From positions 1-64,000 of the forward strand of contig NZ_JAFRDR010000001.1 of assembly GCF_017377795.1 (NCBI RefSeq): a stretch of 64,000 nucleotides of DNA, in the 5' to 3' direction. The stretch's first letter is position 1. Every line of letters starts with the position of its first letter. Source of the stretch: Williamsia soli. GTDB taxonomy: Bacteria > Actinomycetota > Actinomycetes > Mycobacteriales > Mycobacteriaceae. Below are positions 1 to 64,000 of this stretch, piece after piece. The position numbers and the translations under genes are program-made. Under the pieces are notes generated by a model. That model did not search any database, was not told the origin of the DNA, and worked only from the letters and a program-made list of their open reading frames with translations.

Positions 1-464
1 GACCACGATCCTCGGCGGCGTAGTTGCTGAGCGATGTCGCGGTCGATGTCGGCCATGTGCTCGGAGCCTTCGATCAGATCGGTGCGGGAGACGATCTGGG
101 CGATGTGGTGGGCGGCGACCTGTCCTTGCTTCAGCAGCTGCTTGACGTGGGGGAGTCGGTCGCGCAGTGCCAGGGCTCGGGTCAGGTAGTGCTCGGCCCC
201 TTGCTGGGTGATCTGCTGTGCGGCGGCCAGTTGCGCGGCGCAGACCGCGAACGGGTCGACCGCCCGCAGCGTCGCCGGGGTGTCGTCGAGGGGTGCCACG
301 ACCATTCGGTGCAGGTGAGCTGCGCTGTCGTATCGGACCCATTCGAAGTAGCTTTGCGCGGCGACCGACTGCTCGCAGTTACGGAGCAATTCATTAGGCC
401 GCAACCAATTGGCGGGGCCGATACCGGCCACCCGCTGCACTTCGACATCCCCACCCTCGAACAT
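1..464 (-). CDS. DUF222 (13E12-repeat family) protein, HNH-nuclease type, 3'-truncated by window edge
   Basis: The reverse strand is open from an ATG at 464 to the window edge, 154 codons with no stop. The reading includes SYFEWVRYDSAAHLHRM and a helical stretch with AEHYLTRALALRDRLPHV, which resembles the DUF222 N-terminal domain of the abundant actinobacterial 13E12 family. Full-length members are usually 400-500 residues and end in an HNH nuclease motif, which would lie outside this window. The family is repeated many times in these genomes and its role is unsettled, with possible mobile or defence functions. A stop codon sits about 12 codons upstream of the chosen ATG, so the start is constrained. 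Family assignment is from residue pattern only. Confidence 0.6.
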   Translation of the reverse strand, partial: MFEGGDVEVQRVAGIGPANWLRPNELLRNCEQSVAAQSYFEWVRYDSAAHLHRMVVAPLDDTPATLRAVDPFAVCAAQLAAAQQITQQGAEHYLTRALALRDRLPHVKQLLKQGQVAAHHIAQIVSRTDLIEGSEHMADIDRDIAQQLRRRGSW

Positions 465-515
465 ATGAGCGACTATGCCAGAGGGGTACGACAAGGCCGA
501 GGACAGTGCGCAGGC

Positions 516-1286
516 CTACTGCTCGGGGGATCGGTTGACTCGCTGCGTCACCACTGGTGCCAGTGAGGGGGCGTGGTTGGTCCAGGTGGGTGGGGCAGGG
601 TCGCCGGACCGGGTTTGCGGTGGCGGATGGACGGCGTCGGTGTCATCGATGATGGGAGCGATCAGGTCGGGGTAGGTGAGCCGGTCGGGTCCGCCTAGTT
701 CGTAGATGTCGTTGATCGGTTCCCCGGTGCCGGCAGCAATGAGCGCCGCGAGAACGTCTCCTTCCGTCAACGGTTGTGAGCGGGTGTCCATCCATCGCGG
801 TGTGGGCCGGATGGGTAGGTGGTCGATGAGGTGCTGTGCGAGCCCGGTGGGTGTCGTAGGTGTGGCCGACAGTGGTGGTGGTGAGTGCATGATTCGAGTG
901 GGTGTGCGTGCGGCAAGGAGGATCCGCTGCACCTCTGGGCTTGAGATACCGCCGTGGCCTGTGTCGTCAGCGACGCCGGCGGGTACATAGATGAGTTGCC
1001 GAAGACCTGCGTGGTCGCATGCCGCTCCTAAGGCGCGTGCGGTGCGGTCATCGTCGACGAGAGGGTCAACCAGGTAGTAGGCCAGATCTGTCCCATCGAC
1101 CGCGTCGGCAATGCTGGTGGGGTCGGCGGGATCGAAACGCCGGGTCTGTAGCGCGTTGGGCTGGCCGAGCGCGGAAGGTGTTGCTGCAGTGGGTACTCCG
1201 GCGACAATCTCGTGGCCCGATCGCAGCAGTGCAGTGATGAGGCGGGTCCCGAGAAGGGTGTTCGCGGTGGCAACGAATGCGCGCAT
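516..1286 (-). CDS. NAD(P)-binding / NmrA-like atypical SDR protein
   Basis: A 256-residue protein starting MRAFVATANTLLGTRLITAL, which resembles the beta1-alphaA Rossmann start of atypical SDR or NmrA-like proteins, although the usual GxxGxxG glycines are degenerate (A-T-A-N-T-L-L-G). It continues with DPTSIADAVDGTDLAYYLVD, typical of the family's substrate-crossing helix. Residues about 180-215 (TEGDVLAALIAAGTGEPIND, then YELGGPDRLTY) match the C-terminal part of NAD-dependent epimerase-like proteins. The frame is open for 147 codons upstream, but that part is rich in Arg, His and Pro and looks like antisense noise, so the ATG at 1286 is chosen. Function is probably redox sensing or a small-molecule oxidoreductase; the substrate cannot be read. 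Confidence 0.7.
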   Translation of the reverse strand: MRAFVATANTLLGTRLITALLRSGHEIVAGVPTAATPSALGQPNALQTRRFDPADPTSIADAVDGTDLAYYLVDPLVDDDRTARALGAACDHAGLRQLIYVPAGVADDTGHGGISSPEVQRILLAARTPTRIMHSPPPLSATPTTPTGLAQHLIDHLPIRPTPRWMDTRSQPLTEGDVLAALIAAGTGEPINDIYELGGPDRLTYPDLIAPIIDDTDAVHPPPQTRSGDPAPPTWTNHAPSLAPVVTQRVNRSPEQ

Positions 1287-1372
1287 CAGTGGACTCTCTG
1301 TACTTGTGGAGCGCTGGTGGTCCAGGGATCTGCCCGTCCACGGTGCGCTGCCGTCAGTGACGGGCTTGGAGA

Positions 1373-1528
1373 TCAGGTCAGCAGCGCATAGGTGAGGAAA
1401 CCCGCTGCGACGACCAGGACGGCGAGGGTGCGGACGGTGGTGATCGTGAGGGTGCGCGGTGTGTGTTGGGCCAGGGCGTTGTGCCCGTCCACCCCGAAAG
1501 GCGAATGCCGCTGGTGCGGTGAAGACAT
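1373..1528 (-). CDS. Small single-pass membrane protein, hypothetical
   Basis: A 51-residue reading frame between the NAD(P)-binding gene and the STAS gene, on the same strand. Its first 31 residues are polar and rich in His and Pro. The last 18 form one hydrophobic segment (LAVLVVAAGFLTYALLT) long enough for a membrane span, so the C-terminus would be at or in the membrane. A purine-rich GAAAGA lies upstream of the ATG. No family is recognised. The hydrophobic segment and the position in a same-strand gene row support a real gene, but the length is short and conservation is untested. Confidence 0.45.
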   Translation of the reverse strand: MSSPHQRHSPFGVDGHNALAQHTPRTLTITTVRTLAVLVVAAGFLTYALLT

Positions 1529-1552
1529 GATGGATCTTTCGATGGCGTGTGG

Positions 1553-2053
1553 TTATCGCCCGGTGAGGGCCACGACTGCGCTGCGCAGGGTGGCGTGCAC
1601 ATTCAAGGTGTCGGTCAGGCCGGCCAGCGCAAGAATGCGGGTGGCGGCGCGGCTGGCAACGATGGCAACCTGGCCGGTGGGCGAGATGGCGTCGTGCGCA
1701 TGCAGCAACGCTGCCATCCCTGCACATGACAGAAAACTCACGGCAGTGAGATCGATGATGACCCGCATCGCTGTGGGGTCGAGCATGGCCAGTTCACGCG
1801 ACAGCACGGGAACGGTCTGCATGTCGATGTCGCCGGCGGCGGTGATGACGGTCAGTCCGTCGTGTACCGCTGTGCCGATCGTGAATTGCGCAGTGGCCGT
1901 CGACAAGACAATCCGGTCAGAACGTCGGAACCACGCTGCGGCTGCAGAGATTTCACGGCGACGCTGTGCGGTGCTGTCGGTGAGGCGGGTCAGCGTGTCA
2001 CCCGAGTCAATCGGACCGCGTGTGTGCGGCGAGGGAGCGTGCTCGATGGTCAT
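1553..2053 (-). CDS. STAS-domain protein, anti-sigma-factor antagonist-like
   Basis: A 166-residue protein. Residues 55-165 form a STAS domain: GLTVITAAGDIDMQTVPVL, then the core strand-loop DLTAVSFLSCAGMAALLHA. In partner-switching antagonists (SpoIIAA/RsbV type) the loop reads D-S-S-G or G-S-A-G, with the first Ser phosphorylated by an anti-sigma kinase. Here the aligned residues are S-C-A-G, so a Cys occupies the usual phosphoacceptor position. The first 50 residues are an unassigned, Arg-rich extension. The neighbouring GAF/ANTAR genes make a signalling or stress-response setting likely. It may be a non-phosphorylatable or redox-sensitive antagonist (inference). Confidence 0.8.
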   Translation of the reverse strand: MTIEHAPSPHTRGPIDSGDTLTRLTDSTAQRRREISAAAAWFRRSDRIVLSTATAQFTIGTAVHDGLTVITAAGDIDMQTVPVLSRELAMLDPTAMRVIIDLTAVSFLSCAGMAALLHAHDAISPTGQVAIVASRAATRILALAGLTDTLNVHATLRSAVVALTGR

Positions 2054-2092
2054 GGTGGGTACTCCGAAGAGTTGATCGCACCAGATGCCTGA

Positions 2093-2199
2093 ACGGAACC
2101 CGTGCAGACGGGCTATAGGTTCGAACCCTGCATATCACCTTACCCCCGGCGCCATCGTCGTGCTGGACAACGACCGCTTCTCTCCGTAATGCGTGTACA
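2093..2199. other. Intergenic stretch with tRNA T-arm-like sequence
   Basis: This short gap lies between the 5' end of the STAS gene and the 3' end of the GAF-ANTAR gene. It contains CCCGTGCAGACGGG followed by AGGTTCGAACCCT and ends in CACC, which resembles the variable arm and T-arm of a tRNA. No matching 5' half or anticodon arm could be folded, so it is not called a tRNA. No clear promoter was found. Confidence 0.25.
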
Positions 2200-2931
2200 T
2201 CATGGCGCCTGACCGGGTACATCGTGGATGTGGCCGGACCTGATGGGGTGGTCGATCTCGATGAGCTTGCTGGCGGCGTCATACACCCGGATGTTGGTGT
2301 CTTGAGAGAGTTTTCGCAGGAGGGCAAAAGCGTGTTCGGCGTCGAGATCGAAGCGTTCCATGAGCATGCCTTTGGCTTGGCCGATGATGTCGCGGTGGGC
2401 CAGAGCGCATCGGAACTGTTCTGCGCGTTGCATCGCTTTGCACACCATCGCGGCTTGAGCGGCAAGGACGGCGCCAAGATCCAGGGTGTCGGCGTCGAAA
2501 GCATCGGCGGAATCGGCGTAGAGAGACAAGGCGGCGACGCTGTCGCGGGTGGTGAACAACCCGAAGGCGGCAATCGAACGGATCGGGGTCTGCGCAGCGG
2601 CGTCAGCGCGAAACACGGGCCACCTCGAGTCACTGTACAGGTCGGGAATGTAAAAGGTGTCGAGGTGGCCGGCGATGACGAAAGCGGGCCCTTCGCACTG
2701 TTTTTGAGCGATTGCGTCCAGAGTCCGGGGGTGCTCGTGGGTAGCTGCGGGGGTGGCAGTGTGTTCGCGGCGTTCGACGATGGTCACAGCGGCGTAGTCG
2801 GCCGCGGCGATGATCGGTGTGGATCGGGCCAGCAGCTGATCGAGTGCCGTAGCTGATGTATCGGGCGGTGCTGTGCTGATATCTCGCGCCACGGCAGCGA
2901 TCTGCGCGCAACTGCTGGTGTGTCTGCTCAT
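2200..2931 (-). CDS. GAF-ANTAR domain signal-transduction protein
   Basis: A 243-residue protein. Residues about 20-165 look like a GAF sensor (DYAAVTIVERR, QCEGPAFVIAGHLDTFYIPD, RWPVFRADA, FGLFTTRDSVAALSLYADSA). Residues about 175-230 form an ANTAR domain (RDIIGQAKGMLMERFDLDA, then AFALLRKLSQ), a three-helix RNA-binding module known to act in transcription antitermination. The frame extends 87 codons upstream, but the ATG at 2931 is preceded by GAAGGG at a normal spacing and begins the recognisable domain. It is transcribed divergently from a second GAF-ANTAR gene at 3276. The ligand of the GAF domain is unknown. Confidence 0.88.
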   Translation of the reverse strand: MSRHTSSCAQIAAVARDISTAPPDTSATALDQLLARSTPIIAAADYAAVTIVERREHTATPAATHEHPRTLDAIAQKQCEGPAFVIAGHLDTFYIPDLYSDSRWPVFRADAAAQTPIRSIAAFGLFTTRDSVAALSLYADSADAFDADTLDLGAVLAAQAAMVCKAMQRAEQFRCALAHRDIIGQAKGMLMERFDLDAEHAFALLRKLSQDTNIRVYDAASKLIEIDHPIRSGHIHDVPGQAP

Positions 2932-3275
2932 TGCTCGAGCCCTTCGCATCGGGGACAGAGAACAACCCAGGGCGGGTGAAACGGATGGCGATGGCCTTGT
3001 GCCCGCGGACCGCGCGGGGCCACTGCAATGGCCACAGGGGTGCGCAGGCCCACCGAGTTGTCGGGCGTCGCATATGCGGTGTCTGAGGCGTTCCCACAGA
3101 CGGGCTCGTTGTTCAAACCCTGAGACTGACGGTACTCCAGGACGCCTGCAGTCGGGGCGCTTCGACCGGAGCCCTGGCAGGGGATCGGACACCTCGGCGA
3201 GGTGCTGCGCTTACACTGGTCGTGCGTTGCCGTTCTCCCCATGCGCCGCCGCGGACCAGAACAAGGGTGTCACCA
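2932..3275. promoter_or_regulatory. Divergent intergenic region between two GAF-ANTAR genes
   Basis: About 340 bases separate the start codons of two GAF-ANTAR genes read in opposite directions, so both promoters should lie here. On the minus strand a GGTTT occurs about 19 bases before a GGGAAC, which loosely recalls a mycobacterial SigF-type promoter, but the spacing is longer than usual and the match is weak. AAGGG lies just before the plus-strand ATG at 3276. No repeat, hairpin or RNA gene was recognised. Confidence 0.35.
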
Positions 3276-4040
3276 ATGGCTGATCACGAATCGGATTTCT
3301 CGCAGACACCCGATGATGAAGAAGACTTGAACAGTGCGCTTGCCGGGTTGTCGCAGCTGGCCACGGGATCGCTGTCTCTGGCTGATGCTCTCACTGCGGT
3401 AGCCGATTTCGCGGTCAAGGCCATTCCTGGCGCCGACGGCGCCGGAGTCACACTCTTGCATGAGGATCGGCCCGATACCGTCGTGGCCAGCGCGCCGTTT
3501 GTCCGAGAGATAGATGATATCCAGTACAGCATCGGTCAGGGCCCGTGCATTTCCGCGGCCGCCAACGGCTCCACCGTCCGCTCAGGTTCGCTGGGCGGCG
3601 AGGCGCGGTGGCCTGCGTTCGGGCCTCGGGTGGGACGCCTTGGCGTCCACAGCGTGCTCTCGCTGCCGTTGATCACCGGTGAGGAGGTCATCGGCGCGAT
3701 GAACGTGTACGCGCACGCCAAAGACGCCTTTGACGAACGAGCAGCGGAACTCGGTGAACTGTTCGCCGTGCCGGCCGCAGTCTCGGTGCAAAATGCCCGC
3801 GCTCTGGCCACGGCGGTCCTGCTGTCGCAACGCCTGGAGAAGGCACTGACCAACCGCGCCGCCATCGACCAGGCCATCGGAATTCTGATCAGCCGCAGCG
3901 GATACACCCCGGCGCAGGCCTTCAACGCACTGCGCACCATCAGCCAGCAGGAAAACCGCAAACTCAACGACATCGCCCGCTCGATCGTTGACGACGCAGG
4001 CAAACGGGCCCGCGCCCGCCACCCCCACACCCCGCAGTGA
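3276..4040 (+). CDS. GAF-ANTAR domain signal-transduction protein
   Basis: A 254-residue protein. Residues about 20-170 form a GAF domain of the actinobacterial ANTAR type, with IPGADGAGVTLLHEDRPDTV, IDDIQYSIGQGPCISAA, RWPAFGPRV and VHSVLSLPLI. Residues about 185-240 form the ANTAR domain (ALTNRAAIDQAIGILISRSG, then AFNALRTISQ). The ATG at 3276 follows AAGGGTGT and removes an 18-residue Arg/Pro-rich extension that the open frame would allow. The phrase YSIGQGPC is typical of this subfamily. It probably binds nascent RNA to change termination in response to a small molecule or redox signal; targets are not visible. Confidence 0.9.
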   Translation: MADHESDFSQTPDDEEDLNSALAGLSQLATGSLSLADALTAVADFAVKAIPGADGAGVTLLHEDRPDTVVASAPFVREIDDIQYSIGQGPCISAAANGSTVRSGSLGGEARWPAFGPRVGRLGVHSVLSLPLITGEEVIGAMNVYAHAKDAFDERAAELGELFAVPAAVSVQNARALATAVLLSQRLEKALTNRAAIDQAIGILISRSGYTPAQAFNALRTISQQENRKLNDIARSIVDDAGKRARARHPHTPQ

Positions 4041-4177
4041 TGGGCAGCGAGGCAATTCTTCACCAGCTCCTGTGGGCGTAGGGTGAGGGTTGCGATGCGC
4101 ACCGGCCATGGGACCCGACCCACGCGCCGGCATCGCACTTCCGCACGCGCAGTCTGACGCGTTCGGACACGGGCACG

Positions 4178-4834
4178 ATGATGGGTTGCTCGGGTCACCC
4201 GGAGTACCCCGTGGATTCACCATCAGACGATCACCGCGCGCCGGCCAACCTGTATGCGGCGCTGCGCGCGTTGACCACAGCGCTCGACGAACCTGCCACC
4301 GATCTCGACGAGCACCTGAGCACCGTCCACGAACACCTCACCGGGGCGGTGCCCTCACTGCTCTCGGCGTCTCTGACCGTGATCGTGGACGGCTTCGACT
4401 TCAGCCTCACCGCGCCCCCGCGCGCCGACACCTCGGCACTCGCCGGATCATCGCTGCTCATCCCCCTCGCCGGCACCACGCTCGACCCGACGACCACAGC
4501 TCATCTGCTGCTCCGTGCGTCCACACCCGGCTCGCTGGTCGACTTTGCCGCCGACAGTGCGCATCTGCTCGGGATCGACCTCGCCGCACTCGACGTCGAC
4601 AACCACCTCCACGGTGCACCCCCGGACCCGGAGTCGTCGTTGGACGAGCGTGCGGTCATCGACTACGCCGTCGGAATCCTGTACGAGAGCAACGCATTAG
4701 GATCGATCGCTGCTGCCCGAGCCGTCCTGCACCAGCTGGCCGACCGCGACCAGGTGACGATGTACACCGCCGCAGCCCGCATCGTCGCCGACGTCAATGC
4801 ACAGCCACCCGGGCCGGCGGCCGACACCAGGTGA
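4178..4834 (+). CDS. ANTAR-like domain protein, degenerate GAF
   Basis: A 218-residue protein. The N-terminal two thirds (SASLTVIVDGFDFSLTA, SSLLIPLAGTTLDP) resemble a much-reduced GAF domain. The C-terminal 55 residues (DERAVIDYAVGILYESNALG, then AARAVLHQLADRD and MYTAAARIVADV) resemble an ANTAR domain that lacks the usual aromatic pattern. It follows the GAF-ANTAR gene on the same strand, 137 bases downstream. The start is uncertain: ATG at 4178 has a poor ribosome site, while GTG at 4211 follows CCGGAG at normal spacing and would shorten the protein by 11 residues. Probably a paralogue of its neighbours. Confidence 0.65.
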   Translation: MMGCSGHPEYPVDSPSDDHRAPANLYAALRALTTALDEPATDLDEHLSTVHEHLTGAVPSLLSASLTVIVDGFDFSLTAPPRADTSALAGSSLLIPLAGTTLDPTTTAHLLLRASTPGSLVDFAADSAHLLGIDLAALDVDNHLHGAPPDPESSLDERAVIDYAVGILYESNALGSIAAARAVLHQLADRDQVTMYTAAARIVADVNAQPPGPAADTR

Positions 4835-4838
4835 TCTG

Positions 4839-5465
4839 TCAGCGCAAATGTGCTGTTTCGTTGACCGATTCGATGACGAACCGGCCTGAGCGCATGACGG
4901 CGATCCGGCTCATCGACGTGTAACCGGGGTTGAAGAAGAACGGCGACGGCGCGTGCAGGATGTCGGTGAGCAGGGTGTTGATGGCGCCACCGTGGGATGC
5001 GACGACCGTCAGTTGCCCGGGTGCCCGCCCCACGGCCTCGAGCACAGCAGCGCGCATCCGTGCCGCGAGCTCGACCTTGTCGTAGTCCGGGATGAAGTCG
5101 TCGAATCGTGCTTCGGCGAAGGCCTTTCCGCGCGGTGTCTCGGCGATGGCCTCCGGTGTGGAATAGGTGGTCCGGTCGCTGTCCCACTCGCGCAGCCGTT
5201 CGTCGACGACGACGTCGAGGCCATGCGGCTCGGCCGCGAACAGCGCGGTTTGGTGGGCGCGGGTGTAGTGGCTGGAGACAACCTGCGCCACCGGCTCGGT
5301 ACGCAGCCAGTCGCCCAGTCGCTTGGCCTGGCCGATGCCCTCGTCTCCGAGTCCCGGATCAGCCACGCCGAGATCGCCGGGGAGTCCGTGTCTGACCAGG
5401 ATCACCCTACTGGCGTTCGCCAGGGTGTCGGCGACGCCTGCAGCTGCGTCGACCACCTGTGTCAT
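4839..5465 (-). CDS. Histidine phosphatase family protein (phosphoglycerate mutase-like)
   Basis: A 208-residue protein of the histidine phosphatase superfamily. The catalytic RHG motif is seen in ILVRHGLPGD near residue 25, and the second catalytic His in VVASHGGAINTLL near residue 160. REWDSDR in the middle provides the acidic residue region. Its ATG overlaps the stop of the upstream paralogue by four bases (ATGA), so the two are translationally coupled. The pair shares the unusual endings PFFFNPGYTSMSRI and TFWHNPAYTSVARV, pointing to a gene duplication. Substrate is unknown; family members act on phospho-sugars, acyl phosphates or proteins. Confidence 0.85.
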   Translation of the reverse strand: MTQVVDAAAGVADTLANASRVILVRHGLPGDLGVADPGLGDEGIGQAKRLGDWLRTEPVAQVVSSHYTRAHQTALFAAEPHGLDVVVDERLREWDSDRTTYSTPEAIAETPRGKAFAEARFDDFIPDYDKVELAARMRAAVLEAVGRAPGQLTVVASHGGAINTLLTDILHAPSPFFFNPGYTSMSRIAVMRSGRFVIESVNETAHLR

Positions 5466-6061
5466 GCCGCCACCGTGCCGCGCAGGTGCGCGGTGTCGTT
5501 GATCGAATCGACGATCACCACCCCGGAATCAAGCTTCTGCACCCGGGCTACCGAGGTGTATGCGGGGTTGTGCCAGAACGTCTTCGGCATCTCCAGCACA
5601 TCGGCGACGGCTGCGTTGATGATGCCGCCGTGGGCCACGGCGACCACTCGACCGGATTCGTACCGGTCGAAGATCTGATCCAGGGCCGAACGTGCGCGGG
5701 CCCGGAACTTCGGAAGGTTCAGGTCGGGGACGTACTCCTCGAATCGGCCGTCGCGCACCGCCGTCAGCCGGGCGTCGTCGGGCGCCATGTCCTCGAGGGC
5801 CATGTAGTCCTCGGGGCTGATGTCGTCATCCCATTCACGGAGGTCTTCGAGGACGAGGTCGACGCCGCGACCCATGCCCTCTGCGAGGGTCTCGGCAGTC
5901 TGGAGCGCGCGGGCCAGGGGGCTCGCGACGATCGCGTCGATCTGCTCGTGCCGCAGCCAGGTGGCGAGCTTGCGGGCATCGGCGATCCCCTCGGGCGCCA
6001 GGACAGGGTTACGCACCCGCGAGACGGGCTGGCCGTGCCGAACGAACAAAACCTCGATCAT
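5462..6061 (-). CDS. Histidine phosphatase family protein (phosphoglycerate mutase-like)
   Basis: A 199-residue histidine phosphatase with the RHG motif at the extreme N-terminus (MIEVLFVRHGQPVSR) and the second active-site His in VAVAHGGIINA. REWDDD gives the acidic region. The ATG at 6061 is preceded by GGAAGG at five bases and starts the domain directly; the open frame runs 19 codons further but without a better start. It lies 26 bases downstream of the acyl-CoA ligase and overlaps the next phosphatase gene by four bases, so ligase and both phosphatases look like one operon. This suggests an ester or phosphate-removal step linked to acyl-CoA metabolism (inference). Confidence 0.86.
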   Translation of the reverse strand: MIEVLFVRHGQPVSRVRNPVLAPEGIADARKLATWLRHEQIDAIVASPLARALQTAETLAEGMGRGVDLVLEDLREWDDDISPEDYMALEDMAPDDARLTAVRDGRFEEYVPDLNLPKFRARARSALDQIFDRYESGRVVAVAHGGIINAAVADVLEMPKTFWHNPAYTSVARVQKLDSGVVIVDSINDTAHLRGTVAA

Positions 6062-6087
6062 GAGTGCCTTCCAGTGGTTTCGCCGAC

Positions 6088-7632
6088 CTAGCCGGCGATG
6101 GTGCGATCGCTGCTCCAATAGGGAGCACGCAATGCCTTCTTGTCGAGTTTGCCCATCACGTTACGGGCGAGTTCGTCGACGACGACGTACTTCTTGGGGC
6201 ACTTGTACGACGCCATCGATTCCTTGGCGAACGCCTTCAATTCCCCGATGTCGAGGTTCGAGCCGGGCTCGGCGACGACAAGCGCGAGTAGGGACTCGCC
6301 GAGGTCCTCGTCGGGTACCCCGATCACCGCCACCTCGGAGACCGCGGGGTGGGTCAGCAGGACTCGCTCGCTCTCGGCCGGATACAGATTGACGCCGCCC
6401 GAGACCACCATGTCGGCAACTCGATCAGTGATGAAGACGTAGCCGTCCTCGTCGACATAGCCGACGTCGCCGAGGGTCGCGACACCGGGGAGGATGTATG
6501 CGGCAGCAGTCTTTTCGGGATCGGCGTGGTAGACGACGCTGCGCTCGGGCGGGGTGCGGAATCCGAGGATCCCCACTTCACCGCGGCCGAGTTCGGACCC
6601 GTCGGAGCCGACGACCACGGCCTCGAAAGGCGCAGTGGCGCGCCCGACGGAACGTGGATGCGCGAGCCACTCGACTGAATCGATGCGGCAGACCGAACCG
6701 ATCTCGCTGCCGCCATAGGACTCGACCAGGATCGGTCCGAACCAGTCGATCATCGCGCGCTTGACGTCCGCCGGGCAGGCCGACCCCGTGTGGGCAACCC
6801 ATTCGAGGCTCGTCACGTCGTAGGCGGCGCGGGTCTCCGCGGGCAATGCCAGCAAACGCTGGAAGTGGGTCGGGACCATCAGAGTGGAGGTGACCCGATG
6901 GGTTTCGATCAGCGACAACGCGCGTTCGGCGTCGAACCGGCCCATGACGACCACCGGGCGACCCGACAGCAGGTGCCGGATCGCGGTGAGCGGGCCGTTG
7001 TGCTGTAGGGGCCCGACCACCAGGTGCACGCCCGCCGGGTAACCCGACCGAGCGGCCACCGCATCGGCGTACTCCTGGGCGGTGTCGACGGGAGCCGGTA
7101 ACCAACGCACCTGCGTGCCGCGGGCTCGACCGGTGGTGCCGGAGGTGTAGACGAGCGGGGGACGGGCCGGCCGGTCGGCGGGGCCGGTGGACACTGCGCC
7201 CTCGGCCGGGGTGACGACCTCCCGCCATGGCACGGTCTCCTCGCTCACCTGCGCGTTGTGGACGATCACGGCTCGCAGGCCGGTCTTCTGGGCGGCTGCC
7301 ACAGAGGACGCGAGGCCCAGCGGGCCCGTGACCACCGCAACCGCTCCGGAATCGAGCAGCTGATCGGCCATCTCGTCGGGCTTGAGCTGCCGGGACACCG
7401 CGACCGTCCCGACACCGCGACCGATCGCTGCGGCATGGGTGAGCAGTGTTTCGATGGTGTTCTCACCGATCACCGCGACGCGTTCGTCGGGATCGGGGGC
7501 CAGTGCGATGAGGTGTTCGCCGAGCGCATCGAGAGCGTCCGCGGCCTCGGCCCACGTCAGCGAGCTGTTGTCGTCGATCAGTGCAACCCCGCTGGGGTCG
7601 GACACCGCCCGATCTCTGATTCGGTCGAGCAT
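6088..7632 (-). CDS. AMP-binding acyl-CoA synthetase/ligase
   Basis: A 514-residue ANL-superfamily enzyme that would activate a carboxylic acid to an acyl-CoA with ATP. The phosphate-binding loop is LVYTSGTTGRARGTQV (about residue 160), where the usual Pro-Lys-Gly is Ala-Arg-Gly. The A5 region is VESYGGSEIG and the hinge region is LGDVGYVDEDGYVFITDR. The C-terminal catalytic Lys is in the NVMGKLDKK segment. AAGGAG precedes the ATG. The gene is divergent from the 2-oxoacid dehydrogenase operon at 7848 and leads the operon of two histidine phosphatases. Its acid substrate is unknown; it is one of two such ligases in the block. Confidence 0.9.
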   Translation of the reverse strand: MLDRIRDRAVSDPSGVALIDDNSSLTWAEAADALDALGEHLIALAPDPDERVAVIGENTIETLLTHAAAIGRGVGTVAVSRQLKPDEMADQLLDSGAVAVVTGPLGLASSVAAAQKTGLRAVIVHNAQVSEETVPWREVVTPAEGAVSTGPADRPARPPLVYTSGTTGRARGTQVRWLPAPVDTAQEYADAVAARSGYPAGVHLVVGPLQHNGPLTAIRHLLSGRPVVVMGRFDAERALSLIETHRVTSTLMVPTHFQRLLALPAETRAAYDVTSLEWVAHTGSACPADVKRAMIDWFGPILVESYGGSEIGSVCRIDSVEWLAHPRSVGRATAPFEAVVVGSDGSELGRGEVGILGFRTPPERSVVYHADPEKTAAAYILPGVATLGDVGYVDEDGYVFITDRVADMVVSGGVNLYPAESERVLLTHPAVSEVAVIGVPDEDLGESLLALVVAEPGSNLDIGELKAFAKESMASYKCPKKYVVVDELARNVMGKLDKKALRAPYWSSDRTIAG

Positions 7633-7847
7633 CGACTTTCTCCTTCAAACGGTCCACGTCCGGGCCTATCGTGCGATTTACTGGACACCAAGTCAAGTAA
7701 GAAGCAGTCTGACCTCAGACCTTAGTAACTTTATAGTGATTCTACTTACATTGGGCTACAGTTGTGGTCCATACTGTAGAAGACGTAAACAAAGTCAGCC
7801 CGAACTTCGTCGCTGCACTGTTGGAAACCAGAGAAGAGGTGCTCGTG
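7633..7847. promoter_or_regulatory. Divergent promoter region, ligase / 2-oxoacid dehydrogenase
   Basis: This gap separates divergent starts and is AT-rich compared with the flanking genes. It carries CAAGTAAG (7694-7701), TTAGTAACTTTATAG (7722-7736) and TCTACTTAC (7741-7749), the last being an inverted half-site of the first two. Similar AGTAAC/AGTAAG boxes recur in the promoter regions at about 18555, 21405 and 33067, so this is likely an operator or promoter cluster. The ATGTACA element seen in the other divergent regions was not found here. Confidence 0.4.
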
Positions 7848-8876
7848 GTGACTTCGACCGCGACAGACGCAACCCGTGAGGCCATCGAGCCCGTCGGATC
7901 GAACGACCCGACCCCGAGCCGCGAAGTGGTCTTGGACCTTCATCGCCGCATGGTGCGGATCCGACAGTTCGAGACCGAGGCCGGCCGCCTCATGGAAGGC
8001 GGCAAACTGCCGGGCTTCCTTCACCTGTACGTCGGCCAGGAGGCCGTGGCCGCGGGTGCGATGAGCAACCTGCGCGACACCGATCAGATCTCCTCGACCC
8101 ACCGCGGACACGGCCATGCCGTGGCCAAGGGCGCCCAGTTCCGGCAGATGTTCGCCGAGCTGTTCGGCCGCGTCGACGGATACTGCAAGGGTCGCGGTGG
8201 CTCCATGCACATCAACGACCTCTCGATTGGCATGCTCGGCGCGAACGGCATTGTGGGCGGCGGTATCCCGATCGCCGTCGGTGCTGCGTTCGCGGCCAAG
8301 TACCGCGGCGAGGACACCGTCGCTATCCCCTTCTTCGGTGACGGCGCCAGCAACATCGGCGCTTTCCACGAGGCCGCCAACATGGCAGGCATCCTCAATC
8401 TTCCGGTCGTATTCGTCTGCGAGAACAACGGATACGCCGAGTTCACCGCACTGCGCGATCACATGAAACTCGAGAATGTCGCCGATCGTGCGCCTGCGTA
8501 CGGCTTCCCGAGCGAGATCTGCGACGGCATGGACGCGATCGCGGTGCGTGCTGCGGTGGGCCGGGCCGTCGAGCGCGCCCGGAACGGTGGCGGCCCGACC
8601 CTGGTCGAGGCCAAGACCTACCGCTACTACGACCACCAGGGTGTGAAGGGTCTGCGCAAGACCTACCGCACCCAGGAAGAGGTCGAGGCGTGGAAGGAGC
8701 GGGACGCCATCAAGTTACTCGAGGCGCGCGCCGTGTCCGAAGGCCTCGTGACCGAAGGTGAGTTCGCGAACATCTGGGCCGAGGTCGACGCCGACATCGC
8801 CGAATCCGTCGCCTTCGCGGAGAACAGCCCGTTCCCCGACCTGGCCGACTTCGCCCTCAACGTCTACAGCGACTGA
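7848..8876 (+). CDS. Thiamine-dependent 2-oxoacid dehydrogenase E1, alpha subunit
   Basis: A 342-residue E1 alpha subunit. With E1 beta it decarboxylates a 2-oxoacid and passes the acyl group to the lipoyl arm of E2. The thiamine-diphosphate/Mg motif is clear: GDGASNIGAFHEAANMAG followed by LPVVFVCENNGY (GDG...NN). GGSMHINDL and STHRGHGHAVAKG are family hallmarks of the pyruvate/acetoin type. The open frame begins at a GTG at 7764, but AGAAGAGG precedes tandem GTG codons at 7845 and 7848, and residues before this are not conserved in character; the second GTG is chosen tentatively. The E1 beta gene follows after 21 bases. Acetoin, pyruvate or branched 2-oxoacids are all possible substrates. 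Confidence 0.9.
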   Translation: MTSTATDATREAIEPVGSNDPTPSREVVLDLHRRMVRIRQFETEAGRLMEGGKLPGFLHLYVGQEAVAAGAMSNLRDTDQISSTHRGHGHAVAKGAQFRQMFAELFGRVDGYCKGRGGSMHINDLSIGMLGANGIVGGGIPIAVGAAFAAKYRGEDTVAIPFFGDGASNIGAFHEAANMAGILNLPVVFVCENNGYAEFTALRDHMKLENVADRAPAYGFPSEICDGMDAIAVRAAVGRAVERARNGGGPTLVEAKTYRYYDHQGVKGLRKTYRTQEEVEAWKERDAIKLLEARAVSEGLVTEGEFANIWAEVDADIAESVAFAENSPFPDLADFALNVYSD

Positions 8877-8897
8877 ACCTCCCGAAAGGCTGAATCA

Positions 8898-9923
8898 ATG
8901 TCTACTGCAACTGAATTGACCGTGCCCGCGGAGGCCGCCACGGCCCGGGTCACCACCTACGTCAAGGCCTACAACGAGGCCGTCGCGCAGACGATGCGTG
9001 AGAACGACGACGTCTTCGTCATCGGGGAGGACGTCGCCGGCTACGGCGGCGTGTTCCACATGTACGACGGACTCCTCGACGAGTTCGGGCCCCGCCGGAT
9101 GGTCGACACCCCGATCGCCGAGATGGGCCTGATCGGCCTCGGTGTCGGAGCTGCTGCGCGCGGCCTGCGCCCGGTCGTCGACATCATGTTCATGGATTTC
9201 CTGGCCGTCGCGCTCGATCAGGTGGTGAACCAGGCCGCCAAGATGAAGTTCATGTACGGCGGCGAGGTGAAGGTCCCGATGGTCATCGCCGTTGCGTACG
9301 GTGCCGGCGTCAGCGCGGGCGCCCAGCACTCGCAGAGCTTGGAGACCTGGCTGGCCCACACACCCGGCCTCAAGGTCGTCATGCCGTCGAACGCTCACGA
9401 TGCCAAGGGTCTGATGGTCGCCGCCGTGCGCGACGACAACCCCGTCATCTTCATGCTGAACAAGGTGCTGCTCGGTGCCCGCGGTGAGGTGCCCGAAGAG
9501 GTCTACGAGATCCCGCTCGGACAGGCCGCGATTCCCCGCGAAGGCGACGACGTCACCATCGTGGCGTTCGGCCGCATGGTGGTCGAAGCGCTGAAGGCCG
9601 CCGACATCCTGGCCGAGTCCGGCGTATCGGTCGAGGTCGTCGACCCGCGCTCGGTCCAGCCGCTCGACACCGCCGCGATCGTGAAGTCCGCGTCCAAGAC
9701 GAATCGCATCCTCGTGGTTCACGAGGCCGTGACCTTCGGCGGCATCGGTGCCGAGGTGGCTGCACAGATCCAGGAAGAGGCGTTCGACTACCTCGACGCC
9801 CCGGTCCTGCGCATCGGTGCCCCGTTCACGCCCGTGCCGTTCAGCACACCGCTCGAGAAGGCCTACGTGCCGGACGCCGATCGCATCGTCGCCGGAGCGC
9901 GCCGCCTGCTCGAAAGGAACTGA
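8898..9923 (+). CDS. 2-oxoacid dehydrogenase E1, beta subunit
   Basis: A 341-residue E1 beta subunit (transketolase central plus C-terminal domains). VFVIGEDVAGYGGVFHMYDG and VDTPIAEMGLIGLGVGAA are the typical cofactor-side signatures; SAGAQHSQSLETWLAHTPGL is the active-site stretch of the AcoB/PdhB type. The C-terminal half has SVEVVDPRSVQPLDTAAI. It is followed by E2 only two bases after the stop, so subunits are made from one transcript. The protein has a short Thr/Ala-rich N-terminal extension before the domain begins at about residue 18. Confidence 0.93.
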   Translation: MSTATELTVPAEAATARVTTYVKAYNEAVAQTMRENDDVFVIGEDVAGYGGVFHMYDGLLDEFGPRRMVDTPIAEMGLIGLGVGAAARGLRPVVDIMFMDFLAVALDQVVNQAAKMKFMYGGEVKVPMVIAVAYGAGVSAGAQHSQSLETWLAHTPGLKVVMPSNAHDAKGLMVAAVRDDNPVIFMLNKVLLGARGEVPEEVYEIPLGQAAIPREGDDVTIVAFGRMVVEALKAADILAESGVSVEVVDPRSVQPLDTAAIVKSASKTNRILVVHEAVTFGGIGAEVAAQIQEEAFDYLDAPVLRIGAPFTPVPFSTPLEKAYVPDADRIVAGARRLLERN

Positions 9924-9925
9924 TC

Positions 9926-11326
9926 GTGGCTCAGCAGATCGTGCTGCCGAAGTTGGGGCTGACGATGCAGGAGGGCGTCATCGGCGAATGGCTGGCCGCT
10001 TCCGGCCAGCACATCGGTATGGGCGACGTGCTCCTGCGACTCGAGACCGACAAGGTCGAGGTCGACGTGGAAGCCGAAGGTGAAGGAATCCTGGCACTCA
10101 ACGCGAAAGCCGGCGATGTCCTGCCGGTCGGAGCGGTGATCGGCTGGTTGCTCGGTGAGGGTGAGCAGGCGCCGGACGGCGTCGCGGCCGCGGTCGCCGA
10201 CGACGTGGTCGCTCCCGAGGCGGAAGAAGTCGCCGCACCCGCTGTTGCCGTGGTCGCCGGAGACGGTTCCCGCATCAAGTCGTCGCCGAACGCCCGTCGC
10301 GTGGCAGCGGCATCGAACGTCGATCTCGCGACCGTCCGTGGCACCGGACCCGGCGGCCGCATCGTCTCCGAAGACGTCGAAGAGTTCATCGCAGCAGCGC
10401 CGGCAGCGGAACCTGTTGCCGCGACAGCTCAGCCCGCCGGCGACTCCGCAGGCCAGTTCGTCGGACCACTGGTCCGGCGTCGGGCCGCAGAACTCGGCGT
10501 AGACCTGTCGCAACTCGTCGGCACCGGTATCGGTGGACGCATCACCAAGGCCGATGTCGAGGGTGCGGCCGGCTCGACGGCAGCTCCGGCAGCGGTTGCG
10601 CCGCCGAAGACGACACCTGTCGCCGGACCGCAGCCTGGCGAGGTCATCCCGTTGACCGGCATGCGGGGAGCTATCGCCCGCAACATGGTCGACAGCCTGC
10701 AGACCATGGCGCAGCTCACCCACGGCTACGAGGCGGACGTGACCGCGCTGGTCGCAGCACGTGCCCAGCTCAAGGCGGAGTCCGCCGACACCGGTGCGAA
10801 GGCGCCCAGTCTCAACGACTTCATCGTCAAGGCGGTCGCTGTTGCGCTGCAGCAGCATCCGCTGCTGAACGCCGGTATCGCCGACGACAAGATCACCCTC
10901 TTCGAAGAGATCAACCTCGGCGTCGCCGTGGCGGTCGAGGGTGGGCTCATCGTCCCGGTCGTCAAGGGTGCAGACGCACTCTCGGTCGGCGAGATCGCCG
11001 GCCGCACCGGTGCACTCGCGGCGGCCGCACGGACGGGCAAGCTGGCTCTCGCCGACATGGAAGGCGCGACGTTCTCGGTCAGCACCCTCGGTGCCTATGG
11101 TGTCGATTTCTTCACGCCGGTCATCAACCCGGGCAACGTGGCGATCCTCGGCGTCGGGCGCGTCAAGGACGGATTCCGTTGGGAAGGTGAGACTCCGGTG
11201 AAGACCCAGGTCCTGACCCTGAGCCTGACGTTCGACCACCGGGCTGTCGACGGCGCACCCGCCGCGGAGTTCCTGCGCACCCTCAGCGGCGTGCTGTCGC
11301 GACCACTGAGCCTGTTGGCCGGGTAG
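9926..11326 (+). CDS. 2-oxoacid dehydrogenase E2, dihydrolipoyl acyltransferase
   Basis: A 466-residue E2. Residues 1-76 are one lipoyl domain with the lipoylated Lys at 43 (LETDKVEVDV). After an Ala/Val-rich linker there are two peripheral-subunit-binding domains in tandem, at about 119-155 (SPNARRVAAASNVDLATVRG) and 179-213 (RRRAAELGVDLSQLVGTGIG); most E2 chains carry one. The catalytic domain covers about 235-466 and ends with the active-site motif TFDHRAVDGAPAAEF. The start is GTG at 9926. No E3 dihydrolipoamide dehydrogenase gene is present in the window, so E3 must be shared from elsewhere in the genome. Confidence 0.93.
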   Translation: MAQQIVLPKLGLTMQEGVIGEWLAASGQHIGMGDVLLRLETDKVEVDVEAEGEGILALNAKAGDVLPVGAVIGWLLGEGEQAPDGVAAAVADDVVAPEAEEVAAPAVAVVAGDGSRIKSSPNARRVAAASNVDLATVRGTGPGGRIVSEDVEEFIAAAPAAEPVAATAQPAGDSAGQFVGPLVRRRAAELGVDLSQLVGTGIGGRITKADVEGAAGSTAAPAAVAPPKTTPVAGPQPGEVIPLTGMRGAIARNMVDSLQTMAQLTHGYEADVTALVAARAQLKAESADTGAKAPSLNDFIVKAVAVALQQHPLLNAGIADDKITLFEEINLGVAVAVEGGLIVPVVKGADALSVGEIAGRTGALAAAARTGKLALADMEGATFSVSTLGAYGVDFFTPVINPGNVAILGVGRVKDGFRWEGETPVKTQVLTLSLTFDHRAVDGAPAAEFLRTLSGVLSRPLSLLAG

Positions 11327-11333
11327 GTACGAC

Positions 11334-11735
11334 ATGGATGCGATCGCCATCGACGAAACCTTGTTCGCACAACTGGATCCGCCTCTGTTGTCCGGAAGTG
11401 GTTGTGCCGAATGCGGTGTGGTGGTCTTTCCGGCTGCGGACCGGTGTCCTGGTTGTGCCGGGGCCAACGTCGTCCGGCAGGCGCTGCCCGGTCGTGGCAC
11501 GGTCTGGACCTGGACGCGGCAATCGTTCGCCCCGAAGCCACCATTCGAGGCACCTGCATCCGGATTCGAACCGTTTGTCGTCGGTTACGTCGACCTCGGC
11601 GCGGTGCTGGTCGAATCGAGAATTGTCGGCGAGGTCGTGATCGGCGACCAGGTCGAACTGTGTCTGCTCGCCGTCAGTGATGCCGAGTTCAGCTTTGCGT
11701 TCGAGAAGGTCGCGTCCGAAAGGGTTGCGTCGTGA
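11334..11735 (+). CDS. DUF35 / OB-fold zinc-ribbon protein, thiolase-fold partner
   Basis: A 133-residue protein with an N-terminal rubredoxin-like zinc ribbon (CAEC near residue 24, CPGC near residue 38) followed by an OB-fold (GRGTVWTWTRQSFAPKPPFE and PFVVGYVDLG). This is the DUF35 family. Known members bind a thiolase-fold partner: in cholesterol side-chain breakdown a DUF35 protein or domain is required by the retro-aldolase Ltp2. The next gene overlaps by four bases (GTGA) and encodes a thiolase-fold protein, so the two very likely form a complex. It begins seven bases after the E2 stop, in the same operon. Confidence 0.88.
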   Translation: MDAIAIDETLFAQLDPPLLSGSGCAECGVVVFPAADRCPGCAGANVVRQALPGRGTVWTWTRQSFAPKPPFEAPASGFEPFVVGYVDLGAVLVESRIVGEVVIGDQVELCLLAVSDAEFSFAFEKVASERVAS

Positions 11736-12883
11736 GCAACGAGGACATCTACATCGTCGGAGCCGGCATGCACGCCTTCGGGCGGCATGACGGGGTCACC
11801 GGCATGGACATGGGTGAGCACGCGCTGCGCGCCGCGCTCGCAGATGCCGGTATCACCTGGGCCGAGGTCGACGCGGCGGTCGGTGGCAGCAATGTGTCCG
11901 GCAAACCGGACTCGCTGGTCTCACGGCTCGGCCTGACCGGTATCCCGTTCACCACGGTCAAGAACGGCTGTGCCACCGGCGGAGTCGCGCTGTCGACGGC
12001 CGCGGACATGCTCGCTGCGCGCCGCGCAGACGTGGTGGCGGTCGTGGGCTTCGACAAGCACCCGCGCGGGGCGTTCGGTTCCGACCCGGCGGCCTACGGA
12101 CTCGGTCAGTGGTACGCGCGTACCGGGATGATGGTCACCACCCAGTACTTCGCGATGAAGACGCGTCGGTACTTCCACGAGCACGGACTCGACGAGCATG
12201 CCCTCGCGGCGGTCTCTGAACGCGCCTTTGCGAACGGTGCCGCGCATCCGAAGGCCTGGCGCCGAAAACCTCTGACCGCGCAGCAGGTCCTCGACTCCGC
12301 GCCTGTCAATGACCCGCTCACCCAGTACATGTTCTGCTCACCCGGAGAGGGCGGCGTCGGCCTGATCCTGGCCCGCGGAGACCGCGCGCATGATCTGTGC
12401 GACAAGCCGATTCGCCTTGCTGCCGTCGAGGTGCGGACCCGCCGTTTCGGGTCGTTCGAGGTTTTCTCACCCTGGCTCCACACCGAACCGGTGCACAGTC
12501 CGAGCATCGACGCCGCTGCAGCAGCTTTCGCGAGTGCGGGTGTGAGCCCGTCAGACGTCAAGGTCGCCCAGCTCCAGGACACCGACTCGGGATCCGAGAT
12601 CATCCACATGGCCGAGACCGGGCTGTGCGCCCACGGCGACCAGGGCAAGCTCCTCGACAGCGGGGCAACCCGTTTCGACGGCGACCTGCCCATCAACACC
12701 GATGGCGGTTGCCTGGCCGGCGGTGAGCCGATCGGCGCCTCCGGTCTGCGACAGGTCCACGAAGTGGTCCGGCAACTGCAGGGCCGGGCCGAAGGCAACC
12801 AGGTACCGGGTGGCCCACGGGTCGGGTTCACCCACGTTTATGGCGCTCCCGGGCTCTCGGCGTGCACGGTGCTGACGGTCTGA
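11732..12883 (+). CDS. Thiolase-fold protein (SCP-x/Ltp2 type), probable aldolase or lyase
   Basis: A 383-residue protein of the lipid-transfer-protein thiolase group. The nucleophile-position Cys is kept (KNGCATGGVA, Cys80). Two other thiolase catalytic features are missing: the usual G-H-P-x-G-A-T-G reads GEPIGASG (Glu for His), and the C-terminal C-x-G motif is replaced by VYGAPGLSACTVL. Loss of these residues, plus the overlapping DUF35 gene, points to carbon-carbon bond cleavage as in the Ltp2 retro-aldolase rather than thiolysis (inference). A released aldehyde or ketone would fit the aldehyde dehydrogenase nearby. An acyl-CoA dehydrogenase follows after 16 bases. Confidence 0.82.
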   Translation: MSNEDIYIVGAGMHAFGRHDGVTGMDMGEHALRAALADAGITWAEVDAAVGGSNVSGKPDSLVSRLGLTGIPFTTVKNGCATGGVALSTAADMLAARRADVVAVVGFDKHPRGAFGSDPAAYGLGQWYARTGMMVTTQYFAMKTRRYFHEHGLDEHALAAVSERAFANGAAHPKAWRRKPLTAQQVLDSAPVNDPLTQYMFCSPGEGGVGLILARGDRAHDLCDKPIRLAAVEVRTRRFGSFEVFSPWLHTEPVHSPSIDAAAAAFASAGVSPSDVKVAQLQDTDSGSEIIHMAETGLCAHGDQGKLLDSGATRFDGDLPINTDGGCLAGGEPIGASGLRQVHEVVRQLQGRAEGNQVPGGPRVGFTHVYGAPGLSACTVLTV

Positions 12884-12899
12884 GAATGAAAGGCATGTC

Positions 12900-14150
12900 G
12901 TGACTCGAACACTCGGTGTGGTTCCCGAATTGGCCACTTTTCAAGAAGAAGTGCGAACGTGGCTGGCCAGTATCCTGGCGCCTCGACCGGCTCCGTCGCC
13001 GGACGACCGGGCCGACCTCGCGGTCTTTCGGAACCTGTCGGATGACGACGAGCTGTCGTTGCTGAACGCGGTTCGTGACTATCGCAGGCAGCGCTTCGAC
13101 GCCGGCTATGGTGCGGTGACGTTGTCGGTAGAACACGGCGGACGGGGGCTACCGGCCTCGTTCGCGTCCGCGATCGCCCAGGCCGAGCGCGACTTCGATG
13201 TGCCACCCTCTACCGAATTGATCAGCGTCACCACGGGTCTGGTCGGCCCCGCCGTCGCGATGTTCGGTTCCGATGACCAGCGCGCTGCCTACGCGAACCC
13301 GTTGCTGCGTACCGACCTGCTGGCCTGCCAGCTCTTCAGCGAGCCCGGAGCGGGATCCGATCTGGCGGCCCTCAGCTGCCGCGGCGTCCGTCAGGGCGAC
13401 GAGTGGGTGTTCAACGGACAGAAGGTGTGGTCGTCGGGGGCTCGGTTCGCTGATCTCGGCATGTTGCTGGCCCGCACCGACCCGGATGTGCCCAAGCACA
13501 AGGGCATCACCGCGTTTCTGATCCCGCTCGACGCCGAGGGCGTCGAGATCAGACCCATCCGCCAGATGAGCGGGGGCGCATCGTTCAACGAGGTGTTCCT
13601 CCACGACGTGCGCGTCCCGGACAGCATGCGGCTCGGTGAGGTGGGACAGGGCTGGAAAGTCGCCGGTGCCACGTTGGCGTTCGAGCGGACCGCGTCCGGT
13701 TCGGTCACCCGGAAGAAGGGTGGCTCAGTCGCCGAACTGGTCGCGTTGGCGCAGTCCCTGGGCGTCGCCGACGATCCGCTGGTTCGTCAAGACCTCGCCG
13801 ATGTCTACATCCGCTCCGAACTCCGTGCCGCCACCGCCGATCGCGTCGCCCGCGCTGCTGCGGCAGGGATCTCGCCAGGGCCCGCGGCGTCGGTCGGCAA
13901 ACTGATGGCCTCCGACGTCTTGGGCAAGATCGGGGAGATCGCGGCAGATCTGCTGGGCAACAACATCACCGCCGCTGTCGACGCGGACCAGTTCGCCTGG
14001 ACCGAACACCTGCTGGGCAGCCCCGGCTATCGACTGGCAGGTGGAACTGACCAGATCCAGCGCAACATCATCGGCGAGCGGGTGCTCGGCCTTCCGCCGG
14101 AGCCTCGCGAAGACCGCGATCAGCCGTGGTCGCAGCGCGACAAGCGCTGA
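12900..14150 (+). CDS. Acyl-CoA dehydrogenase (larger-subunit type)
   Basis: A 416-residue FAD-dependent acyl-CoA dehydrogenase that would introduce a 2,3 double bond in an acyl-CoA. The FAD/substrate signature CQLFSEPGAGSDLAALSC and WVFNGQKVWSSGARFADLG are clear. The C-terminal region ends GGTDQIQRNIIGERVLGLPP. The start is GTG at 12900 following AAAGG. It is convergent with a second dehydrogenase whose stop lies eight bases away; that partner is of the shorter type. A very similar long/short pair lies at 37601-39893. Such pairs form alpha2-beta2 heterotetramers in steroid degradation, which is the likely arrangement here. Confidence 0.92.
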   Translation: MTRTLGVVPELATFQEEVRTWLASILAPRPAPSPDDRADLAVFRNLSDDDELSLLNAVRDYRRQRFDAGYGAVTLSVEHGGRGLPASFASAIAQAERDFDVPPSTELISVTTGLVGPAVAMFGSDDQRAAYANPLLRTDLLACQLFSEPGAGSDLAALSCRGVRQGDEWVFNGQKVWSSGARFADLGMLLARTDPDVPKHKGITAFLIPLDAEGVEIRPIRQMSGGASFNEVFLHDVRVPDSMRLGEVGQGWKVAGATLAFERTASGSVTRKKGGSVAELVALAQSLGVADDPLVRQDLADVYIRSELRAATADRVARAAAAGISPGPAASVGKLMASDVLGKIGEIAADLLGNNITAAVDADQFAWTEHLLGSPGYRLAGGTDQIQRNIIGERVLGLPPEPREDRDQPWSQRDKR

Positions 14151-14158
14151 CCCGGGGT

Positions 14159-15229
14159 TTACCAGGCGAGGGTGGCAGCGAGACGTTCGCGATGGAGCGC
14201 GGTTCCGCCGAAGAGCTGGGCGTCGGCGCGGGCACGGCGGAAGTACAGGTGGCAGTGGTGTTCCCAGGTGAACCCGATACCACCATGGAGTTGCACGGCC
14301 TCGGCGCTGACAGTCCGGTAGGCATCGCTGCACCAGGCCTGAGCGAGCGCACCTGCCTCCACGAGATCGTCGGCCTCCACCGCCCGGGTGACCGCTGATC
14401 TGCTCGCCTCGACGAGCACCAGCAGGTCGGCGAGGGTGTGCTTGACGGCCTGGAAGCTGCCGATCTCGCGACCGAACTGCCGGCGTTCTCTCACGTACTC
14501 GACCGTCCGGTCGAGACTGGCCTGTGCCCCGCCGAGCTGTTCCGCGGCGAGGACGATGCAGGCGACATCGAGTGCGGGAAGTACTGCTGCAGTGGCAGTT
14601 CCACCGGTGGTCAGACGCGACCCGGAGACGTCGGTGAGTGTGATCGCCGCCTGGGCGCGGGACAGATCCAGAGTCTCGAGCGGAACGACGGCTACACCCG
14701 GCGCTGCCGACTCGACGATGAACACATCGGGACCCTCCGGGGTTTCAGCGGTGACCACCAGCCATCGCGCACCTGCGGCGCCGAGAACGGCGGGCGCGTG
14801 ACCGGTGAGGGTCAAGGAGCCGCCGTGGTCGGCCGCGGCGAACACCAGATCGTCTGGCGTCCACCACCCCTGCCGATTGAGTCCTGCGAACGCTGCGGGG
14901 GCTCCCTCGGCGATCTCGGAGAGAGCGTCGTCTGCACCGCCGGCGTTGACGAGTACCTGCCCCGCGACGACGGTCGACAGGAACGGCACGGGCAGCAGCG
15001 CGGCGCCGAGCTCCTCGGCGACCACAGCAAGTTCGGCCAATCCACCGAGTCCACCGCAGGATTCGGGGAGACCCAGCGCGCCGACGCCGATCTGTTCGGC
15101 CAAGACAGACCAGGCCATAGAATCCCAACCCGGGCCGGAGGTATCCAGCGAACGGCACAGGTCCGGGCCTCCGAGATCGGCCGCTGCAGAACGGACCGCG
15201 GCCCGCAGGTCGTCCAGTTCAGTACTCAT
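14159..15229 (-). CDS. Acyl-CoA dehydrogenase (smaller-subunit type)
   Basis: A 356-residue acyl-CoA dehydrogenase-family protein. It has VLAEQIGVGALGLPESCGG near the start, RRQFGREIGSFQAVKHTLAD in the middle and LHGGIGFTWEHHCHLYFRRA near the end. This composition is typical of the shorter partner of heteromeric actinobacterial enzymes. The ATG at 15229 overlaps the stop of the PPDK-like gene by four bases, so it is the third cistron of an operon read from 18395. Its likely partner is the convergent gene at 12900, which is on a different transcript, an arrangement that would link both operons' expression. Confidence 0.9.
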   Translation of the reverse strand: MSTELDDLRAAVRSAAADLGGPDLCRSLDTSGPGWDSMAWSVLAEQIGVGALGLPESCGGLGGLAELAVVAEELGAALLPVPFLSTVVAGQVLVNAGGADDALSEIAEGAPAAFAGLNRQGWWTPDDLVFAAADHGGSLTLTGHAPAVLGAAGARWLVVTAETPEGPDVFIVESAAPGVAVVPLETLDLSRAQAAITLTDVSGSRLTTGGTATAAVLPALDVACIVLAAEQLGGAQASLDRTVEYVRERRQFGREIGSFQAVKHTLADLLVLVEASRSAVTRAVEADDLVEAGALAQAWCSDAYRTVSAEAVQLHGGIGFTWEHHCHLYFRRARADAQLFGGTALHRERLAATLAW

Positions 15230-17772
15230 CGACCACTTTCGAGGGTTGCGTGTGCGGCGGCAAGACGTGCGACGGGAACCCGACGCGGCGAACACGAGAC
15301 GTAGTCGAGGCCGATGGAGTTGAGGAACGAGATCGACGCCGGGTCGCCGCCGTGTTCACCGCAGACCCCGAGCTTCACGCTCGGCCTGGCCTCGTGGGCC
15401 CGCTCTGCTGCCATGGCGACCAGCGCACCGACGCCGTCGGGGTCGAGGACGGCGAACGGGCTGTCGGTGAGCAACCCGTGGTCGAGATAGTGGGCAAGCA
15501 TGGTCTTTTCGACGTCGTCGCGCGAGAAACCGTAGGTCAACTGGGTCAGATCATTGGTTCCGAACGACAGGAACTCCGCGTCGGCGGTCAGTGACGCGGC
15601 GAGCAGGGCGGCGCGTGGGGTCTCGACCATGCTGCCCACCAGGTAGGGCACCTTGACGCCGGTGTCCGCGGCCACGGTCGCGGCTGCGCTGTCCACCTGT
15701 GTGATGGCCTTGCTGAGTTCACCGGGAAGCGAGACCAGGGGAATCATGACCTCGAGTATCGGCGAGATCCCCTCGGCGTTGACAGTCACCCAGGCGCGGA
15801 ACAGAGCTTCGGCCTGCGCCGGATACAGCCGTTGCTGGACCATCGCGAAGCGGACGCCGCGCAGGCCCAGCATCGGGTTGGATTCGTGTGTCTCCGCAGC
15901 CCTTTCGGCCTGGGCGGCATCGCGGTACTGGCCGTCGGCCGGCAAGAACTCGTGCAGCGGGGCGTCGAGTAGTCGCACGGTGATGGGGCGATTGCCGACC
16001 ACGCGCAAGAGATCGGTGAAGTCCGACTGTTGCGCGGTGGTCAGGGCTGCGATGGCCTCGATCTCCTCGGCCTCGCTCTCGGCGAGAACGAGACGCTGCA
16101 CCAACGGCAGCTGGTCGCCCATGAACTGATGTTCGGTGCGGCACAATCCGATTCCCTCGGCTCCGAGCCGGAATGCGGTGGCGGCGTCTTCAGCGTTGTC
16201 GGCGTTGGTGCGGATCCCGAGTTCACGGATCTCGTCGGCCCAGCCGAGCAGGATCTCGAGTTCGGGAGACGGTTCCGCAGGACGGATCGTCACGGCTCCG
16301 GTGTAGATGTCGCCGGTCCGTCCGTTGACAGAGACGACGTCGCCCTCGGACATGGTGACGCCGTTCGCGGTCACGGTGTGTGCGGTCAGGTCGATGCGCA
16401 ACGAGGTGGCACCGCAGACTGCCGGCCGTCCCGCGCCGCGCGCTACGACGGCGGCGTGGGAGGCGAGGCCGCCGTTGGAGGTGACGACTGCGGTCGCGGC
16501 GAGCAAGGCGGGTACATCGGCAGGACTGGTCTCGGATGCGACGAGGATGACGTCTTTGCCCTGCGCGGCCAACTGGAGGGCGCGTTCACTCGACAGAGCG
16601 ATCTCACCGATCGCGGCACCGGGAGATGCCGGCAGGCCCTGGGCGAGGAGTTGCTCGTTGCCGCTGAGCTTGAGCTGGGCATGGAGCAGGTCCTGCATGA
16701 GGTCCGGTTCGAGCATCCGTACGGCTTCACTGCGCTCGATCGAGTGGTTGTTCGCCAGATCGACGGCCAGGTTGGTGACGGCACGGGGTCCGGGATGTTC
16801 GCGGGCACCCGCGCTGAGGAGGGCGAGTTGCCGGTCGCGGACCTCGAACTCGACTTCTGCGACACCACGCAGGTGAGGTTCGAGGGTCGCAAAAATCTGA
16901 TCGAGGATCGAGACACCGCCGGGGACCTGGCCGAGAGGCTCGCCGGGTCCGGGATTGGGATCGGTCCGCCGGACGCCGAGATGGAAGACGCCATGCGGCG
17001 CGTATTTCCCGGTCTCCAGGTCGCGGCTGATCGCCGACCCGTAACCCGACTCGTTCCACGACCCCAGCCGCAGAGCACGGACGTGGAGCGCGATACCGAG
17101 ATCGTCGGGGAGTGACAGCGCTTTGCGGGCGCGCTGGCCGCGCGGGGAGGCCCAGCGGGCGAGCATCGCCTTCGCCGCGAGTCCGAGTTGCTCGGCCGGG
17201 TCGGCTGGGTAGGGAGCGCCTGTGGTCTCTTCGATGAGTTGCAGGAGGGCCGGGACCCGGGCGCGGCTGTCGGGGTGGTCGTCGTCGAGATCGTCGAGAT
17301 CATCCACGTCGACGTCCAGTGCGCCTTCGGCGACGAAGCGCAGATTCGCGGCCCAGGAGTCATAGATGTCGCGGTCGCGGCCGATGACTTCGACCAAGGC
17401 GTCGATGTTGCGGTTCGACAAACCGATGACCGAGATCGCGGGCGGCAGGGCGGACACCGGAACCGGTGCGCTGCAGCGGAGGTGCATCAGCATCGGACGC
17501 CGCTCGGTACGGGTGGCAGGCCAGATCCCGCGGACGGCGAGCTTCTCCACCAGGTCGATGGCGATGTTCGCGGTCTCCCGATTCTCGAGGCCGCTGCCGG
17601 ATCCGATCGGAACGGTCAGGCCCGGGACCACCGGGAGGCCGAGTGCGACCAGGTTGTCCATCTCGACGCCGTGAACTCCGAGCACATCGGCGCCGAGTCC
17701 ACGGGCGCGCCCCTGTCCGTAGGGGACCGCTGCGCGAGTGAAAGAGTGAACAGAGTTGTCGGACAGAGTCAT
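15226..17772 (-). CDS. Pyruvate phosphate dikinase-like protein with eroded ATP-grasp domain
   Basis: An 848-residue protein that aligns along the whole length of pyruvate phosphate dikinase. The central swivelling domain keeps its phospho-accepting His (GGLASHAAVVARG, His439). The C-terminal PEP/pyruvate barrel keeps GLCRTEH (about 543), VRLLDAPLHEF (about 599), FGTNDLTQLTYGFSRDD (about 737) and CGEHGG with Cys804. In contrast the N-terminal ATP-binding domain has lost key signatures: G-G-K-G-A-N-L reads GVHGVEM, the T-R-N-P-x-T-G-E stretch reads SRDLETGKY, and L-Q-T-R-N-G reads LLSAGA. ATP use as in true dikinases is therefore doubtful, while PEP-dependent His phosphorylation looks possible. 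The start at 17772 overlaps the upstream stop by four bases. Confidence 0.85.
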   Translation of the reverse strand: MTLSDNSVHSFTRAAVPYGQGRARGLGADVLGVHGVEMDNLVALGLPVVPGLTVPIGSGSGLENRETANIAIDLVEKLAVRGIWPATRTERRPMLMHLRCSAPVPVSALPPAISVIGLSNRNIDALVEVIGRDRDIYDSWAANLRFVAEGALDVDVDDLDDLDDDHPDSRARVPALLQLIEETTGAPYPADPAEQLGLAAKAMLARWASPRGQRARKALSLPDDLGIALHVRALRLGSWNESGYGSAISRDLETGKYAPHGVFHLGVRRTDPNPGPGEPLGQVPGGVSILDQIFATLEPHLRGVAEVEFEVRDRQLALLSAGAREHPGPRAVTNLAVDLANNHSIERSEAVRMLEPDLMQDLLHAQLKLSGNEQLLAQGLPASPGAAIGEIALSSERALQLAAQGKDVILVASETSPADVPALLAATAVVTSNGGLASHAAVVARGAGRPAVCGATSLRIDLTAHTVTANGVTMSEGDVVSVNGRTGDIYTGAVTIRPAEPSPELEILLGWADEIRELGIRTNADNAEDAATAFRLGAEGIGLCRTEHQFMGDQLPLVQRLVLAESEAEEIEAIAALTTAQQSDFTDLLRVVGNRPITVRLLDAPLHEFLPADGQYRDAAQAERAAETHESNPMLGLRGVRFAMVQQRLYPAQAEALFRAWVTVNAEGISPILEVMIPLVSLPGELSKAITQVDSAAATVAADTGVKVPYLVGSMVETPRAALLAASLTADAEFLSFGTNDLTQLTYGFSRDDVEKTMLAHYLDHGLLTDSPFAVLDPDGVGALVAMAAERAHEARPSVKLGVCGEHGGDPASISFLNSIGLDYVSCSPRRVPVARLAAAHATLESGR

Positions 17773-18395
17773 TCCGCGCTGCCAGTGACGAGCTTCTCTT
17801 CGAGGGCTTCGTCTTCGGCGCGCGTCACGCCCAGCATCATCAGCACGTGCTGGTGCAGCCACATCCAGACGGTGTGGTAGCCGTCCGTCAGCGGCGAGGT
17901 GAGGGATGCGGTGTCGCCGCTGTCGAAACGCTCGAGGGCGAGCGCGAGCTGATCCCGGTAGCCGAGGAGGGCTGAGGATTGCTTACCTGCCCGCCGGAGC
18001 ATCTTCGACACGTCGGTGTGGATGTCGTCGAGCTGGTCGCGGATCCGGGCGTCGTATTGCGCGTCCGAGTGATCGTTGACAGAGCCGTCCGGCCGGCACT
18101 GCCACGCGGTGCACAGCTCACGCAGGCGTCGGTTGACAGGAAGGAACGCGTGCAGGAAATCGTTGACGACTTTCTCTTCGTCGCTGCCCTCCGGCAATCG
18201 GACGAGTGCGCCGGCCGCGCTGATCCCGGCGGGGGTCGGCATCACCATCGGGCCCTTGGCGACCGCGTCCCCGGCGTCGATCACCATCTGCAGCTCGGGT
18301 GAGACCGGGCCGCGGAACATCCCTTTGACCACGAGACCGACCAGTTCGCTCGATGCGGTGGCCGATGTGGACGTGTTGATCGCGAGGTCGTTCAT
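17769..18395 (-). CDS. PPDK-associated helical protein, function unknown
   Basis: A 208-residue protein translated just ahead of the PPDK-like gene with a four-base overlap. The N-terminal 80 residues (ELVGLVVKGMFRGPVSPEL, then PAGISAAGALVRLP) could be a winged-helix-like fold. The C-terminal 120 residues are helical, with LPVNRRLRELCTAWQCRPDG, SVNDHSDAQYD and DGYHTVWMWLHQHVLMMLG. I recall similar helical proteins and domains next to PPDK-type genes in actinobacteria, but this is memory of the pattern, not a search. It probably binds or regulates the PPDK-like protein. It is the first gene of a three-cistron operon with the acyl-CoA dehydrogenase at 14159. Confidence 0.7.
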   Translation of the reverse strand: MNDLAINTSTSATASSELVGLVVKGMFRGPVSPELQMVIDAGDAVAKGPMVMPTPAGISAAGALVRLPEGSDEEKVVNDFLHAFLPVNRRLRELCTAWQCRPDGSVNDHSDAQYDARIRDQLDDIHTDVSKMLRRAGKQSSALLGYRDQLALALERFDSGDTASLTSPLTDGYHTVWMWLHQHVLMMLGVTRAEDEALEEKLVTGSAE

Positions 18396-18678
18396 GGTGC
18401 TCCTCGAATGGTTCTCGGGTCCCCGGGATCGGGGAGTGCGTCGGAGGTGACTGATGCACCACCTCGGCCGGGACTGTGACGGTGCTCATAACCTACCCAA
18501 ATAGTAGTGGATGTCAAGAAAGAGCCGCAAACTATGTACAGAATTATCCTCAGCCAGTTACTTGACAGTGCCTCCTCAAAGTCGGATACGCTACATGTGA
18601 CGACGACCACTCGGCTGAGCTGAGGTGACGTCATGGGCATACCCCGACCAGACGACAGACAACAGTGAGGCGCGGGCA
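18396..18678. promoter_or_regulatory. Divergent promoter region, PPDK-like operon / aldehyde dehydrogenase
   Basis: About 280 bases between divergent starts. It holds the AAACTATGTACAGAATT element, an AGTTACTTGACA stretch and a sigma-70-like promoter for the plus strand: TTGACA at 18563-18568, then a 17-base spacer and GATACG. The ribosome site for the aldehyde dehydrogenase is GTGAGG before the ATG at 18679. Confidence 0.5.
18529..18545. promoter_or_regulatory. ACTATGTACA operator-like element, copy 1
   Basis: AAACTATGTACAGAATT. The 12-base core ACTATGTACAGA is repeated exactly at 42422-42433. Its centre has the GT-AC core common in operators of FadR/FCD-type GntR regulators, and a GntR/FCD gene lies at 42560. 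It sits just upstream of the TTGACA box of the aldehyde dehydrogenase promoter. Confidence 0.5.
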
Positions 18679-20112
18679 ATGGAAGACCGGAACGAGCTCT
18701 ACATCGGCGGTAAGTGGGTTCCCTCCGCAGGTGACGCCACGATCGACGTCCTGGAGGCCGCCACCGGAGAGCTGATGGCCCGCGTCCCGGCGGGCACCGA
18801 GAGCGACGTCGACGACGCGGTCGCCGCGGCCAGAGCTGCGTTCGGTGAATGGTCGCAGTCCGCCGTCGCCGATCGGATCACCGTGCTGCGGCGGATCGCC
18901 GACGGTCTTCTCGAACGGGAGACCGAACTCGCCGAGATGATGGCCCGCGAAGTGGGCACACCGATCGCTCGTTCGCGCACGGTCCAGGTGGGGTTGGGAG
19001 TGACCATCTTCCGGTCGATGGCCGACATCCTGGAGACCACTCCCCTGGAGGAGCGGCGAGGGAACTCACTGATCCTCAAGGTCGGAGTGGGTGTGGTCGG
19101 TGCGATCACGCCCTGGAACTACCCGCTCTATCAACTCGCCGCGAAGGTCGCGCCGGCGATTGCCGCAGGATGCACGACCGTGGTCAAACCGAGCAGCGTG
19201 GCGCCCCTCGCGGCGTTCGTCGTCGCTGAGATCGCCGAAGAGGCCGGGTTGCCGCCGGGGGTCCTCAACATCGTGACCGGCGCGGGTGGCCGGGTCGGCG
19301 AGCGTCTCGCGGGTCATCCCGACGTCGATCTCGTCAGTCTCACCGGATCGACCTCTGCCGGCGCGAGAGTCGGCCAGGTAGCTGCAGCGGGCATCAAGAA
19401 AGTAACCCTCGAGCTCGGCGGTAAGTCGGCGTTCATCGTTGCGCCGGACGCCGACGTGGATGCGGCGGTCACAGCCGCCGTACGAGGTTGTTACGTCAAC
19501 AACGGACAGACCTGCGCCGCCACCACGCGGTTGCTGGTACCGGTCGGCAGGCTCGAGCAGGTCGAGGCCAAGCTGGTCGAACTCGTGGGGGGCCAGCGCG
19601 TCGGTGATCCATTGGACGAGGCGATCGACATCGGACCGATGGCGTCTCGTGAGCAACAGCAGACGGTCCTCGACATGCTCTCGGAAGTCCCCGCCGACGC
19701 AGTCTTCCTGGTCGGCGGGCCGGGTGAGGTCAGTGATCTCGACGAACGGCTCCGGTCAGGTTTCTTCGTCCGTCCGACGGTCGTGAGCCGCGTCGACAAC
19801 AACTCGGCCATCGCCCGCGACGAGGTGTTCGGGCCGGTGCTCACAGTTCTCACCTACGACGACATCGACGAGGCGATCGACATCGCCAACGACTCAGACT
19901 ACGGACTCTCCGGCGGCGTCTTCGCGGCCGATGACGACGGCGCGATCGCGATCGCGCGCCGACTGCGGACCGGTCAGGTGTCGATCAACGGCGGCCGGTT
20001 CAATGCGATGGCGCCCTTCGGTGGCATGAAGAAGTCGGGAATCGGCCGTGAACTCGGCCCGGACGGTTTGGACGAGTACTTCGAGAAGATCTCCCTTCAA
20101 CTACCCGCCTGA
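18679..20112 (+). CDS. NAD(P)-dependent aldehyde dehydrogenase
   Basis: A 477-residue aldehyde dehydrogenase that would oxidise an aldehyde to the acid. The catalytic Cys is in VNNGQTCAATTRLL and the general-base Glu in VTLELGGKSAFIV. The Rossmann fold has LVSLTGSTSAGARVG, and APWN-type ITPWNYPLYQLAAKVAPA is at about residue 150. The ATG at 18679 follows GTGAGG and gives the standard family start (ELYIGGKWV); the frame is open 18 codons further. A SnoaL-like gene follows after 30 bases. It could oxidise the product of the aldolase-like enzyme at 11732 (inference). Confidence 0.94.
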   Translation: MEDRNELYIGGKWVPSAGDATIDVLEAATGELMARVPAGTESDVDDAVAAARAAFGEWSQSAVADRITVLRRIADGLLERETELAEMMAREVGTPIARSRTVQVGLGVTIFRSMADILETTPLEERRGNSLILKVGVGVVGAITPWNYPLYQLAAKVAPAIAAGCTTVVKPSSVAPLAAFVVAEIAEEAGLPPGVLNIVTGAGGRVGERLAGHPDVDLVSLTGSTSAGARVGQVAAAGIKKVTLELGGKSAFIVAPDADVDAAVTAAVRGCYVNNGQTCAATTRLLVPVGRLEQVEAKLVELVGGQRVGDPLDEAIDIGPMASREQQQTVLDMLSEVPADAVFLVGGPGEVSDLDERLRSGFFVRPTVVSRVDNNSAIARDEVFGPVLTVLTYDDIDEAIDIANDSDYGLSGGVFAADDDGAIAIARRLRTGQVSINGGRFNAMAPFGGMKKSGIGRELGPDGLDEYFEKISLQLPA

Positions 20113-20142
20113 CCCGCCCCACAACGACGAAAGCGATCCGAC

Positions 20143-20631
20143 ATGGCCACGGAAGCAGAACTGAACACCGCGCACAGGGAGATCACCAACCTGATGTCGC
20201 GCTTCTCGCGCGGTATCGACCTGCGGGACTGGGACATGTACCGGTCGGTGTTCACCGACGAGATCGAGATCGACTACACCAGCTATCGGGCCGGCAACGG
20301 CGGGATCTTCCGCGCCGAGGACTGGGTGCAACGCGGGCGGATGCTGTTCCCGGGGCTGACGGCGTCACAGCACTTCCTGTCGAATCTGCACATCACGGTC
20401 GAGGGTGATCGCGGCACGGTGATCTCGTATGTCCGCGCCGAACACGTACTCCCGAACACGGCAGGTGACGCGATGTTCACCATCGGCGGGTACTACACCG
20501 ATTCCGTTGTGCACTCGGATGGTGAGTGGAAGATCTGCAAGAAGCAGCTGACCGTGCTGTGGAACTCCGGCAACCCTGCGGTCCTGACCATGGCGCGCGA
20601 ACGCGCGGCAGCACTGCTCGCGGACGCCTGA
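20143..20631 (+). CDS. SnoaL-like / NTF2-fold protein
   Basis: A 162-residue protein of the SnoaL_4-type cone-shaped NTF2 fold. HREITNLMSRFSRGIDLRDW is the usual N-terminal helix, followed by MYRSVFTDEIEIDYT, SQHFLSNLHITVEGDRGTVI and VVHSDGEWKICKKQLTVLW. Family members act as isomerases, dehydratases or hydrolase-like enzymes on hydrophobic ring compounds, or as ligand-binding proteins. It lies 30 bases after the aldehyde dehydrogenase and is convergent with the VOC gene. Together these imply small cyclic substrates, but the reaction cannot be assigned. Confidence 0.85.
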   Translation: MATEAELNTAHREITNLMSRFSRGIDLRDWDMYRSVFTDEIEIDYTSYRAGNGGIFRAEDWVQRGRMLFPGLTASQHFLSNLHITVEGDRGTVISYVRAEHVLPNTAGDAMFTIGGYYTDSVVHSDGEWKICKKQLTVLWNSGNPAVLTMARERAAALLADA

Positions 20632-20655
20632 GGCTCCGGCGCTCATTCGGAGCGT

Positions 20656-21180
20656 CTACATATCGCGGACCGGGTCGCGGCCGTCCCAGTCGACGGCCGC
20701 GTCCGCGACCGTGCGGTAGAGCGCGAGGATCGTCGGGCGCGGTTCGTATATCTCCACCAGGTGTCCGAGTTGTGCACGGGCATCGTGGAAGGCGAAATTG
20801 TTGCCGTTCGGGGTGGTTGCGGTCAGCACGGCCGGCCACCCGTTGGCGGTGAACTGGCGCTGCTGGTCGTCGAACGATGACACCATGATCGCGACGTGAT
20901 GAATCTGGTTGCGTGACAACGTTGTCTGCGCGAACACTGCCGGCTCCGCGCTGTGTACCTCGACCAGTTCGACTTGGATGTGTCCCCACTGTCCGTACGC
21001 GGAGGAGTGATCGAAGGAGCCCTCGGCCCCGTCCGGACCGAGTGCTGACGTGACCGGGTTGCGTCGCACGAAGAACGGCCCGGCACCGGTCCGGGACGCG
21101 AAGTCATGAGCCGCGGTCCGCACGTCATCGACGATGTAGGCGATCTGGACGACCGCGCCAGGGGAATACTCGGTCTCCAT
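20656..21180 (-). CDS. VOC-superfamily (glyoxalase-like) protein
   Basis: A 174-residue protein of the vicinal-oxygen-chelate superfamily. Paired beta-alpha-beta modules are seen: VVQIAYIVDDVRTAAHDFAS, then WGHIQVELVEVHS and IHHVAIMVSSFDDQQRQFTA, then LGHLVEIYEP. His in IHHVAIMV and Glu in LVEIYE are in metal-ligand positions. AGAGAGGG precedes the ATG. Members include lyases, epimerases and dioxygenases. It is divergent from the ABC importer operon and shares its promoter region. Confidence 0.85.
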   Translation of the reverse strand: METEYSPGAVVQIAYIVDDVRTAAHDFASRTGAGPFFVRRNPVTSALGPDGAEGSFDHSSAYGQWGHIQVELVEVHSAEPAVFAQTTLSRNQIHHVAIMVSSFDDQQRQFTANGWPAVLTATTPNGNNFAFHDARAQLGHLVEIYEPRPTILALYRTVADAAVDWDGRDPVRDM

Positions 21181-21437
21181 CGCAGCCCTCTCTGCTCGGG
21201 CGAGCGCTCGTCTGGGCGTTCGCTAACTTTTTGACGACTATAGATAGATCGGGCCGGCTTCGAATCTGGATTGCTGGGAACCGGAGCCTGCGGTGGACGC
21301 TTTGGCGGTAAGTGTGCACGTGAGAGGCAATTATAACGAGTTTGCCGGATCGCTGGACTTATCCATGTACATAGTTCAGTATGACGTAGGTAACAAAACA
21401 ATGGTTCAAGTAACTCACCTCACGTAGGTAGGCCTTC
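21181..21437. promoter_or_regulatory. Divergent promoter region, VOC gene / ABC importer
   Basis: A 257-base AT-richer gap. It carries an inverted copy of the ACTATGTACA element at 21364-21379 and TTCAAGTAACTCAC at 21405-21418. CTAACTTTTTGACGACTATAG near 21223 is close to the VOC start. These are the same two box types found in the other divergent gaps of the block. Confidence 0.45.
21364..21379. promoter_or_regulatory. ACTATGTACA operator-like element, copy 2 (inverted)
   Basis: Read on the minus strand this is GAACTATGTACATGG, matching nine or ten bases of the other copies. On the plus strand CATGTACATAG is close to a perfect palindrome around GTAC. It lies about 60 bases before the ABC importer start. 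Confidence 0.5.
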
Positions 21438-22961
21438 ATGACAGACGCGCTCAGTATCAGCGGTCTTTCCAAGACTTTCGGCGGTCAGCGAGCACTCAAT
21501 GATGTGACTCTCGTCCTCGCACCCGGTGAAATTCGCGGTTTGGTCGGACAGAACGGATGCGGAAAATCCACACTCATCAAAGTTCTTGCCGGATACCATG
21601 ATCCGGACGACGGAGCAAAGATCGTCGTCGCAGGTAGCGAACTGAACCTCGGTGTCCCCGGGAGTGGAGAAGCAGCCGGGCTGCGCTTCGTACATCAGGA
21701 GCTGGGGCTGGTGGAAAGCCTCGACGTCGTCGACAACCTGGCTCTCGGACACGGCTACCAGACCAGGTCCATCGGCACGATCGACTTCAAGGCCGAACGC
21801 GCGCAGGCCAAGGCGGCCCTCGCCGAACTGGGCTTCGACATCGATCTCAAGAAGCTCGCGTCCGCACTGAGCATGAGCGAACGAACGATGCTTGCGATCG
21901 CCCGCGCCGTACAGGATCGGTCGGGCGCGACGAACATCCTGGTTCTCGACGAGCCGACCGCGAACCTACCTGCAGCCGAGGCTGTTCGGCTCTTCGACCT
22001 GGTTCGCAGGATCCGGGACCGCGGAGTGGCGGTGCTCTTCGTCTCGCATCACCTGGGCGAGGTCTTCTCGCTGTGCGACAGCGTGACGGTCATGCGCGAC
22101 GGCAACATCGTCACCACCCGCAGCCTGGAAGGGCTCGACGAGCCGGGACTCGTGGAACTCATGATCGGCCGCCGAGTCGAAGAGTTCCTCGCCGAACCCG
22201 ACGAGACGACCGACACCGCGGGAGATCCTGTCCTCGAGGTGCGTGGGTTCTCCTGCGGTGCCGTGAAAGACTTCGACTTCTCGATCCGATCGGGCGAGGT
22301 GCTCGGGATCGCCGGGATCACCGGGTCGGGCCGCGAGCAGATCGTGCCCGCACTCTTCGGTGCCGAGACCAGAGGTGGCACTGTTGTTGTCGACGGCAAG
22401 ACGGTGGAGGACGGACGTCCCGACCTCGCGATGGCAGCGGGGGTGGGTTGTGTGCCGGCCGAGCGGCTGAGCAACGCCGCCTTCGCCACCGCCTCCCTTC
22501 GTGAGAACGTCTCGGTCGCCGACCCCTGGGCTTACACCAAAGGTGGCATGCTGCGGATCAAGCGTGAGAAGTCCGACGTCGCAACATGGCTCGAGAAGCT
22601 CGGAGTGCGGCCCTCCGGCAACACCGAACGCCATCTCGGCACCCTCAGTGGTGGCAACCAGCAGAAGGTGGTGCTGGCCCGATGGCTGCGCCGCAAACCT
22701 CGCGTACTCCTGCTCGACGAGCCCACCCAGGGTGTCGACATCGGCGCGAAGGCCGACATCCACACGCTGGTCGACGACGCCGCACAATCCGGGGCCGCAG
22801 TGCTGGTGGTCTCCACCGATCACGGCGAACTCACCCGCCTCTGCGATCGCGTGATCGTGCTGTCGGCCGGCTGCGTGGTCGACGATCTCTCCCGCCCTCG
22901 GATCGACCCCGACCGGTTGACCGCCTCGACTCTCAAGAAGCCAGCTCGCGCCGAGGCCTGA
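21438..22961 (+). CDS. Ribose-type (CUT2) ABC importer, ATP-binding protein with two NBDs
   Basis: A 507-residue protein with two fused nucleotide-binding domains, the RbsA/XylG architecture. Domain 1 has Walker A GQNGCGKSTLIK, an atypical signature LSMSERTMLAIARA and Walker B ILVLDEPTANL. Domain 2 has a degenerate Walker A (GITGSGREQIV), as usual in this family, and an intact signature LSGGNQQKVVLARWL with LLLDEPTQGVDIG. It energises uptake of a sugar-like or polyol-like compound with the permease at 22991 and the binding protein at 24123. It is the first gene of the plus-strand operon reaching 28251. Confidence 0.93.
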   Translation: MTDALSISGLSKTFGGQRALNDVTLVLAPGEIRGLVGQNGCGKSTLIKVLAGYHDPDDGAKIVVAGSELNLGVPGSGEAAGLRFVHQELGLVESLDVVDNLALGHGYQTRSIGTIDFKAERAQAKAALAELGFDIDLKKLASALSMSERTMLAIARAVQDRSGATNILVLDEPTANLPAAEAVRLFDLVRRIRDRGVAVLFVSHHLGEVFSLCDSVTVMRDGNIVTTRSLEGLDEPGLVELMIGRRVEEFLAEPDETTDTAGDPVLEVRGFSCGAVKDFDFSIRSGEVLGIAGITGSGREQIVPALFGAETRGGTVVVDGKTVEDGRPDLAMAAGVGCVPAERLSNAAFATASLRENVSVADPWAYTKGGMLRIKREKSDVATWLEKLGVRPSGNTERHLGTLSGGNQQKVVLARWLRRKPRVLLLDEPTQGVDIGAKADIHTLVDDAAQSGAAVLVVSTDHGELTRLCDRVIVLSAGCVVDDLSRPRIDPDRLTASTLKKPARAEA

Positions 22962-22990
22962 GCCCCCGTGCTATGTGCGAAAGGAACACC

Positions 22991-24019
22991 ATGACAACAC
23001 AATCGACCGACGCCGCGGCGACAGCCCCGAAGGGCCCGCCCCCGGGCGGCGGAGACTTCCTCCCGGAGAAGACCAAGGGACGCAAGATCAACCTCGGTCT
23101 CGACCGTTTCAGCGGACTGTACGTATGGGTCGCCATCATCGTGCTGTTCGCCATCTGGATTCCCGACCTGTTCCTGACCGAGGGCAACTTCCGCATCATC
23201 GCGGGCGATCAGGCCATCACCGCGATGCTGGCGATCGGCCTGATCGTGCCGCTCGCGGCAGGAGTCTTCGACCTCTCGATCGCGGGGGTGATGGGGTTCT
23301 CCGTGGCGATGGTGTCGTACCAACTCTCGCAGGGAATCGCAGCACCGATCGCGATCCTCAGCACCCTGCTGTGTGGCGCTCTCATCGGTGCGGTGAACGG
23401 CTTCGTGGTGGTCAAGCTCAACGTCGACTCGTTCATCGCAACCCTTGGTATGTCCAGCATCCTGCTGGCAGGTACCTATTTCGTGACAGACGGTAAGCAG
23501 ATCACCGAAGGCTTCACCGACGGATTCCTGGACATGGGTAGCAAGCCGTTCCTGGGACTGCCCCTTCCGTTCTTCTACATGATCGCCGTCGCGGCGGTGA
23601 TGTACGTGGTGCTGGAGAAGACACCCCTGGGCCGCTACCTCTACGCGACCGGCGGAAACCGCCAGGCAGCACGGCTCGCCGGTCTCCGGGTCGAGCGAAT
23701 CATGTTCGGCGCCTTGGTCACATCGGCCACTGTTGCTGCGCTGACGGGTGTGATCTTGGCTGCGAAGCTGGGTACCGCAGCACCCGACATCGGGCCCTCC
23801 TATCTGCTCCCGGCGTTCTCGGCGGTCTTCCTGGGTTCGACGCAGATCCGCGCCGGCCGGGTGAACGTCCTCGGAACGCTCATCGCGATCTACCTGCTGG
23901 CCACCGGTGTCAAGGGTCTGCAGCTCGCCGGGGCTCCGAGTTACGTCAACGACCTCTTCAACGGCCTGGCGCTGATCATCGCCGTCGCACTCGCCGCACG
24001 CACCGCTCGACGCGTGTGA
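22991..24019 (+). CDS. Ribose-type (CUT2) ABC importer, permease
   Basis: A 342-residue polytopic membrane protein of the RbsC family (BPD_transp_2). It has a 45-residue polar N-terminus, then about eight to ten hydrophobic segments, such as LYVWVAIIVLFAIWIPDLFL, MLAIGLIVPLAAGVFDLSIA and FYMIAVAAVMYVVL. The family motif around GRYLYATGGNRQAARLAGL is intact. GAAAGGAACACC precedes the ATG at 22991. A longer open frame overlaps the ATPase gene but is not credible. The protein forms the transmembrane channel with the two-domain ATPase upstream. Confidence 0.92.
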   Translation: MTTQSTDAAATAPKGPPPGGGDFLPEKTKGRKINLGLDRFSGLYVWVAIIVLFAIWIPDLFLTEGNFRIIAGDQAITAMLAIGLIVPLAAGVFDLSIAGVMGFSVAMVSYQLSQGIAAPIAILSTLLCGALIGAVNGFVVVKLNVDSFIATLGMSSILLAGTYFVTDGKQITEGFTDGFLDMGSKPFLGLPLPFFYMIAVAAVMYVVLEKTPLGRYLYATGGNRQAARLAGLRVERIMFGALVTSATVAALTGVILAAKLGTAAPDIGPSYLLPAFSAVFLGSTQIRAGRVNVLGTLIAIYLLATGVKGLQLAGAPSYVNDLFNGLALIIAVALAARTARRV

Positions 24020-24122
24020 GCATCTCCACGATCAACGACCATTCCCTCTGTGACCCCTTCCAGCTCAAGCATCTACTTCAGTCAATGGCTCTGCAGAGAG
24101 CCAACACCCGAGAGGAATCCCA

Positions 24123-25247
24123 GTGAAGACAACCCGATGGACAAAGGCGTTCGTCGCCGTGGTCGCCGCGAGTCTGTTCGCGACAGCGTGTAGCAGCTCT
24201 GACGATGGGGGCACCGGCCAAGCGGCCGACGTGTCCGGTGCGCAGGCGGTGGCAGACCAGTACGAGGCGGCACCGACGAATCTCGTTCTCGACACGCCGT
24301 TGAGCAAGGCTCCCGCAGCGGGCAAGTATGTCATCAGTATCGAGACACCCCAACCGATCTCGAGCGCCAAGGACGATGCGATCCAGCAAGCGGCCGACTT
24401 GCTGGGCTGGCGCTATCAGCGCATTCTGATGGGAACCGACGCCGAAGCGGCCCCGAAGGCCATGGATCAGGCCATCGCACTGAAGCCGGACGCCATCCAC
24501 TTCTCGGGCACACCCGTGTCGATGCTGGCGAAGCAGATCGAATCGGCCAAGAACGCCGGCATCGTCGTGATCGCCGACAGTGTTGGTGACGAACCCATTC
24601 CGGGTGTCATCTCCACGTCACTCGACGGCACCGCTCAGGTCCAGGAGTGGGGCAAGATGGTCGCCAGCCAGGTCGTGGCCGAGAGCGAAGGCGACGCCAA
24701 CGTCGCGGTCTTCTCCATCACCGACTACCCGATCCTGAATGTGTTCACCGACGCGTTCACCGCGCAGATGAAGGCGCAGTGCCCGGATTGCAAGGTGGAT
24801 CTGGTCAATCAGCAGGTGACCGATCTGGGCACCAAGACCCCGCAAAGCGTGGTCAGTACCCTGCAGCGCGATCCGTCCATCAACTACGCGGTCTTCTCCT
24901 TCGGAGACCTCGTGCTCGGTGTGGACGCCGCCCTGCGCGGTGCCGGACTGCAGGACCAGGTGACCTTCGCGGGTCAGACCCCCACCCCGGACAACCTGAA
25001 GTCGCTCAAAGACGGGGACAACAGCGTCTGGGTCGGGTTCCCGGTACAGATCCTGGGGTGGCGCGTGCTGGACATGCTCGCCCGCGAGTTCAACGGTGAC
25101 GACCTGAAGCCTGCCGACGACGCATTCCTGCCTACCCAGTTGCTCAACAAGGACAACATCGAGGCAGCGGTGCTGGACCCGGAAACCGGCTTCTACGTGG
25201 GTGTCGAGGACTACCAAGACCAGTTCAAGGCCCTGTGGCTCAAGTAA
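24123..25247 (+). CDS. ABC importer substrate-binding lipoprotein (periplasmic-binding type 1)
   Basis: A 374-residue binding protein. The N-terminus has a positively charged n-region, a hydrophobic core and a lipobox-like LFATAC, with Cys22 as the likely lipidation site, followed by a Ser/Asp/Gly-rich linker. The mature part fits the sugar-binding Peripla_BP_4 fold (AMDQAIALKPDAIHFSG, AKNAGIVVIADSVGDEPIPG, VDAALRGAGLQDQVTFAGQT). It delivers the substrate to the permease at 22991. A strong stem-loop lies just after the stop codon, which commonly raises binding-protein output over downstream genes. Confidence 0.92.
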   Translation: MKTTRWTKAFVAVVAASLFATACSSSDDGGTGQAADVSGAQAVADQYEAAPTNLVLDTPLSKAPAAGKYVISIETPQPISSAKDDAIQQAADLLGWRYQRILMGTDAEAAPKAMDQAIALKPDAIHFSGTPVSMLAKQIESAKNAGIVVIADSVGDEPIPGVISTSLDGTAQVQEWGKMVASQVVAESEGDANVAVFSITDYPILNVFTDAFTAQMKAQCPDCKVDLVNQQVTDLGTKTPQSVVSTLQRDPSINYAVFSFGDLVLGVDAALRGAGLQDQVTFAGQTPTPDNLKSLKDGDNSVWVGFPVQILGWRVLDMLAREFNGDDLKPADDAFLPTQLLNKDNIEAAVLDPETGFYVGVEDYQDQFKALWLK

Positions 25248-25265
25248 GCGAGACCGGATGAGATG

Positions 25266-25302
25266 ACACTGCCCGGGCCGCGCGTGACCGCCCGGGCAGT
25301 GT
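25266..25302 (+). terminator. Strong stem-loop after the binding-protein gene
   Basis: A perfect 13-base-pair stem, ACACTGCCCGGGC with GCCCGGGCAGTGT, around an 11-base loop, followed by TGTCTTTCC. It lies between the binding-protein stop and the next start, so it may be a partial terminator or an mRNA-stabilising hairpin. Confidence 0.75.
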
Positions 25303-25340
25303 TGTCTTTCCTGGAGAGAACCGATGAAACCGGAGCAAGA

Positions 25341-26183
25341 GTGAAAGACAACCGAGCACAACGCATCATGTCCCTCTCGCACCTGTCCTCGATAGGTGTA
25401 TCCCCGCCGCGGTTCATCGACAATGCCGCACACGGCGGATTCGACGCGGTCGGGCTACGGGTGGCGCAGACACCGCAGGACCGCGGATTTCAGCTGCCTG
25501 CGGGTTCGGCTCTTCTGCGTGACACGAAGATCGCTCTGTCGGACAACGGGATGCGGGTGCTCGACGTCGAGGTGGTCAAACTGCACCCCGGCAGCTCCCG
25601 GTCTGATTGGTTGCCGGTCCTCGAGGCAGGAGCCGAGCTCGACGCGAGCTACCTACTGGTCACCGTCCTCGACGACGACTACCCCCGGGCCACCGACAAC
25701 TTCGCCGACCTGGCAGAGCTGTCGCGGGAGTACGGACTCCGAACCTGCCTGGAGCCCATGGTTTTCTCGTCGGTCCGAGACATGACTGCCGCCGCGGAGT
25801 TCGTGATGGATGCCCGGAACTCGGATGCGGGACTCCTCGTCGACGCACTGCACTTCTCGCGTGCGGGGTCCCAGTGGTCCGAACTCGACGTGATCGCACC
25901 AGAGCTGCTGCCGTATTGCCAACTCTGCGACGCTCCCACCGCCGAACCTGCCGCCGATCACAACGCGGCGATCACGGAGGCCCGGACCGATCGCCTCGCG
26001 CCGGGATCGGGGGTATTGCCACTGGTGGAGCTGTTGCAGAGGCTCCCGGCTACCGCCGCGGTCAGTGTGGAGGCGCCTTCTGCGCGGTCTGTCACCGACC
26101 CGCGCGGGTGGACCGCCGACCTCGGCCGAGCAGCACGTCAGGTCTTGGAGCAGGTTGTGCGAACTCCGAGCCCGGCCTCGTGA
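25341..26183 (+). CDS. Sugar phosphate isomerase/epimerase-like TIM-barrel protein
   Basis: A 280-residue xylose-isomerase-like TIM-barrel protein. Metal-ligand type residues are visible in LRTCLEPMVFSSV (Glu), GLLVDALHFSRAG (Asp and His) and QLCDAP; AVSVEAPSARS holds a further Glu. The start is taken as GTG at 25341, which follows GGAG at six bases; the frame is open back to 25263, but that region forms the stem-loop, making an earlier start unlikely. Position after a CUT2 importer suggests it isomerises or dehydrates the imported compound, as related enzymes do in inositol catabolism. Confidence 0.82.
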   Translation: MKDNRAQRIMSLSHLSSIGVSPPRFIDNAAHGGFDAVGLRVAQTPQDRGFQLPAGSALLRDTKIALSDNGMRVLDVEVVKLHPGSSRSDWLPVLEAGAELDASYLLVTVLDDDYPRATDNFADLAELSREYGLRTCLEPMVFSSVRDMTAAAEFVMDARNSDAGLLVDALHFSRAGSQWSELDVIAPELLPYCQLCDAPTAEPAADHNAAITEARTDRLAPGSGVLPLVELLQRLPATAAVSVEAPSARSVTDPRGWTADLGRAARQVLEQVVRTPSPAS

Positions 26184-26212
26184 AAACCGACGAAAAATGA
26201 GAAACTGTAGTC

Positions 26213-27181
26213 ATGACTAAGAAACCCTTCAGGTTCGCTGCCCAGGTGTATCGGGCAAACACCGGACAGGAATGGCGCGACGTCGCGCACAGGGTCGAAG
26301 ACATGGGCTATTCGGCCTTGCATGTGTCCGATCACTACATCGGGCCGGGTGCCGCACTCGACCCGACCGGGCACCGCCCGGTGACGATGGCGCCCATCAC
26401 GAGCATGGCCGTCGCCGCCGAGGTCACCGACACGCTGAAGATCGGCTGCCGCATGTTCTGCACCAGCTACCACGAACCGGTGGTGTTGGCGAAAGAGGCT
26501 GCGACGCTGTCGATGTTCGCACCAGACCGGATCGAGATCGGGCTCGGCGCAGGGTGGCTCGGCTCCGAATACGACGCGATGGGCATTGACTTCCCGTCGG
26601 CGGGTCTGCGCGTGGACCGGCTCGAGGAAACCGTCGAGCTGATCACCCAGTACCTCGCCGGAAACGAGATCAAGGTCGACGGGACGTTCGTGAAGGCGCA
26701 CAGCTTCTTGCCACTGCCGGTCCCCGAGATCACACCCCCGATCATGATCGGAGGTGGAGCGCGGCGGGTCCTGACGCTGGCAGGCAGAACCGCCGACATC
26801 GTGAGCATCAACTTCAACAACCGGTCGGGTGTGCTCGGCTCCGACAGCGTGCTCACCTCGACCGTCGACGAGACCCACAGGAAGCTGGGCTGGGTACGCG
26901 GCGGGGCGGGAGATCGAATGGCCGACGTCGAACTCGAGACGGGCGCCTACTTCGTCGCCATCGAGGGTCAGACCGATGTCACCGAGGAGGCGTTGATCGA
27001 GCGCACGGGCTTCTCACGCGCCGAGCTCCGGGCCTTCCCGCACGCGCTCGTCGGCTCGGTCGACGACATCTGTGATCAGCTCGAACAACGTCGTGAAGAG
27101 TTCGGATTCTCGTACTTTACGATTGGTGATCGGGCTTACGAACAATTTGCGCCCATCGTCGAGCGCATGACCGGGAAGTGA
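26213..27181 (+). CDS. Luciferase-like, probably F420-dependent oxidoreductase
   Basis: A 322-residue luciferase-like TIM-barrel oxidoreductase. It begins KPFRFAAQVYRANTGQEWRD and has LHVSDHYIGPGAALDP, IGLGAGWLGSEYDAMGIDFP and PPIMIGGGARRVLTLAGRTA. These match the actinobacterial F420-dependent subfamily that starts with F-R-F-A/G-V-Q. It would oxidise an alcohol or reduce a double bond or ketone with coenzyme F420. The stop overlaps the start of the next alcohol dehydrogenase (GTGA), so the two are coupled in the importer operon. Confidence 0.9.
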   Translation: MTKKPFRFAAQVYRANTGQEWRDVAHRVEDMGYSALHVSDHYIGPGAALDPTGHRPVTMAPITSMAVAAEVTDTLKIGCRMFCTSYHEPVVLAKEAATLSMFAPDRIEIGLGAGWLGSEYDAMGIDFPSAGLRVDRLEETVELITQYLAGNEIKVDGTFVKAHSFLPLPVPEITPPIMIGGGARRVLTLAGRTADIVSINFNNRSGVLGSDSVLTSTVDETHRKLGWVRGGAGDRMADVELETGAYFVAIEGQTDVTEEALIERTGFSRAELRAFPHALVGSVDDICDQLEQRREEFGFSYFTIGDRAYEQFAPIVERMTGK

Positions 27182-28251
27182 CGGCAGCCATGGATTCCGA
27201 GACCACGGGGACAACTGTCGAGAACAAGTTCGTCCACATGATCGCCCCAGAAGTCGCCGAGACCGTTGTCGAGGCCGAACCGGTACCGGCGCCGGATGGT
27301 GTCATCGTCGACATCGGGTTCTGCGGTATCTGTGCCACCGACACCCACGGATACGCCTCTGCGGCGTTGCCGCCTGCGGTATTCGGACACGAGTGGATGG
27401 GCACTGTCGCCGCGGTGGGCGACGATGTCACGACACTGCAGGTAGGCCAGCGAGTGATCGCCGGGGTCGGACCTGCGTGCGGTGTCTGCGCACAGTGCCG
27501 TGCCGGTCACGCGCCCAACTGCGACCTCGCCTTCGCCGAAGCCAACGGCATCACCGACGATGCGCCGACCCACGGCGGTTTCGCGACAAAGCTGAAAGTT
27601 TCTGCGCGACGGGCAATTCCGGTACTCGATGAGCTGTCCGATGAGGAAGCGGCGTTGATGGAACCGGCCACGGTGACGTTCCACGCGGTCCGGCGAGCGC
27701 AGATGCGGTTCGGGTCGACCGTCGTGGTCCAGGGCGCAGGACCGATCGGCCTGCTCACCGCACAACACGCTCGCACCGGTGGTGCGGGCAGACTCATCAT
27801 CAGCGAACCGTCGGCTCCGCGCCGGGCGGCAGCGACCGCGCTCGGCTTCACCGACGTGGTCGAGCCTGCCGACCTTCCGGCGTTGCTCGCCAAGGCCACG
27901 AACGGCCTCGGCGCGGACGTACTCTTCGAATGCACCGGCGTCGCGGCGCTGCTGCAGCCCTCGGCCGAACTGGTCAGGCGCGGCGGAACCCTCGCGCTAC
28001 TCGGGTACCCGGGCACCGATTCATCCGTGAGTTATGGGGATTGGCAGAGCCGGGAGCTGACCGTCATAGGATCGCTCGCGTACTCCCACGAAGACTTCGC
28101 GGCCACCATGCGGCTGATCGCGGACGGACGTATCGACGTGAAGTCGCTGCACACCGGCACGATTGGGCTGGGCGATCTGGTGGCGATGTTCCGAGAGCTC
28201 GATTCGGGTACCAGCGAACACGCCAAGGTCCTGGTCGACCCGACCAGGTAG
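27178..28251 (+). CDS. Zinc-dependent medium-chain alcohol dehydrogenase
   Basis: A 357-residue MDR-family enzyme. The catalytic-zinc ligands are in DIGFCGICATDTHGY and VFGHEWMGTV. The structural-zinc lobe has four Cys in GPACGVCAQCRAGHAPNCD. The NAD(P) fold is VVVQGAGPIGLLTAQHA. The start is GTG at 27178, overlapping the upstream stop by four bases; an ATG lies four codons on. It is the last gene of the importer operon, ending before a strong bidirectional hairpin. The context of a TIM-barrel isomerase and an F420 enzyme suggests stepwise oxidation of a polyhydroxylated or cyclic alcohol. Confidence 0.92.
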   Translation: MTAAMDSETTGTTVENKFVHMIAPEVAETVVEAEPVPAPDGVIVDIGFCGICATDTHGYASAALPPAVFGHEWMGTVAAVGDDVTTLQVGQRVIAGVGPACGVCAQCRAGHAPNCDLAFAEANGITDDAPTHGGFATKLKVSARRAIPVLDELSDEEAALMEPATVTFHAVRRAQMRFGSTVVVQGAGPIGLLTAQHARTGGAGRLIISEPSAPRRAAATALGFTDVVEPADLPALLAKATNGLGADVLFECTGVAALLQPSAELVRRGGTLALLGYPGTDSSVSYGDWQSRELTVIGSLAYSHEDFAATMRLIADGRIDVKSLHTGTIGLGDLVAMFRELDSGTSEHAKVLVDPTR

Positions 28252-28274
28252 TCCGTGCCTGCGGTCGGGCAGGC

Positions 28275-28383
28275 ACCGTCGACCGTGCCTTTACAACCGT
28301 CGACCGTGCCTTACCGACCATCGAGCGTGCCAAAGTTGTGAAACTTCGGCACGCTCGACGGCGTTATCGGCACGCTCGGCGGG
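28275..28383. repeat. Array of 21-base intergenic repeats, three forward and two inverted
   Basis: Three forward units start at 28275, 28296 and 28317, exactly 21 bases apart. The first two share ACCGTCGACCGTGCCTT and the third reads ACCATCGAGCGTGCCAA. Two reverse-complement units follow at 28348 and 28369, again 21 bases apart, reading GGCACGCTCGACGG and GGCACGCTCGGCGG. The array fills the gap between convergent genes. Confidence 0.8.
28321..28358. terminator. Bidirectional terminator hairpin between convergent operons
   Basis: TCGAGCGTGCC pairs with GGCACGCTCGA (11 pairs), then after one A/C mismatch AAGTT pairs with AACTT around a GTGA loop. It is formed by the meeting of a forward and an inverted unit of the repeat array, and lies between the stops at 28251 and 28387. 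Confidence 0.75.
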
Positions 28384-28386
28384 AGG

Positions 28387-29157
28387 TCAGGCGGGTGCGG
28401 GAATCGGGATCGTTTGCCCGCTGCCGCAGGTCGCTCCGCCGTCGACGGGTATCGCTGCTCCCGTGACGAACGACGCCAGGGGTGAGGCCAGGAAGGCGAT
28501 GACCTCCCCGACCTCACGGGCGGTCCCCCACCGTTGCAGAGGGACCATCGACGCGAGCGACTGATACCGCTCCGGGGTGTTCTCTTCGATGCGTTTGGTC
28601 ATGCCGGTACTGATCGGACCGGGGCAGACGGTGTTGACCCGGATCTTGTCGTTCGCGAGATCGATGGCGAACGAACGCGCCAGGTTGACCACGCCTGCCT
28701 TCGCGGCGGCATAAGGCCAGCGATTGGGTTCGCCTCCCATCGCAGTCGCGGATGCGGTGATGACCACCGAGCCGCCACCGTTGCGCCGGAACGCCGGAAT
28801 CGATTCGCGCACACCGAGCGCCACAGCGCGCAGGTTGACGTTGATCGAGCGGTCGAAGACCTCCATGTCGAGGGTCTCGATGGATCCGGAGGCCGGTACG
28901 CCGGCATTGAGGATCAAGGCATCGAGCCGGCCGAACGACTCCTCGGCGAGCTCGATGGCGGCGCGGTTGTCGACATCGCAGGTGACGTCGCCGACGAACG
29001 GCACCGCGCTGTCGTTGCCCGCCAACCAATCCAGCGACTCCGAGGTCATATCGAAGGCGACCACCGACCCGCCGCGCTCGAGAATGATCTCGACGGCGGC
29101 CCGGCCGATACCGGACGCCGCGCCAGTGACAACAGCAACAATGCCCCTCTCCGTCAT
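28387..29157 (-). CDS. Short-chain dehydrogenase/reductase
   Basis: A 256-residue classical SDR. The cofactor motif is VVTGAASGIGRAAVE, the structural N-A-G is in LILNAGVPASG and the catalytic Ser, Tyr and Lys are in ITASATAMGG and WPYAAAKAGVVNLA. The C-terminal ITGA-type element reads FVTGAAIPVDGG. It is the last gene of a four-gene minus-strand operon with four-base overlaps, after the zinc alcohol dehydrogenase. It would interconvert a secondary alcohol and ketone or act on a ring substituent. Confidence 0.92.
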   Translation of the reverse strand: MTERGIVAVVTGAASGIGRAAVEIILERGGSVVAFDMTSESLDWLAGNDSAVPFVGDVTCDVDNRAAIELAEESFGRLDALILNAGVPASGSIETLDMEVFDRSINVNLRAVALGVRESIPAFRRNGGGSVVITASATAMGGEPNRWPYAAAKAGVVNLARSFAIDLANDKIRVNTVCPGPISTGMTKRIEENTPERYQSLASMVPLQRWGTAREVGEVIAFLASPLASFVTGAAIPVDGGATCGSGQTIPIPAPA

Positions 29158-30260
29158 TGTGATGAGGCCATCTCGATGATCGCGCGCCCGATGATCTCAC
29201 CGCGGGCCAGCGCCTGATACGCCTCGTCGGCTTGATCCAGCGTGTACCGGCGGGTGATGACGCGTTCGGGCTCGACGATCCCGCCTGAGACCAGGCGAAG
29301 CAGGGCAGGCATGTCCGTGCGGGCCTTGGCGCCGTAGGAACCGTGGATCTCCAGCTTGCGCCGGACCAGTCGGGCCAGGTCGATCTCTCCCACGCTGCCA
29401 GCGGGTGCGATACCGACCACTACTGCCCGGCCGCCGTCGTCGAGGATGTCCAGTGCGGTGGCGAAGGTGTGTTTGTTGCCGAGGGCCTCGAACGCGACGT
29501 CGACCCCGTGACCGTCGGTGAGGGCCTTGACCTCGGCGACCACGTCGGTGTCCCGGGAATTGATGGTGTGGGTGGCACCGAGTGCCGCAACGGCTTTCAG
29601 CTTCTCGTCGTCGATGTCGATCGCGATGATCTGCGAAACGCCGGACGCGACCGCGAACTGCACGATCGACGATCCGACCCCACCGGCTGCGATGACCGCG
29701 ATCCGGTCGCCCAGGACGAGTTCGGCGTTGTTGATCGCACCGAGTGCGGTGAACGAGCTGCAACCGAGGATCGAGACCTCACCGAGACCGACTCCTTCGG
29801 GAACCTTGAAGGCGTCGGATGCGGGCACGACGCAGTATTCGGCCAGTCCTCCCATGGAGTACATCGCCAGTGGCGTACCGTCTTCGCGGCCCAGTCGCGT
29901 CTCGCCGTCATAGAGAGTGCCGTTCAAGCGGTTGTGCGCGAAAAACTTCTCGCAGAGGTCCTCTTTGCCGCTGACGCAGTGCCGGCAATCGCCGCACGGC
30001 ATGATGAAGCTACAGACGACGCGATCGCCGACGGCGACGTTGTCCACTCCTTCGCCGGTCTGCTCGACGACACCGGACACTTCGTGACCGAGTACTGCCG
30101 GGACCGGGAACTTGACCTCGGACTTGAGCACATGCAGGTCGGTGTGGCAGACGCCGCAGGCGGTCACCTTCAGCAGGATCTCGCCGCGCCGGGGCTCGGG
30201 CCGTGGGATGTCTTCGATCGTCAGCGACGGGCTGGTGCCGTCGAATACTGCTGCCTTCAC
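29154..30260 (-). CDS. Zinc-dependent medium-chain alcohol dehydrogenase
   Basis: A 368-residue MDR enzyme. Catalytic-zinc ligands are in VTACGVCHTDLHVLK and VLGHEVSG; the structural lobe is MPCGDCRHCVSGKEDLCEKF with four Cys. The NAD-binding fold is IAVIAAGGVGSSIVQFAVAS. It overlaps its neighbours on both sides by four bases (30257-30260 and 29154-29157). It differs clearly in sequence from the zinc enzyme at 27178, so they are likely to act on different steps rather than being recent duplicates. Confidence 0.92.
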   Translation of the reverse strand: MKAAVFDGTSPSLTIEDIPRPEPRRGEILLKVTACGVCHTDLHVLKSEVKFPVPAVLGHEVSGVVEQTGEGVDNVAVGDRVVCSFIMPCGDCRHCVSGKEDLCEKFFAHNRLNGTLYDGETRLGREDGTPLAMYSMGGLAEYCVVPASDAFKVPEGVGLGEVSILGCSSFTALGAINNAELVLGDRIAVIAAGGVGSSIVQFAVASGVSQIIAIDIDDEKLKAVAALGATHTINSRDTDVVAEVKALTDGHGVDVAFEALGNKHTFATALDILDDGGRAVVVGIAPAGSVGEIDLARLVRRKLEIHGSYGAKARTDMPALLRLVSGGIVEPERVITRRYTLDQADEAYQALARGEIIGRAIIEMASSQ

Positions 30261-31204
30261 AACACACTCGCTTTCGAAATGTCGGTCGAGAGTTCTTCGG
30301 CGGTCTCGAGTAGCGAGGCCAGCCGGGCCGGCGCCTCCGCCCAGTCCCGGGTGGATCGCATCTCGTCCCAGAAGTTTATCTCCACGATGAACTGCTCGGC
30401 CCCCGCTGCGACCGCGGTACGGAGATCGCCGCGGACACCCTCGATGCCGTGTCCGCCGGAGCCGACGGCGTCGGTGGGCCGCTGCAGATAGGAGCGCAGG
30501 AACAATCGGACCGGTGCAGCATCATCGGCACGCAGCCCCGCCATCGTGTCGAGTTGTTGCTGCAAGGCCTCCACGGTCCCGCTGCTGGGGTTCCAGATGT
30601 CGAACAGTGCTGCGGTGCGGGCCAATCCGGCCACCGATCGCAAACCGGACAGCAGTGGCGGGTGTGGTTGCTGCAGCGGTTTAGGGCGGATCACCGACCG
30701 CGGGATGGAGAAGAACTCCCCGGAGAACTCGACCGGATCGGGACCCCAACAGGCCTGCACCGCGTTGACGAGTTCGCTCATCCGTCGACCACGCGTGCGC
30801 GGGTCGACGTCCATCTGGCTGTGCTCCTCGTCGGACCAGCCTGCCCCGAGGCCCGCGACGAGTCGGCCGCCCGACAGTACATCGAGCGTCGAAAGACGTT
30901 GCGCCAGTTCGACCGGACGGTGGTAGCCCGCGACGAGGATGCTGCTGCCGATCATCGCCTTCTCGGTACAGGCGGCGACAAAGGCCATCAGCTCGGTGGC
31001 CCCGAGTACCGAGCGGTACGCGGGGTGGACGCTGGTGGTGTGCCGTCCGCCGTAGATCGACTCGTTCGCCTCCGGGTAGAACAGGTGCTCCTGCACCCAC
31101 AAGCTGGCGAAGCCGAGTTCTTCGGCCGAGGTCGCGAAGGCCCGGATCGCACCGGCGTCGACATGTTCACCGAGCTGCGGGAGGGTCAGACCGATCTCGA
31201 CCAC
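30257..31204 (-). CDS. Luciferase-like, probably F420-dependent oxidoreductase
   Basis: A 315-residue luciferase-like oxidoreductase. It starts VVEIGLTLPQLGEHVDAGAI (GTG start) and has LWVQEHLFYPEANESIYGG and GGRLVAGLGAGWSDEEH. RPKPLQQPHPPLLSGL is in the substrate-binding region. The GTG at 31204 shares its first base with the TAG stop of the upstream gene (TAGTG), so translation is tightly coupled. The open frame extends 121 codons upstream inside the PEP-utilizing gene but that part is not protein-like. Second of two such enzymes in the block. Confidence 0.88.
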   Translation of the reverse strand: MVEIGLTLPQLGEHVDAGAIRAFATSAEELGFASLWVQEHLFYPEANESIYGGRHTTSVHPAYRSVLGATELMAFVAACTEKAMIGSSILVAGYHRPVELAQRLSTLDVLSGGRLVAGLGAGWSDEEHSQMDVDPRTRGRRMSELVNAVQACWGPDPVEFSGEFFSIPRSVIRPKPLQQPHPPLLSGLRSVAGLARTAALFDIWNPSSGTVEALQQQLDTMAGLRADDAAPVRLFLRSYLQRPTDAVGSGGHGIEGVRGDLRTAVAAGAEQFIVEINFWDEMRSTRDWAEAPARLASLLETAEELSTDISKASVL

Positions 31205-32943
31205 TAGAGCACCGTCACTGTTCCGGTGTTGCCGTCTACCTCGACCATCGCACCGTCGGGGATGCGCGCGGTGGCATCCTGCACCGACACCGCGCAGGGA
31301 ATTCCCAATTCGCGACAGACGATGGACGAGTGCGTGATGGTCGAGCCCACGTTGACCACGACGCCGCCTGCGAAGACGAACAACGGAGTCCAGGCCGGAT
31401 CCGTCTGGGGCGCAATGATGATGTCGCCCTCTTCGAGGTGCTCGGCGTCGTAGGGATCGTGCAGGATCCGGGCGCGGCCGCGGCTCACACCGGGTGCCCC
31501 GGACACCCCGGCGATGGATTCGCCGGGGACGGCGATCTGTGCTTTGTGCTCGGTCCGCTTGGGCCACTGCGACAGCGGCAGCGGCTCGAACAGGAAGAAC
31601 GGAGGCTCGAGGTCGAACAGTGCGAGATACTGCTCGCGCCGTTGCGCGATGGTCTCCTTGAAGGACTCGGGATCGGCAGCGAAGGCGTCCAGTTCATCGG
31701 CGAGCAGCATCGTGACGTCGTGGTGGTCTTCCATGACCCCTCGCGCGACCATCCGGTGGCCCAATTCGTAAAGGGCTGTGCGCATCTCACCCATCACCTT
31801 CACGCAGGCGGTCTTGGTGCGCTCTCGCCACGGCATGAACCGGGTGATCGACTTCGCGGCGTCGAGGAAGCTCTGTCGCGTCTGTTCGTCGGGCATCTTG
31901 GCTGCGAGTTCGGCGGTCAGGGCGATTCGCTTCGTCTCGTTGCGCTGCCGGATCAGCTCGGGGTCGGAAGAGTCCGGACTCAACCGCATCCCATTGATCG
32001 CGAGCAGGGCGAGAACAGGCTTCGACTCCCAGCTGTCCGAACGGATGTCCCATTCGTTGGGCGCGCGCGAACCGTATTTGTAGAGGAAGTCGTCGAAGTC
32101 CGTCCGGAACTGCTTGGCGTCGGGGGAGCCGCTCGCGTCTACGGCGTCGAGCAGGGTGGCGAGGCCGTTGTCGAACAGCGCGGTCAACTCGTCGGAGCCC
32201 GCAACCAACCGGCCCATGTTCCACAGTGCGAACGACGGTGCGGCCGAATCGACACCACCGAGACCGCTGAGCAGGTCGCCGAGTTTGTCGGCTTCACCGA
32301 TCGATGCCAGCAGGGCGCCCGCGACCGCAGGTCCGACGGTCGAGAGTGTGGTGGTCACCGGGTGGTAGGCGTAGCAGAAGATCAGGTCGGGGACGAATGA
32401 CCGTGCGTGATCGACCAACTGCTGATCGTTCAGCGTGTTCAGGTCAGGCCGGTTCGCCCGGGCCTGGTCGGCCCGTCGCTTGGTCTCCTCCGCCTCGGGG
32501 AACTCGTCCGTTGTCAGAGCCCAGGCGCTCTTCTCCGCTAGACGCGCGGTGAGTTCTGCGTTGGCGTGGCCGGGCTTTTCCACGTAGTCGGGAAGGTCCG
32601 GGTGGTCGCCGACCCACAACCGGTTCCATTCCGGAACGGTCATTCCGGGCAGGCGGGCACCGTTGAGTTCGGTCGCCGAGAAGTTCGTGAAGTGGTAGCC
32701 ACCGAAGTTGCCGAGCGTCTCGGGCATCACCTCGTCGAGCTCCGACGCCAGGTGGGTGCCGAGATGCTCGACGTATCCCTCACGCCAGCCGATGTTGAGG
32801 CCCTTGTTCCAGACGAGGCTGACATTCAGGGGACTCGACGGGTCCGGCAGCACCTCTCCCGCGTTGGCACGCGTGTACACGGGGTACCGCTCGCTGTACT
32901 CCCAGTCGGTGATCCAGCTGTCGGCGTTTTGCTCGTTGCTCAC
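31204..32943 (-). CDS. PEP-utilizing-type protein: acceptor-like and His domains, no ATP-grasp
   Basis: A 579-residue protein related to the second half of rifampin phosphotransferase and PEP-synthase-type enzymes. TRANAGEVLPDPSSPL near residue 25 and YKYGSRAPNEWDIRSDSWE near 289 are typical of the acceptor-binding part. The C-terminal swivelling domain (about 490-579) keeps the phospho-His motif NVGSTITHSSIVCRELGIPC (His538). The N-terminal ATP-grasp domain of full-length relatives is absent, and there is no PEP barrel. The GTG start at 32943 follows AGGAGG at five bases, fixing the N-terminus. It leads a four-gene operon with oxidoreductases. It may be one half of a split phosphotransferase. 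Confidence 0.8.
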   Translation of the reverse strand: MSNEQNADSWITDWEYSERYPVYTRANAGEVLPDPSSPLNVSLVWNKGLNIGWREGYVEHLGTHLASELDEVMPETLGNFGGYHFTNFSATELNGARLPGMTVPEWNRLWVGDHPDLPDYVEKPGHANAELTARLAEKSAWALTTDEFPEAEETKRRADQARANRPDLNTLNDQQLVDHARSFVPDLIFCYAYHPVTTTLSTVGPAVAGALLASIGEADKLGDLLSGLGGVDSAAPSFALWNMGRLVAGSDELTALFDNGLATLLDAVDASGSPDAKQFRTDFDDFLYKYGSRAPNEWDIRSDSWESKPVLALLAINGMRLSPDSSDPELIRQRNETKRIALTAELAAKMPDEQTRQSFLDAAKSITRFMPWRERTKTACVKVMGEMRTALYELGHRMVARGVMEDHHDVTMLLADELDAFAADPESFKETIAQRREQYLALFDLEPPFFLFEPLPLSQWPKRTEHKAQIAVPGESIAGVSGAPGVSRGRARILHDPYDAEHLEEGDIIIAPQTDPAWTPLFVFAGGVVVNVGSTITHSSIVCRELGIPCAVSVQDATARIPDGAMVEVDGNTGTVTVL

Positions 32944-33220
32944 GAGTCCTCCTCGAGGTGCTGTAGGACTGTATTTCAAGTCACACTATAGAAACATCGG
33001 CACAATAGAAACATGTACAGAGATATTGCGCAGCAAGTTGGCGATCTTTTCTCTGCAGACGCGCTCGTCCAGTAACTTTACGAGTCATCTAGTAAGTTGG
33101 TTCGAAATGTGGGAGACTCAGCTCACATCCCCTGTTCCACGCCTCGCCGAGCCCGCGAGGTGTTCTTCGTCATTCCGCCATGACCCGTATCCGCCATGAC
33201 CCCTTGTTCGGAGGAACGCC
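32944..33220. promoter_or_regulatory. Divergent promoter region, PEP-utilizing operon / pyruvate carboxylase
   Basis: A 277-base AT-rich gap. It contains CACTATAGAAAC (about 32986), the ATGTACAGA element at 33008-33022, CCAGTAACTTTACG at 33067-33080 and CTAGTAAGTTGG at 33088-33099. GGAGGAACGCC is the ribosome site of pyruvate carboxylase. Confidence 0.45.
33008..33022. promoter_or_regulatory. ATGTACAGA operator-like element, copy 3
   Basis: GAAACATGTACAGAG. The nine bases ATGTACAGA are identical to the copies at 18529 and 42420; the left side differs (AAC for ACT). It lies about 65 bases upstream of the divergent minus-strand start. Confidence 0.45.
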
Positions 33221-36200
33221 ATGTTCTCGAAAGTCCTCGTAGCCAATCGCGGAGAGATCGCGGTCCGAGCATTCCGTGCCGCCGTCGAACTGGGCGCTTC
33301 GACCGTTGCGGTCTTTCCCTATGAGGACCGGAACTCCGCGCACCGGGCGAAGGCGTTCGAGTCCTATCAGATCGGTGAGACGGGGCACCCGGTCCGTGCC
33401 TACCTCTCAGTCTCCGAGATCATCGCGGCAGCGAAGCGTTCCGGTGCCGATGCGGTGTACCCGGGGTACGGGTTTCTCTCGGAGAACGCCGGCTTGGCGG
33501 CCGCCTGTGAGGCCGAGGGCATCGTGTTCGTCGGTCCGTCGGCGCAGATACTGGAGTTGACGGGTGACAAGTCCCAGGCCATCGCCGCCGCTCGCGCGGC
33601 GGGTCTCCCGGTGCTCGCCTCGTCGGCGCCCTCCGACGACGTGGAGGCGCTGATCGACGCGGCCGCCGAGATGCGATTCCCGCTGTTCGTCAAAGCGGTG
33701 GCCGGCGGTGGAGGGCGCGGGATGCGCCGCGTCGCCGGGCCGGAGCAATTACGCGAATCGATCGAGGCGGCATCGCGGGAGGCGAAGACCGCGTTCGGCG
33801 ACGGTACGGTGTTCCTCGAGCAGGCGGTCGTCGATCCCCGGCACATCGAGGTACAGATACTTGCCGACGCCACCGGAGACGTGATCCACCTGTACGAACG
33901 GGATTGCTCACTACAGCGACGGCACCAGAAGGTGGTCGAGGTCGCACCCGCCCCAGGACTGGATCCCGAACTCCGGCAACGAATCTGCGCTGATGCCGTC
34001 ACGTTCGCCCGGCACATCGGCTACACCTGCGCGGGAACCGTCGAGTTCCTCCTCGACCCGTTCGGCAACTACGTGTTCATCGAGATGAATCCGCGGATCC
34101 AGGTGGAGCACACCGTCACCGAGGAGATCACCGATGTCGATCTGGTGGGCTCGCAGCTGCGGATCGCCTCCGGTGAGACCCTCGCCGACCTCGGACTGAC
34201 GCAGGAGTCGATCGAGATCCGCGGTGCTGCCATGCAATGCCGCATCACCACGGAAGATCCGACCAATGGCTTCCGGCCGGACACCGGCCGGGTCACGGCT
34301 TATCGAACCCCCGGCGGATCCGGGGTGCGCCTCGACGGCAGCGTGGGTGTCGGCTCGGAGATCGGGTCGCACTTCGACTCGATGCTGGTCAAACTCACCT
34401 GCCGCGGTCGCGACTTCGCGACGGCCTGCGCGCGGTCGCGGCGAGCGATCGCCGAGTTCCGCGTGCGCGGCGTCTCGACGAACATCCCCTTCCTGCAAGC
34501 GGTCCTGGACAATCCGGATTTCCTCGCGTGGAACGTCACGACGACGTTCATCGAAGAGCATCCCGAGTTGTTGACGCAGAACGTCTCTGCAGACCGCGGC
34601 ACCAAGATCCTGCGCTATCTGGCGGATATCACGGTCAACCGGCCTCACGGGGAACGCCCCACGTCGGTGTACGCGATCGACAAGTTGCCGACCGTCGATC
34701 TGGCTGCCCGCCCCGAACCGGGGTCCCGGGACCGGCTCCTCCGGCTGGGTCCGGGCGGGTTCGCGGCCGATCTCAGAGCCGCCACCGCGCTGGCCGTCAC
34801 CGACACGACCTTCCGCGATGCCCACCAGTCCCTGCTCGCGACCCGGGTCCGCACCCGCGATCTCGTCACCGTCGCGCCGCATGTCGCGCGTTTGACCCCG
34901 CGGTTGTTGTCCGTCGAGGCCTGGGGCGGCGCGACCTACGACGTCGCGTTGCGCTTCTTGCACGAGGATCCGTGGGAACGTCTCGCCGCGCTCCGCGCAG
35001 AGATGCCGAACATCTGCCTGCAGATGCTGCTGCGCGGCCGTAACACCGTCGGGTACACGGCATACCCGGACGAGGTCACCCACGCGTTCGTCCGCGAGGC
35101 GACCGACACCGGCGTCGACATCTTCCGGATCTTCGACGCGCTCAACAACATCGATCAGATGCGTCCGGCAATCGACGCGGTCCTGGAGACCGGGACGGCC
35201 GTTGCCGAAGTGGCGATGTCGTACACCGGCGACCTCGCCGATCCACGCGAGACGCTGTACACGCTGGACTACTATCTGCGACTCGCAGAGCAGTTGGTCG
35301 AGGCAGGTGCGCATGTCCTGGCCATCAAGGACATGGCCGGTCTGCTTCGTCCCGCCGCGGCGTCCACATTGGTCACCGCGTTGCGTTCACGTTTCGACCT
35401 CCCGGTGCACCTGCACACCCACGACACGCCGGGTGGTCAGCTCGCGACCTACTACGCCGCCTGGCAGGCGGGTGTCGATGCCGTGGACGGCGCCAGCGCA
35501 GCGCTCGCCGGTACCACCAGCCAGCCTGCGTTGTCGGCCATCGTCGCCGCGACCGACCACACCGACCGCGCGACCGGACTCGACCTCACCGCTGTCTGTG
35601 ATCTCGAACCCTATTGGGCAGCAGTGCGATCTGCGTATGCACCTTTCGAATCCGGACTTCCGGCACCCACCGGGCGGGTCTACACGCACGAGATCCCCGG
35701 TGGCCAGCTGTCCAATCTGCGTCAGCAGGCCGATGCTCTCGGCCTTGCCCACCGCTTCGAGGACATCGAAGCGGCCTACGCGGGTGCCGACCGGATCCTC
35801 GGCCGCCTGATCAAGGTGACGCCGTCGTCGAAGGTCGTCGGAGATCTGGCGTTGTCGCTGGTTGGTGCGGATGCCACGGCGGCTGACTTCGAGGCCGACC
35901 CCGCCGGCTACGACATCCCAGCGTCGGTGATCGACTTCCTGCGCGGAGACCTGGGTGAACCTGCCGGTGGCTGGCCCGAACCCTTGCGCTCTCGTGCGCT
36001 GGCCGGTCGCGCAGAGCCCCGCGCGACCGTCCCGCTGACCGAGGCGGACACCACCGCACTCGGCGCCGGGTCGCGCGAGCGGCGAGAGGCTTTGAACCGG
36101 TTGCTGTTCCCGGGGCCGACCGCCGAGTTCGAGTCGCACCGCGACAACTACGGCGACACCTCGCAGCTGTCGACCAACCAGTATTTCTACGGTCTGCGGC

Positions 36201-36604
36201 AGGACGAGGAGCACCGGGTGCAGCTCGAAAAGGGCGTGGAACTGCTCATCGGTCTCGAGGCGATCTCCGACCCGGACGCGAACGGGATGCGCAACGTCCT
36301 GTGCATCCTCAACGGTCAGCTGCGTCCGGTCCAGATTCGCGATCGGAGCATCGAGACGACCACACGTTCGGCTGAGAGGGCCGACCGTACCGACCCCGGA
36401 CATCTACCGGCGCCGTTCACCGGGGTGGTGACGCTGTCGGTAAAAGAGGGCGACACCATCGCGCAGGGCGAATCGGTGGGTTCGATCGAGGCAATGAAGA
36501 TGGAAGCGACCATCACTGCCACCAAGGCGGGCGTCGTGACCAGGATCCCCATCAGCCGGGGCGCACAGGTCGACGGTGGAGACCTGCTGCTCGTCGTCGG
36601 CTAG
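33221..36604 (+). CDS. pyc: Pyruvate carboxylase
   Basis: A full-length 1127-residue biotin-dependent pyruvate carboxylase, making oxaloacetate from pyruvate, bicarbonate and ATP. Residues 1-450 are the biotin carboxylase (KVLVANRGEIAVRAFRAA, FVKAVAGGGGRGMRRV, FIEMNPRIQVEHTVTEEITD). Residues about 530-830 are the carboxyltransferase barrel (VTDTTFRDAHQSLLATRVRT, AIKDMAGLLRP, LHLHTHDTPGG-like VHLHTHDTPGG). The C-terminal carrier domain has the biotinyl Lys in IEAMKMEATI. GGAGGAACGCC precedes the ATG. Its placement in the catabolic block, with an SDR behind it, suggests the pathway delivers pyruvate that must be fed into the citric acid cycle. Confidence 0.96.
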   Translation: MFSKVLVANRGEIAVRAFRAAVELGASTVAVFPYEDRNSAHRAKAFESYQIGETGHPVRAYLSVSEIIAAAKRSGADAVYPGYGFLSENAGLAAACEAEGIVFVGPSAQILELTGDKSQAIAAARAAGLPVLASSAPSDDVEALIDAAAEMRFPLFVKAVAGGGGRGMRRVAGPEQLRESIEAASREAKTAFGDGTVFLEQAVVDPRHIEVQILADATGDVIHLYERDCSLQRRHQKVVEVAPAPGLDPELRQRICADAVTFARHIGYTCAGTVEFLLDPFGNYVFIEMNPRIQVEHTVTEEITDVDLVGSQLRIASGETLADLGLTQESIEIRGAAMQCRITTEDPTNGFRPDTGRVTAYRTPGGSGVRLDGSVGVGSEIGSHFDSMLVKLTCRGRDFATACARSRRAIAEFRVRGVSTNIPFLQAVLDNPDFLAWNVTTTFIEEHPELLTQNVSADRGTKILRYLADITVNRPHGERPTSVYAIDKLPTVDLAARPEPGSRDRLLRLGPGGFAADLRAATALAVTDTTFRDAHQSLLATRVRTRDLVTVAPHVARLTPRLLSVEAWGGATYDVALRFLHEDPWERLAALRAEMPNICLQMLLRGRNTVGYTAYPDEVTHAFVREATDTGVDIFRIFDALNNIDQMRPAIDAVLETGTAVAEVAMSYTGDLADPRETLYTLDYYLRLAEQLVEAGAHVLAIKDMAGLLRPAAASTLVTALRSRFDLPVHLHTHDTPGGQLATYYAAWQAGVDAVDGASAALAGTTSQPALSAIVAATDHTDRATGLDLTAVCDLEPYWAAVRSAYAPFESGLPAPTGRVYTHEIPGGQLSNLRQQADALGLAHRFEDIEAAYAGADRILGRLIKVTPSSKVVGDLALSLVGADATAADFEADPAGYDIPASVIDFLRGDLGEPAGGWPEPLRSRALAGRAEPRATVPLTEADTTALGAGSRERREALNRLLFPGPTAEFESHRDNYGDTSQLSTNQYFYGLRQDEEHRVQLEKGVELLIGLEAISDPDANGMRNVLCILNGQLRPVQIRDRSIETTTRSAERADRTDPGHLPAPFTGVVTLSVKEGDTIAQGESVGSIEAMKMEATITATKAGVVTRIPISRGAQVDGGDLLLVVG

Positions 36605-36661
36605 ATCAAGGGTGCGGGCGCGATGTCGCCCGTGACCAACAATCCGAAGGAGTGAGAACAC

Positions 36662-37501
36662 ATGACCGGTCGGTTCGAGGGCAAAGTCGCCTTCATCACG
36701 GGAGCTGCACGAGGACAGGGACGTTCGCACGCGATTCGTCTTGCCGAAGAAGGCGCGGACATCATCGCGATCGACATCTGTCGGCCGATCGAGAGCGTGA
36801 CGCCGTTCTATTCGCTGGCGGATCCCTCCGACCTCGCGGAGACCGTGCGCCTGGTCGAGGGTCTGGACAGACGCATTGTGGCGCGGGAGGTGGATGTCCG
36901 TGACCTCTCGGCGCTCACCGCCGCTCTCGACGAAGGCGTTGCTGCACTGGGGGGTTTGGACATCGTTCTGGCCAACGCCGGCATCTTCATCAGTCATGAC
37001 GCCGACGGCATGCCGGAAGAGGCATGGCGTGACGTCCTGGACATCAATCTGACCGGTGTCTTCTTCACAGCGCACGCCGCCATCCCGCACCTCAAGAAGC
37101 GGGGTGCCGGCGTCATCCTGCTGACCAGCTCCACTGCCGGAATGCAAGGCTACGCAAATGCGCCGCACTACACGGCGAGCAAGCACGGCGTGGTCGGGTT
37201 GATGAAGAGTCTCGCGCAGGAACTCGGCCCCTTCGGCATCCGGGTCAACACGGTGCACCCGACCGGTGTGGATACCCCGATGATCCAAAACGAACGAACC
37301 TGGGGATTGTTCTCCCCGGACGACCCGAATCCCACTCGCGAGGCCGCCGCCGAGGCGATGAAGGTGACCAACCTGCTTCCGGTTCCATGGATCGACCCTC
37401 GCGACGTGAGCAACCTAGTGGCCTGGCTGGCCTCCGACGAGGCGCGTTACGTGACGGCGTCGCAGTATTCCGTCGATGCGGGCGCGGTGAACAAGCCGTG
37501 A
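36662..37501 (+). CDS. Mycofactocin-coupled-type SDR (carveol dehydrogenase-like)
   Basis: A 279-residue SDR with the hallmark start GKVAFITGAARGQGRSHAIR followed by EEGADIIAIDICRPI. This pattern belongs to the TIGR03971 group, which includes carveol dehydrogenase and contains nicotinoproteins whose tightly bound NAD is recycled by mycofactocin. The catalytic residues are in LLTSSTAGMQGY and PHYTASKHGVVGLMKSLA. The end is YVTASQYSVDAGAVNKP. AAGGAG lies before the ATG. It is the second gene after pyruvate carboxylase. Known members act on terpene-type secondary alcohols, so a cyclic alcohol is a reasonable substrate class. Confidence 0.9.
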   Translation: MTGRFEGKVAFITGAARGQGRSHAIRLAEEGADIIAIDICRPIESVTPFYSLADPSDLAETVRLVEGLDRRIVAREVDVRDLSALTAALDEGVAALGGLDIVLANAGIFISHDADGMPEEAWRDVLDINLTGVFFTAHAAIPHLKKRGAGVILLTSSTAGMQGYANAPHYTASKHGVVGLMKSLAQELGPFGIRVNTVHPTGVDTPMIQNERTWGLFSPDDPNPTREAAAEAMKVTNLLPVPWIDPRDVSNLVAWLASDEARYVTASQYSVDAGAVNKP

Positions 37502-37549
37502 TGAAACCCTGATACTCCTGCTCCACAGCACAAACGAGCCGGAAATACT

Positions 37550-37579
37550 AAGACGAGCCACCTACAGGTGGCTCGTCTT
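37550..37579. terminator. Bidirectional terminator hairpin
   Basis: AAGACGAGCCACCT and AGGTGGCTCGTCTT form a perfect 14-base-pair stem with a two-base turn (13 pairs with a four-base loop is more realistic). It sits between the convergent SDR stop at 37501 and dehydrogenase stop at 37601, so it can end both transcripts. Confidence 0.85.
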
Positions 37580-37600
37580 CGTATAGGTGGATCGTTTGGT

Positions 37601-38656
37601 TCAGCTCACGAGCGCGGCAGCAACCGTCTCGGCGTGCACGGCGGTGTTGCCGAAGAGTAGTTCGCTCGTCTTGGCACGACGGAAGTACCTGTGCAGCGGG
37701 TGTTCCCAGGTGAACCCGATGCCGCCGTGGATCTGGACGGACTCCTCTGCCGCGAAGGTTGCGGCCCGTGAGGCCAGCACCCGGGCGGTCGCTGCAGCGA
37801 CGGACAGTTCGTTGTGACTGCGGGTGTCCGCCTCGGCCGCATCGAGCACCGCGGCCTCCGCGAGTTCGATCGCGACGAGCATGTCGGTGAGCCGATGCTT
37901 GATCGACTGGAACGATCCGATGGCCCGACCGAACTGGTGCCGGGTCGTGGCGTACTCCACGGACATCTCGAGGCAAGCGCGCGCCGCCCCCACCTGCTCG
38001 GCGGCGAGTGCGGTGATCGCAACGGCCTGCGCCTTCGCCAGACCTGCCGCGAGATCATCGCCGCCGATGCGCTGGGCCGGCGCCGCTGTGAACTCCACAC
38101 GTGCGAGTGGTCTGGTGAAGTCGAGGGATTCGCGTGCGGTGCGGACCACGCCGTCGGCGTCACCGGCGATGATCGCCAACTCCGGACCGGACGACCCGTC
38201 GGCGACCACGACGAGCAGGTCGGCGTCTGCACCGGAGACCACGGCTTCCTGCGCGCCATCGAGGACGAGCGTGTCTCCGTCACCACCGGACGCCGTGATC
38301 GACGACGTCGCAAAGGGGTAACCGGTCACGAGTGCGGCGGTCACGCTGCCGTCCGCGATGGTCGGCAGATGTTGTGCCCTGGCGTCTTCCGAACCCGCAT
38401 GCAGCAGGGTGAAACCCGCCAGGATCACCGACGAGAAGTACGGTGCGGCACCGAGTGATCTACCCAGCTCGGCCATCACCACCGCGGTGTCCTTCAAGGT
38501 GAATCCGGCTCCACCGTAGGTCTCCGGGAACGGGACCTCGGTCAGTCCCATCTCCAGCAAGGCGCTCCAGACGTCGTCGCCCGCTGCGGTCCGTGCCAGT
38601 GACGACCGGAGACTGGATTCGAGATCGCGTTGTTCGACCGTCAATTCGAGTGGCAT
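37601..38656 (-). CDS. Acyl-CoA dehydrogenase (smaller-subunit type)
   Basis: A 351-residue acyl-CoA dehydrogenase-family protein. It starts MPLELTVEQRDLESSLRSSL and has FPETYGGAGFTLKDTAVVMA, RHQFGRAIGSFQSIKHRLTD and SVQIHGGIGFTWEHPLHRYF. It ends HAETVAAALVS. It is similar in plan to the gene at 14159 and lies 10 bases after its longer partner at 38667, so the two should form a heteromeric enzyme. It is the last gene of the operon that starts with the ligase at 42359. Confidence 0.92.
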   Translation of the reverse strand: MPLELTVEQRDLESSLRSSLARTAAGDDVWSALLEMGLTEVPFPETYGGAGFTLKDTAVVMAELGRSLGAAPYFSSVILAGFTLLHAGSEDARAQHLPTIADGSVTAALVTGYPFATSSITASGGDGDTLVLDGAQEAVVSGADADLLVVVADGSSGPELAIIAGDADGVVRTARESLDFTRPLARVEFTAAPAQRIGGDDLAAGLAKAQAVAITALAAEQVGAARACLEMSVEYATTRHQFGRAIGSFQSIKHRLTDMLVAIELAEAAVLDAAEADTRSHNELSVAAATARVLASRAATFAAEESVQIHGGIGFTWEHPLHRYFRRAKTSELLFGNTAVHAETVAAALVS

Positions 38657-38666
38657 TGCCGAGCTC

Positions 38667-39893
38667 CTAACGTGGTTCGCGGGGCAGGCCGAGCCCGCGT
38701 TCGCCGATGATGTTTCGCTGTATCTCGTCCGAGCCGCCGGCGATGCGATAGCCGGGCGCGCCCAGGAGATGTTCGGTCCACGCGAACGTGTTCAGTTCTC
38801 CGGTGTCGGCGAGGATTTTCGGCCCGAGGAACGACGCGGCAGCGTCGCCGATCCGCTTGAGATTCTGGGTCCAGACGAGCTTGCCGATCGACCCCTCTAC
38901 TCCAGGAACGGCTCCCGATTGCTCACGTTCAGCGTACCGAGCCACCATCAGCGCCGAGGCGCGCTCGTAGATCACGGCGTCTGCTAGTTGCTGTCGTACC
39001 AGGGGGTCGTCGGTGATGCCCATGCTCTTGGCCAGCCGCACGAGGTCGGCGCTGTTGCCGCCGGCGCTGACGATGCCGGCGCTCGAATTGCGTTCGAATC
39101 CAAGCGTTGTGAGCGCGACCTTCCAACCGTCGCCCTCGGCACCGATGCGCAGCGAGTCCGGGAGTTCGACGTCGGTGAGGAAGACCTCGTTGAAGGTCGA
39201 ACCGCCAGAGCTCTGTCGAATGGGACGTACGTCGACCCCCGGCGCGTCCATCGGCACCATGAACGCCGTCATCCCACGGTGTTTGGCGACGGTGGTGTCG
39301 GTGCGGGCGATGAGCAGGCCCCACTCAGAGAACTGCGCGCCCGAGCTCCAGACCTTCTGCCCGTTGACCCGCCAGGTGTCGCCGGACTTCACGGCCTTGG
39401 TCGAGAGGCCGGCGAGATCCGATCCTGCACCCGGCTCCGAGAACAGCTGGCAGCACAGGAGGTCGGTCCGCAGGAAAGGTCTGACGAAGTGTTTCTTCTG
39501 GTCCTCGGTACCCAGCACGTGCAGGGTCGGCGCCACCAATTCGACAGTGACCAGCACGGTCTCGTGACGGTCTGGTGTGTTGTATTGCCGCTCGAGGCCT
39601 ACGTACACTCGTTCGTGGCTCGCCGTGAGGCCTGCACCACCCCACTCAGAACCCCAGGTGATCGCGCCGAATCCGGCGTCGACCCTGCGCCGCTGCCAGT
39701 CCCGCGCGGCGTCGATCAGTGCCCGTTCCTCGTCGTGGGTGTGGTTGTGGAAGATCGCATAATTGGGGTCTGGGGCGACCGTCGATTCGCTCTCCCGCCG
39801 GTCGAGGTGCTCATCGAGCCAGGCAACGCACTTCTCTGAGAACGCGTCCAGGTCGATGACCTGTGCTTCGCCCGAACCGGGTGCCGGCGTCAT
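38667..39893 (-). CDS. Acyl-CoA dehydrogenase (larger-subunit type)
   Basis: A 408-residue acyl-CoA dehydrogenase. CQLFSEPGAGSDLAGLST, WRVNGQKVWSSGAQFSEWG and GGSDEIQRNIIGERGLGLP are nearly the same as in the protein at 12900, so the two are paralogues. The ATG at 39893 overlaps the crotonase stop by four bases. A 43-residue upstream extension of the frame is Arg-rich and is not used. With the shorter protein at 37601 it probably forms an alpha2-beta2 dehydrogenase for a bulky acyl-CoA. Confidence 0.92.
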   Translation of the reverse strand: MTPAPGSGEAQVIDLDAFSEKCVAWLDEHLDRRESESTVAPDPNYAIFHNHTHDEERALIDAARDWQRRRVDAGFGAITWGSEWGGAGLTASHERVYVGLERQYNTPDRHETVLVTVELVAPTLHVLGTEDQKKHFVRPFLRTDLLCCQLFSEPGAGSDLAGLSTKAVKSGDTWRVNGQKVWSSGAQFSEWGLLIARTDTTVAKHRGMTAFMVPMDAPGVDVRPIRQSSGGSTFNEVFLTDVELPDSLRIGAEGDGWKVALTTLGFERNSSAGIVSAGGNSADLVRLAKSMGITDDPLVRQQLADAVIYERASALMVARYAEREQSGAVPGVEGSIGKLVWTQNLKRIGDAAASFLGPKILADTGELNTFAWTEHLLGAPGYRIAGGSDEIQRNIIGERGLGLPREPR

Positions 39894-40672
39894 GGCTTCT
39901 TTCCTTTCGCCATCTCCGCGATCCTGGCCTCGACGGCCTTCTTGGAGTCGGGGTGTTCGGATAGGCGGACGGTAAAGGTCTGTTCGAGTTCGTAGCCACG
40001 CTTGAGGTCGACGTCTTCGCATCCGTTCAACGACTGCTTCGCGAGGGTCAGCGCATATCGGCTCTTCGCGGCGATGACGCGCGCCCGCGACATCGCGACC
40101 TCGAGGAGGTCGTCGTGGGGCACCACGTCGATCGGGGCACCCCAGCTGCGCAGGGTCTCGGCGTCGACGGGTTCGGCGGTGAAGAACATGCGGCGCATCG
40201 CCTGTTGCGGAAGCATCCTGGCGGTGAACCGGCCTCCACCCAGTACGCCGACGCCCATTTCCGGCAGGCCGAACGTCGCCCGGTCGGAGGCGACGACGAT
40301 GTCGCTGAGCGAGGCCAAAGCGAGACCGCTGCCGAGAGCGGGACCGTTGATCGCAGCAATGACTGGCAGCGCGCAGTCGTACAGCCCGAAGAGTGCGCGT
40401 CGCACGCTGCGCATCTCGACGTCGCCGCTGACCGCATCCATCACCCGAAAGTTGCCGAGATCGTTTCCTGCACAGAAGATCCGGCCCCGGCCGGTGAGTA
40501 CGACGGCCCGGATGTCCTGATTGTCGGACAGGGCGTCGAAGACCTCGGCGATCTCGTGATACATCTGCGTGTCGATCGCGTTCACCTTGCCGCGTGCGAG
40601 TTCGACGAGTGCAATACCCGATTCCGGCTCGGTGACGACGAGGTGTTCGATCCCAGGCGTCTGAACAGTCAT
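39890..40672 (-). CDS. Enoyl-CoA hydratase/isomerase (crotonase) family protein
   Basis: A 260-residue crotonase-fold protein. The oxyanion-hole regions are RGRIFCAGNDLGNF and INGPALGSGLALASLSD. The second catalytic Glu is kept in ATFGLPEMGVGVLGGG. The first one is not: the position that reads G-G-C-E-L-A in classical hydratases is G-S-G-L-A-L here. It may therefore catalyse isomerisation, a retro-Claisen cleavage or another crotonase reaction rather than simple hydration. The start at 40672 is preceded by AGAGG at five bases; the frame is open six codons further. It sits seven bases after the ligase stop and overlaps the next gene by four bases. Confidence 0.87.
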   Translation of the reverse strand: MTVQTPGIEHLVVTEPESGIALVELARGKVNAIDTQMYHEIAEVFDALSDNQDIRAVVLTGRGRIFCAGNDLGNFRVMDAVSGDVEMRSVRRALFGLYDCALPVIAAINGPALGSGLALASLSDIVVASDRATFGLPEMGVGVLGGGRFTARMLPQQAMRRMFFTAEPVDAETLRSWGAPIDVVPHDDLLEVAMSRARVIAAKSRYALTLAKQSLNGCEDVDLKRGYELEQTFTVRLSEHPDSKKAVEARIAEMAKGKKP

Positions 40673-40679
40673 TCGGCCT

Positions 40680-42359
40680 CTATTTCTCATGTGTCGCGGC
40701 GAACTTCATCGCCGACATCTGCGGTGGAAGCGCATTCCGATCGCGGGTCCAGTCGCGGAGCGCAAACTTCTGCACCTTGCCGCTGGCGGTCTTCGGCAGC
40801 GAATCGACCACGAAGACGCTCTCCGGAATCTTCTGGACCGCGATCTCTCGGTCGAGCAGGAATGAGTGGACCTCTCCGAGGGTGAGGTCGCGATGGTCGC
40901 GGGTCACGACGAACGCGCAGCCGCGTTCTCCCGTCCGGGGGTCCGGTCCGGCGACGACAGCGACCTCGACGACAGCAGGGTGTTCGCTGAGCTGATTCTC
41001 GACGTCGTGGGCACTGATCTTCTCGCCCGACCGGTTGATGATGTCCTTGATACGACCGACGACATGGATGCCGCCGCTGCTGTCGAACCGGCCCAGATCG
41101 CCGGTTCGAAAGAATCCATCTGGCGTGAAAGCATCTGCATTGAGGGAGGATTCGAGGTACCCGAGGAAGGTGTCGGGGCCGCGCCACATGATCTCGCCGA
41201 CGTCACCGGTCTGCGCGAGGCCACCCTTGCCGTCGGACACCAGGAGTTCGGTCGGACCGATCGGCCGCCCGTCGGTGTTTATCCGGAGATACAGCGGATC
41301 CAGGCGGTCGGCGGTGCTGACCGACGGGCCCTCGGTGGCGCCATACATCCGCACCACCGTCCCGAGTCGTTCGGTGGCCGCAGCGGTGAGTGCGTCAGGG
41401 ATGTTGGCACCGCCGCAGACGATGTACCGGATCGAGGGGGTCGGTGTGCCTGTTGTTACGGCAACGTCGAGCAGCCCACGAAGAAACGGCGTGGAGAAGA
41501 TCATGAAGCTGCCGCGTTCAGTGACGATGCGCTGCAAGGCAACCGCGGGATCCCACACGTCCTGCAGGACAACGGGTGCGCCGAGTAAAAAGGGGAGAAT
41601 CAAGGCGCAGTTGATACCGGTGACGTGGGTGACCGGTGAAGGGTTGAAGATCACGTCGGTCTCGTTGAGACCGAACCAGTCGATCATCGAGCGGTTTTCG
41701 TAGACCAACGTGTTGTGGCTGTGCAGCGCCCCTTTGGGATCGGCGGTGGTGCCCGAGGTGTACAGCAACAGGCAGACGTCGTCGGCAACCGGAGGTGCGA
41801 TGGCCCGGGTCTTGCTGATCATCGGCGTCGTGACCGAGCTCATGAGGTCGGTCCAGGTGACGGCAAGACTTCCGGCGCCGGAGGCGTCGCCGAGCGAGAT
41901 GATCCATTCGAGGTCGGGTAGGGCGGCAGCGAGGCCCCGGTACATCTCGCCGACATCGGCGCCGCGGAGCTCGGCCGGGATGAACACGACCTTGGCCCGG
42001 GACTGACCGAGGATGAAGCGTAGTTCGCGGGAGCGGTAGATGGGCACGATCGGGTTGGCGACGGCACCGATCTTCATCACGGCTTGGAAGACGATGACCG
42101 CTTCTGCGCAGTTGGGAAGCTGAAAAGACACCACGTCGTCCGGGGTGACCCCACGGGCTTGCAGTGCGGCCGCCAATCGCGTTGCTTGTAGGTCGACCTC
42201 GGCGAAGGTCAGCCGTCGGTCGCCGTCGACCACCGCTGTCGCCATGGGATAGCGCTGGGCCGCGCGGGTGAGAAAATGGCCGATCGGCTGGTCAACCCAG
42301 TACCCGCCATCGCGAAACGACTGCGCGAGTTCAGCATTCGGTGGCCGTGTTGGCAACAT
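40680..42359 (-). CDS. AMP-binding acyl-CoA ligase
   Basis: A 559-residue ANL-superfamily ligase. The phosphate loop is LLLYTSGTTADPKGALHSH, the A5 motif VVRMYGATEGPSVS, the hinge TGDLGRFDSSGGIHVVGRIK and the catalytic C-terminal Lys is in LPKTASGKVQKFALRDW. RSGEKISAHDVENQL is standard. It would form a CoA thioester at the entry of the beta-oxidation-like steps carried out by the next three genes. It is divergent from the GntR gene and shares a promoter region with it. Its similarity to cyclohexanecarboxylate/benzoate-type ligases is possible but not tested. Confidence 0.92.
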   Translation of the reverse strand: MLPTRPPNAELAQSFRDGGYWVDQPIGHFLTRAAQRYPMATAVVDGDRRLTFAEVDLQATRLAAALQARGVTPDDVVSFQLPNCAEAVIVFQAVMKIGAVANPIVPIYRSRELRFILGQSRAKVVFIPAELRGADVGEMYRGLAAALPDLEWIISLGDASGAGSLAVTWTDLMSSVTTPMISKTRAIAPPVADDVCLLLYTSGTTADPKGALHSHNTLVYENRSMIDWFGLNETDVIFNPSPVTHVTGINCALILPFLLGAPVVLQDVWDPAVALQRIVTERGSFMIFSTPFLRGLLDVAVTTGTPTPSIRYIVCGGANIPDALTAAATERLGTVVRMYGATEGPSVSTADRLDPLYLRINTDGRPIGPTELLVSDGKGGLAQTGDVGEIMWRGPDTFLGYLESSLNADAFTPDGFFRTGDLGRFDSSGGIHVVGRIKDIINRSGEKISAHDVENQLSEHPAVVEVAVVAGPDPRTGERGCAFVVTRDHRDLTLGEVHSFLLDREIAVQKIPESVFVVDSLPKTASGKVQKFALRDWTRDRNALPPQMSAMKFAATHEK

Positions 42360-42559
42360 GGCTACCTCCTGTCCTGCGCCGCGTACTTTTCTGACATCGG
42401 CTACAGTATCTAATCTCGCTAACTATGTACAGACTTGACCCACATCACAGTTCGGATGGGTACTGTTGGGCGCAATGCCGGAGCGCTGAAAGTGTTGTCA
42501 GCGTACGAGCCGAATGCGCTGATATCCACGCAGCGCCTGCTGATCGCCATGGGGGAGAG
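42360..42559. promoter_or_regulatory. Divergent promoter region, ligase operon / GntR gene
   Basis: A 200-base gap with the ACTATGTACAGA element at 42420-42434 and CGCTAACT immediately to its left. TTGACC lies six bases right of the element. GGGGGAGAG is the ribosome site that fixes the GntR start at 42560; the frame is open 45 codons further upstream, but the element would then lie within the coding start. Confidence 0.5.
42420..42434. promoter_or_regulatory. ACTATGTACA operator-like element, copy 4
   Basis: TAACTATGTACAGAC. Identical over 12 bases to copy 1. Being in the promoter of the GntR gene itself, it would make the regulator autoregulated. Confidence 0.55.
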
Positions 42560-43306
42560 ATGACCGCAGAAGACACCGTAGGGCCGAAGGTCCGCGGGCA
42601 GAAGATGTCCGCAAAGATCGCAAACGTCATCGCGGATCAGATCCTCACCGGCGGCATCGTGGTCGGTCAGCGGCTTCCGACCGAGAAAGAGATGGTGGCC
42701 GAGCACGGGGTTGCCCGCACCACGGTCCGGGAGGCGCTGCGGCTACTCGAGAGCCGGGACCTGGTGACCATCAAGTCCGGCATCGGCGGCGGCCCGGTCG
42801 CCAAGCGGCCGGAGCTCGAATCGCTCGGGAACACAATGAAGCTGTTCCTGCAGATCGACAGCGCCAACATCAGCGACGTCATCGATGTCCGGCTGATGCT
42901 CGAACCCATCGTGGCCCGCGCCGCTGCGGCGAACGTGACCGACGAACAGATCGAGGTCATGCAGACCGCGCTCGACAGGATGCGCGAAGATCCGGGTGAC
43001 TATGCGAACTTCCAGGAGAACAACGCGGTCTTCCAGCGCTGTGTGTACGAGGCGGCCGGCAATCCCGCGCTGAAGATCGTCATGGAGACGCTGTGGTTGC
43101 TGGTGCGCGACGCCGAACCCAACGAGCATCCGATGGCCACCAGACTTGCCGCGGTCGAGATGCAGCAGGACGTCTTGGACGCGATGCGTGCGCGCGACAC
43201 CGAGGCGACCGCGAAGACGATGAGCGCGTTCAACGAGGAGTCGGCGAAGTACTACCGCCGGCGGCTGGCCGACATCATCTCGCGGCCGGTGCACTGGCAG
43301 ATGTAG
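42560..43306 (+). CDS. GntR-family transcriptional regulator, FadR/FCD type
   Basis: A 248-residue regulator. Residues about 15-80 form the winged helix of GntR proteins (ADQILTGGIVVGQRLPTEKE, RTTVREALRLLESRDLVTIK). Residues about 100-230 are an all-helical FCD ligand domain (ISDVIDVRLMLEPIVARAAA, ENNAVFQRCVYEAAGNPAL). Operators of this subfamily often centre on GT-AC, as in the four elements described in this block. The ligand is probably a pathway acid or CoA thioester, with binding releasing repression. It is divergent from the ligase operon and is the only local regulator found between 7 and 43 kb. Confidence 0.92.
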   Translation: MTAEDTVGPKVRGQKMSAKIANVIADQILTGGIVVGQRLPTEKEMVAEHGVARTTVREALRLLESRDLVTIKSGIGGGPVAKRPELESLGNTMKLFLQIDSANISDVIDVRLMLEPIVARAAAANVTDEQIEVMQTALDRMREDPGDYANFQENNAVFQRCVYEAAGNPALKIVMETLWLLVRDAEPNEHPMATRLAAVEMQQDVLDAMRARDTEATAKTMSAFNEESAKYYRRRLADIISRPVHWQM

Positions 43307-43414
43307 GGGTGAGTGCGCTCGTCGACCGTTCGGCCGACGTTGCAGCCGTCGGGAACATTCGCGGGTTCCGGGCTCTCCTATCCCTGAAAGCCACACATCA
43401 GCGAGGAGAACATC

Positions 43415-43633
43415 ATGGCCACCGAGTACTACGACACCAACGCCGACGGAATCATCGATGCGGCACTCACCGACACCGACGGTGACGGCATCGCGAACTA
43501 CGAGGAATACGACACCGACGGCGACGGTATGGCCGACGAGATGCACGAGGACGCCAACAACGACGGCTACATCGACACCGTGCACGTCGACACCGACGGT
43601 GACGGTTACTACGACACCACCGTGGTCGGCTGA
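43415..43633 (+). CDS. Small acidic DxDxDG-repeat protein, putative calcium binder
   Basis: A 72-residue, strongly acidic protein. Five Asp-rich loops are spaced along it: DTNADG, DTDGDG, DTDGDG, DANNDG and DTDGDG, with Ile or Tyr and Asp following (DGIIDAALTD, DGYIDTVHVD). This matches thrombospondin type-3-like or EF-hand-like calcium-binding loops. There is no signal peptide or membrane segment, so it appears cytoplasmic or exported by an unknown route. GAGGAGAAC precedes the ATG and a terminator hairpin follows, so it is a self-contained transcript. No function is known. Confidence 0.8.
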   Translation: MATEYYDTNADGIIDAALTDTDGDGIANYEEYDTDGDGMADEMHEDANNDGYIDTVHVDTDGDGYYDTTVVG

Positions 43634-43654
43634 TCCGCCACCGTTCACTCGCCG

Positions 43655-43681
43655 AAGACCCACCGAGATCCGGTGGGTCTT
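43655..43681 (+). terminator. Terminator hairpin after the DxDxDG gene
   Basis: AAGACCCACCG pairs with CGGTGGGTCTT (11 pairs) around an AGATC loop, followed by CGTCGTAG. It ends 48 bases after the stop of the small acidic protein. Confidence 0.8.
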
Positions 43682-43810
43682 CGTCGTAGTCCTCCTCCTC
43701 GATCTCCGGTGCGCACCAGGCGAAACCATCTACACTGCTGTGAATCGAACAAACGCCGGGTCAGCCGCTTGTGGTCGCCGCCGGGGGAGCCGTCCGCGAG
43801 GAGAGACGAC

Positions 43811-44605
43811 ATGACCATTCGCCGCCAGCAGAAGTCGCACCCGTTCCGCTCGACATGGGTGCGCGCGTTGGTCGCGACGGCCCTGGCCGTGCTGGTGATG
43901 GTGATGGGTTGCACTCCTGCGACCAGTGCGCCGGAGCCAAAACTCCCCCTCGCACTGATCTACAACGGTCCGCAAGGGTGCGACGACTGTGCGCCCTCCA
44001 TCGCGACGCTCCTGCGCAACGCGCCGCACCCGTTCCGGACCAAGTACGTGGGTCCCGGCACCGGCACCCCTCTCACCGCGGCCACTCTGGCCACCGCGTC
44101 GCTGTACGTGCAACCTGGGGGAGGTCAGGATCTCGAGTCCAGCTGGGCCGACCTCAAAGCAGTGGCTGACGACCTACGAGCGTGGATCAGCCGCGGAGGC
44201 AGCTATATCGGCGTCTGTTTCGGAGGTTACCTGGCGGGATCCGATCCCGGTTTCGACCTGTTGCCCGCCGCAGTGGGCGGATATACGGACACCGCGGGCG
44301 CCACCGTGCACAACGACCGGGACACCGTCGTCGGCGTCACCTACCGCGGACAAAAGCGCCACATGTACTTCCAGGACGGTCCCGCATTCACCGTGAAGCC
44401 GAACGCGGATGCCGAAGTCCTGGCGACCTACCCCAACGGCATCGCCGCAGTCATGGTGGCGCCCTACGGCAAAGGCAAGGTCGGTGTCAGCGGTCCACAC
44501 CCCGAGGCCGACCAGTCATGGTATGACGAGGCGCGTCTGAAGAATCCGGATGGAATACGGACCGATATCGCCTACGAGCTCGTCGAGAAGACCACTGCCC
44601 GCTAG
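43811..44605 (+). CDS. Lipoprotein with biotin-protein-ligase N-terminal-like (BPL_N) domain
   Basis: A 264-residue protein. A positively charged start and hydrophobic core end in VLVMVMGCTPATSAP, a lipobox with Cys at about 33. The mature part resembles the glutamine-amidotransferase-like BPL_N fold: LALIYNGPQGCDDCAPSI, TASLYVQPGGGQDLESSW and RGGSYIGVCFGGYLAGSDPG, which carries a nucleophile-elbow-type Cys. VSGPHPEADQSWY is near the end. It would be anchored outside the membrane. BPL_N-only proteins have no established reaction, so only the fold is called. The ATG at 43811 is used in place of a 46-residue Arg-rich extension. Confidence 0.8.
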   Translation: MTIRRQQKSHPFRSTWVRALVATALAVLVMVMGCTPATSAPEPKLPLALIYNGPQGCDDCAPSIATLLRNAPHPFRTKYVGPGTGTPLTAATLATASLYVQPGGGQDLESSWADLKAVADDLRAWISRGGSYIGVCFGGYLAGSDPGFDLLPAAVGGYTDTAGATVHNDRDTVVGVTYRGQKRHMYFQDGPAFTVKPNADAEVLATYPNGIAAVMVAPYGKGKVGVSGPHPEADQSWYDEARLKNPDGIRTDIAYELVEKTTAR

Positions 44606-44656
44606 GGGAAATCGCGGAACGCCGCCGCAGCAGGCTGATCCGCGAACCGAATTCGA

Positions 44657-46261
44657 TCAACCGACTTTCGAGAACGTCCCGAGCCCGTTGTCGTCGAAGT
44701 ACTCCAGCACCACGGTGTTGCCGCTGAAGGTTGCCTGCGACACCGTGCCCGGGTTCGGCATCTCACCGGTCGGTGTGAAGGTCCAGGTGTCGCCACTCCA
44801 CGGCGTGAGGGTGTACTGCACTCGATCCGGTCCGATGGTCAATTGCAGGTTGCCGTCGGGCATCGCAGCCACGGTCGCCTCACCCCAGTACGGATTGGCG
44901 TAGGTGCCGGCGTACTGCGGTAGCGGCCCGGCAGGCGCGGCGTCGGCGGGACGCTGCTTGCCTGCCAGTTCACCTCCTGCGGGTTCGGCGGTGAGCTGTG
45001 CGTAGTCCGCGACCCAGTCCCGGGTGACTTCTCCGTACTGGACGAGGTCGACGAATTCGGCGGTCAGAGCTTCGACCGCGCCGATCGGTCCGGCGTTGCT
45101 CAGGGCCACGATCCCGACGTTCAGGGACGGGATCATCACGTAGTTGGTCGCTGCACCCAGGTTGAACGCTCCGGAGTGGCTGTTGATAACGCGTCCGGAC
45201 GACGTCGTGCTGACGTTCACGCCATAGCCCGACGTACCCGACCGGAACGAGGTGTTGCGCCCCGGTCCGTTGACGAACTCGCTGGTGAACGCTGCGACGA
45301 GCGGCTCCTTCTCGACGAGGGGCTGACCATTGTGTTCGCCACCGGCGAGGATCAGGTTCATCCACTTGGCCAGGTCGTTGACCGTCGATGAGACGCCGCC
45401 GGCGGGGGCCTGGGCGTCGGGGTCGCGCTGGAATCTGGGCTCGTACTTGTCGCCGACCAGCGTGTGCGGGATCGCGCGGTCGCTGTGCGCCATGTAGTCG
45501 GCGAAGCGGGAACTGGTGTTGGTCATGCCCAGCGGTCCATAGAGCGAGTTCTGGCTCAGCGTGGCCCAGTCGGTTCCGGCGGCGGCGGAGACGGATTCGG
45601 CGGCTGCGGTGATGCCGAAGTTGGTGTAGTTGTCGTGAACCCGGAAGTTCGCGACCTCGATGGGCTCCTGCGCAAGCTTGCTCAGGATCTCTGGCTGCCC
45701 GTAGCCGAGGTCTTCGAGGATGTCTCCTGCGTGCAGCGGCAACCCCGACCTGTGCGTGTACATGTCAGCAATGGTCACGTGGTCACTGATCCACGGATCG
45801 CTCATGGTGAACGACGGAAGGTTCTGGCGGACAGGGGTCTCCCACTCGACGACCCCCTTGCCGACCTGTTCGGCGATGACCGTCGCACCCACGGATTTCG
45901 AGAGCGATGCGATCTGGAAGACGGTGTCGGCGTCGACTCCCGCGTCTTTTCCGACCTCTTTGACCCCGAAACCTTCGGCGAAAGCCACCTCGCCGTTGTG
46001 TACGACCGCCACCGCGAGGCCGGGGATCTTGGTCTTCGAGAGAATGCCATCGGCGAGTTCGGGCACCCGGTCGATCGCGTCCTTGATCTGCGCGTCGCTC
46101 ACCGACACCGCCGAATTGGCAGGCGGCGGGCCCGAGAAGTCGCCCGCGGGAGCAGGTGATTCGTTGTCGCCTCCGCATGCGGACACCACGAGAACAGCCG
46201 CCAGCGCCGTGGCGGCGACCTTGATGCGGCGAGAGGTGATCAAACTCGTCATAAGCGACAT
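44657..46261 (-). CDS. Beta-lactamase-fold serine hydrolase lipoprotein
   Basis: A 534-residue class C beta-lactamase/penicillin-binding-like hydrolase. A signal with lipobox VLVVSACGGD (Cys about 29) predicts a membrane-anchored external protein. The catalytic Ser-x-x-Lys is in QIASLSKSVGATV, the Tyr-x-Asn in DNYTNFGITAA, and the third motif in VINSHSGAFNLGAATNY. A separate C-terminal beta domain follows from about 440. Such enzymes hydrolyse peptides, esters or lactams; the substrate is not evident. An ATG three codons downstream is an equal start candidate. Confidence 0.88.
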   Translation of the reverse strand: MSLMTSLITSRRIKVAATALAAVLVVSACGGDNESPAPAGDFSGPPPANSAVSVSDAQIKDAIDRVPELADGILSKTKIPGLAVAVVHNGEVAFAEGFGVKEVGKDAGVDADTVFQIASLSKSVGATVIAEQVGKGVVEWETPVRQNLPSFTMSDPWISDHVTIADMYTHRSGLPLHAGDILEDLGYGQPEILSKLAQEPIEVANFRVHDNYTNFGITAAAESVSAAAGTDWATLSQNSLYGPLGMTNTSSRFADYMAHSDRAIPHTLVGDKYEPRFQRDPDAQAPAGGVSSTVNDLAKWMNLILAGGEHNGQPLVEKEPLVAAFTSEFVNGPGRNTSFRSGTSGYGVNVSTTSSGRVINSHSGAFNLGAATNYVMIPSLNVGIVALSNAGPIGAVEALTAEFVDLVQYGEVTRDWVADYAQLTAEPAGGELAGKQRPADAAPAGPLPQYAGTYANPYWGEATVAAMPDGNLQLTIGPDRVQYTLTPWSGDTWTFTPTGEMPNPGTVSQATFSGNTVVLEYFDDNGLGTFSKVG

Positions 46262-46299
46262 TCTTGGTCATCGCTGCGCACTTTGCACGGGAAATACCA

Positions 46300-46332
46300 A
46301 GAGCCGCACACCTTCTGCAGGTGTGCGGCTCT
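46300..46332 (-). terminator. Terminator of ino1
   Basis: AGAGCCGCACACCT and AGGTGTGCGGCTCT form a perfect 14-base-pair stem with a five-base loop. It lies 25 bases past the ino1 stop on the minus strand, with TTGGTATTTCCC following in that direction. Confidence 0.88.
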
Positions 46333-46356
46333 CGGGTGAAGCGCGATCAGATCAGA

Positions 46357-47457
46357 TCAGGCGTCTGCTCCGACGATGAAGGCTTCGAGCTGGGTGCGCG
46401 CGACGTCGTCGGCGAGCTGCTCGGGCGGGCTCTTCATCAGGTAGGCCGACGCGGGGAGGATGGGTCCGCCGATGCCGCGGTCCTTGGCGATCTTGGCGGC
46501 CCGCACGGCGTCGATGATGATGCCGGCCGAGTTGGGGGAGTCCCAGACCTCGAGCTTGTACTCGAGGCTCAGCGGCACGTCACCGAAGGCACGGCCTTCG
46601 AGGCGGACGTAGGCCCACTTGCGGTCGTCGAGCCACGCGACGTGGTCCGAGGGTCCGATGTGGACGTTCTTGTCGTCGATCTTGCCCGACAGCGAACCGG
46701 TCAGGTTCGAGGTCACGGCCTGGGTCTTCGAGACCTTCTTGGACTCCAGACGCTCACGCTCGAGCATGTTCTTGAAGTCCATGTTGCCGCCGACGTTCAG
46801 CTGGTAGGTGCGGTCCAGGGTCACGCCGCGGTCTTCGAACAGCTTCGCCATGACGCGGTGGGTGATGGTGGCACCGACCTGGCTCTTGATGTCGTCTCCG
46901 ACGATCGGCACGCCGGCGTCGGCGAACTTCTTGGCCCACACGGGGTCGCTGGCGATGAAGACCGGGAGGGCGTTGACGAACGCGACGTTCGCGTCGATGG
47001 CGCACTGCGCGTAGAACTTGTCGGCCTCCTCGGATCCGACGGGCAGGTACGACACGAGCACGTCGACCTTGGCATCCTTCAGGGTCTGGACGACATCGAC
47101 GCCCTCGCCGTCAGCCTCGGTGATGGTCTCGCGGTAGTACTTGCCGAGTCCGTCAAGGGTGTGTCCGCGCTGGACGGTGACGCCGGTCGGCGGCACGTCG
47201 GCGATCTTGATGGTGTTGTTCTCGCTGGAGAAGATGGCGTCCGAGAGATCGAATCCGACCTTCTTGGCGTCCACGTCGAACGCGGCGACGAACTGCACAT
47301 CGCGGACGTGGTACTGGCCGAACTTCACGTGCATGAGGCCGGGAACGACTGCGCTCTCATCGGCATCCTGGTAGTACTGCACGCCCTGGACCAGGGATGA
47401 GGCGCAGTTTCCCACGCCAACAATCGCCACGCGAACTGAATTGGTGTTGTCACCCAT
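46357..47457 (-). CDS. ino1: Inositol-3-phosphate synthase
   Basis: A 366-residue actinobacterial-type myo-inositol-phosphate synthase, converting glucose-6-phosphate to inositol-3-phosphate with NAD for phosphatidylinositol, PIM and mycothiol. NAD-binding [57 protein letters not shown] and [19 protein letters not shown] are diagnostic. AAGGGGAA precedes the ATG at 47457; the 18-residue upstream extension would read through that site. The gene overlaps the end of the PadR gene by eight bases, the order known for M. tuberculosis Rv0047c-Rv0046c. Confidence 0.97.
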
Positions 47458-48091
47458 GGTCGGGTTCCCCTTCTTTGTGTGGTGTAACTGAGGTTGTTTC
47501 TGGTTCTGCATGGACCGTCTCGGTGGGTAACGGGCCGGGGTTACGCGACGCTGCTGTCGGGTCCTCGGCTCGCTCCGATCCCTCGGCGGCGATGAGCTCG
47601 TTGAGCCAGCGGACTTCTCGTTCGCTGGATTCGAGACTCAGCTGATGGAGCTGCTTCGTGTAGCGATCCACTGTGCGGTTGGAACGTCCGACTGCCTCAC
47701 GGAGACCTTCGCGGCGCTCTTCCACCTGCCGGCGACGACCCTCGAGAATGCGCATCCGCGCCTCTGCCGGGGTCCGGCTGAAGAATGCGAGGTGCACTCC
47801 GAAGCCGTCGTCGGTGTAGTTCTGAGGACCCGTGTCCGCGACCAGTTCAGCGAACCGCTCACGTCCTTTGGGAGTGAGCGCATAGACGCGACGTGCGCGT
47901 CGTTTGAGCGTTCCCTGTGGGCCGGCATCCTCAGCGATCAACCCGTCGGCCTGCATACGGCGCAGCGACGGGTACAGCGATCCATACGAAAACGCCCGGA
48001 ATGCCCCGAGAAGACCGGTGAGCCGCTTGCGCAACTCATAGCCGTGCATCGGGGACTCGAGGAGCAAACCGAGTACTGCAAGTTCGAGCAT
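47450..48091 (-). CDS. PadR-family transcriptional regulator
   Basis: A 213-residue PadR regulator. The winged helix is at the N-terminus ([39 protein letters not shown]) and a coiled helical dimerisation region follows ([20 protein letters not shown]). The last 40 residues are a disordered, Glu/Pro-rich tail. GGAGGTG at nine bases supports the ATG at 48091 over one seven codons upstream. It overlaps ino1, so it is likely to respond to and control the inositol pathway or its own operon; a candidate operator lies at 48142-48160. Confidence 0.93.
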
Positions 48092-48141
48092 CGGGATGAC
48101 ACCTCCATTCAACGTGTTGCAGAAACCTGTGTGCCAAACAG

Positions 48142-48160
48142 TACACCCGAATGTATCGGG
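48142..48160. promoter_or_regulatory. Candidate PadR operator
   Basis: TACACCCGAATGTATCGGG contains two nested inverted repeats: TACA-N6-TGTA (48142-48155) and CCCGA-ATGTA-TCGGG (48146-48160). It lies about 50 bases upstream of the PadR start and within the divergent gap shared with the DUF5318 gene. PadR sites often contain spaced TGTA-type half-sites. Confidence 0.4.
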
Positions 48161-48361
48161 CCGATATAACCGGGTGGGAAACTACGTCTGAACTGGGGCG
48201 ATCCGAGGGGTATCGGCCAGAAAGCGTTCAGATGTCCTCTGCTGGCGGCGCTGCGGGGGCGCTCGAGCGCGGTGTTGATGCCGGTGACCGGGTCTGCACT
48301 CGGGCCGGGCCCGTGCAACAACCGCAGACGACCGCTGAGCGGTGGCACGTACTCTTGACGA

Positions 48362-48862
48362 GTGCGATTGCAGCGACAGGTGGTGGACTACGCGTTACAG
48401 CGCAAGTCTCGGCTGGCCGAGGTGTACTCCGGACGTACCGGGGTCGCCGAGGTCTGCGATGCCAGCCCCTATCTGCTGCGAGCGGCCAAGTTTCACGGCC
48501 GACCGTCCACGACTCGGTGCCCGATCTGCAGAAAAGAGCAGGTCACCATCGTGTCGTGGGTGTTCGGCGAGAAGCTTGGACAGGTTTCGGGATCAGCCCG
48601 GACGACCGAGGAGATCTTGCGTCTGGCGGTGAGCCAGGAGGAGTTCTCGGTACATGTGGTGGAGGTGTGCCGGACATGTAGCTGGAACCATTTGGTCCAG
48701 TCATACGTATCTGGATTGCCGCCACGGCCACGGGTGCGACGCAGTCGCAGGGTGGCCGGCGGACGCGTGGCAAACAATTCAGCCGGCGGTGGATCCTCGC
48801 AAGTGGACACCGCCGGTGGCCCGGAAGTACTGGGTACCGAAGGTATGGAGAAGTATCTGTGA
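48362..48862 (+). CDS. DUF5318 zinc-ribbon-like protein (Rv0049 type)
   Basis: A 166-residue protein starting at GTG. VVDYALQRKSRLAEVYSG and EVCDASPYLLRAAKFHGRP are followed by two CxxC pairs, RCPICRK and VCRTC, which could bind zinc. These are seen in the DUF5318 family found between ino1/padR and ponA in mycobacteria and relatives. Residues beyond 130 are a disordered tail. The stop overlaps the ponA start by four bases (GTGA), so it is co-translated with the cell-wall synthase. Its function is not known; a role linked to PonA is a reasonable guess. Confidence 0.88.
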   Translation: MRLQRQVVDYALQRKSRLAEVYSGRTGVAEVCDASPYLLRAAKFHGRPSTTRCPICRKEQVTIVSWVFGEKLGQVSGSARTTEEILRLAVSQEEFSVHVVEVCRTCSWNHLVQSYVSGLPPRPRVRRSRRVAGGRVANNSAGGGSSQVDTAGGPEVLGTEGMEKYL

Positions 48863-51090
48863 ACAGCGGCCCTGACGGACCGAACAGGTCCACTTGGACC
48901 TCGGAGCACGATGGCGGACGTCCCGCTTCGGCCGGCCTGACCCCGGCGCAGAAGAAGCGACGCCTCCACAAGGTCATCGCTTGGATCGTCGGCCTCGGCG
49001 GCGCGTTGCTGCCGGGGTTCGTCTTGGTGATGGCGGCAGTGTTCCTGTTCACCTACGCAGACCTATCCGTGCCCGCACCCGGCGACATCAAGCAGAGCCA
49101 GATCGCGACCGTGGTCGATTCCTCCGGTGGTGAGATCGCGAAGATCGTGCCACCGGAGGGCAACCGAACCGACGTCCCGATCGAAGAGATCCCGCTCGTT
49201 CTGCAGCAGGCGGTCATCGCCGCCGAGGACCGCGAGTTCGAGGAGAACGCGGGGTTCTCGATCAGTGGTTACGGACGCGCGGCGCTCGGCAAGATCACCG
49301 GTCGCGAAGACGCCGGCGGTGGCTCGACGATCACCCAGCAGTACGTGAAGAACGTGCTGACCGGTGACGAGGCCAGCTACCAGCGCAAGTTCCGCGAGCT
49401 CGCGATCTCCACGAAGATGGCCAACGAGTGGTCGAAGCAGGACATTCTCGCCGCCTACCTCAACACCATCTACTTCGGTCGCGGCGCCTACGGTGTCTCG
49501 GCTGCGTCGAAGGCGTACTTCAACAAAGACATCCGCGATATCACCTTGCCTGAAGCCGCCGTCCTGGCGAGCTCGATCCGGTCCCCGTCCTACTACGATC
49601 CCGCGACGAATCTGCAGGCAGCCGAGGGCCGTTGGAACTACGTCCTCGACGGAATGGTGACCACCGGGGCCATCACCGAGGAAGACCGTCTCGCGCAGCA
49701 GTACCCCAAAGTCGTCGAGCAACAAGCCGAGACCGGTGACCCGGCGAGCAACGGACCCAACGGCCTGATCAAGCGGCAGGTACTGGCCGAGCTGGGCACC
49801 CTCAACATCTCCGAGGAGGAGATCCGCACCGGCGGGCTTCGGGTCACGACGACCATCGACCCGCAAGTGCAGAACGCGAACGTCAGCAGCGCCAACGACT
49901 TACGTGAAGGTGAACCCAACGACATCCGGACGGCAGTGGTCTCGATCGACCCGCGCACCGGCGGGGTCAAGGGCTACTTCGGCGGAAACGACGGCAACGG
50001 TTACGACTACGCCCAGGCCGACCTGCAGACCGGGTCATCGTTCAAGGTCTTCGCGCTCGTGGCCGCCCTCGAGCAAGGCATCCCGCTCTCCAAGAACTAC
50101 AGCTCGGCACCCTTCGAAGGTGCGGGCGGTCTGACCGTCAACAACTCCGACGGCGAATCGTGTGGCAGCTGCAACCTGGCCACCGCGATGAAGATGTCAC
50201 TGAACACCGTCTACTACCGACTGATGATGGACCTCAACGGCGGACCCAATGCTGTCGCCGAAGCGGCCCACCGCGCAGGAATCCCTGAGGTTTCCAGTAG
50301 CGGAGTCAAGACTCTCCAGAACGCAGACGGCGGTGTCGAGGGTGGTGTGGTTCTCGGACAGTACGATTCCCGCGTCATCGACATGGCCTCGGCGTACGGC
50401 ACCCTCGCCGCGTCCGGCATGTTCCACGCCCCGCACTTCGTGCAGAAGGTCGAGAACTCCAAGGGCGAGGTGCTGTACGAGCGCACCGACAACCAGGGTG
50501 AACGCCGGCTTCCCGCCGAGGTCGCCGACAACACCACCGCGGCGCTCGAACCGATCGCGGCCTACTCCAACGGCAATGCTCTTGACGGCGGAGAACGCCC
50601 GTCGGCATCCAAGACCGGAACCACCCAGCTCGGCGACACCGGTAACAACAAGGACGCCTGGATGGTCGGTTACACCCCCCAGCTGTCGACCGCGGTGTGG
50701 GTCGGTACCGACAAGGGTGGGGCGCTGAAGAACTACAGCGGCGCAACCATTTATGGGTCAGGGCTGCCCGCCCAGATCTGGCGCACCGCGATGAACCGTG
50801 CGCTCGAGGGGCAGCCGATCGAGAACTTCCCGGAGCCCACGGAAATCGGTGGGGTCGCCGGCGTGCCGTACGAGCCGCCGCCCGAGACCTACACCACAAC
50901 CCGCAGCAGGCCGCCGGCGACAACGACCGCTCCGCCGACCTCGACCACCCAACCGGGGGTGACGCTCGCGCCGGGCGTGGTGATACCGCTGCCAGGGCAG
51001 GCGAACCCGGATCCCGACACGGAGACTGAGACGGAGACGGCACCGACCCTGCCTCCTGAAGAGGGCGGCCCGGGCCGCGGTAGCCCGTAG
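48859..51090 (+). CDS. ponA1: Bifunctional class A penicillin-binding protein (PonA1 type)
   Basis: A 743-residue peptidoglycan glycosyltransferase/transpeptidase. One membrane anchor is at about residues 40-62. The GT51 domain has the catalytic Glu in AVIAAEDREFEENAG and GGGSTITQQYVKN. The transpeptidase has SxxK in TGSSFKVFALV, SxN in MKMSLNTVYY and KTG in ASKTGTTQLGD. The last 75 residues are Pro/Thr/Glu-rich (TTRSRPPATTTAPPTSTTQP) and likely span the wall. The GTG start overlaps the DUF5318 stop. Position and plan match M. tuberculosis ponA1 (Rv0050). Confidence 0.95.
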   Translation: MNSGPDGPNRSTWTSEHDGGRPASAGLTPAQKKRRLHKVIAWIVGLGGALLPGFVLVMAAVFLFTYADLSVPAPGDIKQSQIATVVDSSGGEIAKIVPPEGNRTDVPIEEIPLVLQQAVIAAEDREFEENAGFSISGYGRAALGKITGREDAGGGSTITQQYVKNVLTGDEASYQRKFRELAISTKMANEWSKQDILAAYLNTIYFGRGAYGVSAASKAYFNKDIRDITLPEAAVLASSIRSPSYYDPATNLQAAEGRWNYVLDGMVTTGAITEEDRLAQQYPKVVEQQAETGDPASNGPNGLIKRQVLAELGTLNISEEEIRTGGLRVTTTIDPQVQNANVSSANDLREGEPNDIRTAVVSIDPRTGGVKGYFGGNDGNGYDYAQADLQTGSSFKVFALVAALEQGIPLSKNYSSAPFEGAGGLTVNNSDGESCGSCNLATAMKMSLNTVYYRLMMDLNGGPNAVAEAAHRAGIPEVSSSGVKTLQNADGGVEGGVVLGQYDSRVIDMASAYGTLAASGMFHAPHFVQKVENSKGEVLYERTDNQGERRLPAEVADNTTAALEPIAAYSNGNALDGGERPSASKTGTTQLGDTGNNKDAWMVGYTPQLSTAVWVGTDKGGALKNYSGATIYGSGLPAQIWRTAMNRALEGQPIENFPEPTEIGGVAGVPYEPPPETYTTTRSRPPATTTAPPTSTTQPGVTLAPGVVIPLPGQANPDPDTETETETAPTLPPEEGGPGRGSP

Positions 51091-51100
51091 GCGACGGTTC

Positions 51101-52780
51101 GTGACGACTGAGGGGGACTCGGAGAGCGCAGTCGGGGCCCGAGACGATGAGCCTCGCGCCGAGCAGGCGCTGACAACCGATTCGCTGGATCTGTTCGAGT
51201 CGCCGACCGAGTTCGCTCCCGATCGACGAGAGGCGAGCACTCGGATCCTGCCGAGCCGCAGCGACCCCATCGCCGCCCCGGGCAGCATGGTGATCGGTGG
51301 CCCTGTCGGCCTGCACGCAGTCGTCGGCCGCAGTCCCGGCTGGACACCGGTGCGGGTGATCCTGCTGATCGCACTCGTATTCCTGGCGCTCGGGTGGTTC
51401 GCGAAAGCCGGTTGCCTGCAGCAGGCTCCGGACAAGACCACCAAGGTCCTGGGTCTGGATTGGGACAACCACCGCCAGTACACCGCGCTGTGTTACGCCG
51501 ACACCATCCCCCTCTACGGCGCCGAGAAACTCAACGAGGGGGCACTGCCGTACAAGGCGTCCTGGTTCCAGGACGACGGAAACGGTGGCCAGGAGCAGCG
51601 CTTCATGGAGTACCCCGTTGCGACGGGCATGTTCATGTACGCCGCGGCGCAAACCGCGCAAGGGTGGGAGTGGGCGCACGAGAACTGGGGCGTGCCTGCA
51701 GCGCTCGACGTGGTGCTGTTCTTCAATCTGGTCGCGCTCGGTCTTGCGCTGTGCTGGTTGGTCACCATCTGGGCCACCGCGCTCACCGCGCAGCGCCGGG
51801 TGTGGGCGGCAGCCTTGGCCGCCGCATCGCCGTTGGTGATCGTGCACATCTTCACGAACTTCGATGCCATCGCCACCGCCGCGCTGGCCGTCGCCATGTT
51901 GGCGTGGTCGCGCCGAAATCCCTGGCTCACCGGACTATTCCTGGGAATCGGGATGGCGGCGAAGCTGTATCCCGGGCTGTTGCTGATCCCATTGCTCATC
52001 CTGTGCCTGCGTGCGGGCAAGGTTCGCGACTTCGGGATCACCGCTGTCGTGACCGCCACCACCTGGCTGGTGATCAACCTGCCGATCATGGTGCTGTATC
52101 CCCGCGGCTGGTCAGAGTTCTTCCGCTACAACTCAGAACGCGGCACCGACCCCGACACCCTCTTCAATGTCATCTCGGCGGTGTCCGGGTATCAGTGGGG
52201 CAATCAGCCGGGGCAGGCGCCGTCGTTGCTCAACGCGATCAGCATGGGTTTGTTCATCCTGATCTGCCTCGCACTGGCGTTCATGGCGTTTCACGCTCCG
52301 ATGCGTCCACGCCTGGCGCAGCTCATGTTTCTGACCGTCGCCGGATTCTTGCTCGTGAACAAGGTGTGGAGCCCGCAGTACTCGTTGTGGCTCGTGCCGT
52401 TGGCGGTGCTGGCGTTACCTCACACCCGGATCTTGTTGGCTTGGATGGTGATCGATTCACTCGTATGGGTGCCGCGCATGATGTGGTACCTGTTCCAGGA
52501 GACCGGCGACGGGCTACCGGAGCAGTGGTTCCTCACGGCGGTGGTGATCCGCGACATCGCAGTGATCGCGCTGTGCGCGTTGGTCATCTGGCAGATCTAT
52601 CACCCGACCGAGGACCTGGTCCGCCGTGGGCACGGCTGGCGGCGACTGTCCGCCGACGACCCCGGTGGCGGCGTTCTCGATCTCGCTCCCGATCGGATGC
52701 CGTGGCCGCGGCGCACGCCCACAGTGCGCCAGCGCGAAGACGATCAGGCCACGGGACCGCTCCTGCTCGAGGACTCCTAG
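51101..52780 (+). CDS. GT87/DUF2029 polyprenyl-phosphate-dependent mannosyltransferase-like membrane protein
   Basis: A 559-residue polytopic protein with about ten hydrophobic segments after a 85-residue acidic N-terminus. VRVILLIALVFLALGWFAKA is the first span; a periplasmic loop with TVCYADTIPLYG-like sequence (LCYADTIPLYGAEKLNEG) follows, as in GT-C enzymes. AAKLYPGLLLIPLLILCL, LYPRGWSEFFRYNSERG and WSPQYSLWLVPLAVL are family features. It corresponds by position to Rv0051. GT87 members add mannose or arabinose from polyprenyl phosphate to lipoglycans. It starts 10 bases after ponA and is probably co-transcribed. Confidence 0.87.
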   Translation: MTTEGDSESAVGARDDEPRAEQALTTDSLDLFESPTEFAPDRREASTRILPSRSDPIAAPGSMVIGGPVGLHAVVGRSPGWTPVRVILLIALVFLALGWFAKAGCLQQAPDKTTKVLGLDWDNHRQYTALCYADTIPLYGAEKLNEGALPYKASWFQDDGNGGQEQRFMEYPVATGMFMYAAAQTAQGWEWAHENWGVPAALDVVLFFNLVALGLALCWLVTIWATALTAQRRVWAAALAAASPLVIVHIFTNFDAIATAALAVAMLAWSRRNPWLTGLFLGIGMAAKLYPGLLLIPLLILCLRAGKVRDFGITAVVTATTWLVINLPIMVLYPRGWSEFFRYNSERGTDPDTLFNVISAVSGYQWGNQPGQAPSLLNAISMGLFILICLALAFMAFHAPMRPRLAQLMFLTVAGFLLVNKVWSPQYSLWLVPLAVLALPHTRILLAWMVIDSLVWVPRMMWYLFQETGDGLPEQWFLTAVVIRDIAVIALCALVIWQIYHPTEDLVRRGHGWRRLSADDPGGGVLDLAPDRMPWPRRTPTVRQREDDQATGPLLLEDS

Positions 52781-52793
52781 CCCGCGCGTGCAC

Positions 52794-53366
52794 TCACCGG
52801 AGGCGTTCCTGCAGTTTCGCCCGCGCAGCGGGCCAGTCGTCGTCTGTCATCGCGAACTGCGCGGTGGTCCGCCACTCGCCGCCGGCCAATGGCTTGTGTT
52901 TGCGGAGCAGACCTTCGAAGGTGGCGCCCAACTTCGCGATACCCGCCCGCGACTGGGCGTTGCGCTCGTCGGTGTGCCACACCACGCGTACCGCGCCGAG
53001 GTCTTCGAACGCCCGCCGCAGCAGTAGCAGTTTCGCATCCGGGTTGACGGTCGTGCCCTGCACCGATGAGGAGTACCAGGTGTAGCCGATGGCGAGAGCC
53101 CGATTCGCGGGGCTGATGTCGTAGAAGCTGGTCGAGCCGACGATCCGGTCGGTCGCCCGGTCGACGACGGCGAACGCGACCTGATCGGCGGTGTCGAGAG
53201 CGGTCTGAATGTAGTCGTGGGCTTCCTGCTCGTCTGCGGGGACGGTGGTCCAGCGGAAAGGCTCAGGGGTGTCGACGGCGGCAGCCAAGTCGGCCGCGTC
53301 GGAAAGCTCTAAGGGCCGCAAAGTAACTCGCGTACCGGACAGGACGGGGGCGCTCAACCAGGTCAT
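52794..53366 (-). CDS. GNAT-family N-acetyltransferase (RimJ/RimL type)
   Basis: A 190-residue acetyltransferase. GTRVTLRPLELSDAADLAAA opens the fold; STSFYDISPANRALAIGYTW and VRVVWHTDERNAQSRAGIAK cover the acetyl-CoA-binding region. GATFEGLLRKHKPLAGGEWR is near the end. Proteins of this group acetylate alpha-amino groups of proteins or small amines. Its ATG overlaps the stop of the GT87 gene at 53363 by four bases, so both form a two-gene operon. A much longer open frame runs upstream through the GT87 gene but is not used. Confidence 0.88.
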   Translation of the reverse strand: MTWLSAPVLSGTRVTLRPLELSDAADLAAAVDTPEPFRWTTVPADEQEAHDYIQTALDTADQVAFAVVDRATDRIVGSTSFYDISPANRALAIGYTWYSSSVQGTTVNPDAKLLLLRRAFEDLGAVRVVWHTDERNAQSRAGIAKLGATFEGLLRKHKPLAGGEWRTTAQFAMTDDDWPAARAKLQERLR

Positions 53367-54856
53367 GCCGGTACGGTAGCGCTCCGCGGCCCGGCCGTCG
53401 AGGGCATTTCCGGCGGTACGCGTAGCCCTCTGCCCACGAAGTGGTAGATCAGGAACGCGAGGCAGAGCGCGTGAGACCACACGCCGAGTTGTACGCCGCC
53501 CATGACCCACCAGGTCATGTCGTCCCCACGGGTGAGGATTCCGAACATCCGGAAGATGGTGAGGTCCAAGGCGAGATCGCCGACGAGATACAGCAGGATC
53601 ACGCGCCAATCGACCTTGAGAAGAACGAAGAACGGCAGGATCCACAGCGTGTACTGCGGCGAGTGCACCTTGTGGAACAGCATGAACCCGGCCAGCATCG
53701 CGGCGCTGACGCCGATCCAGGGAAAGACGTTGCCGCGCTGCCAGTGCCGTAGACCGAACCAGACCGCCAGGGCCAACGAGGCGATGATCAGCAGTGGTGA
53801 GGCAACCCCGACGATCGAGTTGTACAGGCTCGGGTCGTCGCTGGGGCCGCTGCCGGTGAAATGCCGCAGACCCCAGTACCAGATGGAGTTGGTGTCGACA
53901 TCGGCCTTGCGTTTGCCCTGGAACGACAGTGAGGCCTGCCATCCCTCGAATCCGGCGATCATGAACGGCAACTGGACCGCGAGCACGGTCGCGACCGCGA
54001 CTCCGGCAACCGCACCTGCGCCCGCCCAGTCGAGGCGGACCCGCGAGTCGTCCTCGTGCCCGGTGCCCGCCGACCTCGGTGCCATGGCGCGGGTGAGCAC
54101 GAAGATGGCCAGCGGAAGGACGAACAGGCCGGGATAGATCTTGAGTGAGAACCCGATCGAGAGGATGAACGATGCCCAGAGTGCGCTGGTACGCAACGAC
54201 ATCCACGGTCTACCGGTGCGTCTGTTGATCCGCGCACCGAGCACCATCACCGCGACCGCGCCGACCGTGGTCGCGACGACGGGGAGTTCCCAGTTGTGGA
54301 ACGCGTAGAGGATCAGCGGCGGGGTCGCGGCCCAGAGCAACACCCACCAGCGCGCCAGCAGGGCGAGCAGGATGACGATGAGAACGCCGAACGGTGCAAG
54401 CAGTAGTGCCGACTGGGTGAGGAAGTCGATGTCGGTGTGGGCGCCGCTGGCACCGATGTACATCAGCAGACCCGACAGCACCGGGTATTCGACGACGCCG
54501 CCGTAGAGCACGCCGTTGTCGTCGATGCCGCCGTGGATGAACGGGAAGATGTGATTGTTGATGTCGCGGCCGACCCACAGGAACTGCAGATCCGAATAAC
54601 ACGGCATCACGATCTCGCCGGAACCGACGGGCCAGACGGAGCTGCGGCCGAACTCGTCGAAGGGAGCCCCGCCGCACGTGGCCTTACCCAGATAGCTCAG
54701 CCACATGAAGAAGGAGCTGACGAGCAACGAGATCAGCAGGATGAGGATGAGTTCGCCGCGTCCTGCGCTGATGCGGGTCCGCCACGATGGAGTCTGGCCA
54801 GACGGCTCTTCGGGGGTCACCTCTTCCCACGTCGAAGCGCGGGGCGGCGATGGCAT
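53363..54856 (-). CDS. GT87/DUF2029 mannosyltransferase-like membrane protein
   Basis: A 497-residue polytopic protein with about ten spans, the first at ELILILLISLLVSSFFMWL. The extracytoplasmic loop has VMPCYSDLQFLWVGRDIN and GVVEYPVLSGLLMYIG. FSLKIYPGLFVLPLAIFVLT, VHSPQYTLWILPFFVLLKVD and WYWGLRHFTGS parallel the plan of the protein at 51101, so these are diverged paralogues on opposite strands. It probably transfers a sugar from polyprenyl phosphate in envelope glycolipid synthesis. Confidence 0.85.
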   Translation of the reverse strand: MPSPPRASTWEEVTPEEPSGQTPSWRTRISAGRGELILILLISLLVSSFFMWLSYLGKATCGGAPFDEFGRSSVWPVGSGEIVMPCYSDLQFLWVGRDINNHIFPFIHGGIDDNGVLYGGVVEYPVLSGLLMYIGASGAHTDIDFLTQSALLLAPFGVLIVILLALLARWWVLLWAATPPLILYAFHNWELPVVATTVGAVAVMVLGARINRRTGRPWMSLRTSALWASFILSIGFSLKIYPGLFVLPLAIFVLTRAMAPRSAGTGHEDDSRVRLDWAGAGAVAGVAVATVLAVQLPFMIAGFEGWQASLSFQGKRKADVDTNSIWYWGLRHFTGSGPSDDPSLYNSIVGVASPLLIIASLALAVWFGLRHWQRGNVFPWIGVSAAMLAGFMLFHKVHSPQYTLWILPFFVLLKVDWRVILLYLVGDLALDLTIFRMFGILTRGDDMTWWVMGGVQLGVWSHALCLAFLIYHFVGRGLRVPPEMPSTAGPRSATVPA

Positions 54857-55200
54857 GGGCTACAGAGTAAGGGCGCACATCTGACGCTACGAAATCTGGT
54901 TGCGGTTCCACTCGATTTAGCCCACCCCCTGCAAGGTCACCGACGTCGATGGTGAGCGGTTCGTTGCCTACCGGCCGATCACTCCGGCCAGCCAGTCGGC
55001 GGTCAAGTTATCGGTGACGGCTATCACAGTTGGGGTGCCCATCCGCAGAAACTGAGCGGAGATTCAGTTTCGATGCGCAGATCGGCGAATTTCGCTGGTC
55101 ACGGTCAGTTGAGGTAGCCTGGCCAGCGTTGCCGACGCGGCGACCCTCCTGCCACGGAACGTCCGTGGCCGACCTAGTCCATAGGAGGTGATGAGGTCTT
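54857..55200. promoter_or_regulatory. rpsF upstream region with divergent promoters
   Basis: This 344-base gap should hold the promoters of rpsF (plus) and of the GT87/GNAT operon (minus). Apart from the leader hairpin at 55144-55188 no second gene, repeat or RNA was recognised. TTGAGG near 55108 and TAGCCT near 55116 look promoter-like but are too close together to be a -35/-10 pair, so no promoter is assigned. Confidence 0.3.
55144..55188 (+). promoter_or_regulatory. rpsF leader hairpins that could mask the ribosome site
   Basis: GCCACGGA and TCCGTGGC (55151-55158, 55162-55169) form a perfect eight-pair hairpin. CCTCCT (55145-55150), just left of it, is complementary to AGGAGG (55183-55188), the ribosome site of rpsF. 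Together they make a nested structure that could block initiation, as in autogenous control by S6:S18. Confidence 0.45.
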
Positions 55201-55557
55201 ATGCGTCACTACGAATTGATGGTCATTCTTGACCCCAACCTGGATGAGCGAACTGTTGCTCCATCGTTGGATACCTTCCTCAACGTGATTCGCCAGGATG
55301 GCGGAAATGTTGCAGGCGTCGATGTCTGGGGCAAGCGCCGTCTTGCCTACGAAATCCTCAAGCACACCGAGGGAATTTACGCAGTCGTCGATCTCAATGC
55401 GGAACCCCAAACCGTCACCGAGCTCGATCGTCAGCTCAAGCTGAACGAGTCGGTGCTGCGCACCAAGGTGATGCGCGTCGACGAGCGTGCCAAGGTACGT
55501 CGCGCCAAGGTGGCTGCCAAGCACGCCGCCAAGGCTGCCGCGAAACCGGCCAAGTAG
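55201..55557 (+). CDS. rpsF: Ribosomal protein bS6
   Basis: A 118-residue bS6 protein of the small ribosomal subunit. [40 protein letters not shown] and [18 protein letters not shown] are diagnostic. A Lys/Ala-rich tail ([17 protein letters not shown]) replaces the acidic tail of E. coli. AGGAGGTGA precedes the ATG. It heads the conserved rpsF-ssb-rpsR-rplI row. bS6 binds bS18 and the pair commonly represses its own operon. Confidence 0.98.
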
Positions 55558-55706
55558 CCGCTGGGAGTCCGGGAGAACCGATCGGGTCTCTCGAACGTCC
55601 AATGCGTGTCGGTACCGGGCTCTAGGGTTCCTTATTGACTAGGGGCCCACTCGGTGCACATCGACCCCAACCACTGCGCAATCGCAACTGAACTCGGGAG
55701 ATACAC

Positions 55707-56237
55707 ATGGCAGGCGACACCATCATCACCGTCGTTGGGAACCTCACGGCAGATCCGGAACTCCGGTTCACGCCGTCAGGTGCCGCCGTCGCGAACTTCA
55801 CCGTGGCTTCGACGCCGCGGGCGTTCGACCGGCAGACCAACGAATGGAAAGACGGAGAAGCGCTGTTCATGCGCTGCAACATCTGGCGCGATGCCGCCGA
55901 GAATGTCGCAGAGTCTCTCACCAAGGGTTCACGCGTGATCGTGTCCGGCCGGCTCAAGCAGCGGTCGTACGAAACCCGTGAGGGTGAGAAGCGCACAGTG
56001 GTCGAACTTGAGGTCGACGAGATCGGTCCCTCGCTCCGCTATGCCACCGCCAAGGTCAATCGGGCCTCGCGTGGCGGCGGCGGTGGTGGCGGCAATGCCG
56101 GATCCGGCGGCGGCGGTGGAAACCGTGGCGGCGGGGGCAATTCCGGCGGCGGCGGCGCTGCGCAGAACGACGATCCGTGGGGCAGCGCCCCGGCTAGCGG
56201 ATCGTTCGGCGGCGGGGACGACGAACCACCGTTCTGA
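55707..56237 (+). CDS. ssb: Single-stranded DNA-binding protein
   Basis: A 176-residue SSB. The OB-fold spans residues 1-110 ([60 protein letters not shown]). A Gly-rich linker of about 55 residues ([19 protein letters not shown]) leads to the acidic tip DDEPPF, the docking site for repair and replication proteins. It lies 149 bases after rpsF, more than usual inside one operon, and may have an extra promoter. It works with DnaB at the fork. Confidence 0.97.
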
Positions 56238-56300
56238 CGAACATCCTCGGGCGCGGCAGTCACATGCCGCGGCTAGAGAACACTTTTGGAGTATGTACAC

Positions 56301-56564
56301 ATGGCTGGAAAAGCTAAAGGCGGACGGAAGGTCCGTGGTGCAGAAAAGATCGTCAAGGCCAAGGCCTGCACTTTCTGCAAAGAGAAGAACCTGTTGATCG
56401 ACTACAAGGACACCGCGCTGCTGCGCCGTTTCCTGTCCGATCGTGGCAAGATCCGTTCGCGTCGGGTCACCGGTAACTGCGTCCAGCACCAGCGGGACGT
56501 GGCCATCGCCGTCAAGAACTCGCGCGAAGTTGCCCTGCTGCCCTTCACCTCGACCTCTCGATAA
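56301..56564 (+). CDS. rpsR: Ribosomal protein bS18, zinc-binding (C+) form
   Basis: An 87-residue bS18. [20 protein letters not shown] and [20 protein letters not shown] contain a CxxC pair plus a third Cys and a His, the zinc-ribbon-type C+ form, as in M. tuberculosis RpsR1. Zinc-free paralogues often replace it in zinc starvation; none is in this window. The ATG at 56301 ([10 protein letters not shown]) is used; a start five codons earlier is less likely. A TTTTGGAG site precedes it. Confidence 0.97.
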
Positions 56565-56582
56565 GCGGAAAGGACCAAGAAC

Positions 56583-57038
56583 ATGAAACTGATCCTCACC
56601 GCAGAGGTTGAGAACCTGGGTGTCGCAGGCGACACCGTCGAGGTCAAAGACGGCTACGGCCGTAACTTCCTGCTGCCCCGCGGACTGGCCATCGTCGCCA
56701 CCCGTGGAGCACAGAAGCAGGTCGACGGCATCCGCCGCTCGCGGGATCTCCGCGAGGTTCGCGGCGTCGAGCACGCCAACGAGCTCAAGCAGGCCATCGA
56801 AGGCCTCGCCGAGGTCAAGCTGGGCGTCAAGACCCACGACTCCGGCAAGCTGTTCGGTTCGGTCTCCACGGCTGACGTCGTGGGCGCGATCAAGAGTGCC
56901 GGTGGACCGGCACTCGACAAGCGCACCGTCGAACTGCCCGAGGGCCACATCAAGGCCACCGGCAAGTACCCGGTCGTGGTGAACCTGCACGGCAACATCG
57001 CCGCCAAGTTCAGCTTGACCGTCGCTGCCGGCGAGTAG
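56583..57038 (+). CDS. rplI: Ribosomal protein bL9
   Basis: A 151-residue bL9 of the large ribosomal subunit. [20 protein letters not shown] and [20 protein letters not shown] form the N-terminal rRNA-binding domain, joined by a long helix to a C-terminal domain with [20 protein letters not shown]. It follows rpsR by 18 bases and ends the ribosomal-protein operon at a strong terminator. Confidence 0.98.
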
Positions 57039-57057
57039 TCACAGGCAAGTCATACAA

Positions 57058-57087
57058 CAAACCCCCGGCCATGTGGTCGGGGGTTTG
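57058..57087 (+). terminator. Terminator of the rpsF-rplI operon
   Basis: CAAACCCCCG pairs with CGGGGGTTTG (10 pairs), with inner GCC/GGT pairing closing the loop. It starts 19 bases past the rplI stop. Confidence 0.88.
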
Positions 57088-57135
57088 CTGTACCTGGAGT
57101 TGTTATTGCCGGGTCGGCTCTGACATCCCCGCCGC

Positions 57136-57193
57136 CCACCCGTTTTCGCGCGGGCCACCTGTCGTAACCGGTGGGTGGCGCGAAAACGGGTGG
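57136..57193. repeat. Long inverted repeat between rplI and the lipocalin gene
   Basis: CCACCCGTTTTCGCGC and GCGCGAAAACGGGTGG form a perfect 16-base inverted repeat separated by 26 bases, which themselves contain a weaker GCCACC/GGTGGG pairing. It can end the minus-strand lipocalin transcript, and looks like a dispersed palindromic element. Confidence 0.75.
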
Positions 57194-57230
57194 AGGAGTC
57201 GGCGATTCAGGCCAGGCAGCGCAGGTCAGG

Positions 57231-57857
57231 TCAGACCGTGCAGAGTGGGCGGATCTCGTTCGAGCCACCGGTGGTCGGTGAGGTGAGGATCGTGCAGGCG
57301 TTGTAGCCGCGGTCCTCGGCGATTTTGCGGATCTGCTGCCACTGCGCGGTGGTCACATCCGGCGACCGGGAGAGCACGAATGCCGAGGTGCGCTCGGGGC
57401 TTCCGACGAAGGCCCAGGAGTAGTCGTCGGCGATGTAGGTGACGACGTAGTTGGTGGGGCCGGACTTGGACTCCTGCGTCGGGACGCCGGGGAAGCTCAC
57501 GTGCAGCTGCGCGCCGGTGACGGCGTCGTTGACGCGTGCATTGCCGACGATCTTGTTCTCGTCGTTTGTCCATGTGGTGCAAGTATTCTCGACCCGGATG
57601 TTGCTCGCATCGATCAGGTCGTACCGCGCCTGGGTGTCGCGCGCGCAGATGAGGTTGAACGGCTGCGGGATGGCGGCGATCTGGTTCCAGGTGCCGAGGT
57701 ACTTCGTGGTGTCCAGTTTTGCCACCGGCTTCAGCGGCTGAGGGAGTGAACTGGTGTCGGCCGAGGCCGGGGCCGCACAGGCGAGCGCGAACGCGATCGC
57801 GATACCACCGATCACTGCGCGGGTGAGTTTTCGAGGTGAGAACGCCACTGTTGCCAT
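57231..57857 (-). CDS. Secreted lipocalin-family protein (Blc-like)
   Basis: A 208-residue protein with an N-terminal Sec signal (AVIGGIAIAFALACAAPASA, cleavage after ASA near residue 33). The lipocalin GxW motif is in YLGTWNQIAAIPQPF, followed by ARYDLIDASNIRVENTC and SWAFVGSPERTSAFVLSRSP. Conserved Cys pairs (ICARD, ENTCTTW, NACTIL, PLCTV) could form disulfides. Lipocalins carry small lipids or help repair membranes. It lies three bases downstream of the MMPL gene on the same strand, so an export-linked role is plausible. Confidence 0.9.
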   Translation of the reverse strand: MATVAFSPRKLTRAVIGGIAIAFALACAAPASADTSSLPQPLKPVAKLDTTKYLGTWNQIAAIPQPFNLICARDTQARYDLIDASNIRVENTCTTWTNDENKIVGNARVNDAVTGAQLHVSFPGVPTQESKSGPTNYVVTYIADDYSWAFVGSPERTSAFVLSRSPDVTTAQWQQIRKIAEDRGYNACTILTSPTTGGSNEIRPLCTV

Positions 57858-57860
57858 CTC

Positions 57861-59996
57861 CTAATTCTGTTGCGGTTGTAACTGCGGGTGTGGACGCGCT
57901 TGTGTATCCACATTGCCGGGCCACCACATGCGAGGCCCGATCAGGCTGAAGAGAGCCGGTATCACCACTGTTCGTACCAGGAAAGTGTCGAGAAGGATAC
58001 CCAGTCCGACAATGATCCCGATCTGTGTCAGCGTGATGAGTGGCAGGATGCCGAGCACGCAGAAGACGGCTGCCAAAACTATTCCGGCACTGGTGATCAC
58101 GGCTCCAGTCGAGGCCACTGCTCGGATGATCGCTTGTCTCGTACCGTATTCCGGGGTTTCCTCGCGGGCGCGGATCACCAGGAACATGGTGTAGTCGATG
58201 CCGAGAGCGACCAGGAACAGGAACGAGTAGAGCGGGACGTTGTTGTCGAGGCCGGGGAATCCGAAGACGTGTTCGCTGATGAGGCTGCCGATCCCGATGG
58301 CTGCGAGAGTACTCAGGACGGTTGTCGCAACCAGTACCGCGGGCGCGACCAGCGCTCGCAGGAACACGATCAGGATGACGAACACCACCGCGAGAATCAG
58401 CGGGATGATGACCAATCGGTCACGCTCGGAGGCATTTTGAATGTCGAGGGCTTTGGCGTCCGATCCGCCGACCAATGCATTGGCACCGCGCAATTCGCCG
58501 GTGGATGTACGTAGCTCGTCGATGATGTCGAAGGCCTGCTGCGACGCGGGGTCTGCATCGAGGACCACGGACCACTTCGTGAAACCGGTGTCGGACTGTC
58601 CGGTCTCTGTTACGGACACCACCCCGTCGGTGGATTCGATGATTCCCTGAATCTGTTCGGCCGCTGATGTTTTCGCGATGATAGTGGTGGGGTCGGACTG
58701 TCCGGGTGGGAAGTGTTCGGACAGCTCGTCGAAACCCTCGACGGAGTCGGCGCTGACCCGGAACTGTTCGGTCTGCGAGAGGCCGATGTTCGCCCCGACC
58801 AGTCCGAGCGAACAGGCGATCAGTGCGGTCAGGGCGACGGTGAGGACTCGCGCGGGGTGTCGGGAGACCGCACCCGCGATGCGGAACCACGCGCCGCCCT
58901 CGGTGGGCACCGGATCGCCGACCTTCGGTACGAACGGCCAAAAGAGTTTTGTGCCGAACAAGGCCAGCAACGGTGGTAGCACAAGCAGTGCGAAGATCAC
59001 TGCCACGACAAGACCCGCTGCGGCAAGCGCGCCGAGGCTCCGGGTACTCGGTAGCACGGCGAGCAGCAGGGTCAGCAGGGCCAAGACCACCGTCGCGTTG
59101 GACGCCAGGATCGCCGGTCCGGCCTGGCGGACCGCCCGTCGCAACGCAATTCGATGATCGGCCTCCGCACGCAGCTCTTCGCGATAGCGAGAGATCAACA
59201 GCAGAGCGTAGTTGGTGCCGGCGCCGAACACGAGGACGCTGGTGATACCTGAGGTGGAGCCATCGAACGACAATCCGGTGAGCTCGGCCAACCCGGTGCC
59301 GACGGAACTGGCCAGTCTGTCGGCGAAGGCGACGACGATGAGCGGTACCAGCCACAGAACCGGTGATCGATAGGTGACGATGAGCAGCAGGGCGACCACG
59401 AGCGCCGTGACGGCGAGCAGTGTGACGTTGGCGCCGGAGAACGAGTTGGCGGTGTCGGCGCCGAACGCCGGGCCGCCGGTGACGTAGGTCGTGAGGTCGC
59501 TGGGCAGCCCGTCGTCGGCCGCGGCTCGGAGTTCGTCGACGAGGTCGGTGAGCTTGAAGCCGTTCAGGTCGGCGCTCACCGGCACGATCGAGATCGCCGC
59601 CATCTGGTCCGGTGAGAGTGCCACCGGCGGGCCGGTGGGGCTGACTGTGGGGACCGACCGCTCGACGGCGAGCATCCGCTGTTGGGCCGCCGCGACGGCC
59701 TCCTGATCCGCCGGGGACAGCGCGTTGCCGTCGTCGCGGACAACGACGAGAACAGCTGGGGCGACGTCGGAGTCGGGGAACTGTTCCAACAGGTCGTCCA
59801 CCTCGGCGGAGTCGGCGTTGGACGGCAGCGACTGAGGAGCCTCGCCGGCGGAGTCGTTTTCGCCGATGAGCCCCATGGCGGCGATCGAGATCAGGACGAT
59901 CACCAGTGCGATGCACCACGATCGTCGTCCGGTCACCGAGGCGGCAAGCTGATCCCAAAGGGTGCGAGAATCAGTTGACGTGTCATTTATCGCCAT
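57861..59996 (-). CDS. MMPL-family RND transporter
   Basis: A 711-residue RND-type membrane protein with about 12 spans in two MMPL halves. The first half has a 130-residue periplasmic domain after WCIALVIVLISIAAMGLIGE. The proton-relay position of the first half reads GAGTNYALLLISRYREEL with Asn-Tyr, and that of the second half ALGIDYTMFLVIRAREETP with Asp-Tyr. Mycobacterial MmpL3-type proteins use Asp-Tyr in both. Likely substrates are lipids or drugs. It is divergent from a MarR regulator across an 81-base gap and followed by the lipocalin gene. Confidence 0.92.
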   Translation of the reverse strand: MAINDTSTDSRTLWDQLAASVTGRRSWCIALVIVLISIAAMGLIGENDSAGEAPQSLPSNADSAEVDDLLEQFPDSDVAPAVLVVVRDDGNALSPADQEAVAAAQQRMLAVERSVPTVSPTGPPVALSPDQMAAISIVPVSADLNGFKLTDLVDELRAAADDGLPSDLTTYVTGGPAFGADTANSFSGANVTLLAVTALVVALLLIVTYRSPVLWLVPLIVVAFADRLASSVGTGLAELTGLSFDGSTSGITSVLVFGAGTNYALLLISRYREELRAEADHRIALRRAVRQAGPAILASNATVVLALLTLLLAVLPSTRSLGALAAAGLVVAVIFALLVLPPLLALFGTKLFWPFVPKVGDPVPTEGGAWFRIAGAVSRHPARVLTVALTALIACSLGLVGANIGLSQTEQFRVSADSVEGFDELSEHFPPGQSDPTTIIAKTSAAEQIQGIIESTDGVVSVTETGQSDTGFTKWSVVLDADPASQQAFDIIDELRTSTGELRGANALVGGSDAKALDIQNASERDRLVIIPLILAVVFVILIVFLRALVAPAVLVATTVLSTLAAIGIGSLISEHVFGFPGLDNNVPLYSFLFLVALGIDYTMFLVIRAREETPEYGTRQAIIRAVASTGAVITSAGIVLAAVFCVLGILPLITLTQIGIIVGLGILLDTFLVRTVVIPALFSLIGPRMWWPGNVDTQARPHPQLQPQQN

Positions 59997-60017
59997 ATTT
60001 CAGACAGTCTCACATTT

Positions 60018-60028
60018 TCAAATATTGA
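60018..60028. promoter_or_regulatory. Candidate MarR operator
   Basis: TCAAATATTGA is an inverted repeat (TCAA-N3-TTGA) in the AT-rich 81-base gap between the MMPL and MarR genes. MarR sites often take this form. Its position allows control of both genes. Confidence 0.45.
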
Positions 60029-60077
60029 GCAACTAAACTATCTTCCGGTGCAGTTGTACCACCGGCAGGAGGAAACC

Positions 60078-60569
60078 ATGTCCGAGCAAGTCCCTTCGGG
60101 GGACCCGCGTGCCGAGTTGGAGTTCCAGATGTCGGCCGACGTGCGGGCCCTCTCGGCGGAGTCGGATCAGATCTCGCGGGTCTTCGCCGGGCTCAACGAT
60201 CTCAGTGCCAATGATTTTCGTGCCCTGCTGCACGTGATGGTCGCGGACTCTGCCGGTGAGCCGCTCACATCCGGCGCGCTCGGTCAACGGATGCAGGTGT
60301 CCGGTGGTGCGGTCACCCACCTCGTGGAACGACTGATCGGGTCCGGTCACATCCGGCGTGAATCACACGAGAAGGACCGTCGAAAAGTGATGTTGCACTA
60401 CGACGATCATGGGATGGCTGTGGCGAGAGCGTTCTTCGCGCCGCTGGGAAAGCACACTCACGACGCGCTTGCGGAGCTTCCCGACGAGGATCTCGAGGCT
60501 GCGCACCGGGTGTTCAGCGCGATGATCAGCGCGATGAAGACGTATCAGGACGACCTGAACCAAACGTAG
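60078..60569 (+). CDS. MarR-family transcriptional regulator
   Basis: A 163-residue MarR protein. The winged helix covers about residues 45-110 (NDLSANDFRALLHVMVADSA, TSGALGQRMQVSGGAVTHLV, GSGHIRRESHEKDRRKVMLH); flanking helices form the dimer. GGCAGGAGGAAACC precedes the ATG at 60078 and rules out the start ten codons upstream. The divergent MMPL transporter is its probable target, repression being lifted by a lipid or phenolic ligand. Confidence 0.93.
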   Translation: MSEQVPSGDPRAELEFQMSADVRALSAESDQISRVFAGLNDLSANDFRALLHVMVADSAGEPLTSGALGQRMQVSGGAVTHLVERLIGSGHIRRESHEKDRRKVMLHYDDHGMAVARAFFAPLGKHTHDALAELPDEDLEAAHRVFSAMISAMKTYQDDLNQT

Positions 60570-60592
60570 TGACGCGCTGAAACGTCATGTGC

Positions 60593-61156
60593 TCAACGTT
60601 GATCAGGTGGTAAGTACTTCGGGTTGATGTTGTTGTCGTGGTACTTGTCGCCCGCCGGATAGACGAACTTGAACCACGACTGCGCAACAGTGAACGCACG
60701 TGGACCGCCGACACAGGTGACGCTGACCGGGCTCACCGCGCAGGTCGAACCGGCGACCGTGATCGACTGCCCGACGTCGAGCAAGGGCGGTTCGAACCAT
60801 CCCTGGGGGGCGGTGCTGTACGTCGTACCCCGCGGCACCCAGTACGGGCCTTCTTGGCCTCCTGAGATGGCCACGCCCACCGCGTCGCGCGGAGCTCCGC
60901 CAGGCCGGCCGTTGCAGCCGACGTACGCGTATCCGGAGCCGAGTGCACACACCCGACCGCCCGGGGTGACGAAGAAGGTACGGCCGTTGTCTTTGTAATC
61001 GAGTGAGAAGTAAGGACTGGGGTCGACCGCGACGTAGCCGGAGAGGTTGGGCACCTGCGTGTAGTCGGGCCCTGGAGCGGCTGTAGCAGGCGAGCCGACT
61101 GTCAGCGTCGCCGCCGCCGCCAGCGCTGCCGCCACCACGCCGATGAGCTTTCTCAT
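60593..61156 (-). CDS. Secreted protein of unknown function
   Basis: A 187-residue protein with a Sec signal (LIGVVAAALAAAATLTVGSP, cleavage near ATAA at 27). The mature part is rich in Gly, Tyr and Pro and has four Cys (GRVCALG, VGCNGR, STCAVS, VTCVGG) that could form two disulfides. YFSLDYKDNGRTFFVTPGGR and PYWVPRGTTYSTAPQGWFEP are notable. No family is recognised with confidence. It ends convergent with the MarR gene, with a 23-base gap. Confidence 0.75.
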   Translation of the reverse strand: MRKLIGVVAAALAAAATLTVGSPATAAPGPDYTQVPNLSGYVAVDPSPYFSLDYKDNGRTFFVTPGGRVCALGSGYAYVGCNGRPGGAPRDAVGVAISGGQEGPYWVPRGTTYSTAPQGWFEPPLLDVGQSITVAGSTCAVSPVSVTCVGGPRAFTVAQSWFKFVYPAGDKYHDNNINPKYLPPDQR

Positions 61157-61659
61157 GAATGCCTCCCCAGCATCGCTTGCGTGATGATCATTGCACCACT
61201 TCGCGGGTCTGGATGTAGCGGGTTGGCAGGTTCGGGGGCGTGATCGTAACGATCAATTCGCGGCCGGTCAAGATGTTCGGCTGTTCGAGGGACGCCGGGC
61301 CGTCGACCGCCTGCCATGGAACGGATCGCCGAAAAGGAACACGCCGAAAGCGGACATGGAGAGACACGCCGCCGGCGAGGTATCCACAGCGTTCAAATAT
61401 GCGAAACCTTCTCTGAAGTGGCGAAACGGGAGAAAGTCGCCGACTTATCCACAAGTTCCCAACAGGGCGCTAACAGGTATGCGCAGAGCGTCCACAGTTG
61501 GTGCACAGGGTGGTGCACAGCTCGGTTTGGCACGTCCGCGTTGACCCCTTAGTGTCTGGCCGAGTGGATTGATGGACCGGCGTGACCGGAGCTGGTCGGG
61601 GCTTGTCGGACAGTCCTGCGAGACTGATTTCGAACAGGTGAGCGAGAAGGGGTGGCGTC
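61157..61659. promoter_or_regulatory. dnaB upstream region with DnaA-box-like sites
   Basis: This 503-base gap holds a consensus DnaA box TTATCCACA at 61445-61453, a one-mismatch copy GTATCCACA at 61380-61388, and GTCCACA at 61490-61496 beside two GTGCACA sequences. A short open frame on the minus strand (61188-61454) overlaps the boxes and has no recognisable domain, so it is not called. GAGAAGGGG lies just before the dnaB start. Confidence 0.45.
61445..61453 (+). promoter_or_regulatory. DnaA box, perfect match
   Basis: TTATCCACA is the consensus DnaA-binding box. With the near-copy GTATCCACA at 61380 it suggests DnaA may regulate dnaB. There is too little AT-rich DNA here to propose an origin. 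Confidence 0.5.
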
Positions 61660-63879
61660 TTGGCCGTAGTTGACGACCGTGGGCATGCCGAGGCTCGAGA
61701 GCAGGCTCCCCCGAGCGAGGATTTCGGTCGTCAGCCTCCCCAAGACATGGCCGCAGAGCAGTCCGTGCTCGGCGGCATGATGCTGTCGAAGGACGCCATC
61801 GCCGACGTTCTCGAGAAACTTCGCCCCGGCGATTTCTACCGTCCCGCGCATCAAGCTGTGTACGACGCGATCCTTGATCTGTACGCCAAGGGTGAGCCCG
61901 CCGACGCGGTGACCGTGGCGGGGCAACTGGACCGCGCGGGGGAACTGCGCCGCATCGGTGGTGCCCCGTATCTGCACACCCTGATTTCGACAGTGCCAAC
62001 TGCCGCCAACGCCGGTTACTACGCGGAGATCGTCGCGGAGAAGGCCATCCTGCGTCGTCTGGTCGAAGCCGGCACCCGCATAGTCCAGTTCGGCTACGCC
62101 GGAGCCGACGGTCAAGATGTCGCCGAGGTCGTCGACCGCGCGCAGGCCGAGGTCTACGAGGTCACCGAACGCCGGACCGCAGAAGATTATGTTGCACTCG
62201 AAGAGCTGCTGCAGCCGACGATGGACGAAATCGACTCCATCGCCTCCCGTGGTGGCCTGTCCCTCGGTGTGCCGACGGGTTTCCACGATCTCGACGAACT
62301 CACCAACGGTCTGCACGCAGGTCAGATGATCATCGTGGCCGCGAGGCCTGGTGTTGGAAAAGCCTTGGCGCTCGGCACGCCGCTGGCCACGCCATCGGGA
62401 TGGACCACCATGGGGCAGGTGCAGGTCGGCGATCACCTCATCGGCGCCGACGGCAAGCCCACGCGCGTCGTTGCTGCTACCGGGGTGATGGCGGATCGGC
62501 CTTGCTATGAGGTCGAGTTCTCTGATGGTTCAGTGATCGTCGCCGATGAGCAGCACCAGTGGTTGGTGGACTCAACGGTGTCGACCACCGCCGAGATCGC
62601 AGCGGCGTTGGCCGCAGGCCAAGCACCGACTGTCGCCAACGTCGACCCGGTGGAGCTGCCCTTCGCCGACTTGGATGTCGACGCCTACGCGGTAGGCGCT
62701 TGGGTCGGTTCGCGCGGAACCCTGGAGTTCGCGGCGCCGGATGTTGCCATGCGTGTCGACGGCGTCGCCGCTGTGGATTCTCTCAACGCACTTGATATCG
62801 ATCATCTTTCGGCCGACTACCTGCGAGGGTCAGCAGCGCAACGTCTGGATTTGTTGGCCGGTCTGTTAGATGTTGCCGGCGAGGTCGCCGAATCGGGCGC
62901 AGTCGAGTTCCGGGGGCCTGCCGCCTTGGCGATGCAGGTTCGCGACCTCGTGTCGGGGCTGGGCTATTCCGTCGACATGCGGTCTGAGGCGACGTCAGTC
63001 ACTTTTGAAACCGACGACAAGGTCTTCTTTGCCGCGCAGAAAGCGTTGCTACACAAAGAACGTTCAAGAAGTGTTCGGCGTGCTCGAACGATCGTCGACG
63101 TACGCCCCATCGCCAGCGTTCCCGTGCGGTGCGTCCAGGTCGACAACGTCGACCACATGTACCTCGCTGGTGAGTCGATGATCCCGACCCACAACTCCAC
63201 GCTCGCCATGGACTTCTTGCGCTCATGCTCGATCAAGCACCACATGACCAGCGCCATGTTCTCCTTGGAAATGAGCAAAACCGAGATCGTGATGCGGTTG
63301 CTCTCGGCCGAAGCGAAGATCAAGCTCGGCGACATGCGGTCGGGCAAGATGAGTGACGACGATTGGACACGACTCGCGCGCCGGATGGGTGAGATCTCTG
63401 AGGCGCCGCTGTTCATCGATGACTCGCCCAACCTGACGATGATGGAAATCCGTGCCAAGGCACGGCGTTTGAAGCAAAAGCATGACCTCAAGCTGGTGGT
63501 CATCGACTACATGCAGCTGATGTCGTCGGGCAAGAAGGTCGAATCTCGCCAGCAGGAAGTCTCGGAGTTCTCCCGAAGCATCAAGCTCCTCGCGAAGGAG
63601 CTCGAAGTTCCGGTGGTCGCGATCAGCCAGCTGAACCGTGGCCCGGAACAGCGAACTGACAAGCGCCCCATGATTTCTGACCTTCGCGAGTCGGGATCGC
63701 TGGAACAAGATGCCGATATGGTCATCCTCTTGCACCGCCCTGACGCGTTCGAGCGTGACGACCCACGTGCGGGTGAAGCCGATATCATTCTGGGCAAGCA
63801 CCGTAACGGTCCGACAGCGACGATTACTGTTGCGCACCAACTGCATTTGAGCCGGTTCGTGGATATGGCGCGAGGGTAG
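61660..63879 (+). CDS. dnaB: Replicative DNA helicase DnaB, intein-containing precursor
   Basis: A 739-residue precursor. Residues 1-234 give the N-terminal DnaG-interacting domain (PPQDMAAEQSVLGGMMLSKD, FYRPAHQAVYDAILDLY) and the start of the helicase, up to VAARPGVGK. Residues 235-512 are an intein. Residues 513-739 finish the RecA-like domain (STLAMDFLRSCSIKHH, KLVVIDYMQLMSSG, ISQLNRGPEQRTDKRPMISD, RESGSLEQDADMVILLHRPD). Splicing joins GVGK to STLA and rebuilds Walker A (GVGKS), giving a normal 461-residue helicase. The start is TTG at 61660 after GAGAAGGGG. The helicase can only be active after splicing. Confidence 0.97.
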   Translation: MAVVDDRGHAEAREQAPPSEDFGRQPPQDMAAEQSVLGGMMLSKDAIADVLEKLRPGDFYRPAHQAVYDAILDLYAKGEPADAVTVAGQLDRAGELRRIGGAPYLHTLISTVPTAANAGYYAEIVAEKAILRRLVEAGTRIVQFGYAGADGQDVAEVVDRAQAEVYEVTERRTAEDYVALEELLQPTMDEIDSIASRGGLSLGVPTGFHDLDELTNGLHAGQMIIVAARPGVGKALALGTPLATPSGWTTMGQVQVGDHLIGADGKPTRVVAATGVMADRPCYEVEFSDGSVIVADEQHQWLVDSTVSTTAEIAAALAAGQAPTVANVDPVELPFADLDVDAYAVGAWVGSRGTLEFAAPDVAMRVDGVAAVDSLNALDIDHLSADYLRGSAAQRLDLLAGLLDVAGEVAESGAVEFRGPAALAMQVRDLVSGLGYSVDMRSEATSVTFETDDKVFFAAQKALLHKERSRSVRRARTIVDVRPIASVPVRCVQVDNVDHMYLAGESMIPTHNSTLAMDFLRSCSIKHHMTSAMFSLEMSKTEIVMRLLSAEAKIKLGDMRSGKMSDDDWTRLARRMGEISEAPLFIDDSPNLTMMEIRAKARRLKQKHDLKLVVIDYMQLMSSGKKVESRQQEVSEFSRSIKLLAKELEVPVVAISQLNRGPEQRTDKRPMISDLRESGSLEQDADMVILLHRPDAFERDDPRAGEADIILGKHRNGPTATITVAHQLHLSRFVDMARG
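62362..63195 (+). mobile_element. Class 3 intein in the DnaB P-loop with decayed endonuclease
   Basis: Residues 235-512 of DnaB, 278 residues. It starts with Ala (ALALGTPLATPSGW), not Cys or Ser, and ends MIPTHN before Ser. It has the W-C-T set of class 3 inteins: Trp67 in block B (DEQHQWLV), Cys257 in block F (VRCVQVD) and Thr276 in block G (PTHN). In this class the block F Cys begins splicing. The middle holds remnants of a LAGLIDADG nuclease: YAVGAWVGSRG at 109 and LLAGLLDVAGEV at 164, where the acidic positions are replaced by Ser and Ala. The phage Bethlehem DnaB intein is a known relative. Splicing should work, homing should not. Confidence 0.92.
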
Positions 63880-64000
63880 ACCGTGATTTGCTAGATATAC
63901 ACCAGGTCTGTCGTGGGCAGGGTTTTGCGCCTCTGGTGAGAAGCTCTGCGCGCAGTAGTTGATGCTGGCCACGCTGTGCACTCTTCAAGATGCAGTGAGT
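63880..64000. other. Downstream of dnaB, no gene recognised
   Basis: The last 121 bases of the window after the dnaB stop. No convincing reading frame, hairpin terminator or RNA gene was seen. CTAGATATAC is the only AT-rich patch. Confidence 0.4.

What the first reader, a model, noticed from the sequence alone, without database searches (positions are those of the whole stretch)
15226..32943. Possible split, PEP-driven phosphotransferase: PPDK-like protein with dead ATP site plus a PEP-utilizing-type protein without ATP-grasp
Seen: the protein at 15226 keeps the phospho-His (His439) and every PEP-side motif of PPDK, yet its N-terminal ATP-grasp motifs are lost. The protein at 31204 has an acceptor-like domain of the rifampin-phosphotransferase type and a phospho-His domain (His538), but no ATP-grasp and no PEP barrel. 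Known: phenylphosphate synthase divides such domains among subunits, and full-length relatives always have an ATP-grasp source. Inference: the two may work together, with PEP phosphorylating His439 and the phosphate ending on a substrate bound by the second protein, or the ATP-grasp is provided in trans. The helical protein at 17769 may be a third part. I know of no described system like this.
Basis: partly seen in the sequence, partly recalled or inferred. Interest (0 to 1): 0.78.

Follow-up and report, generated by a model that had tools for sequence, protein, structure and literature searches.

The report
PEP-driven three-part small-molecule phosphotransferase
A soil actinobacterium and its relatives carry a conserved trio of genes that appears to pass phosphate from the metabolite PEP, instead of from ATP, through two protein histidines onto an unknown small molecule that the cell is breaking down.

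Summary
The protein at 15226-17772 (P0001) models as a complete PPDK. In a 46-row alignment (window plus 45 loci) its ATP site is lost while the phospho-histidine and PEP residues are kept. The 591-aa protein (P0002) is the substrate-plus-swivel half of rifampin-phosphotransferase/HpeH-type kinases, without ATP-grasp.

The two belong together, and the helical protein (P0003) is the third part. Among 298 genomes of the order, P0001 orthologues occur in the window's genome and five others, each with P0003 adjacent and a P0002-type gene on the same contig within about 20 kb. Of 50 genomes picked through P0001, 50 have P0002; in 47 it shares a contig with P0003, 9-22 kb away. Six of the 50 show no PPDK-type ATP-grasp gene.

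P0003 relatives also sit beside VadK-type proteins (published ATP-charged truncated PPDK), and some of these sit with P0002-type proteins. I infer one chain with exchangeable donors: PEP to His439, to P0002's swivel histidine, to a small molecule. No chemistry is shown and the substrate is unknown.

I found no description of a PEP-charged version in the open library searched.

The parts
15226..17772 (-). P0001, PPDK-like donor protein, 848 aa (ATG at 17772; upstream GTG 17862 possible)
   Evidence: AlphaFold model pLDDT 82, TM-score 0.81 to maize PPDK 5jvj_A
16717..17733 (-). pseudo-ATP-grasp domain (residues 14-352): fold kept in the model, nucleotide residues lost, own conserved residues (G32 H34 G35 M38 D39 and others)
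16456..16458 (-). codon of phospho-histidine H439 in the swivel domain of P0001 (motif GGLASHAAVVARG)
   Evidence: H in 46 of 46 rows
15238..16215 (-). PEP-binding barrel of P0001 (residues 520-845), the catalytic residues checked are all kept
17769..18395 (-). P0003, 208 aa, helical partner; same family as proteins encoded beside VadK-type donors; overlaps the start of P0001 by 4 bases
31204..32979 (-). P0002, receiver protein: substrate-binding half plus swivel domain, 591 aa (579 aa if started at 32943)
31330..31332 (-). codon of the swivel histidine of P0002 (H550 of 591; H538 of 579)
7764..11326 (+). 2-oxoacid-dehydrogenase-type E1 alpha, E1 beta and E2 genes; at least one of the three is found within the fetched stretch in 52 of 57 loci
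11334..12883 (+). small zinc-ribbon/OB-fold-like protein and thiolase-like protein (named by eye from sequence, no family search); thiolase-like relative in 53 of 57 loci
12900..14150 (+). acyl-CoA dehydrogenase 1 (relative within the fetched stretch in 13 of 57 loci)
14159..15295 (-). acyl-CoA dehydrogenase 2 (relative in 56 of 57 loci)
5462..6118 (-). histidine-phosphatase-superfamily protein, found again in part of the related clusters
6088..7632 (-). acyl-CoA/AMP ligase-like protein (named by eye), relatives in the clusters of the five other genomes of the order sample and of S. coeruleorubidus

Best explanation
The three proteins form a PEP-driven phosphotransferase for a small molecule. 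P0001 takes phosphate from PEP in its barrel onto His439 (inferred from full conservation of the PEP site; not assayed). It cannot be recharged by ATP because its ATP-grasp has been turned into a pseudo-domain, probably a docking surface (inferred). His439~P is handed to the swivel histidine (H550) of P0002. P0002's swivel then turns to its own substrate-binding half and phosphorylates a catabolic intermediate, as in HpeH and rifampin phosphotransferase (inferred from family). P0003 is an obligatory adaptor that couples donor and receiver (inferred from strict co-conservation; its precise role is unknown). The same receiver and adaptor families are elsewhere accompanied by an ATP-charged donor of the VadK type, so the system looks modular with exchangeable donors.
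For: ATP site lost and PEP site plus His kept in 46 of 46 rows; the 15 short (VadK-type) PPDKs compared show the opposite, ATP residues kept (D321 varies: 10 D, 4 E, 1 Y) and barrel missing. Trio: in 298 genomes of the order, P0001 orthologues (57-83%) in 5 besides the window's own, all with close P0003 (47-79%) and a full-length P0002-type gene on the same contig. Genomes picked through P0001: P0003 adjacent in 56 of 56 loci with intact P0001; P0002 in 50 of 50 genomes searched (of 57 loci), same contig as P0003 in 47 of 50, 9.2-21.9 kb. No PPDK_N ATP-grasp match in 6 of those 50; one of them, G160/G307, is rated 100% complete and has two P0002-type genes. Swivel His present in 17 of 17 receiver rows that cover it (of 19 aligned; one of the 17 is the fused ATP-grasp protein L008). 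Donor exchange: genome G302 has the PEP set on one contig and, on two others, a P0002-type gene with a P0003-type gene and an ATP-type donor; G184 and the plasmid of R. pyridinivorans have ATP-type sets; the 5 Rhodococcus plasmids with a full-length P0002-type match also carry a donor-like match (90-97% of the query covered, 48.8-100% identity) and a P0003-type match. In G247 a PPDK-type swivel-only frame lies directly upstream of a P0002-type gene, with ATP-grasp plus P0003-type elsewhere.
Against: No biochemical datum. P0001 and P0002 are not in one operon; P0003 and P0002 are 9-22 kb apart. The pseudo-domain could bind another nucleotide. The window protein keeps two of the ATP-site residues (R92, E323). 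P0002's swivel motif is degenerate around the His in the window protein (VGSTITHSS for GGxxxHxx). Two swivel histidines in series is unusual for this enzyme class. Other possible donors exist in the own genome: a fused ATP-grasp protein on C18 and a 584-aa swivel protein on C3 that looks by eye like PTS enzyme I. 44 of 50 genomes with the trio do have some PPDK_N gene. PF01326 misses P0001 itself, so a strongly altered ATP-grasp could escape that search. G302 also has a donor plus P0003-type pair on C16 without a P0002-type gene listed on that contig.
Confidence: 0.7

Rival explanations
1. P0002 is an ordinary HpeH-type kinase half charged by an ATP-grasp protein encoded elsewhere; P0001 does something else in the same pathway.
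For: The characterised relatives (HpeHI, CreHI, PpsAB, as told in PMC12167813) use an ATP-grasp partner. 44 of 50 genomes do have some PPDK_N gene.
Against: 6 of 50 genomes with the full trio have no PPDK_N match, one rated 100% complete. The window's genome has only a fused 792-aa ATP-grasp protein on another contig. P0002 follows P0001 in 50 of 50 genomes.
Confidence: 0.07
2. P0001 with P0003 is a regulatory protein kinase, like the role proposed for VadK, phosphorylating enzymes of the cluster (for example the E1/E2 complex) in answer to the PEP/pyruvate ratio; P0002 is only a neighbour in the same pathway.
For: VadK is proposed as regulator of the methylcitrate cycle (PMC13400623, read: sections 11, 17, 18 and passages). 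E1/E2-type genes lie near P0001 in 52 of 57 loci.
Against: Receiver proteins with a swivel histidine and no ATP-grasp track both donor types: PEP type 50 of 50, and 13 of 13 donor-positive genomes of genus g2.
Confidence: 0.12
3. The chain runs backwards: a phosphorylated catabolite gives its phosphate through P0002 and P0001 to pyruvate, making PEP.
For: PPDK-type barrels work in both directions (general knowledge). HpeH alone moved phosphate from 4-phosphoacetophenone to acetovanillone (abstract of PMC12167813).
Against: PEP is a far higher-energy phosphate than an ordinary alcohol ester (general knowledge), so this needs an enol or acyl phosphate donor, of which I saw no sign.
Confidence: 0.05
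4. Short circuit: the swivel of P0002 docks directly on the PEP barrel of P0001, and the swivel of P0001 is a spectator.
For: HpeH's swivel is thought to dock directly on HpeI (PMC12167813, section 8).
Against: H439 and its motif are kept in 46 of 46 rows. G247 has a free PPDK-type swivel beside its receiver, without barrel or ATP-grasp hit there.
Confidence: 0.15

Closest known systems
Two-component small-molecule dikinases HpeHI, CreHI, PpsAB (phenylphosphate synthase)
   Same: P0002 has the layout of HpeH/PpsA: substrate-binding half plus C-terminal swivel with catalytic histidine, no ATP-grasp; set in a catabolic cluster
   Different: No stand-alone ATP-grasp partner found in the own genome; the donor is a PPDK-like protein with a live PEP site and a dead ATP site; an added P0003-type adaptor; two swivel histidines in the chain
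VadK (Rv1127c) with Rv1126c
   Same: PPDK-derived donor with phospho-histidine, encoded beside a P0003-family protein
   Different: VadK keeps the ATP-grasp and lacks the PEP barrel; P0001 is the mirror image. VadK's proposed role is regulation of the methylcitrate cycle
Rifampin phosphotransferase (RPH)
   Same: P0002 aligns with its drug-binding and swivel half over residues 292-591
   Different: RPH is one chain with its own ATP-grasp
Pyruvate, phosphate dikinase (PPDK)
   Same: Modelled fold over the whole length, phospho-histidine, the PEP residues checked
   Different: ATP residues lost; scores below the family cut-off; conserved with two partner proteins
PTS enzyme I
   Same: Would work like it: PEP barrel charges a swivel histidine that passes phosphate to another protein
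   Different: Is a PPDK by sequence, not an enzyme I (TIGR01417 116 bits, cut-off 341.7); the receiver is a substrate-binding kinase half, not HPr

Membership tests
Pyruvate, phosphate dikinase (TIGR01828) | Score above the curated cut-off | tested here: not met
   678.6 bits against 843.45
Pyruvate, phosphate dikinase (TIGR01828) | ATP-grasp residues K22, R92, Q335, R337 (numbering recalled) | tested here: not met
   K22, Q335, R337 lost in 46 of 46 rows, R92 kept in 9 of 46; all kept in 25 of 25 ordinary PPDKs
Pyruvate, phosphate dikinase (TIGR01828) | Phospho-histidine and PEP residues; overall fold | tested here: met
   46 of 46 rows; TM-score 0.81 to 5jvj_A
VadK | ATP-grasp plus swivel, no PEP barrel | tested here: not met
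   P0001 is the reverse
VadK | Operonic partner of the Rv1126c family | tested here: met
   P0003 homologues sit near ATP-type donors, among them 13 genomes of genus g2; the name Rv1126c comes from PMC13400623, its sequence was not fetched
Two-component small-molecule dikinase (HpeHI type) | Substrate half plus swivel in one chain, catalytic histidine, no ATP-grasp | tested here: met
   P0002; HpeH itself was not fetched or aligned
Two-component small-molecule dikinase (HpeHI type) | Separate ATP-grasp partner (HpeI/CreI/PpsB) | tested here: not met
   own genome: only a fused protein; no PPDK_N match in 6 of 50 genomes with the trio
Two-component small-molecule dikinase (HpeHI type) | Phosphorylation of a small molecule | not testable with these tools
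   needs enzyme assay
PTS enzyme I (TIGR01417) | Score above the curated cut-off | tested here: not met
   116.2 bits against 341.7
Rifampin phosphotransferase | ATP-grasp, substrate and swivel domains in one chain | tested here: not met
   only residues 292-591 of P0002 align; no ATP-grasp

The most novel reading that the evidence does not exclude
There is a wide, so far unrecognised class of modular phosphotransfer chains in bacteria: a PPDK-derived donor (ATP-charged VadK type or PEP-charged P0001 type), a P0003/Rv1126c-family adaptor, and a receiver with substrate and swivel domains but no ATP-grasp, stand-alone or fused to a reductase-like domain. On this reading VadK in mycobacteria is in the first place the missing phosphoryl donor of the Rv2047c-type reductase-phosphotransferase encoded next to pks12, so it would supply the phosphate of phosphomycoketide; and the Williamsia/Streptomyces version has switched the whole chain from ATP to PEP, a second PEP-driven phosphotransfer chain beside the PTS.
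Probability: 0.4. Interest if true: 0.92.

Novelty: new variant of a known kind. Interest (0 to 1): 0.8.

Why it matters
If true, bacteria have a second kind of PEP-fed phosphotransfer chain besides the sugar PTS, built from PPDK parts and used to activate a catabolic intermediate. It would show that the energy source of such kinases can be swapped by exchanging one protein while adaptor and receiver stay. It also gives an unassigned protein family (P0003/Rv1126c) a role and makes two open questions testable: what VadK-type proteins phosphorylate, and where receiver proteins without ATP-grasp get their phosphate.

Tried and rejected
Considered and set aside: P0001 as an ordinary PPDK (ATP residues lost in 46 of 46 rows); P0002 with a hidden ATP-grasp partner; the idea that the P0001-P0002 link is a chance of one window. 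At first I saw P0002 within 10 kb only in G160 besides the own window and doubted the link; wider fetching showed it lies mostly 13-14 kb from P0003.

P0003: no Pfam or NCBIfam match at E 0.1 and only one chance-level PDB sequence row, E 1.1. Foldseek gave no match at E 0.001 (weak PadR rows among others); the VIA-align look lists mostly helical bundles, which its own note says may be a common arrangement. Whether its family-wide conserved His181, His174, His109 and Trp98/Trp177 mark a site is open.

Substrate: not found. The cluster has CoA-ligase-like, acyl-CoA dehydrogenase, thiolase-like and E1/E2 genes; Rieske oxygenases were identified by Pfam in one related genome, G029, with homologues in others; and an ABC importer (by eye) whose ATPase and binding protein have relatives in one Streptomyces cluster (40% and 33%). 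This fits catabolism of an imported compound but names none. The neighbourhood is not uniform: within the stretches fetched, 5 of 57 loci (among them the Williamsia muralis ones) show no E1/E2 gene and 4 of 57 no thiolase-like gene.

Against the general reading: of 58 P0003-family loci examined (besides the window and the plasmid), 13 have no PPDK-type N-terminal domain in the stretch fetched (up to 10 kb each side; two of the 13 have a swivel hit only), 6 of the 40 ATP-type ones match only weakly, one (L159) also has a weak barrel hit, and only 5 of the 40 have a receiver in the same stretch; distant receivers were sought in all 298 genomes only with P0002 itself, at most 4 candidates scored a genome, and with the fused family. 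ATP residues were read in 15 donors, the rest judged by profile. Weak P0002 matches in donor-negative genomes of genus g2 were not read; 4 strong ones were, and all 4 have their own ATP-grasp. The tree makes P0001 and ordinary PPDK separate clades but does not resolve the VadK-type proteins. My first alignment had wrong frames for several rows and was replaced.
Full report
WHAT IS THERE. The window is from a high-GC actinobacterium, held as G000 (6.07 Mb). The closest named match to the P0001 stretch searched is Williamsia sp. 1135 (99%). P0001 (15226-17772, minus strand, 848 aa) has the swivel and PEP-barrel domains of PPDK by Pfam, but no PPDK_N match. An AlphaFold model built on a 46-row alignment (pLDDT 82.4) matches maize PPDK over its whole length (TM-score 0.81 to 5jvj_A), so the ATP-grasp fold seems still to be there. 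Its start overlaps the stop of P0003 (17769-18395) by four bases. P0002 (31204-32979) carries a swivel domain and aligns with rifampin phosphotransferase from residue 292 to its end.

ATP SITE DEAD, PEP SITE ALIVE. In the 46 rows (window plus 45 loci; site numbers of C. symbiosum PPDK recalled) K22 is His in 46, Q335 is Ala or Ser in 46, R337 is lost in 46, R92 is kept in 9, E323 is Glu in 9 and Asp in 33. His455, R561, R617, E745, N768, D769 and C831 are kept in 46 of 46. The 25 ordinary PPDKs in the comparison keep all of these. The 15 short PPDK relatives compared, 14 from loci with a distant P0003 homologue nearby and one from a plasmid, keep the ATP residues (D321 varies: 10 Asp, 4 Glu, 1 Tyr) and the histidine, and lack the barrel. 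P0001 and the short proteins are therefore mirror images of each other. The pseudo-ATP-grasp domain has its own conserved residues, so it is kept for some use.

THE TRIO IS REAL. In the same 298 genomes of the order, P0003 matches in 56, P0002 in 217, mostly over the swivel and part of the substrate half in the rows listed, and P0001 in 285, where the listed rows below the orthologues reach at most 44% identity. Close P0001 orthologues (57-83%) occur in five genomes besides the own one: G160, G161, G149, G029 and G215. The same five have close P0003 (47-79%) and full-length P0002-type genes on the same contig. Only two other genomes have a full-length P0002-type match, G184 and G247. G184 has an ATP-type donor and a P0003-type gene 8-9 kb from its P0002-type gene; G247 has a split version. 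A scan of named genomes with the pseudo-domain gave 57 loci: Williamsia, Rhodococcus/Rhodococcoides, Streptomyces, Lentzea, Goekera, an Aeromicrobium MAG, two further MAGs and one record filed as Kitasatospora. 56 have an intact P0001 frame and all 56 have P0003 adjacent. I searched 50 of the 57 genomes: 50 of 50 have a full-length P0002-type gene; P0003 and P0002 share a contig in 47 of 50, 9.2-21.9 kb apart, median 13.8 kb. In the other three, G313, G314 and G338, the two genes lie on different contigs of draft assemblies. Five of the 57 loci come from genomes that are also in the 298 sample, so the counts overlap.

NO ATP-GRASP PARTNER FOUND. PF01326 finds no match in 6 of the 50 genomes, G303, G307, G308, G309, G310 and G315; 44 have one or more. 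G307 is the same record as G160, rated 100% complete, with two P0002-type genes. The own genome has one PPDK_N protein, a 792-aa fused protein on another contig. PF01326 also misses P0001 itself, so a strongly altered ATP-grasp could escape it.

DONOR EXCHANGE. Genome G302 carries the PEP set on one contig and, on two other contigs, a P0002-type gene with a P0003-type gene and an ATP-type donor; a third donor plus P0003-type pair, on C16, has no P0002-type gene listed on its contig. The R. pyridinivorans plasmid carries an ATP-type set with a short PPDK, a P0003-type 'MarR' protein and a P0002-type 'PEP-utilizing enzyme'. The five Rhodococcus plasmids with a full-length P0002-type match also carry a donor-like match and a P0003-type match. 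Donor and P0003-type match are adjacent in four and 5 kb apart in the fifth. In four, the best-listed donor and P0002-type places lie within about 35 kb; in CP130956 they are far apart. Only the R. pyridinivorans donor was read for ATP residues. In G247 a PPDK-type swivel-only frame (206 aa) lies directly upstream of the P0002-type gene, while an ATP-grasp-only frame sits beside the P0003-type gene elsewhere.

WHAT IS PUBLISHED. HpeHI (PMC12167813; abstract and sections 8 and 10 read) is an ATP-dependent two-component kinase in which HpeH carries substrate and swivel domains and HpeI the ATP-grasp; CreHI and PpsAB are relatives. VadK (PMC13400623; abstract, sections 11, 17, 18 and passages read) is Rv1127c, a truncated PPDK that autophosphorylates His422 with ATP; [quoted passage not shown] it is proposed to regulate the methylcitrate cycle. 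That paper also mentions mycobacteria whose full-length PPDK lacks kinase motifs. Searches for a PEP-charged counterpart in the open library found none (search listings); most subscription papers are not in that library.

MECHANISM. Shown: gene set, conservation, models of P0001 and P0003. Inferred: PEP charges His439; the phosphate goes to the swivel histidine of P0002, present in 17 of 17 receiver rows that cover it (of 19 aligned; one of the 17 is the fused protein L008); P0002 phosphorylates a small molecule; P0003 couples the two. Within the stretches fetched, relatives of the window's E1/E2 genes (at least one) occur in 52 of 57 loci, of the thiolase-like gene in 53 and of acyl-CoA dehydrogenase 2 in 56; histidine phosphatases in part of the clusters. 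Two Rieske oxygenases were identified by Pfam in G029, with homologues in other clusters. This points to catabolism. The substrate is unknown.

A SIDE RESULT THAT TESTS THE RULE. If receivers without ATP-grasp need a PPDK-derived donor, they should follow such donors elsewhere. The fused reductase-like/receiver family NF004520 (M. tuberculosis Rv2047c, name recalled and in line with PMC7058343) matches at E 1e-60 in 12 of the 298 genomes, all 12 among the 56 with P0003. Within genus g2 (34 genomes) it is in 11, all among the 13 with an ATP-type donor near P0003; the other two of the 13 have receivers outside that family (L288 stand-alone; L151 beside the donor). The hypergeometric chance is 2.7e-7 without correction for kinship. 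A published transposon study (PMC7058343; passages and Table 1 rows read) gives rv1127c, rv2047c and pks12 similar conditional profiles: non-essential with carboxymycobactin, hemin or hemoglobin, essential or growth defect with mycobactin. Several other genes of that table (mmpL5, mmpS5, mmpL11, rv0455c, murI) share the profile, so it is weak evidence by itself. PMC11574752 (passages read) reports the hypothesis that this fusion reduces and phosphorylates the Pks12 product; no phosphate donor is named in the passages read. A 2012 review states that the phosphorylating enzyme was not identified (PMC3318773, passages). A word search of the main text of the VadK paper finds no Rv2047c, and its interaction table lists methylcitrate enzymes instead. 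I read this as support for the rule, not as proof.

Noticed in passing
L277-L287 (genus g2 genomes), L288, L151: Fused reductase-like plus receiver protein (NF004520, Rv2047c type, no ATP-grasp hit) occurs, at E 1e-60, only in genomes with a P0003-family gene: 12 of 12 in the 298-genome sample. A possible phosphate donor for that enzyme is the VadK-type protein.
   Followed up: partly
L297, L298-L299 (G302): One genome holds three sets of donor, P0003-type and P0002-type genes, two ATP-type and one PEP-type on C26: a natural experiment in donor exchange.
   Followed up: partly
L124:8708-9325 and L061:10282-11037 (G247): The short donor seems split into a swivel-only frame beside the receiver and an ATP-grasp-only frame beside the P0003-type gene.
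   Followed up: no
L010:9033-10757 (G000 C2): Second P0002-type gene (574 aa) of the own genome, beside genes that look (by eye and by similarity to G160) like SDR, ThuA, TetR and phosphatase genes, which in G160 lie in the same cluster as P0001; the cluster seems split in the own genome.
   Followed up: partly
L196: Record filed as Kitasatospora arboriphila NRRL B-24581 carries a locus 90% identical to the window's and a genome of 5.7 Mb; it is perhaps a mislabelled Williamsia.
   Followed up: no
L053:6573-11310 (G144): P0003-type gene between a small acyl-carrier-like protein (by eye) and two swivel-bearing frames, a different arrangement of the same parts.
   Followed up: no
plasmid hits H66 and H111 (Methylibium petroleiphilum PM1): A PPDK-type match and a P0003-type 'MarR' match (26%, E 2e-9) also occur on a plasmid of this betaproteobacterium, about 28 kb apart, so the parts may reach beyond actinobacteria.
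   Followed up: no
window 21438-25247: Importer genes of the ribose ABC type (named by eye); the ATPase and binding protein have relatives (40% and 33%) in the Streptomyces coeruleorubidus cluster, L294 9948-12637, and may carry the pathway's substrate.
   Followed up: partly
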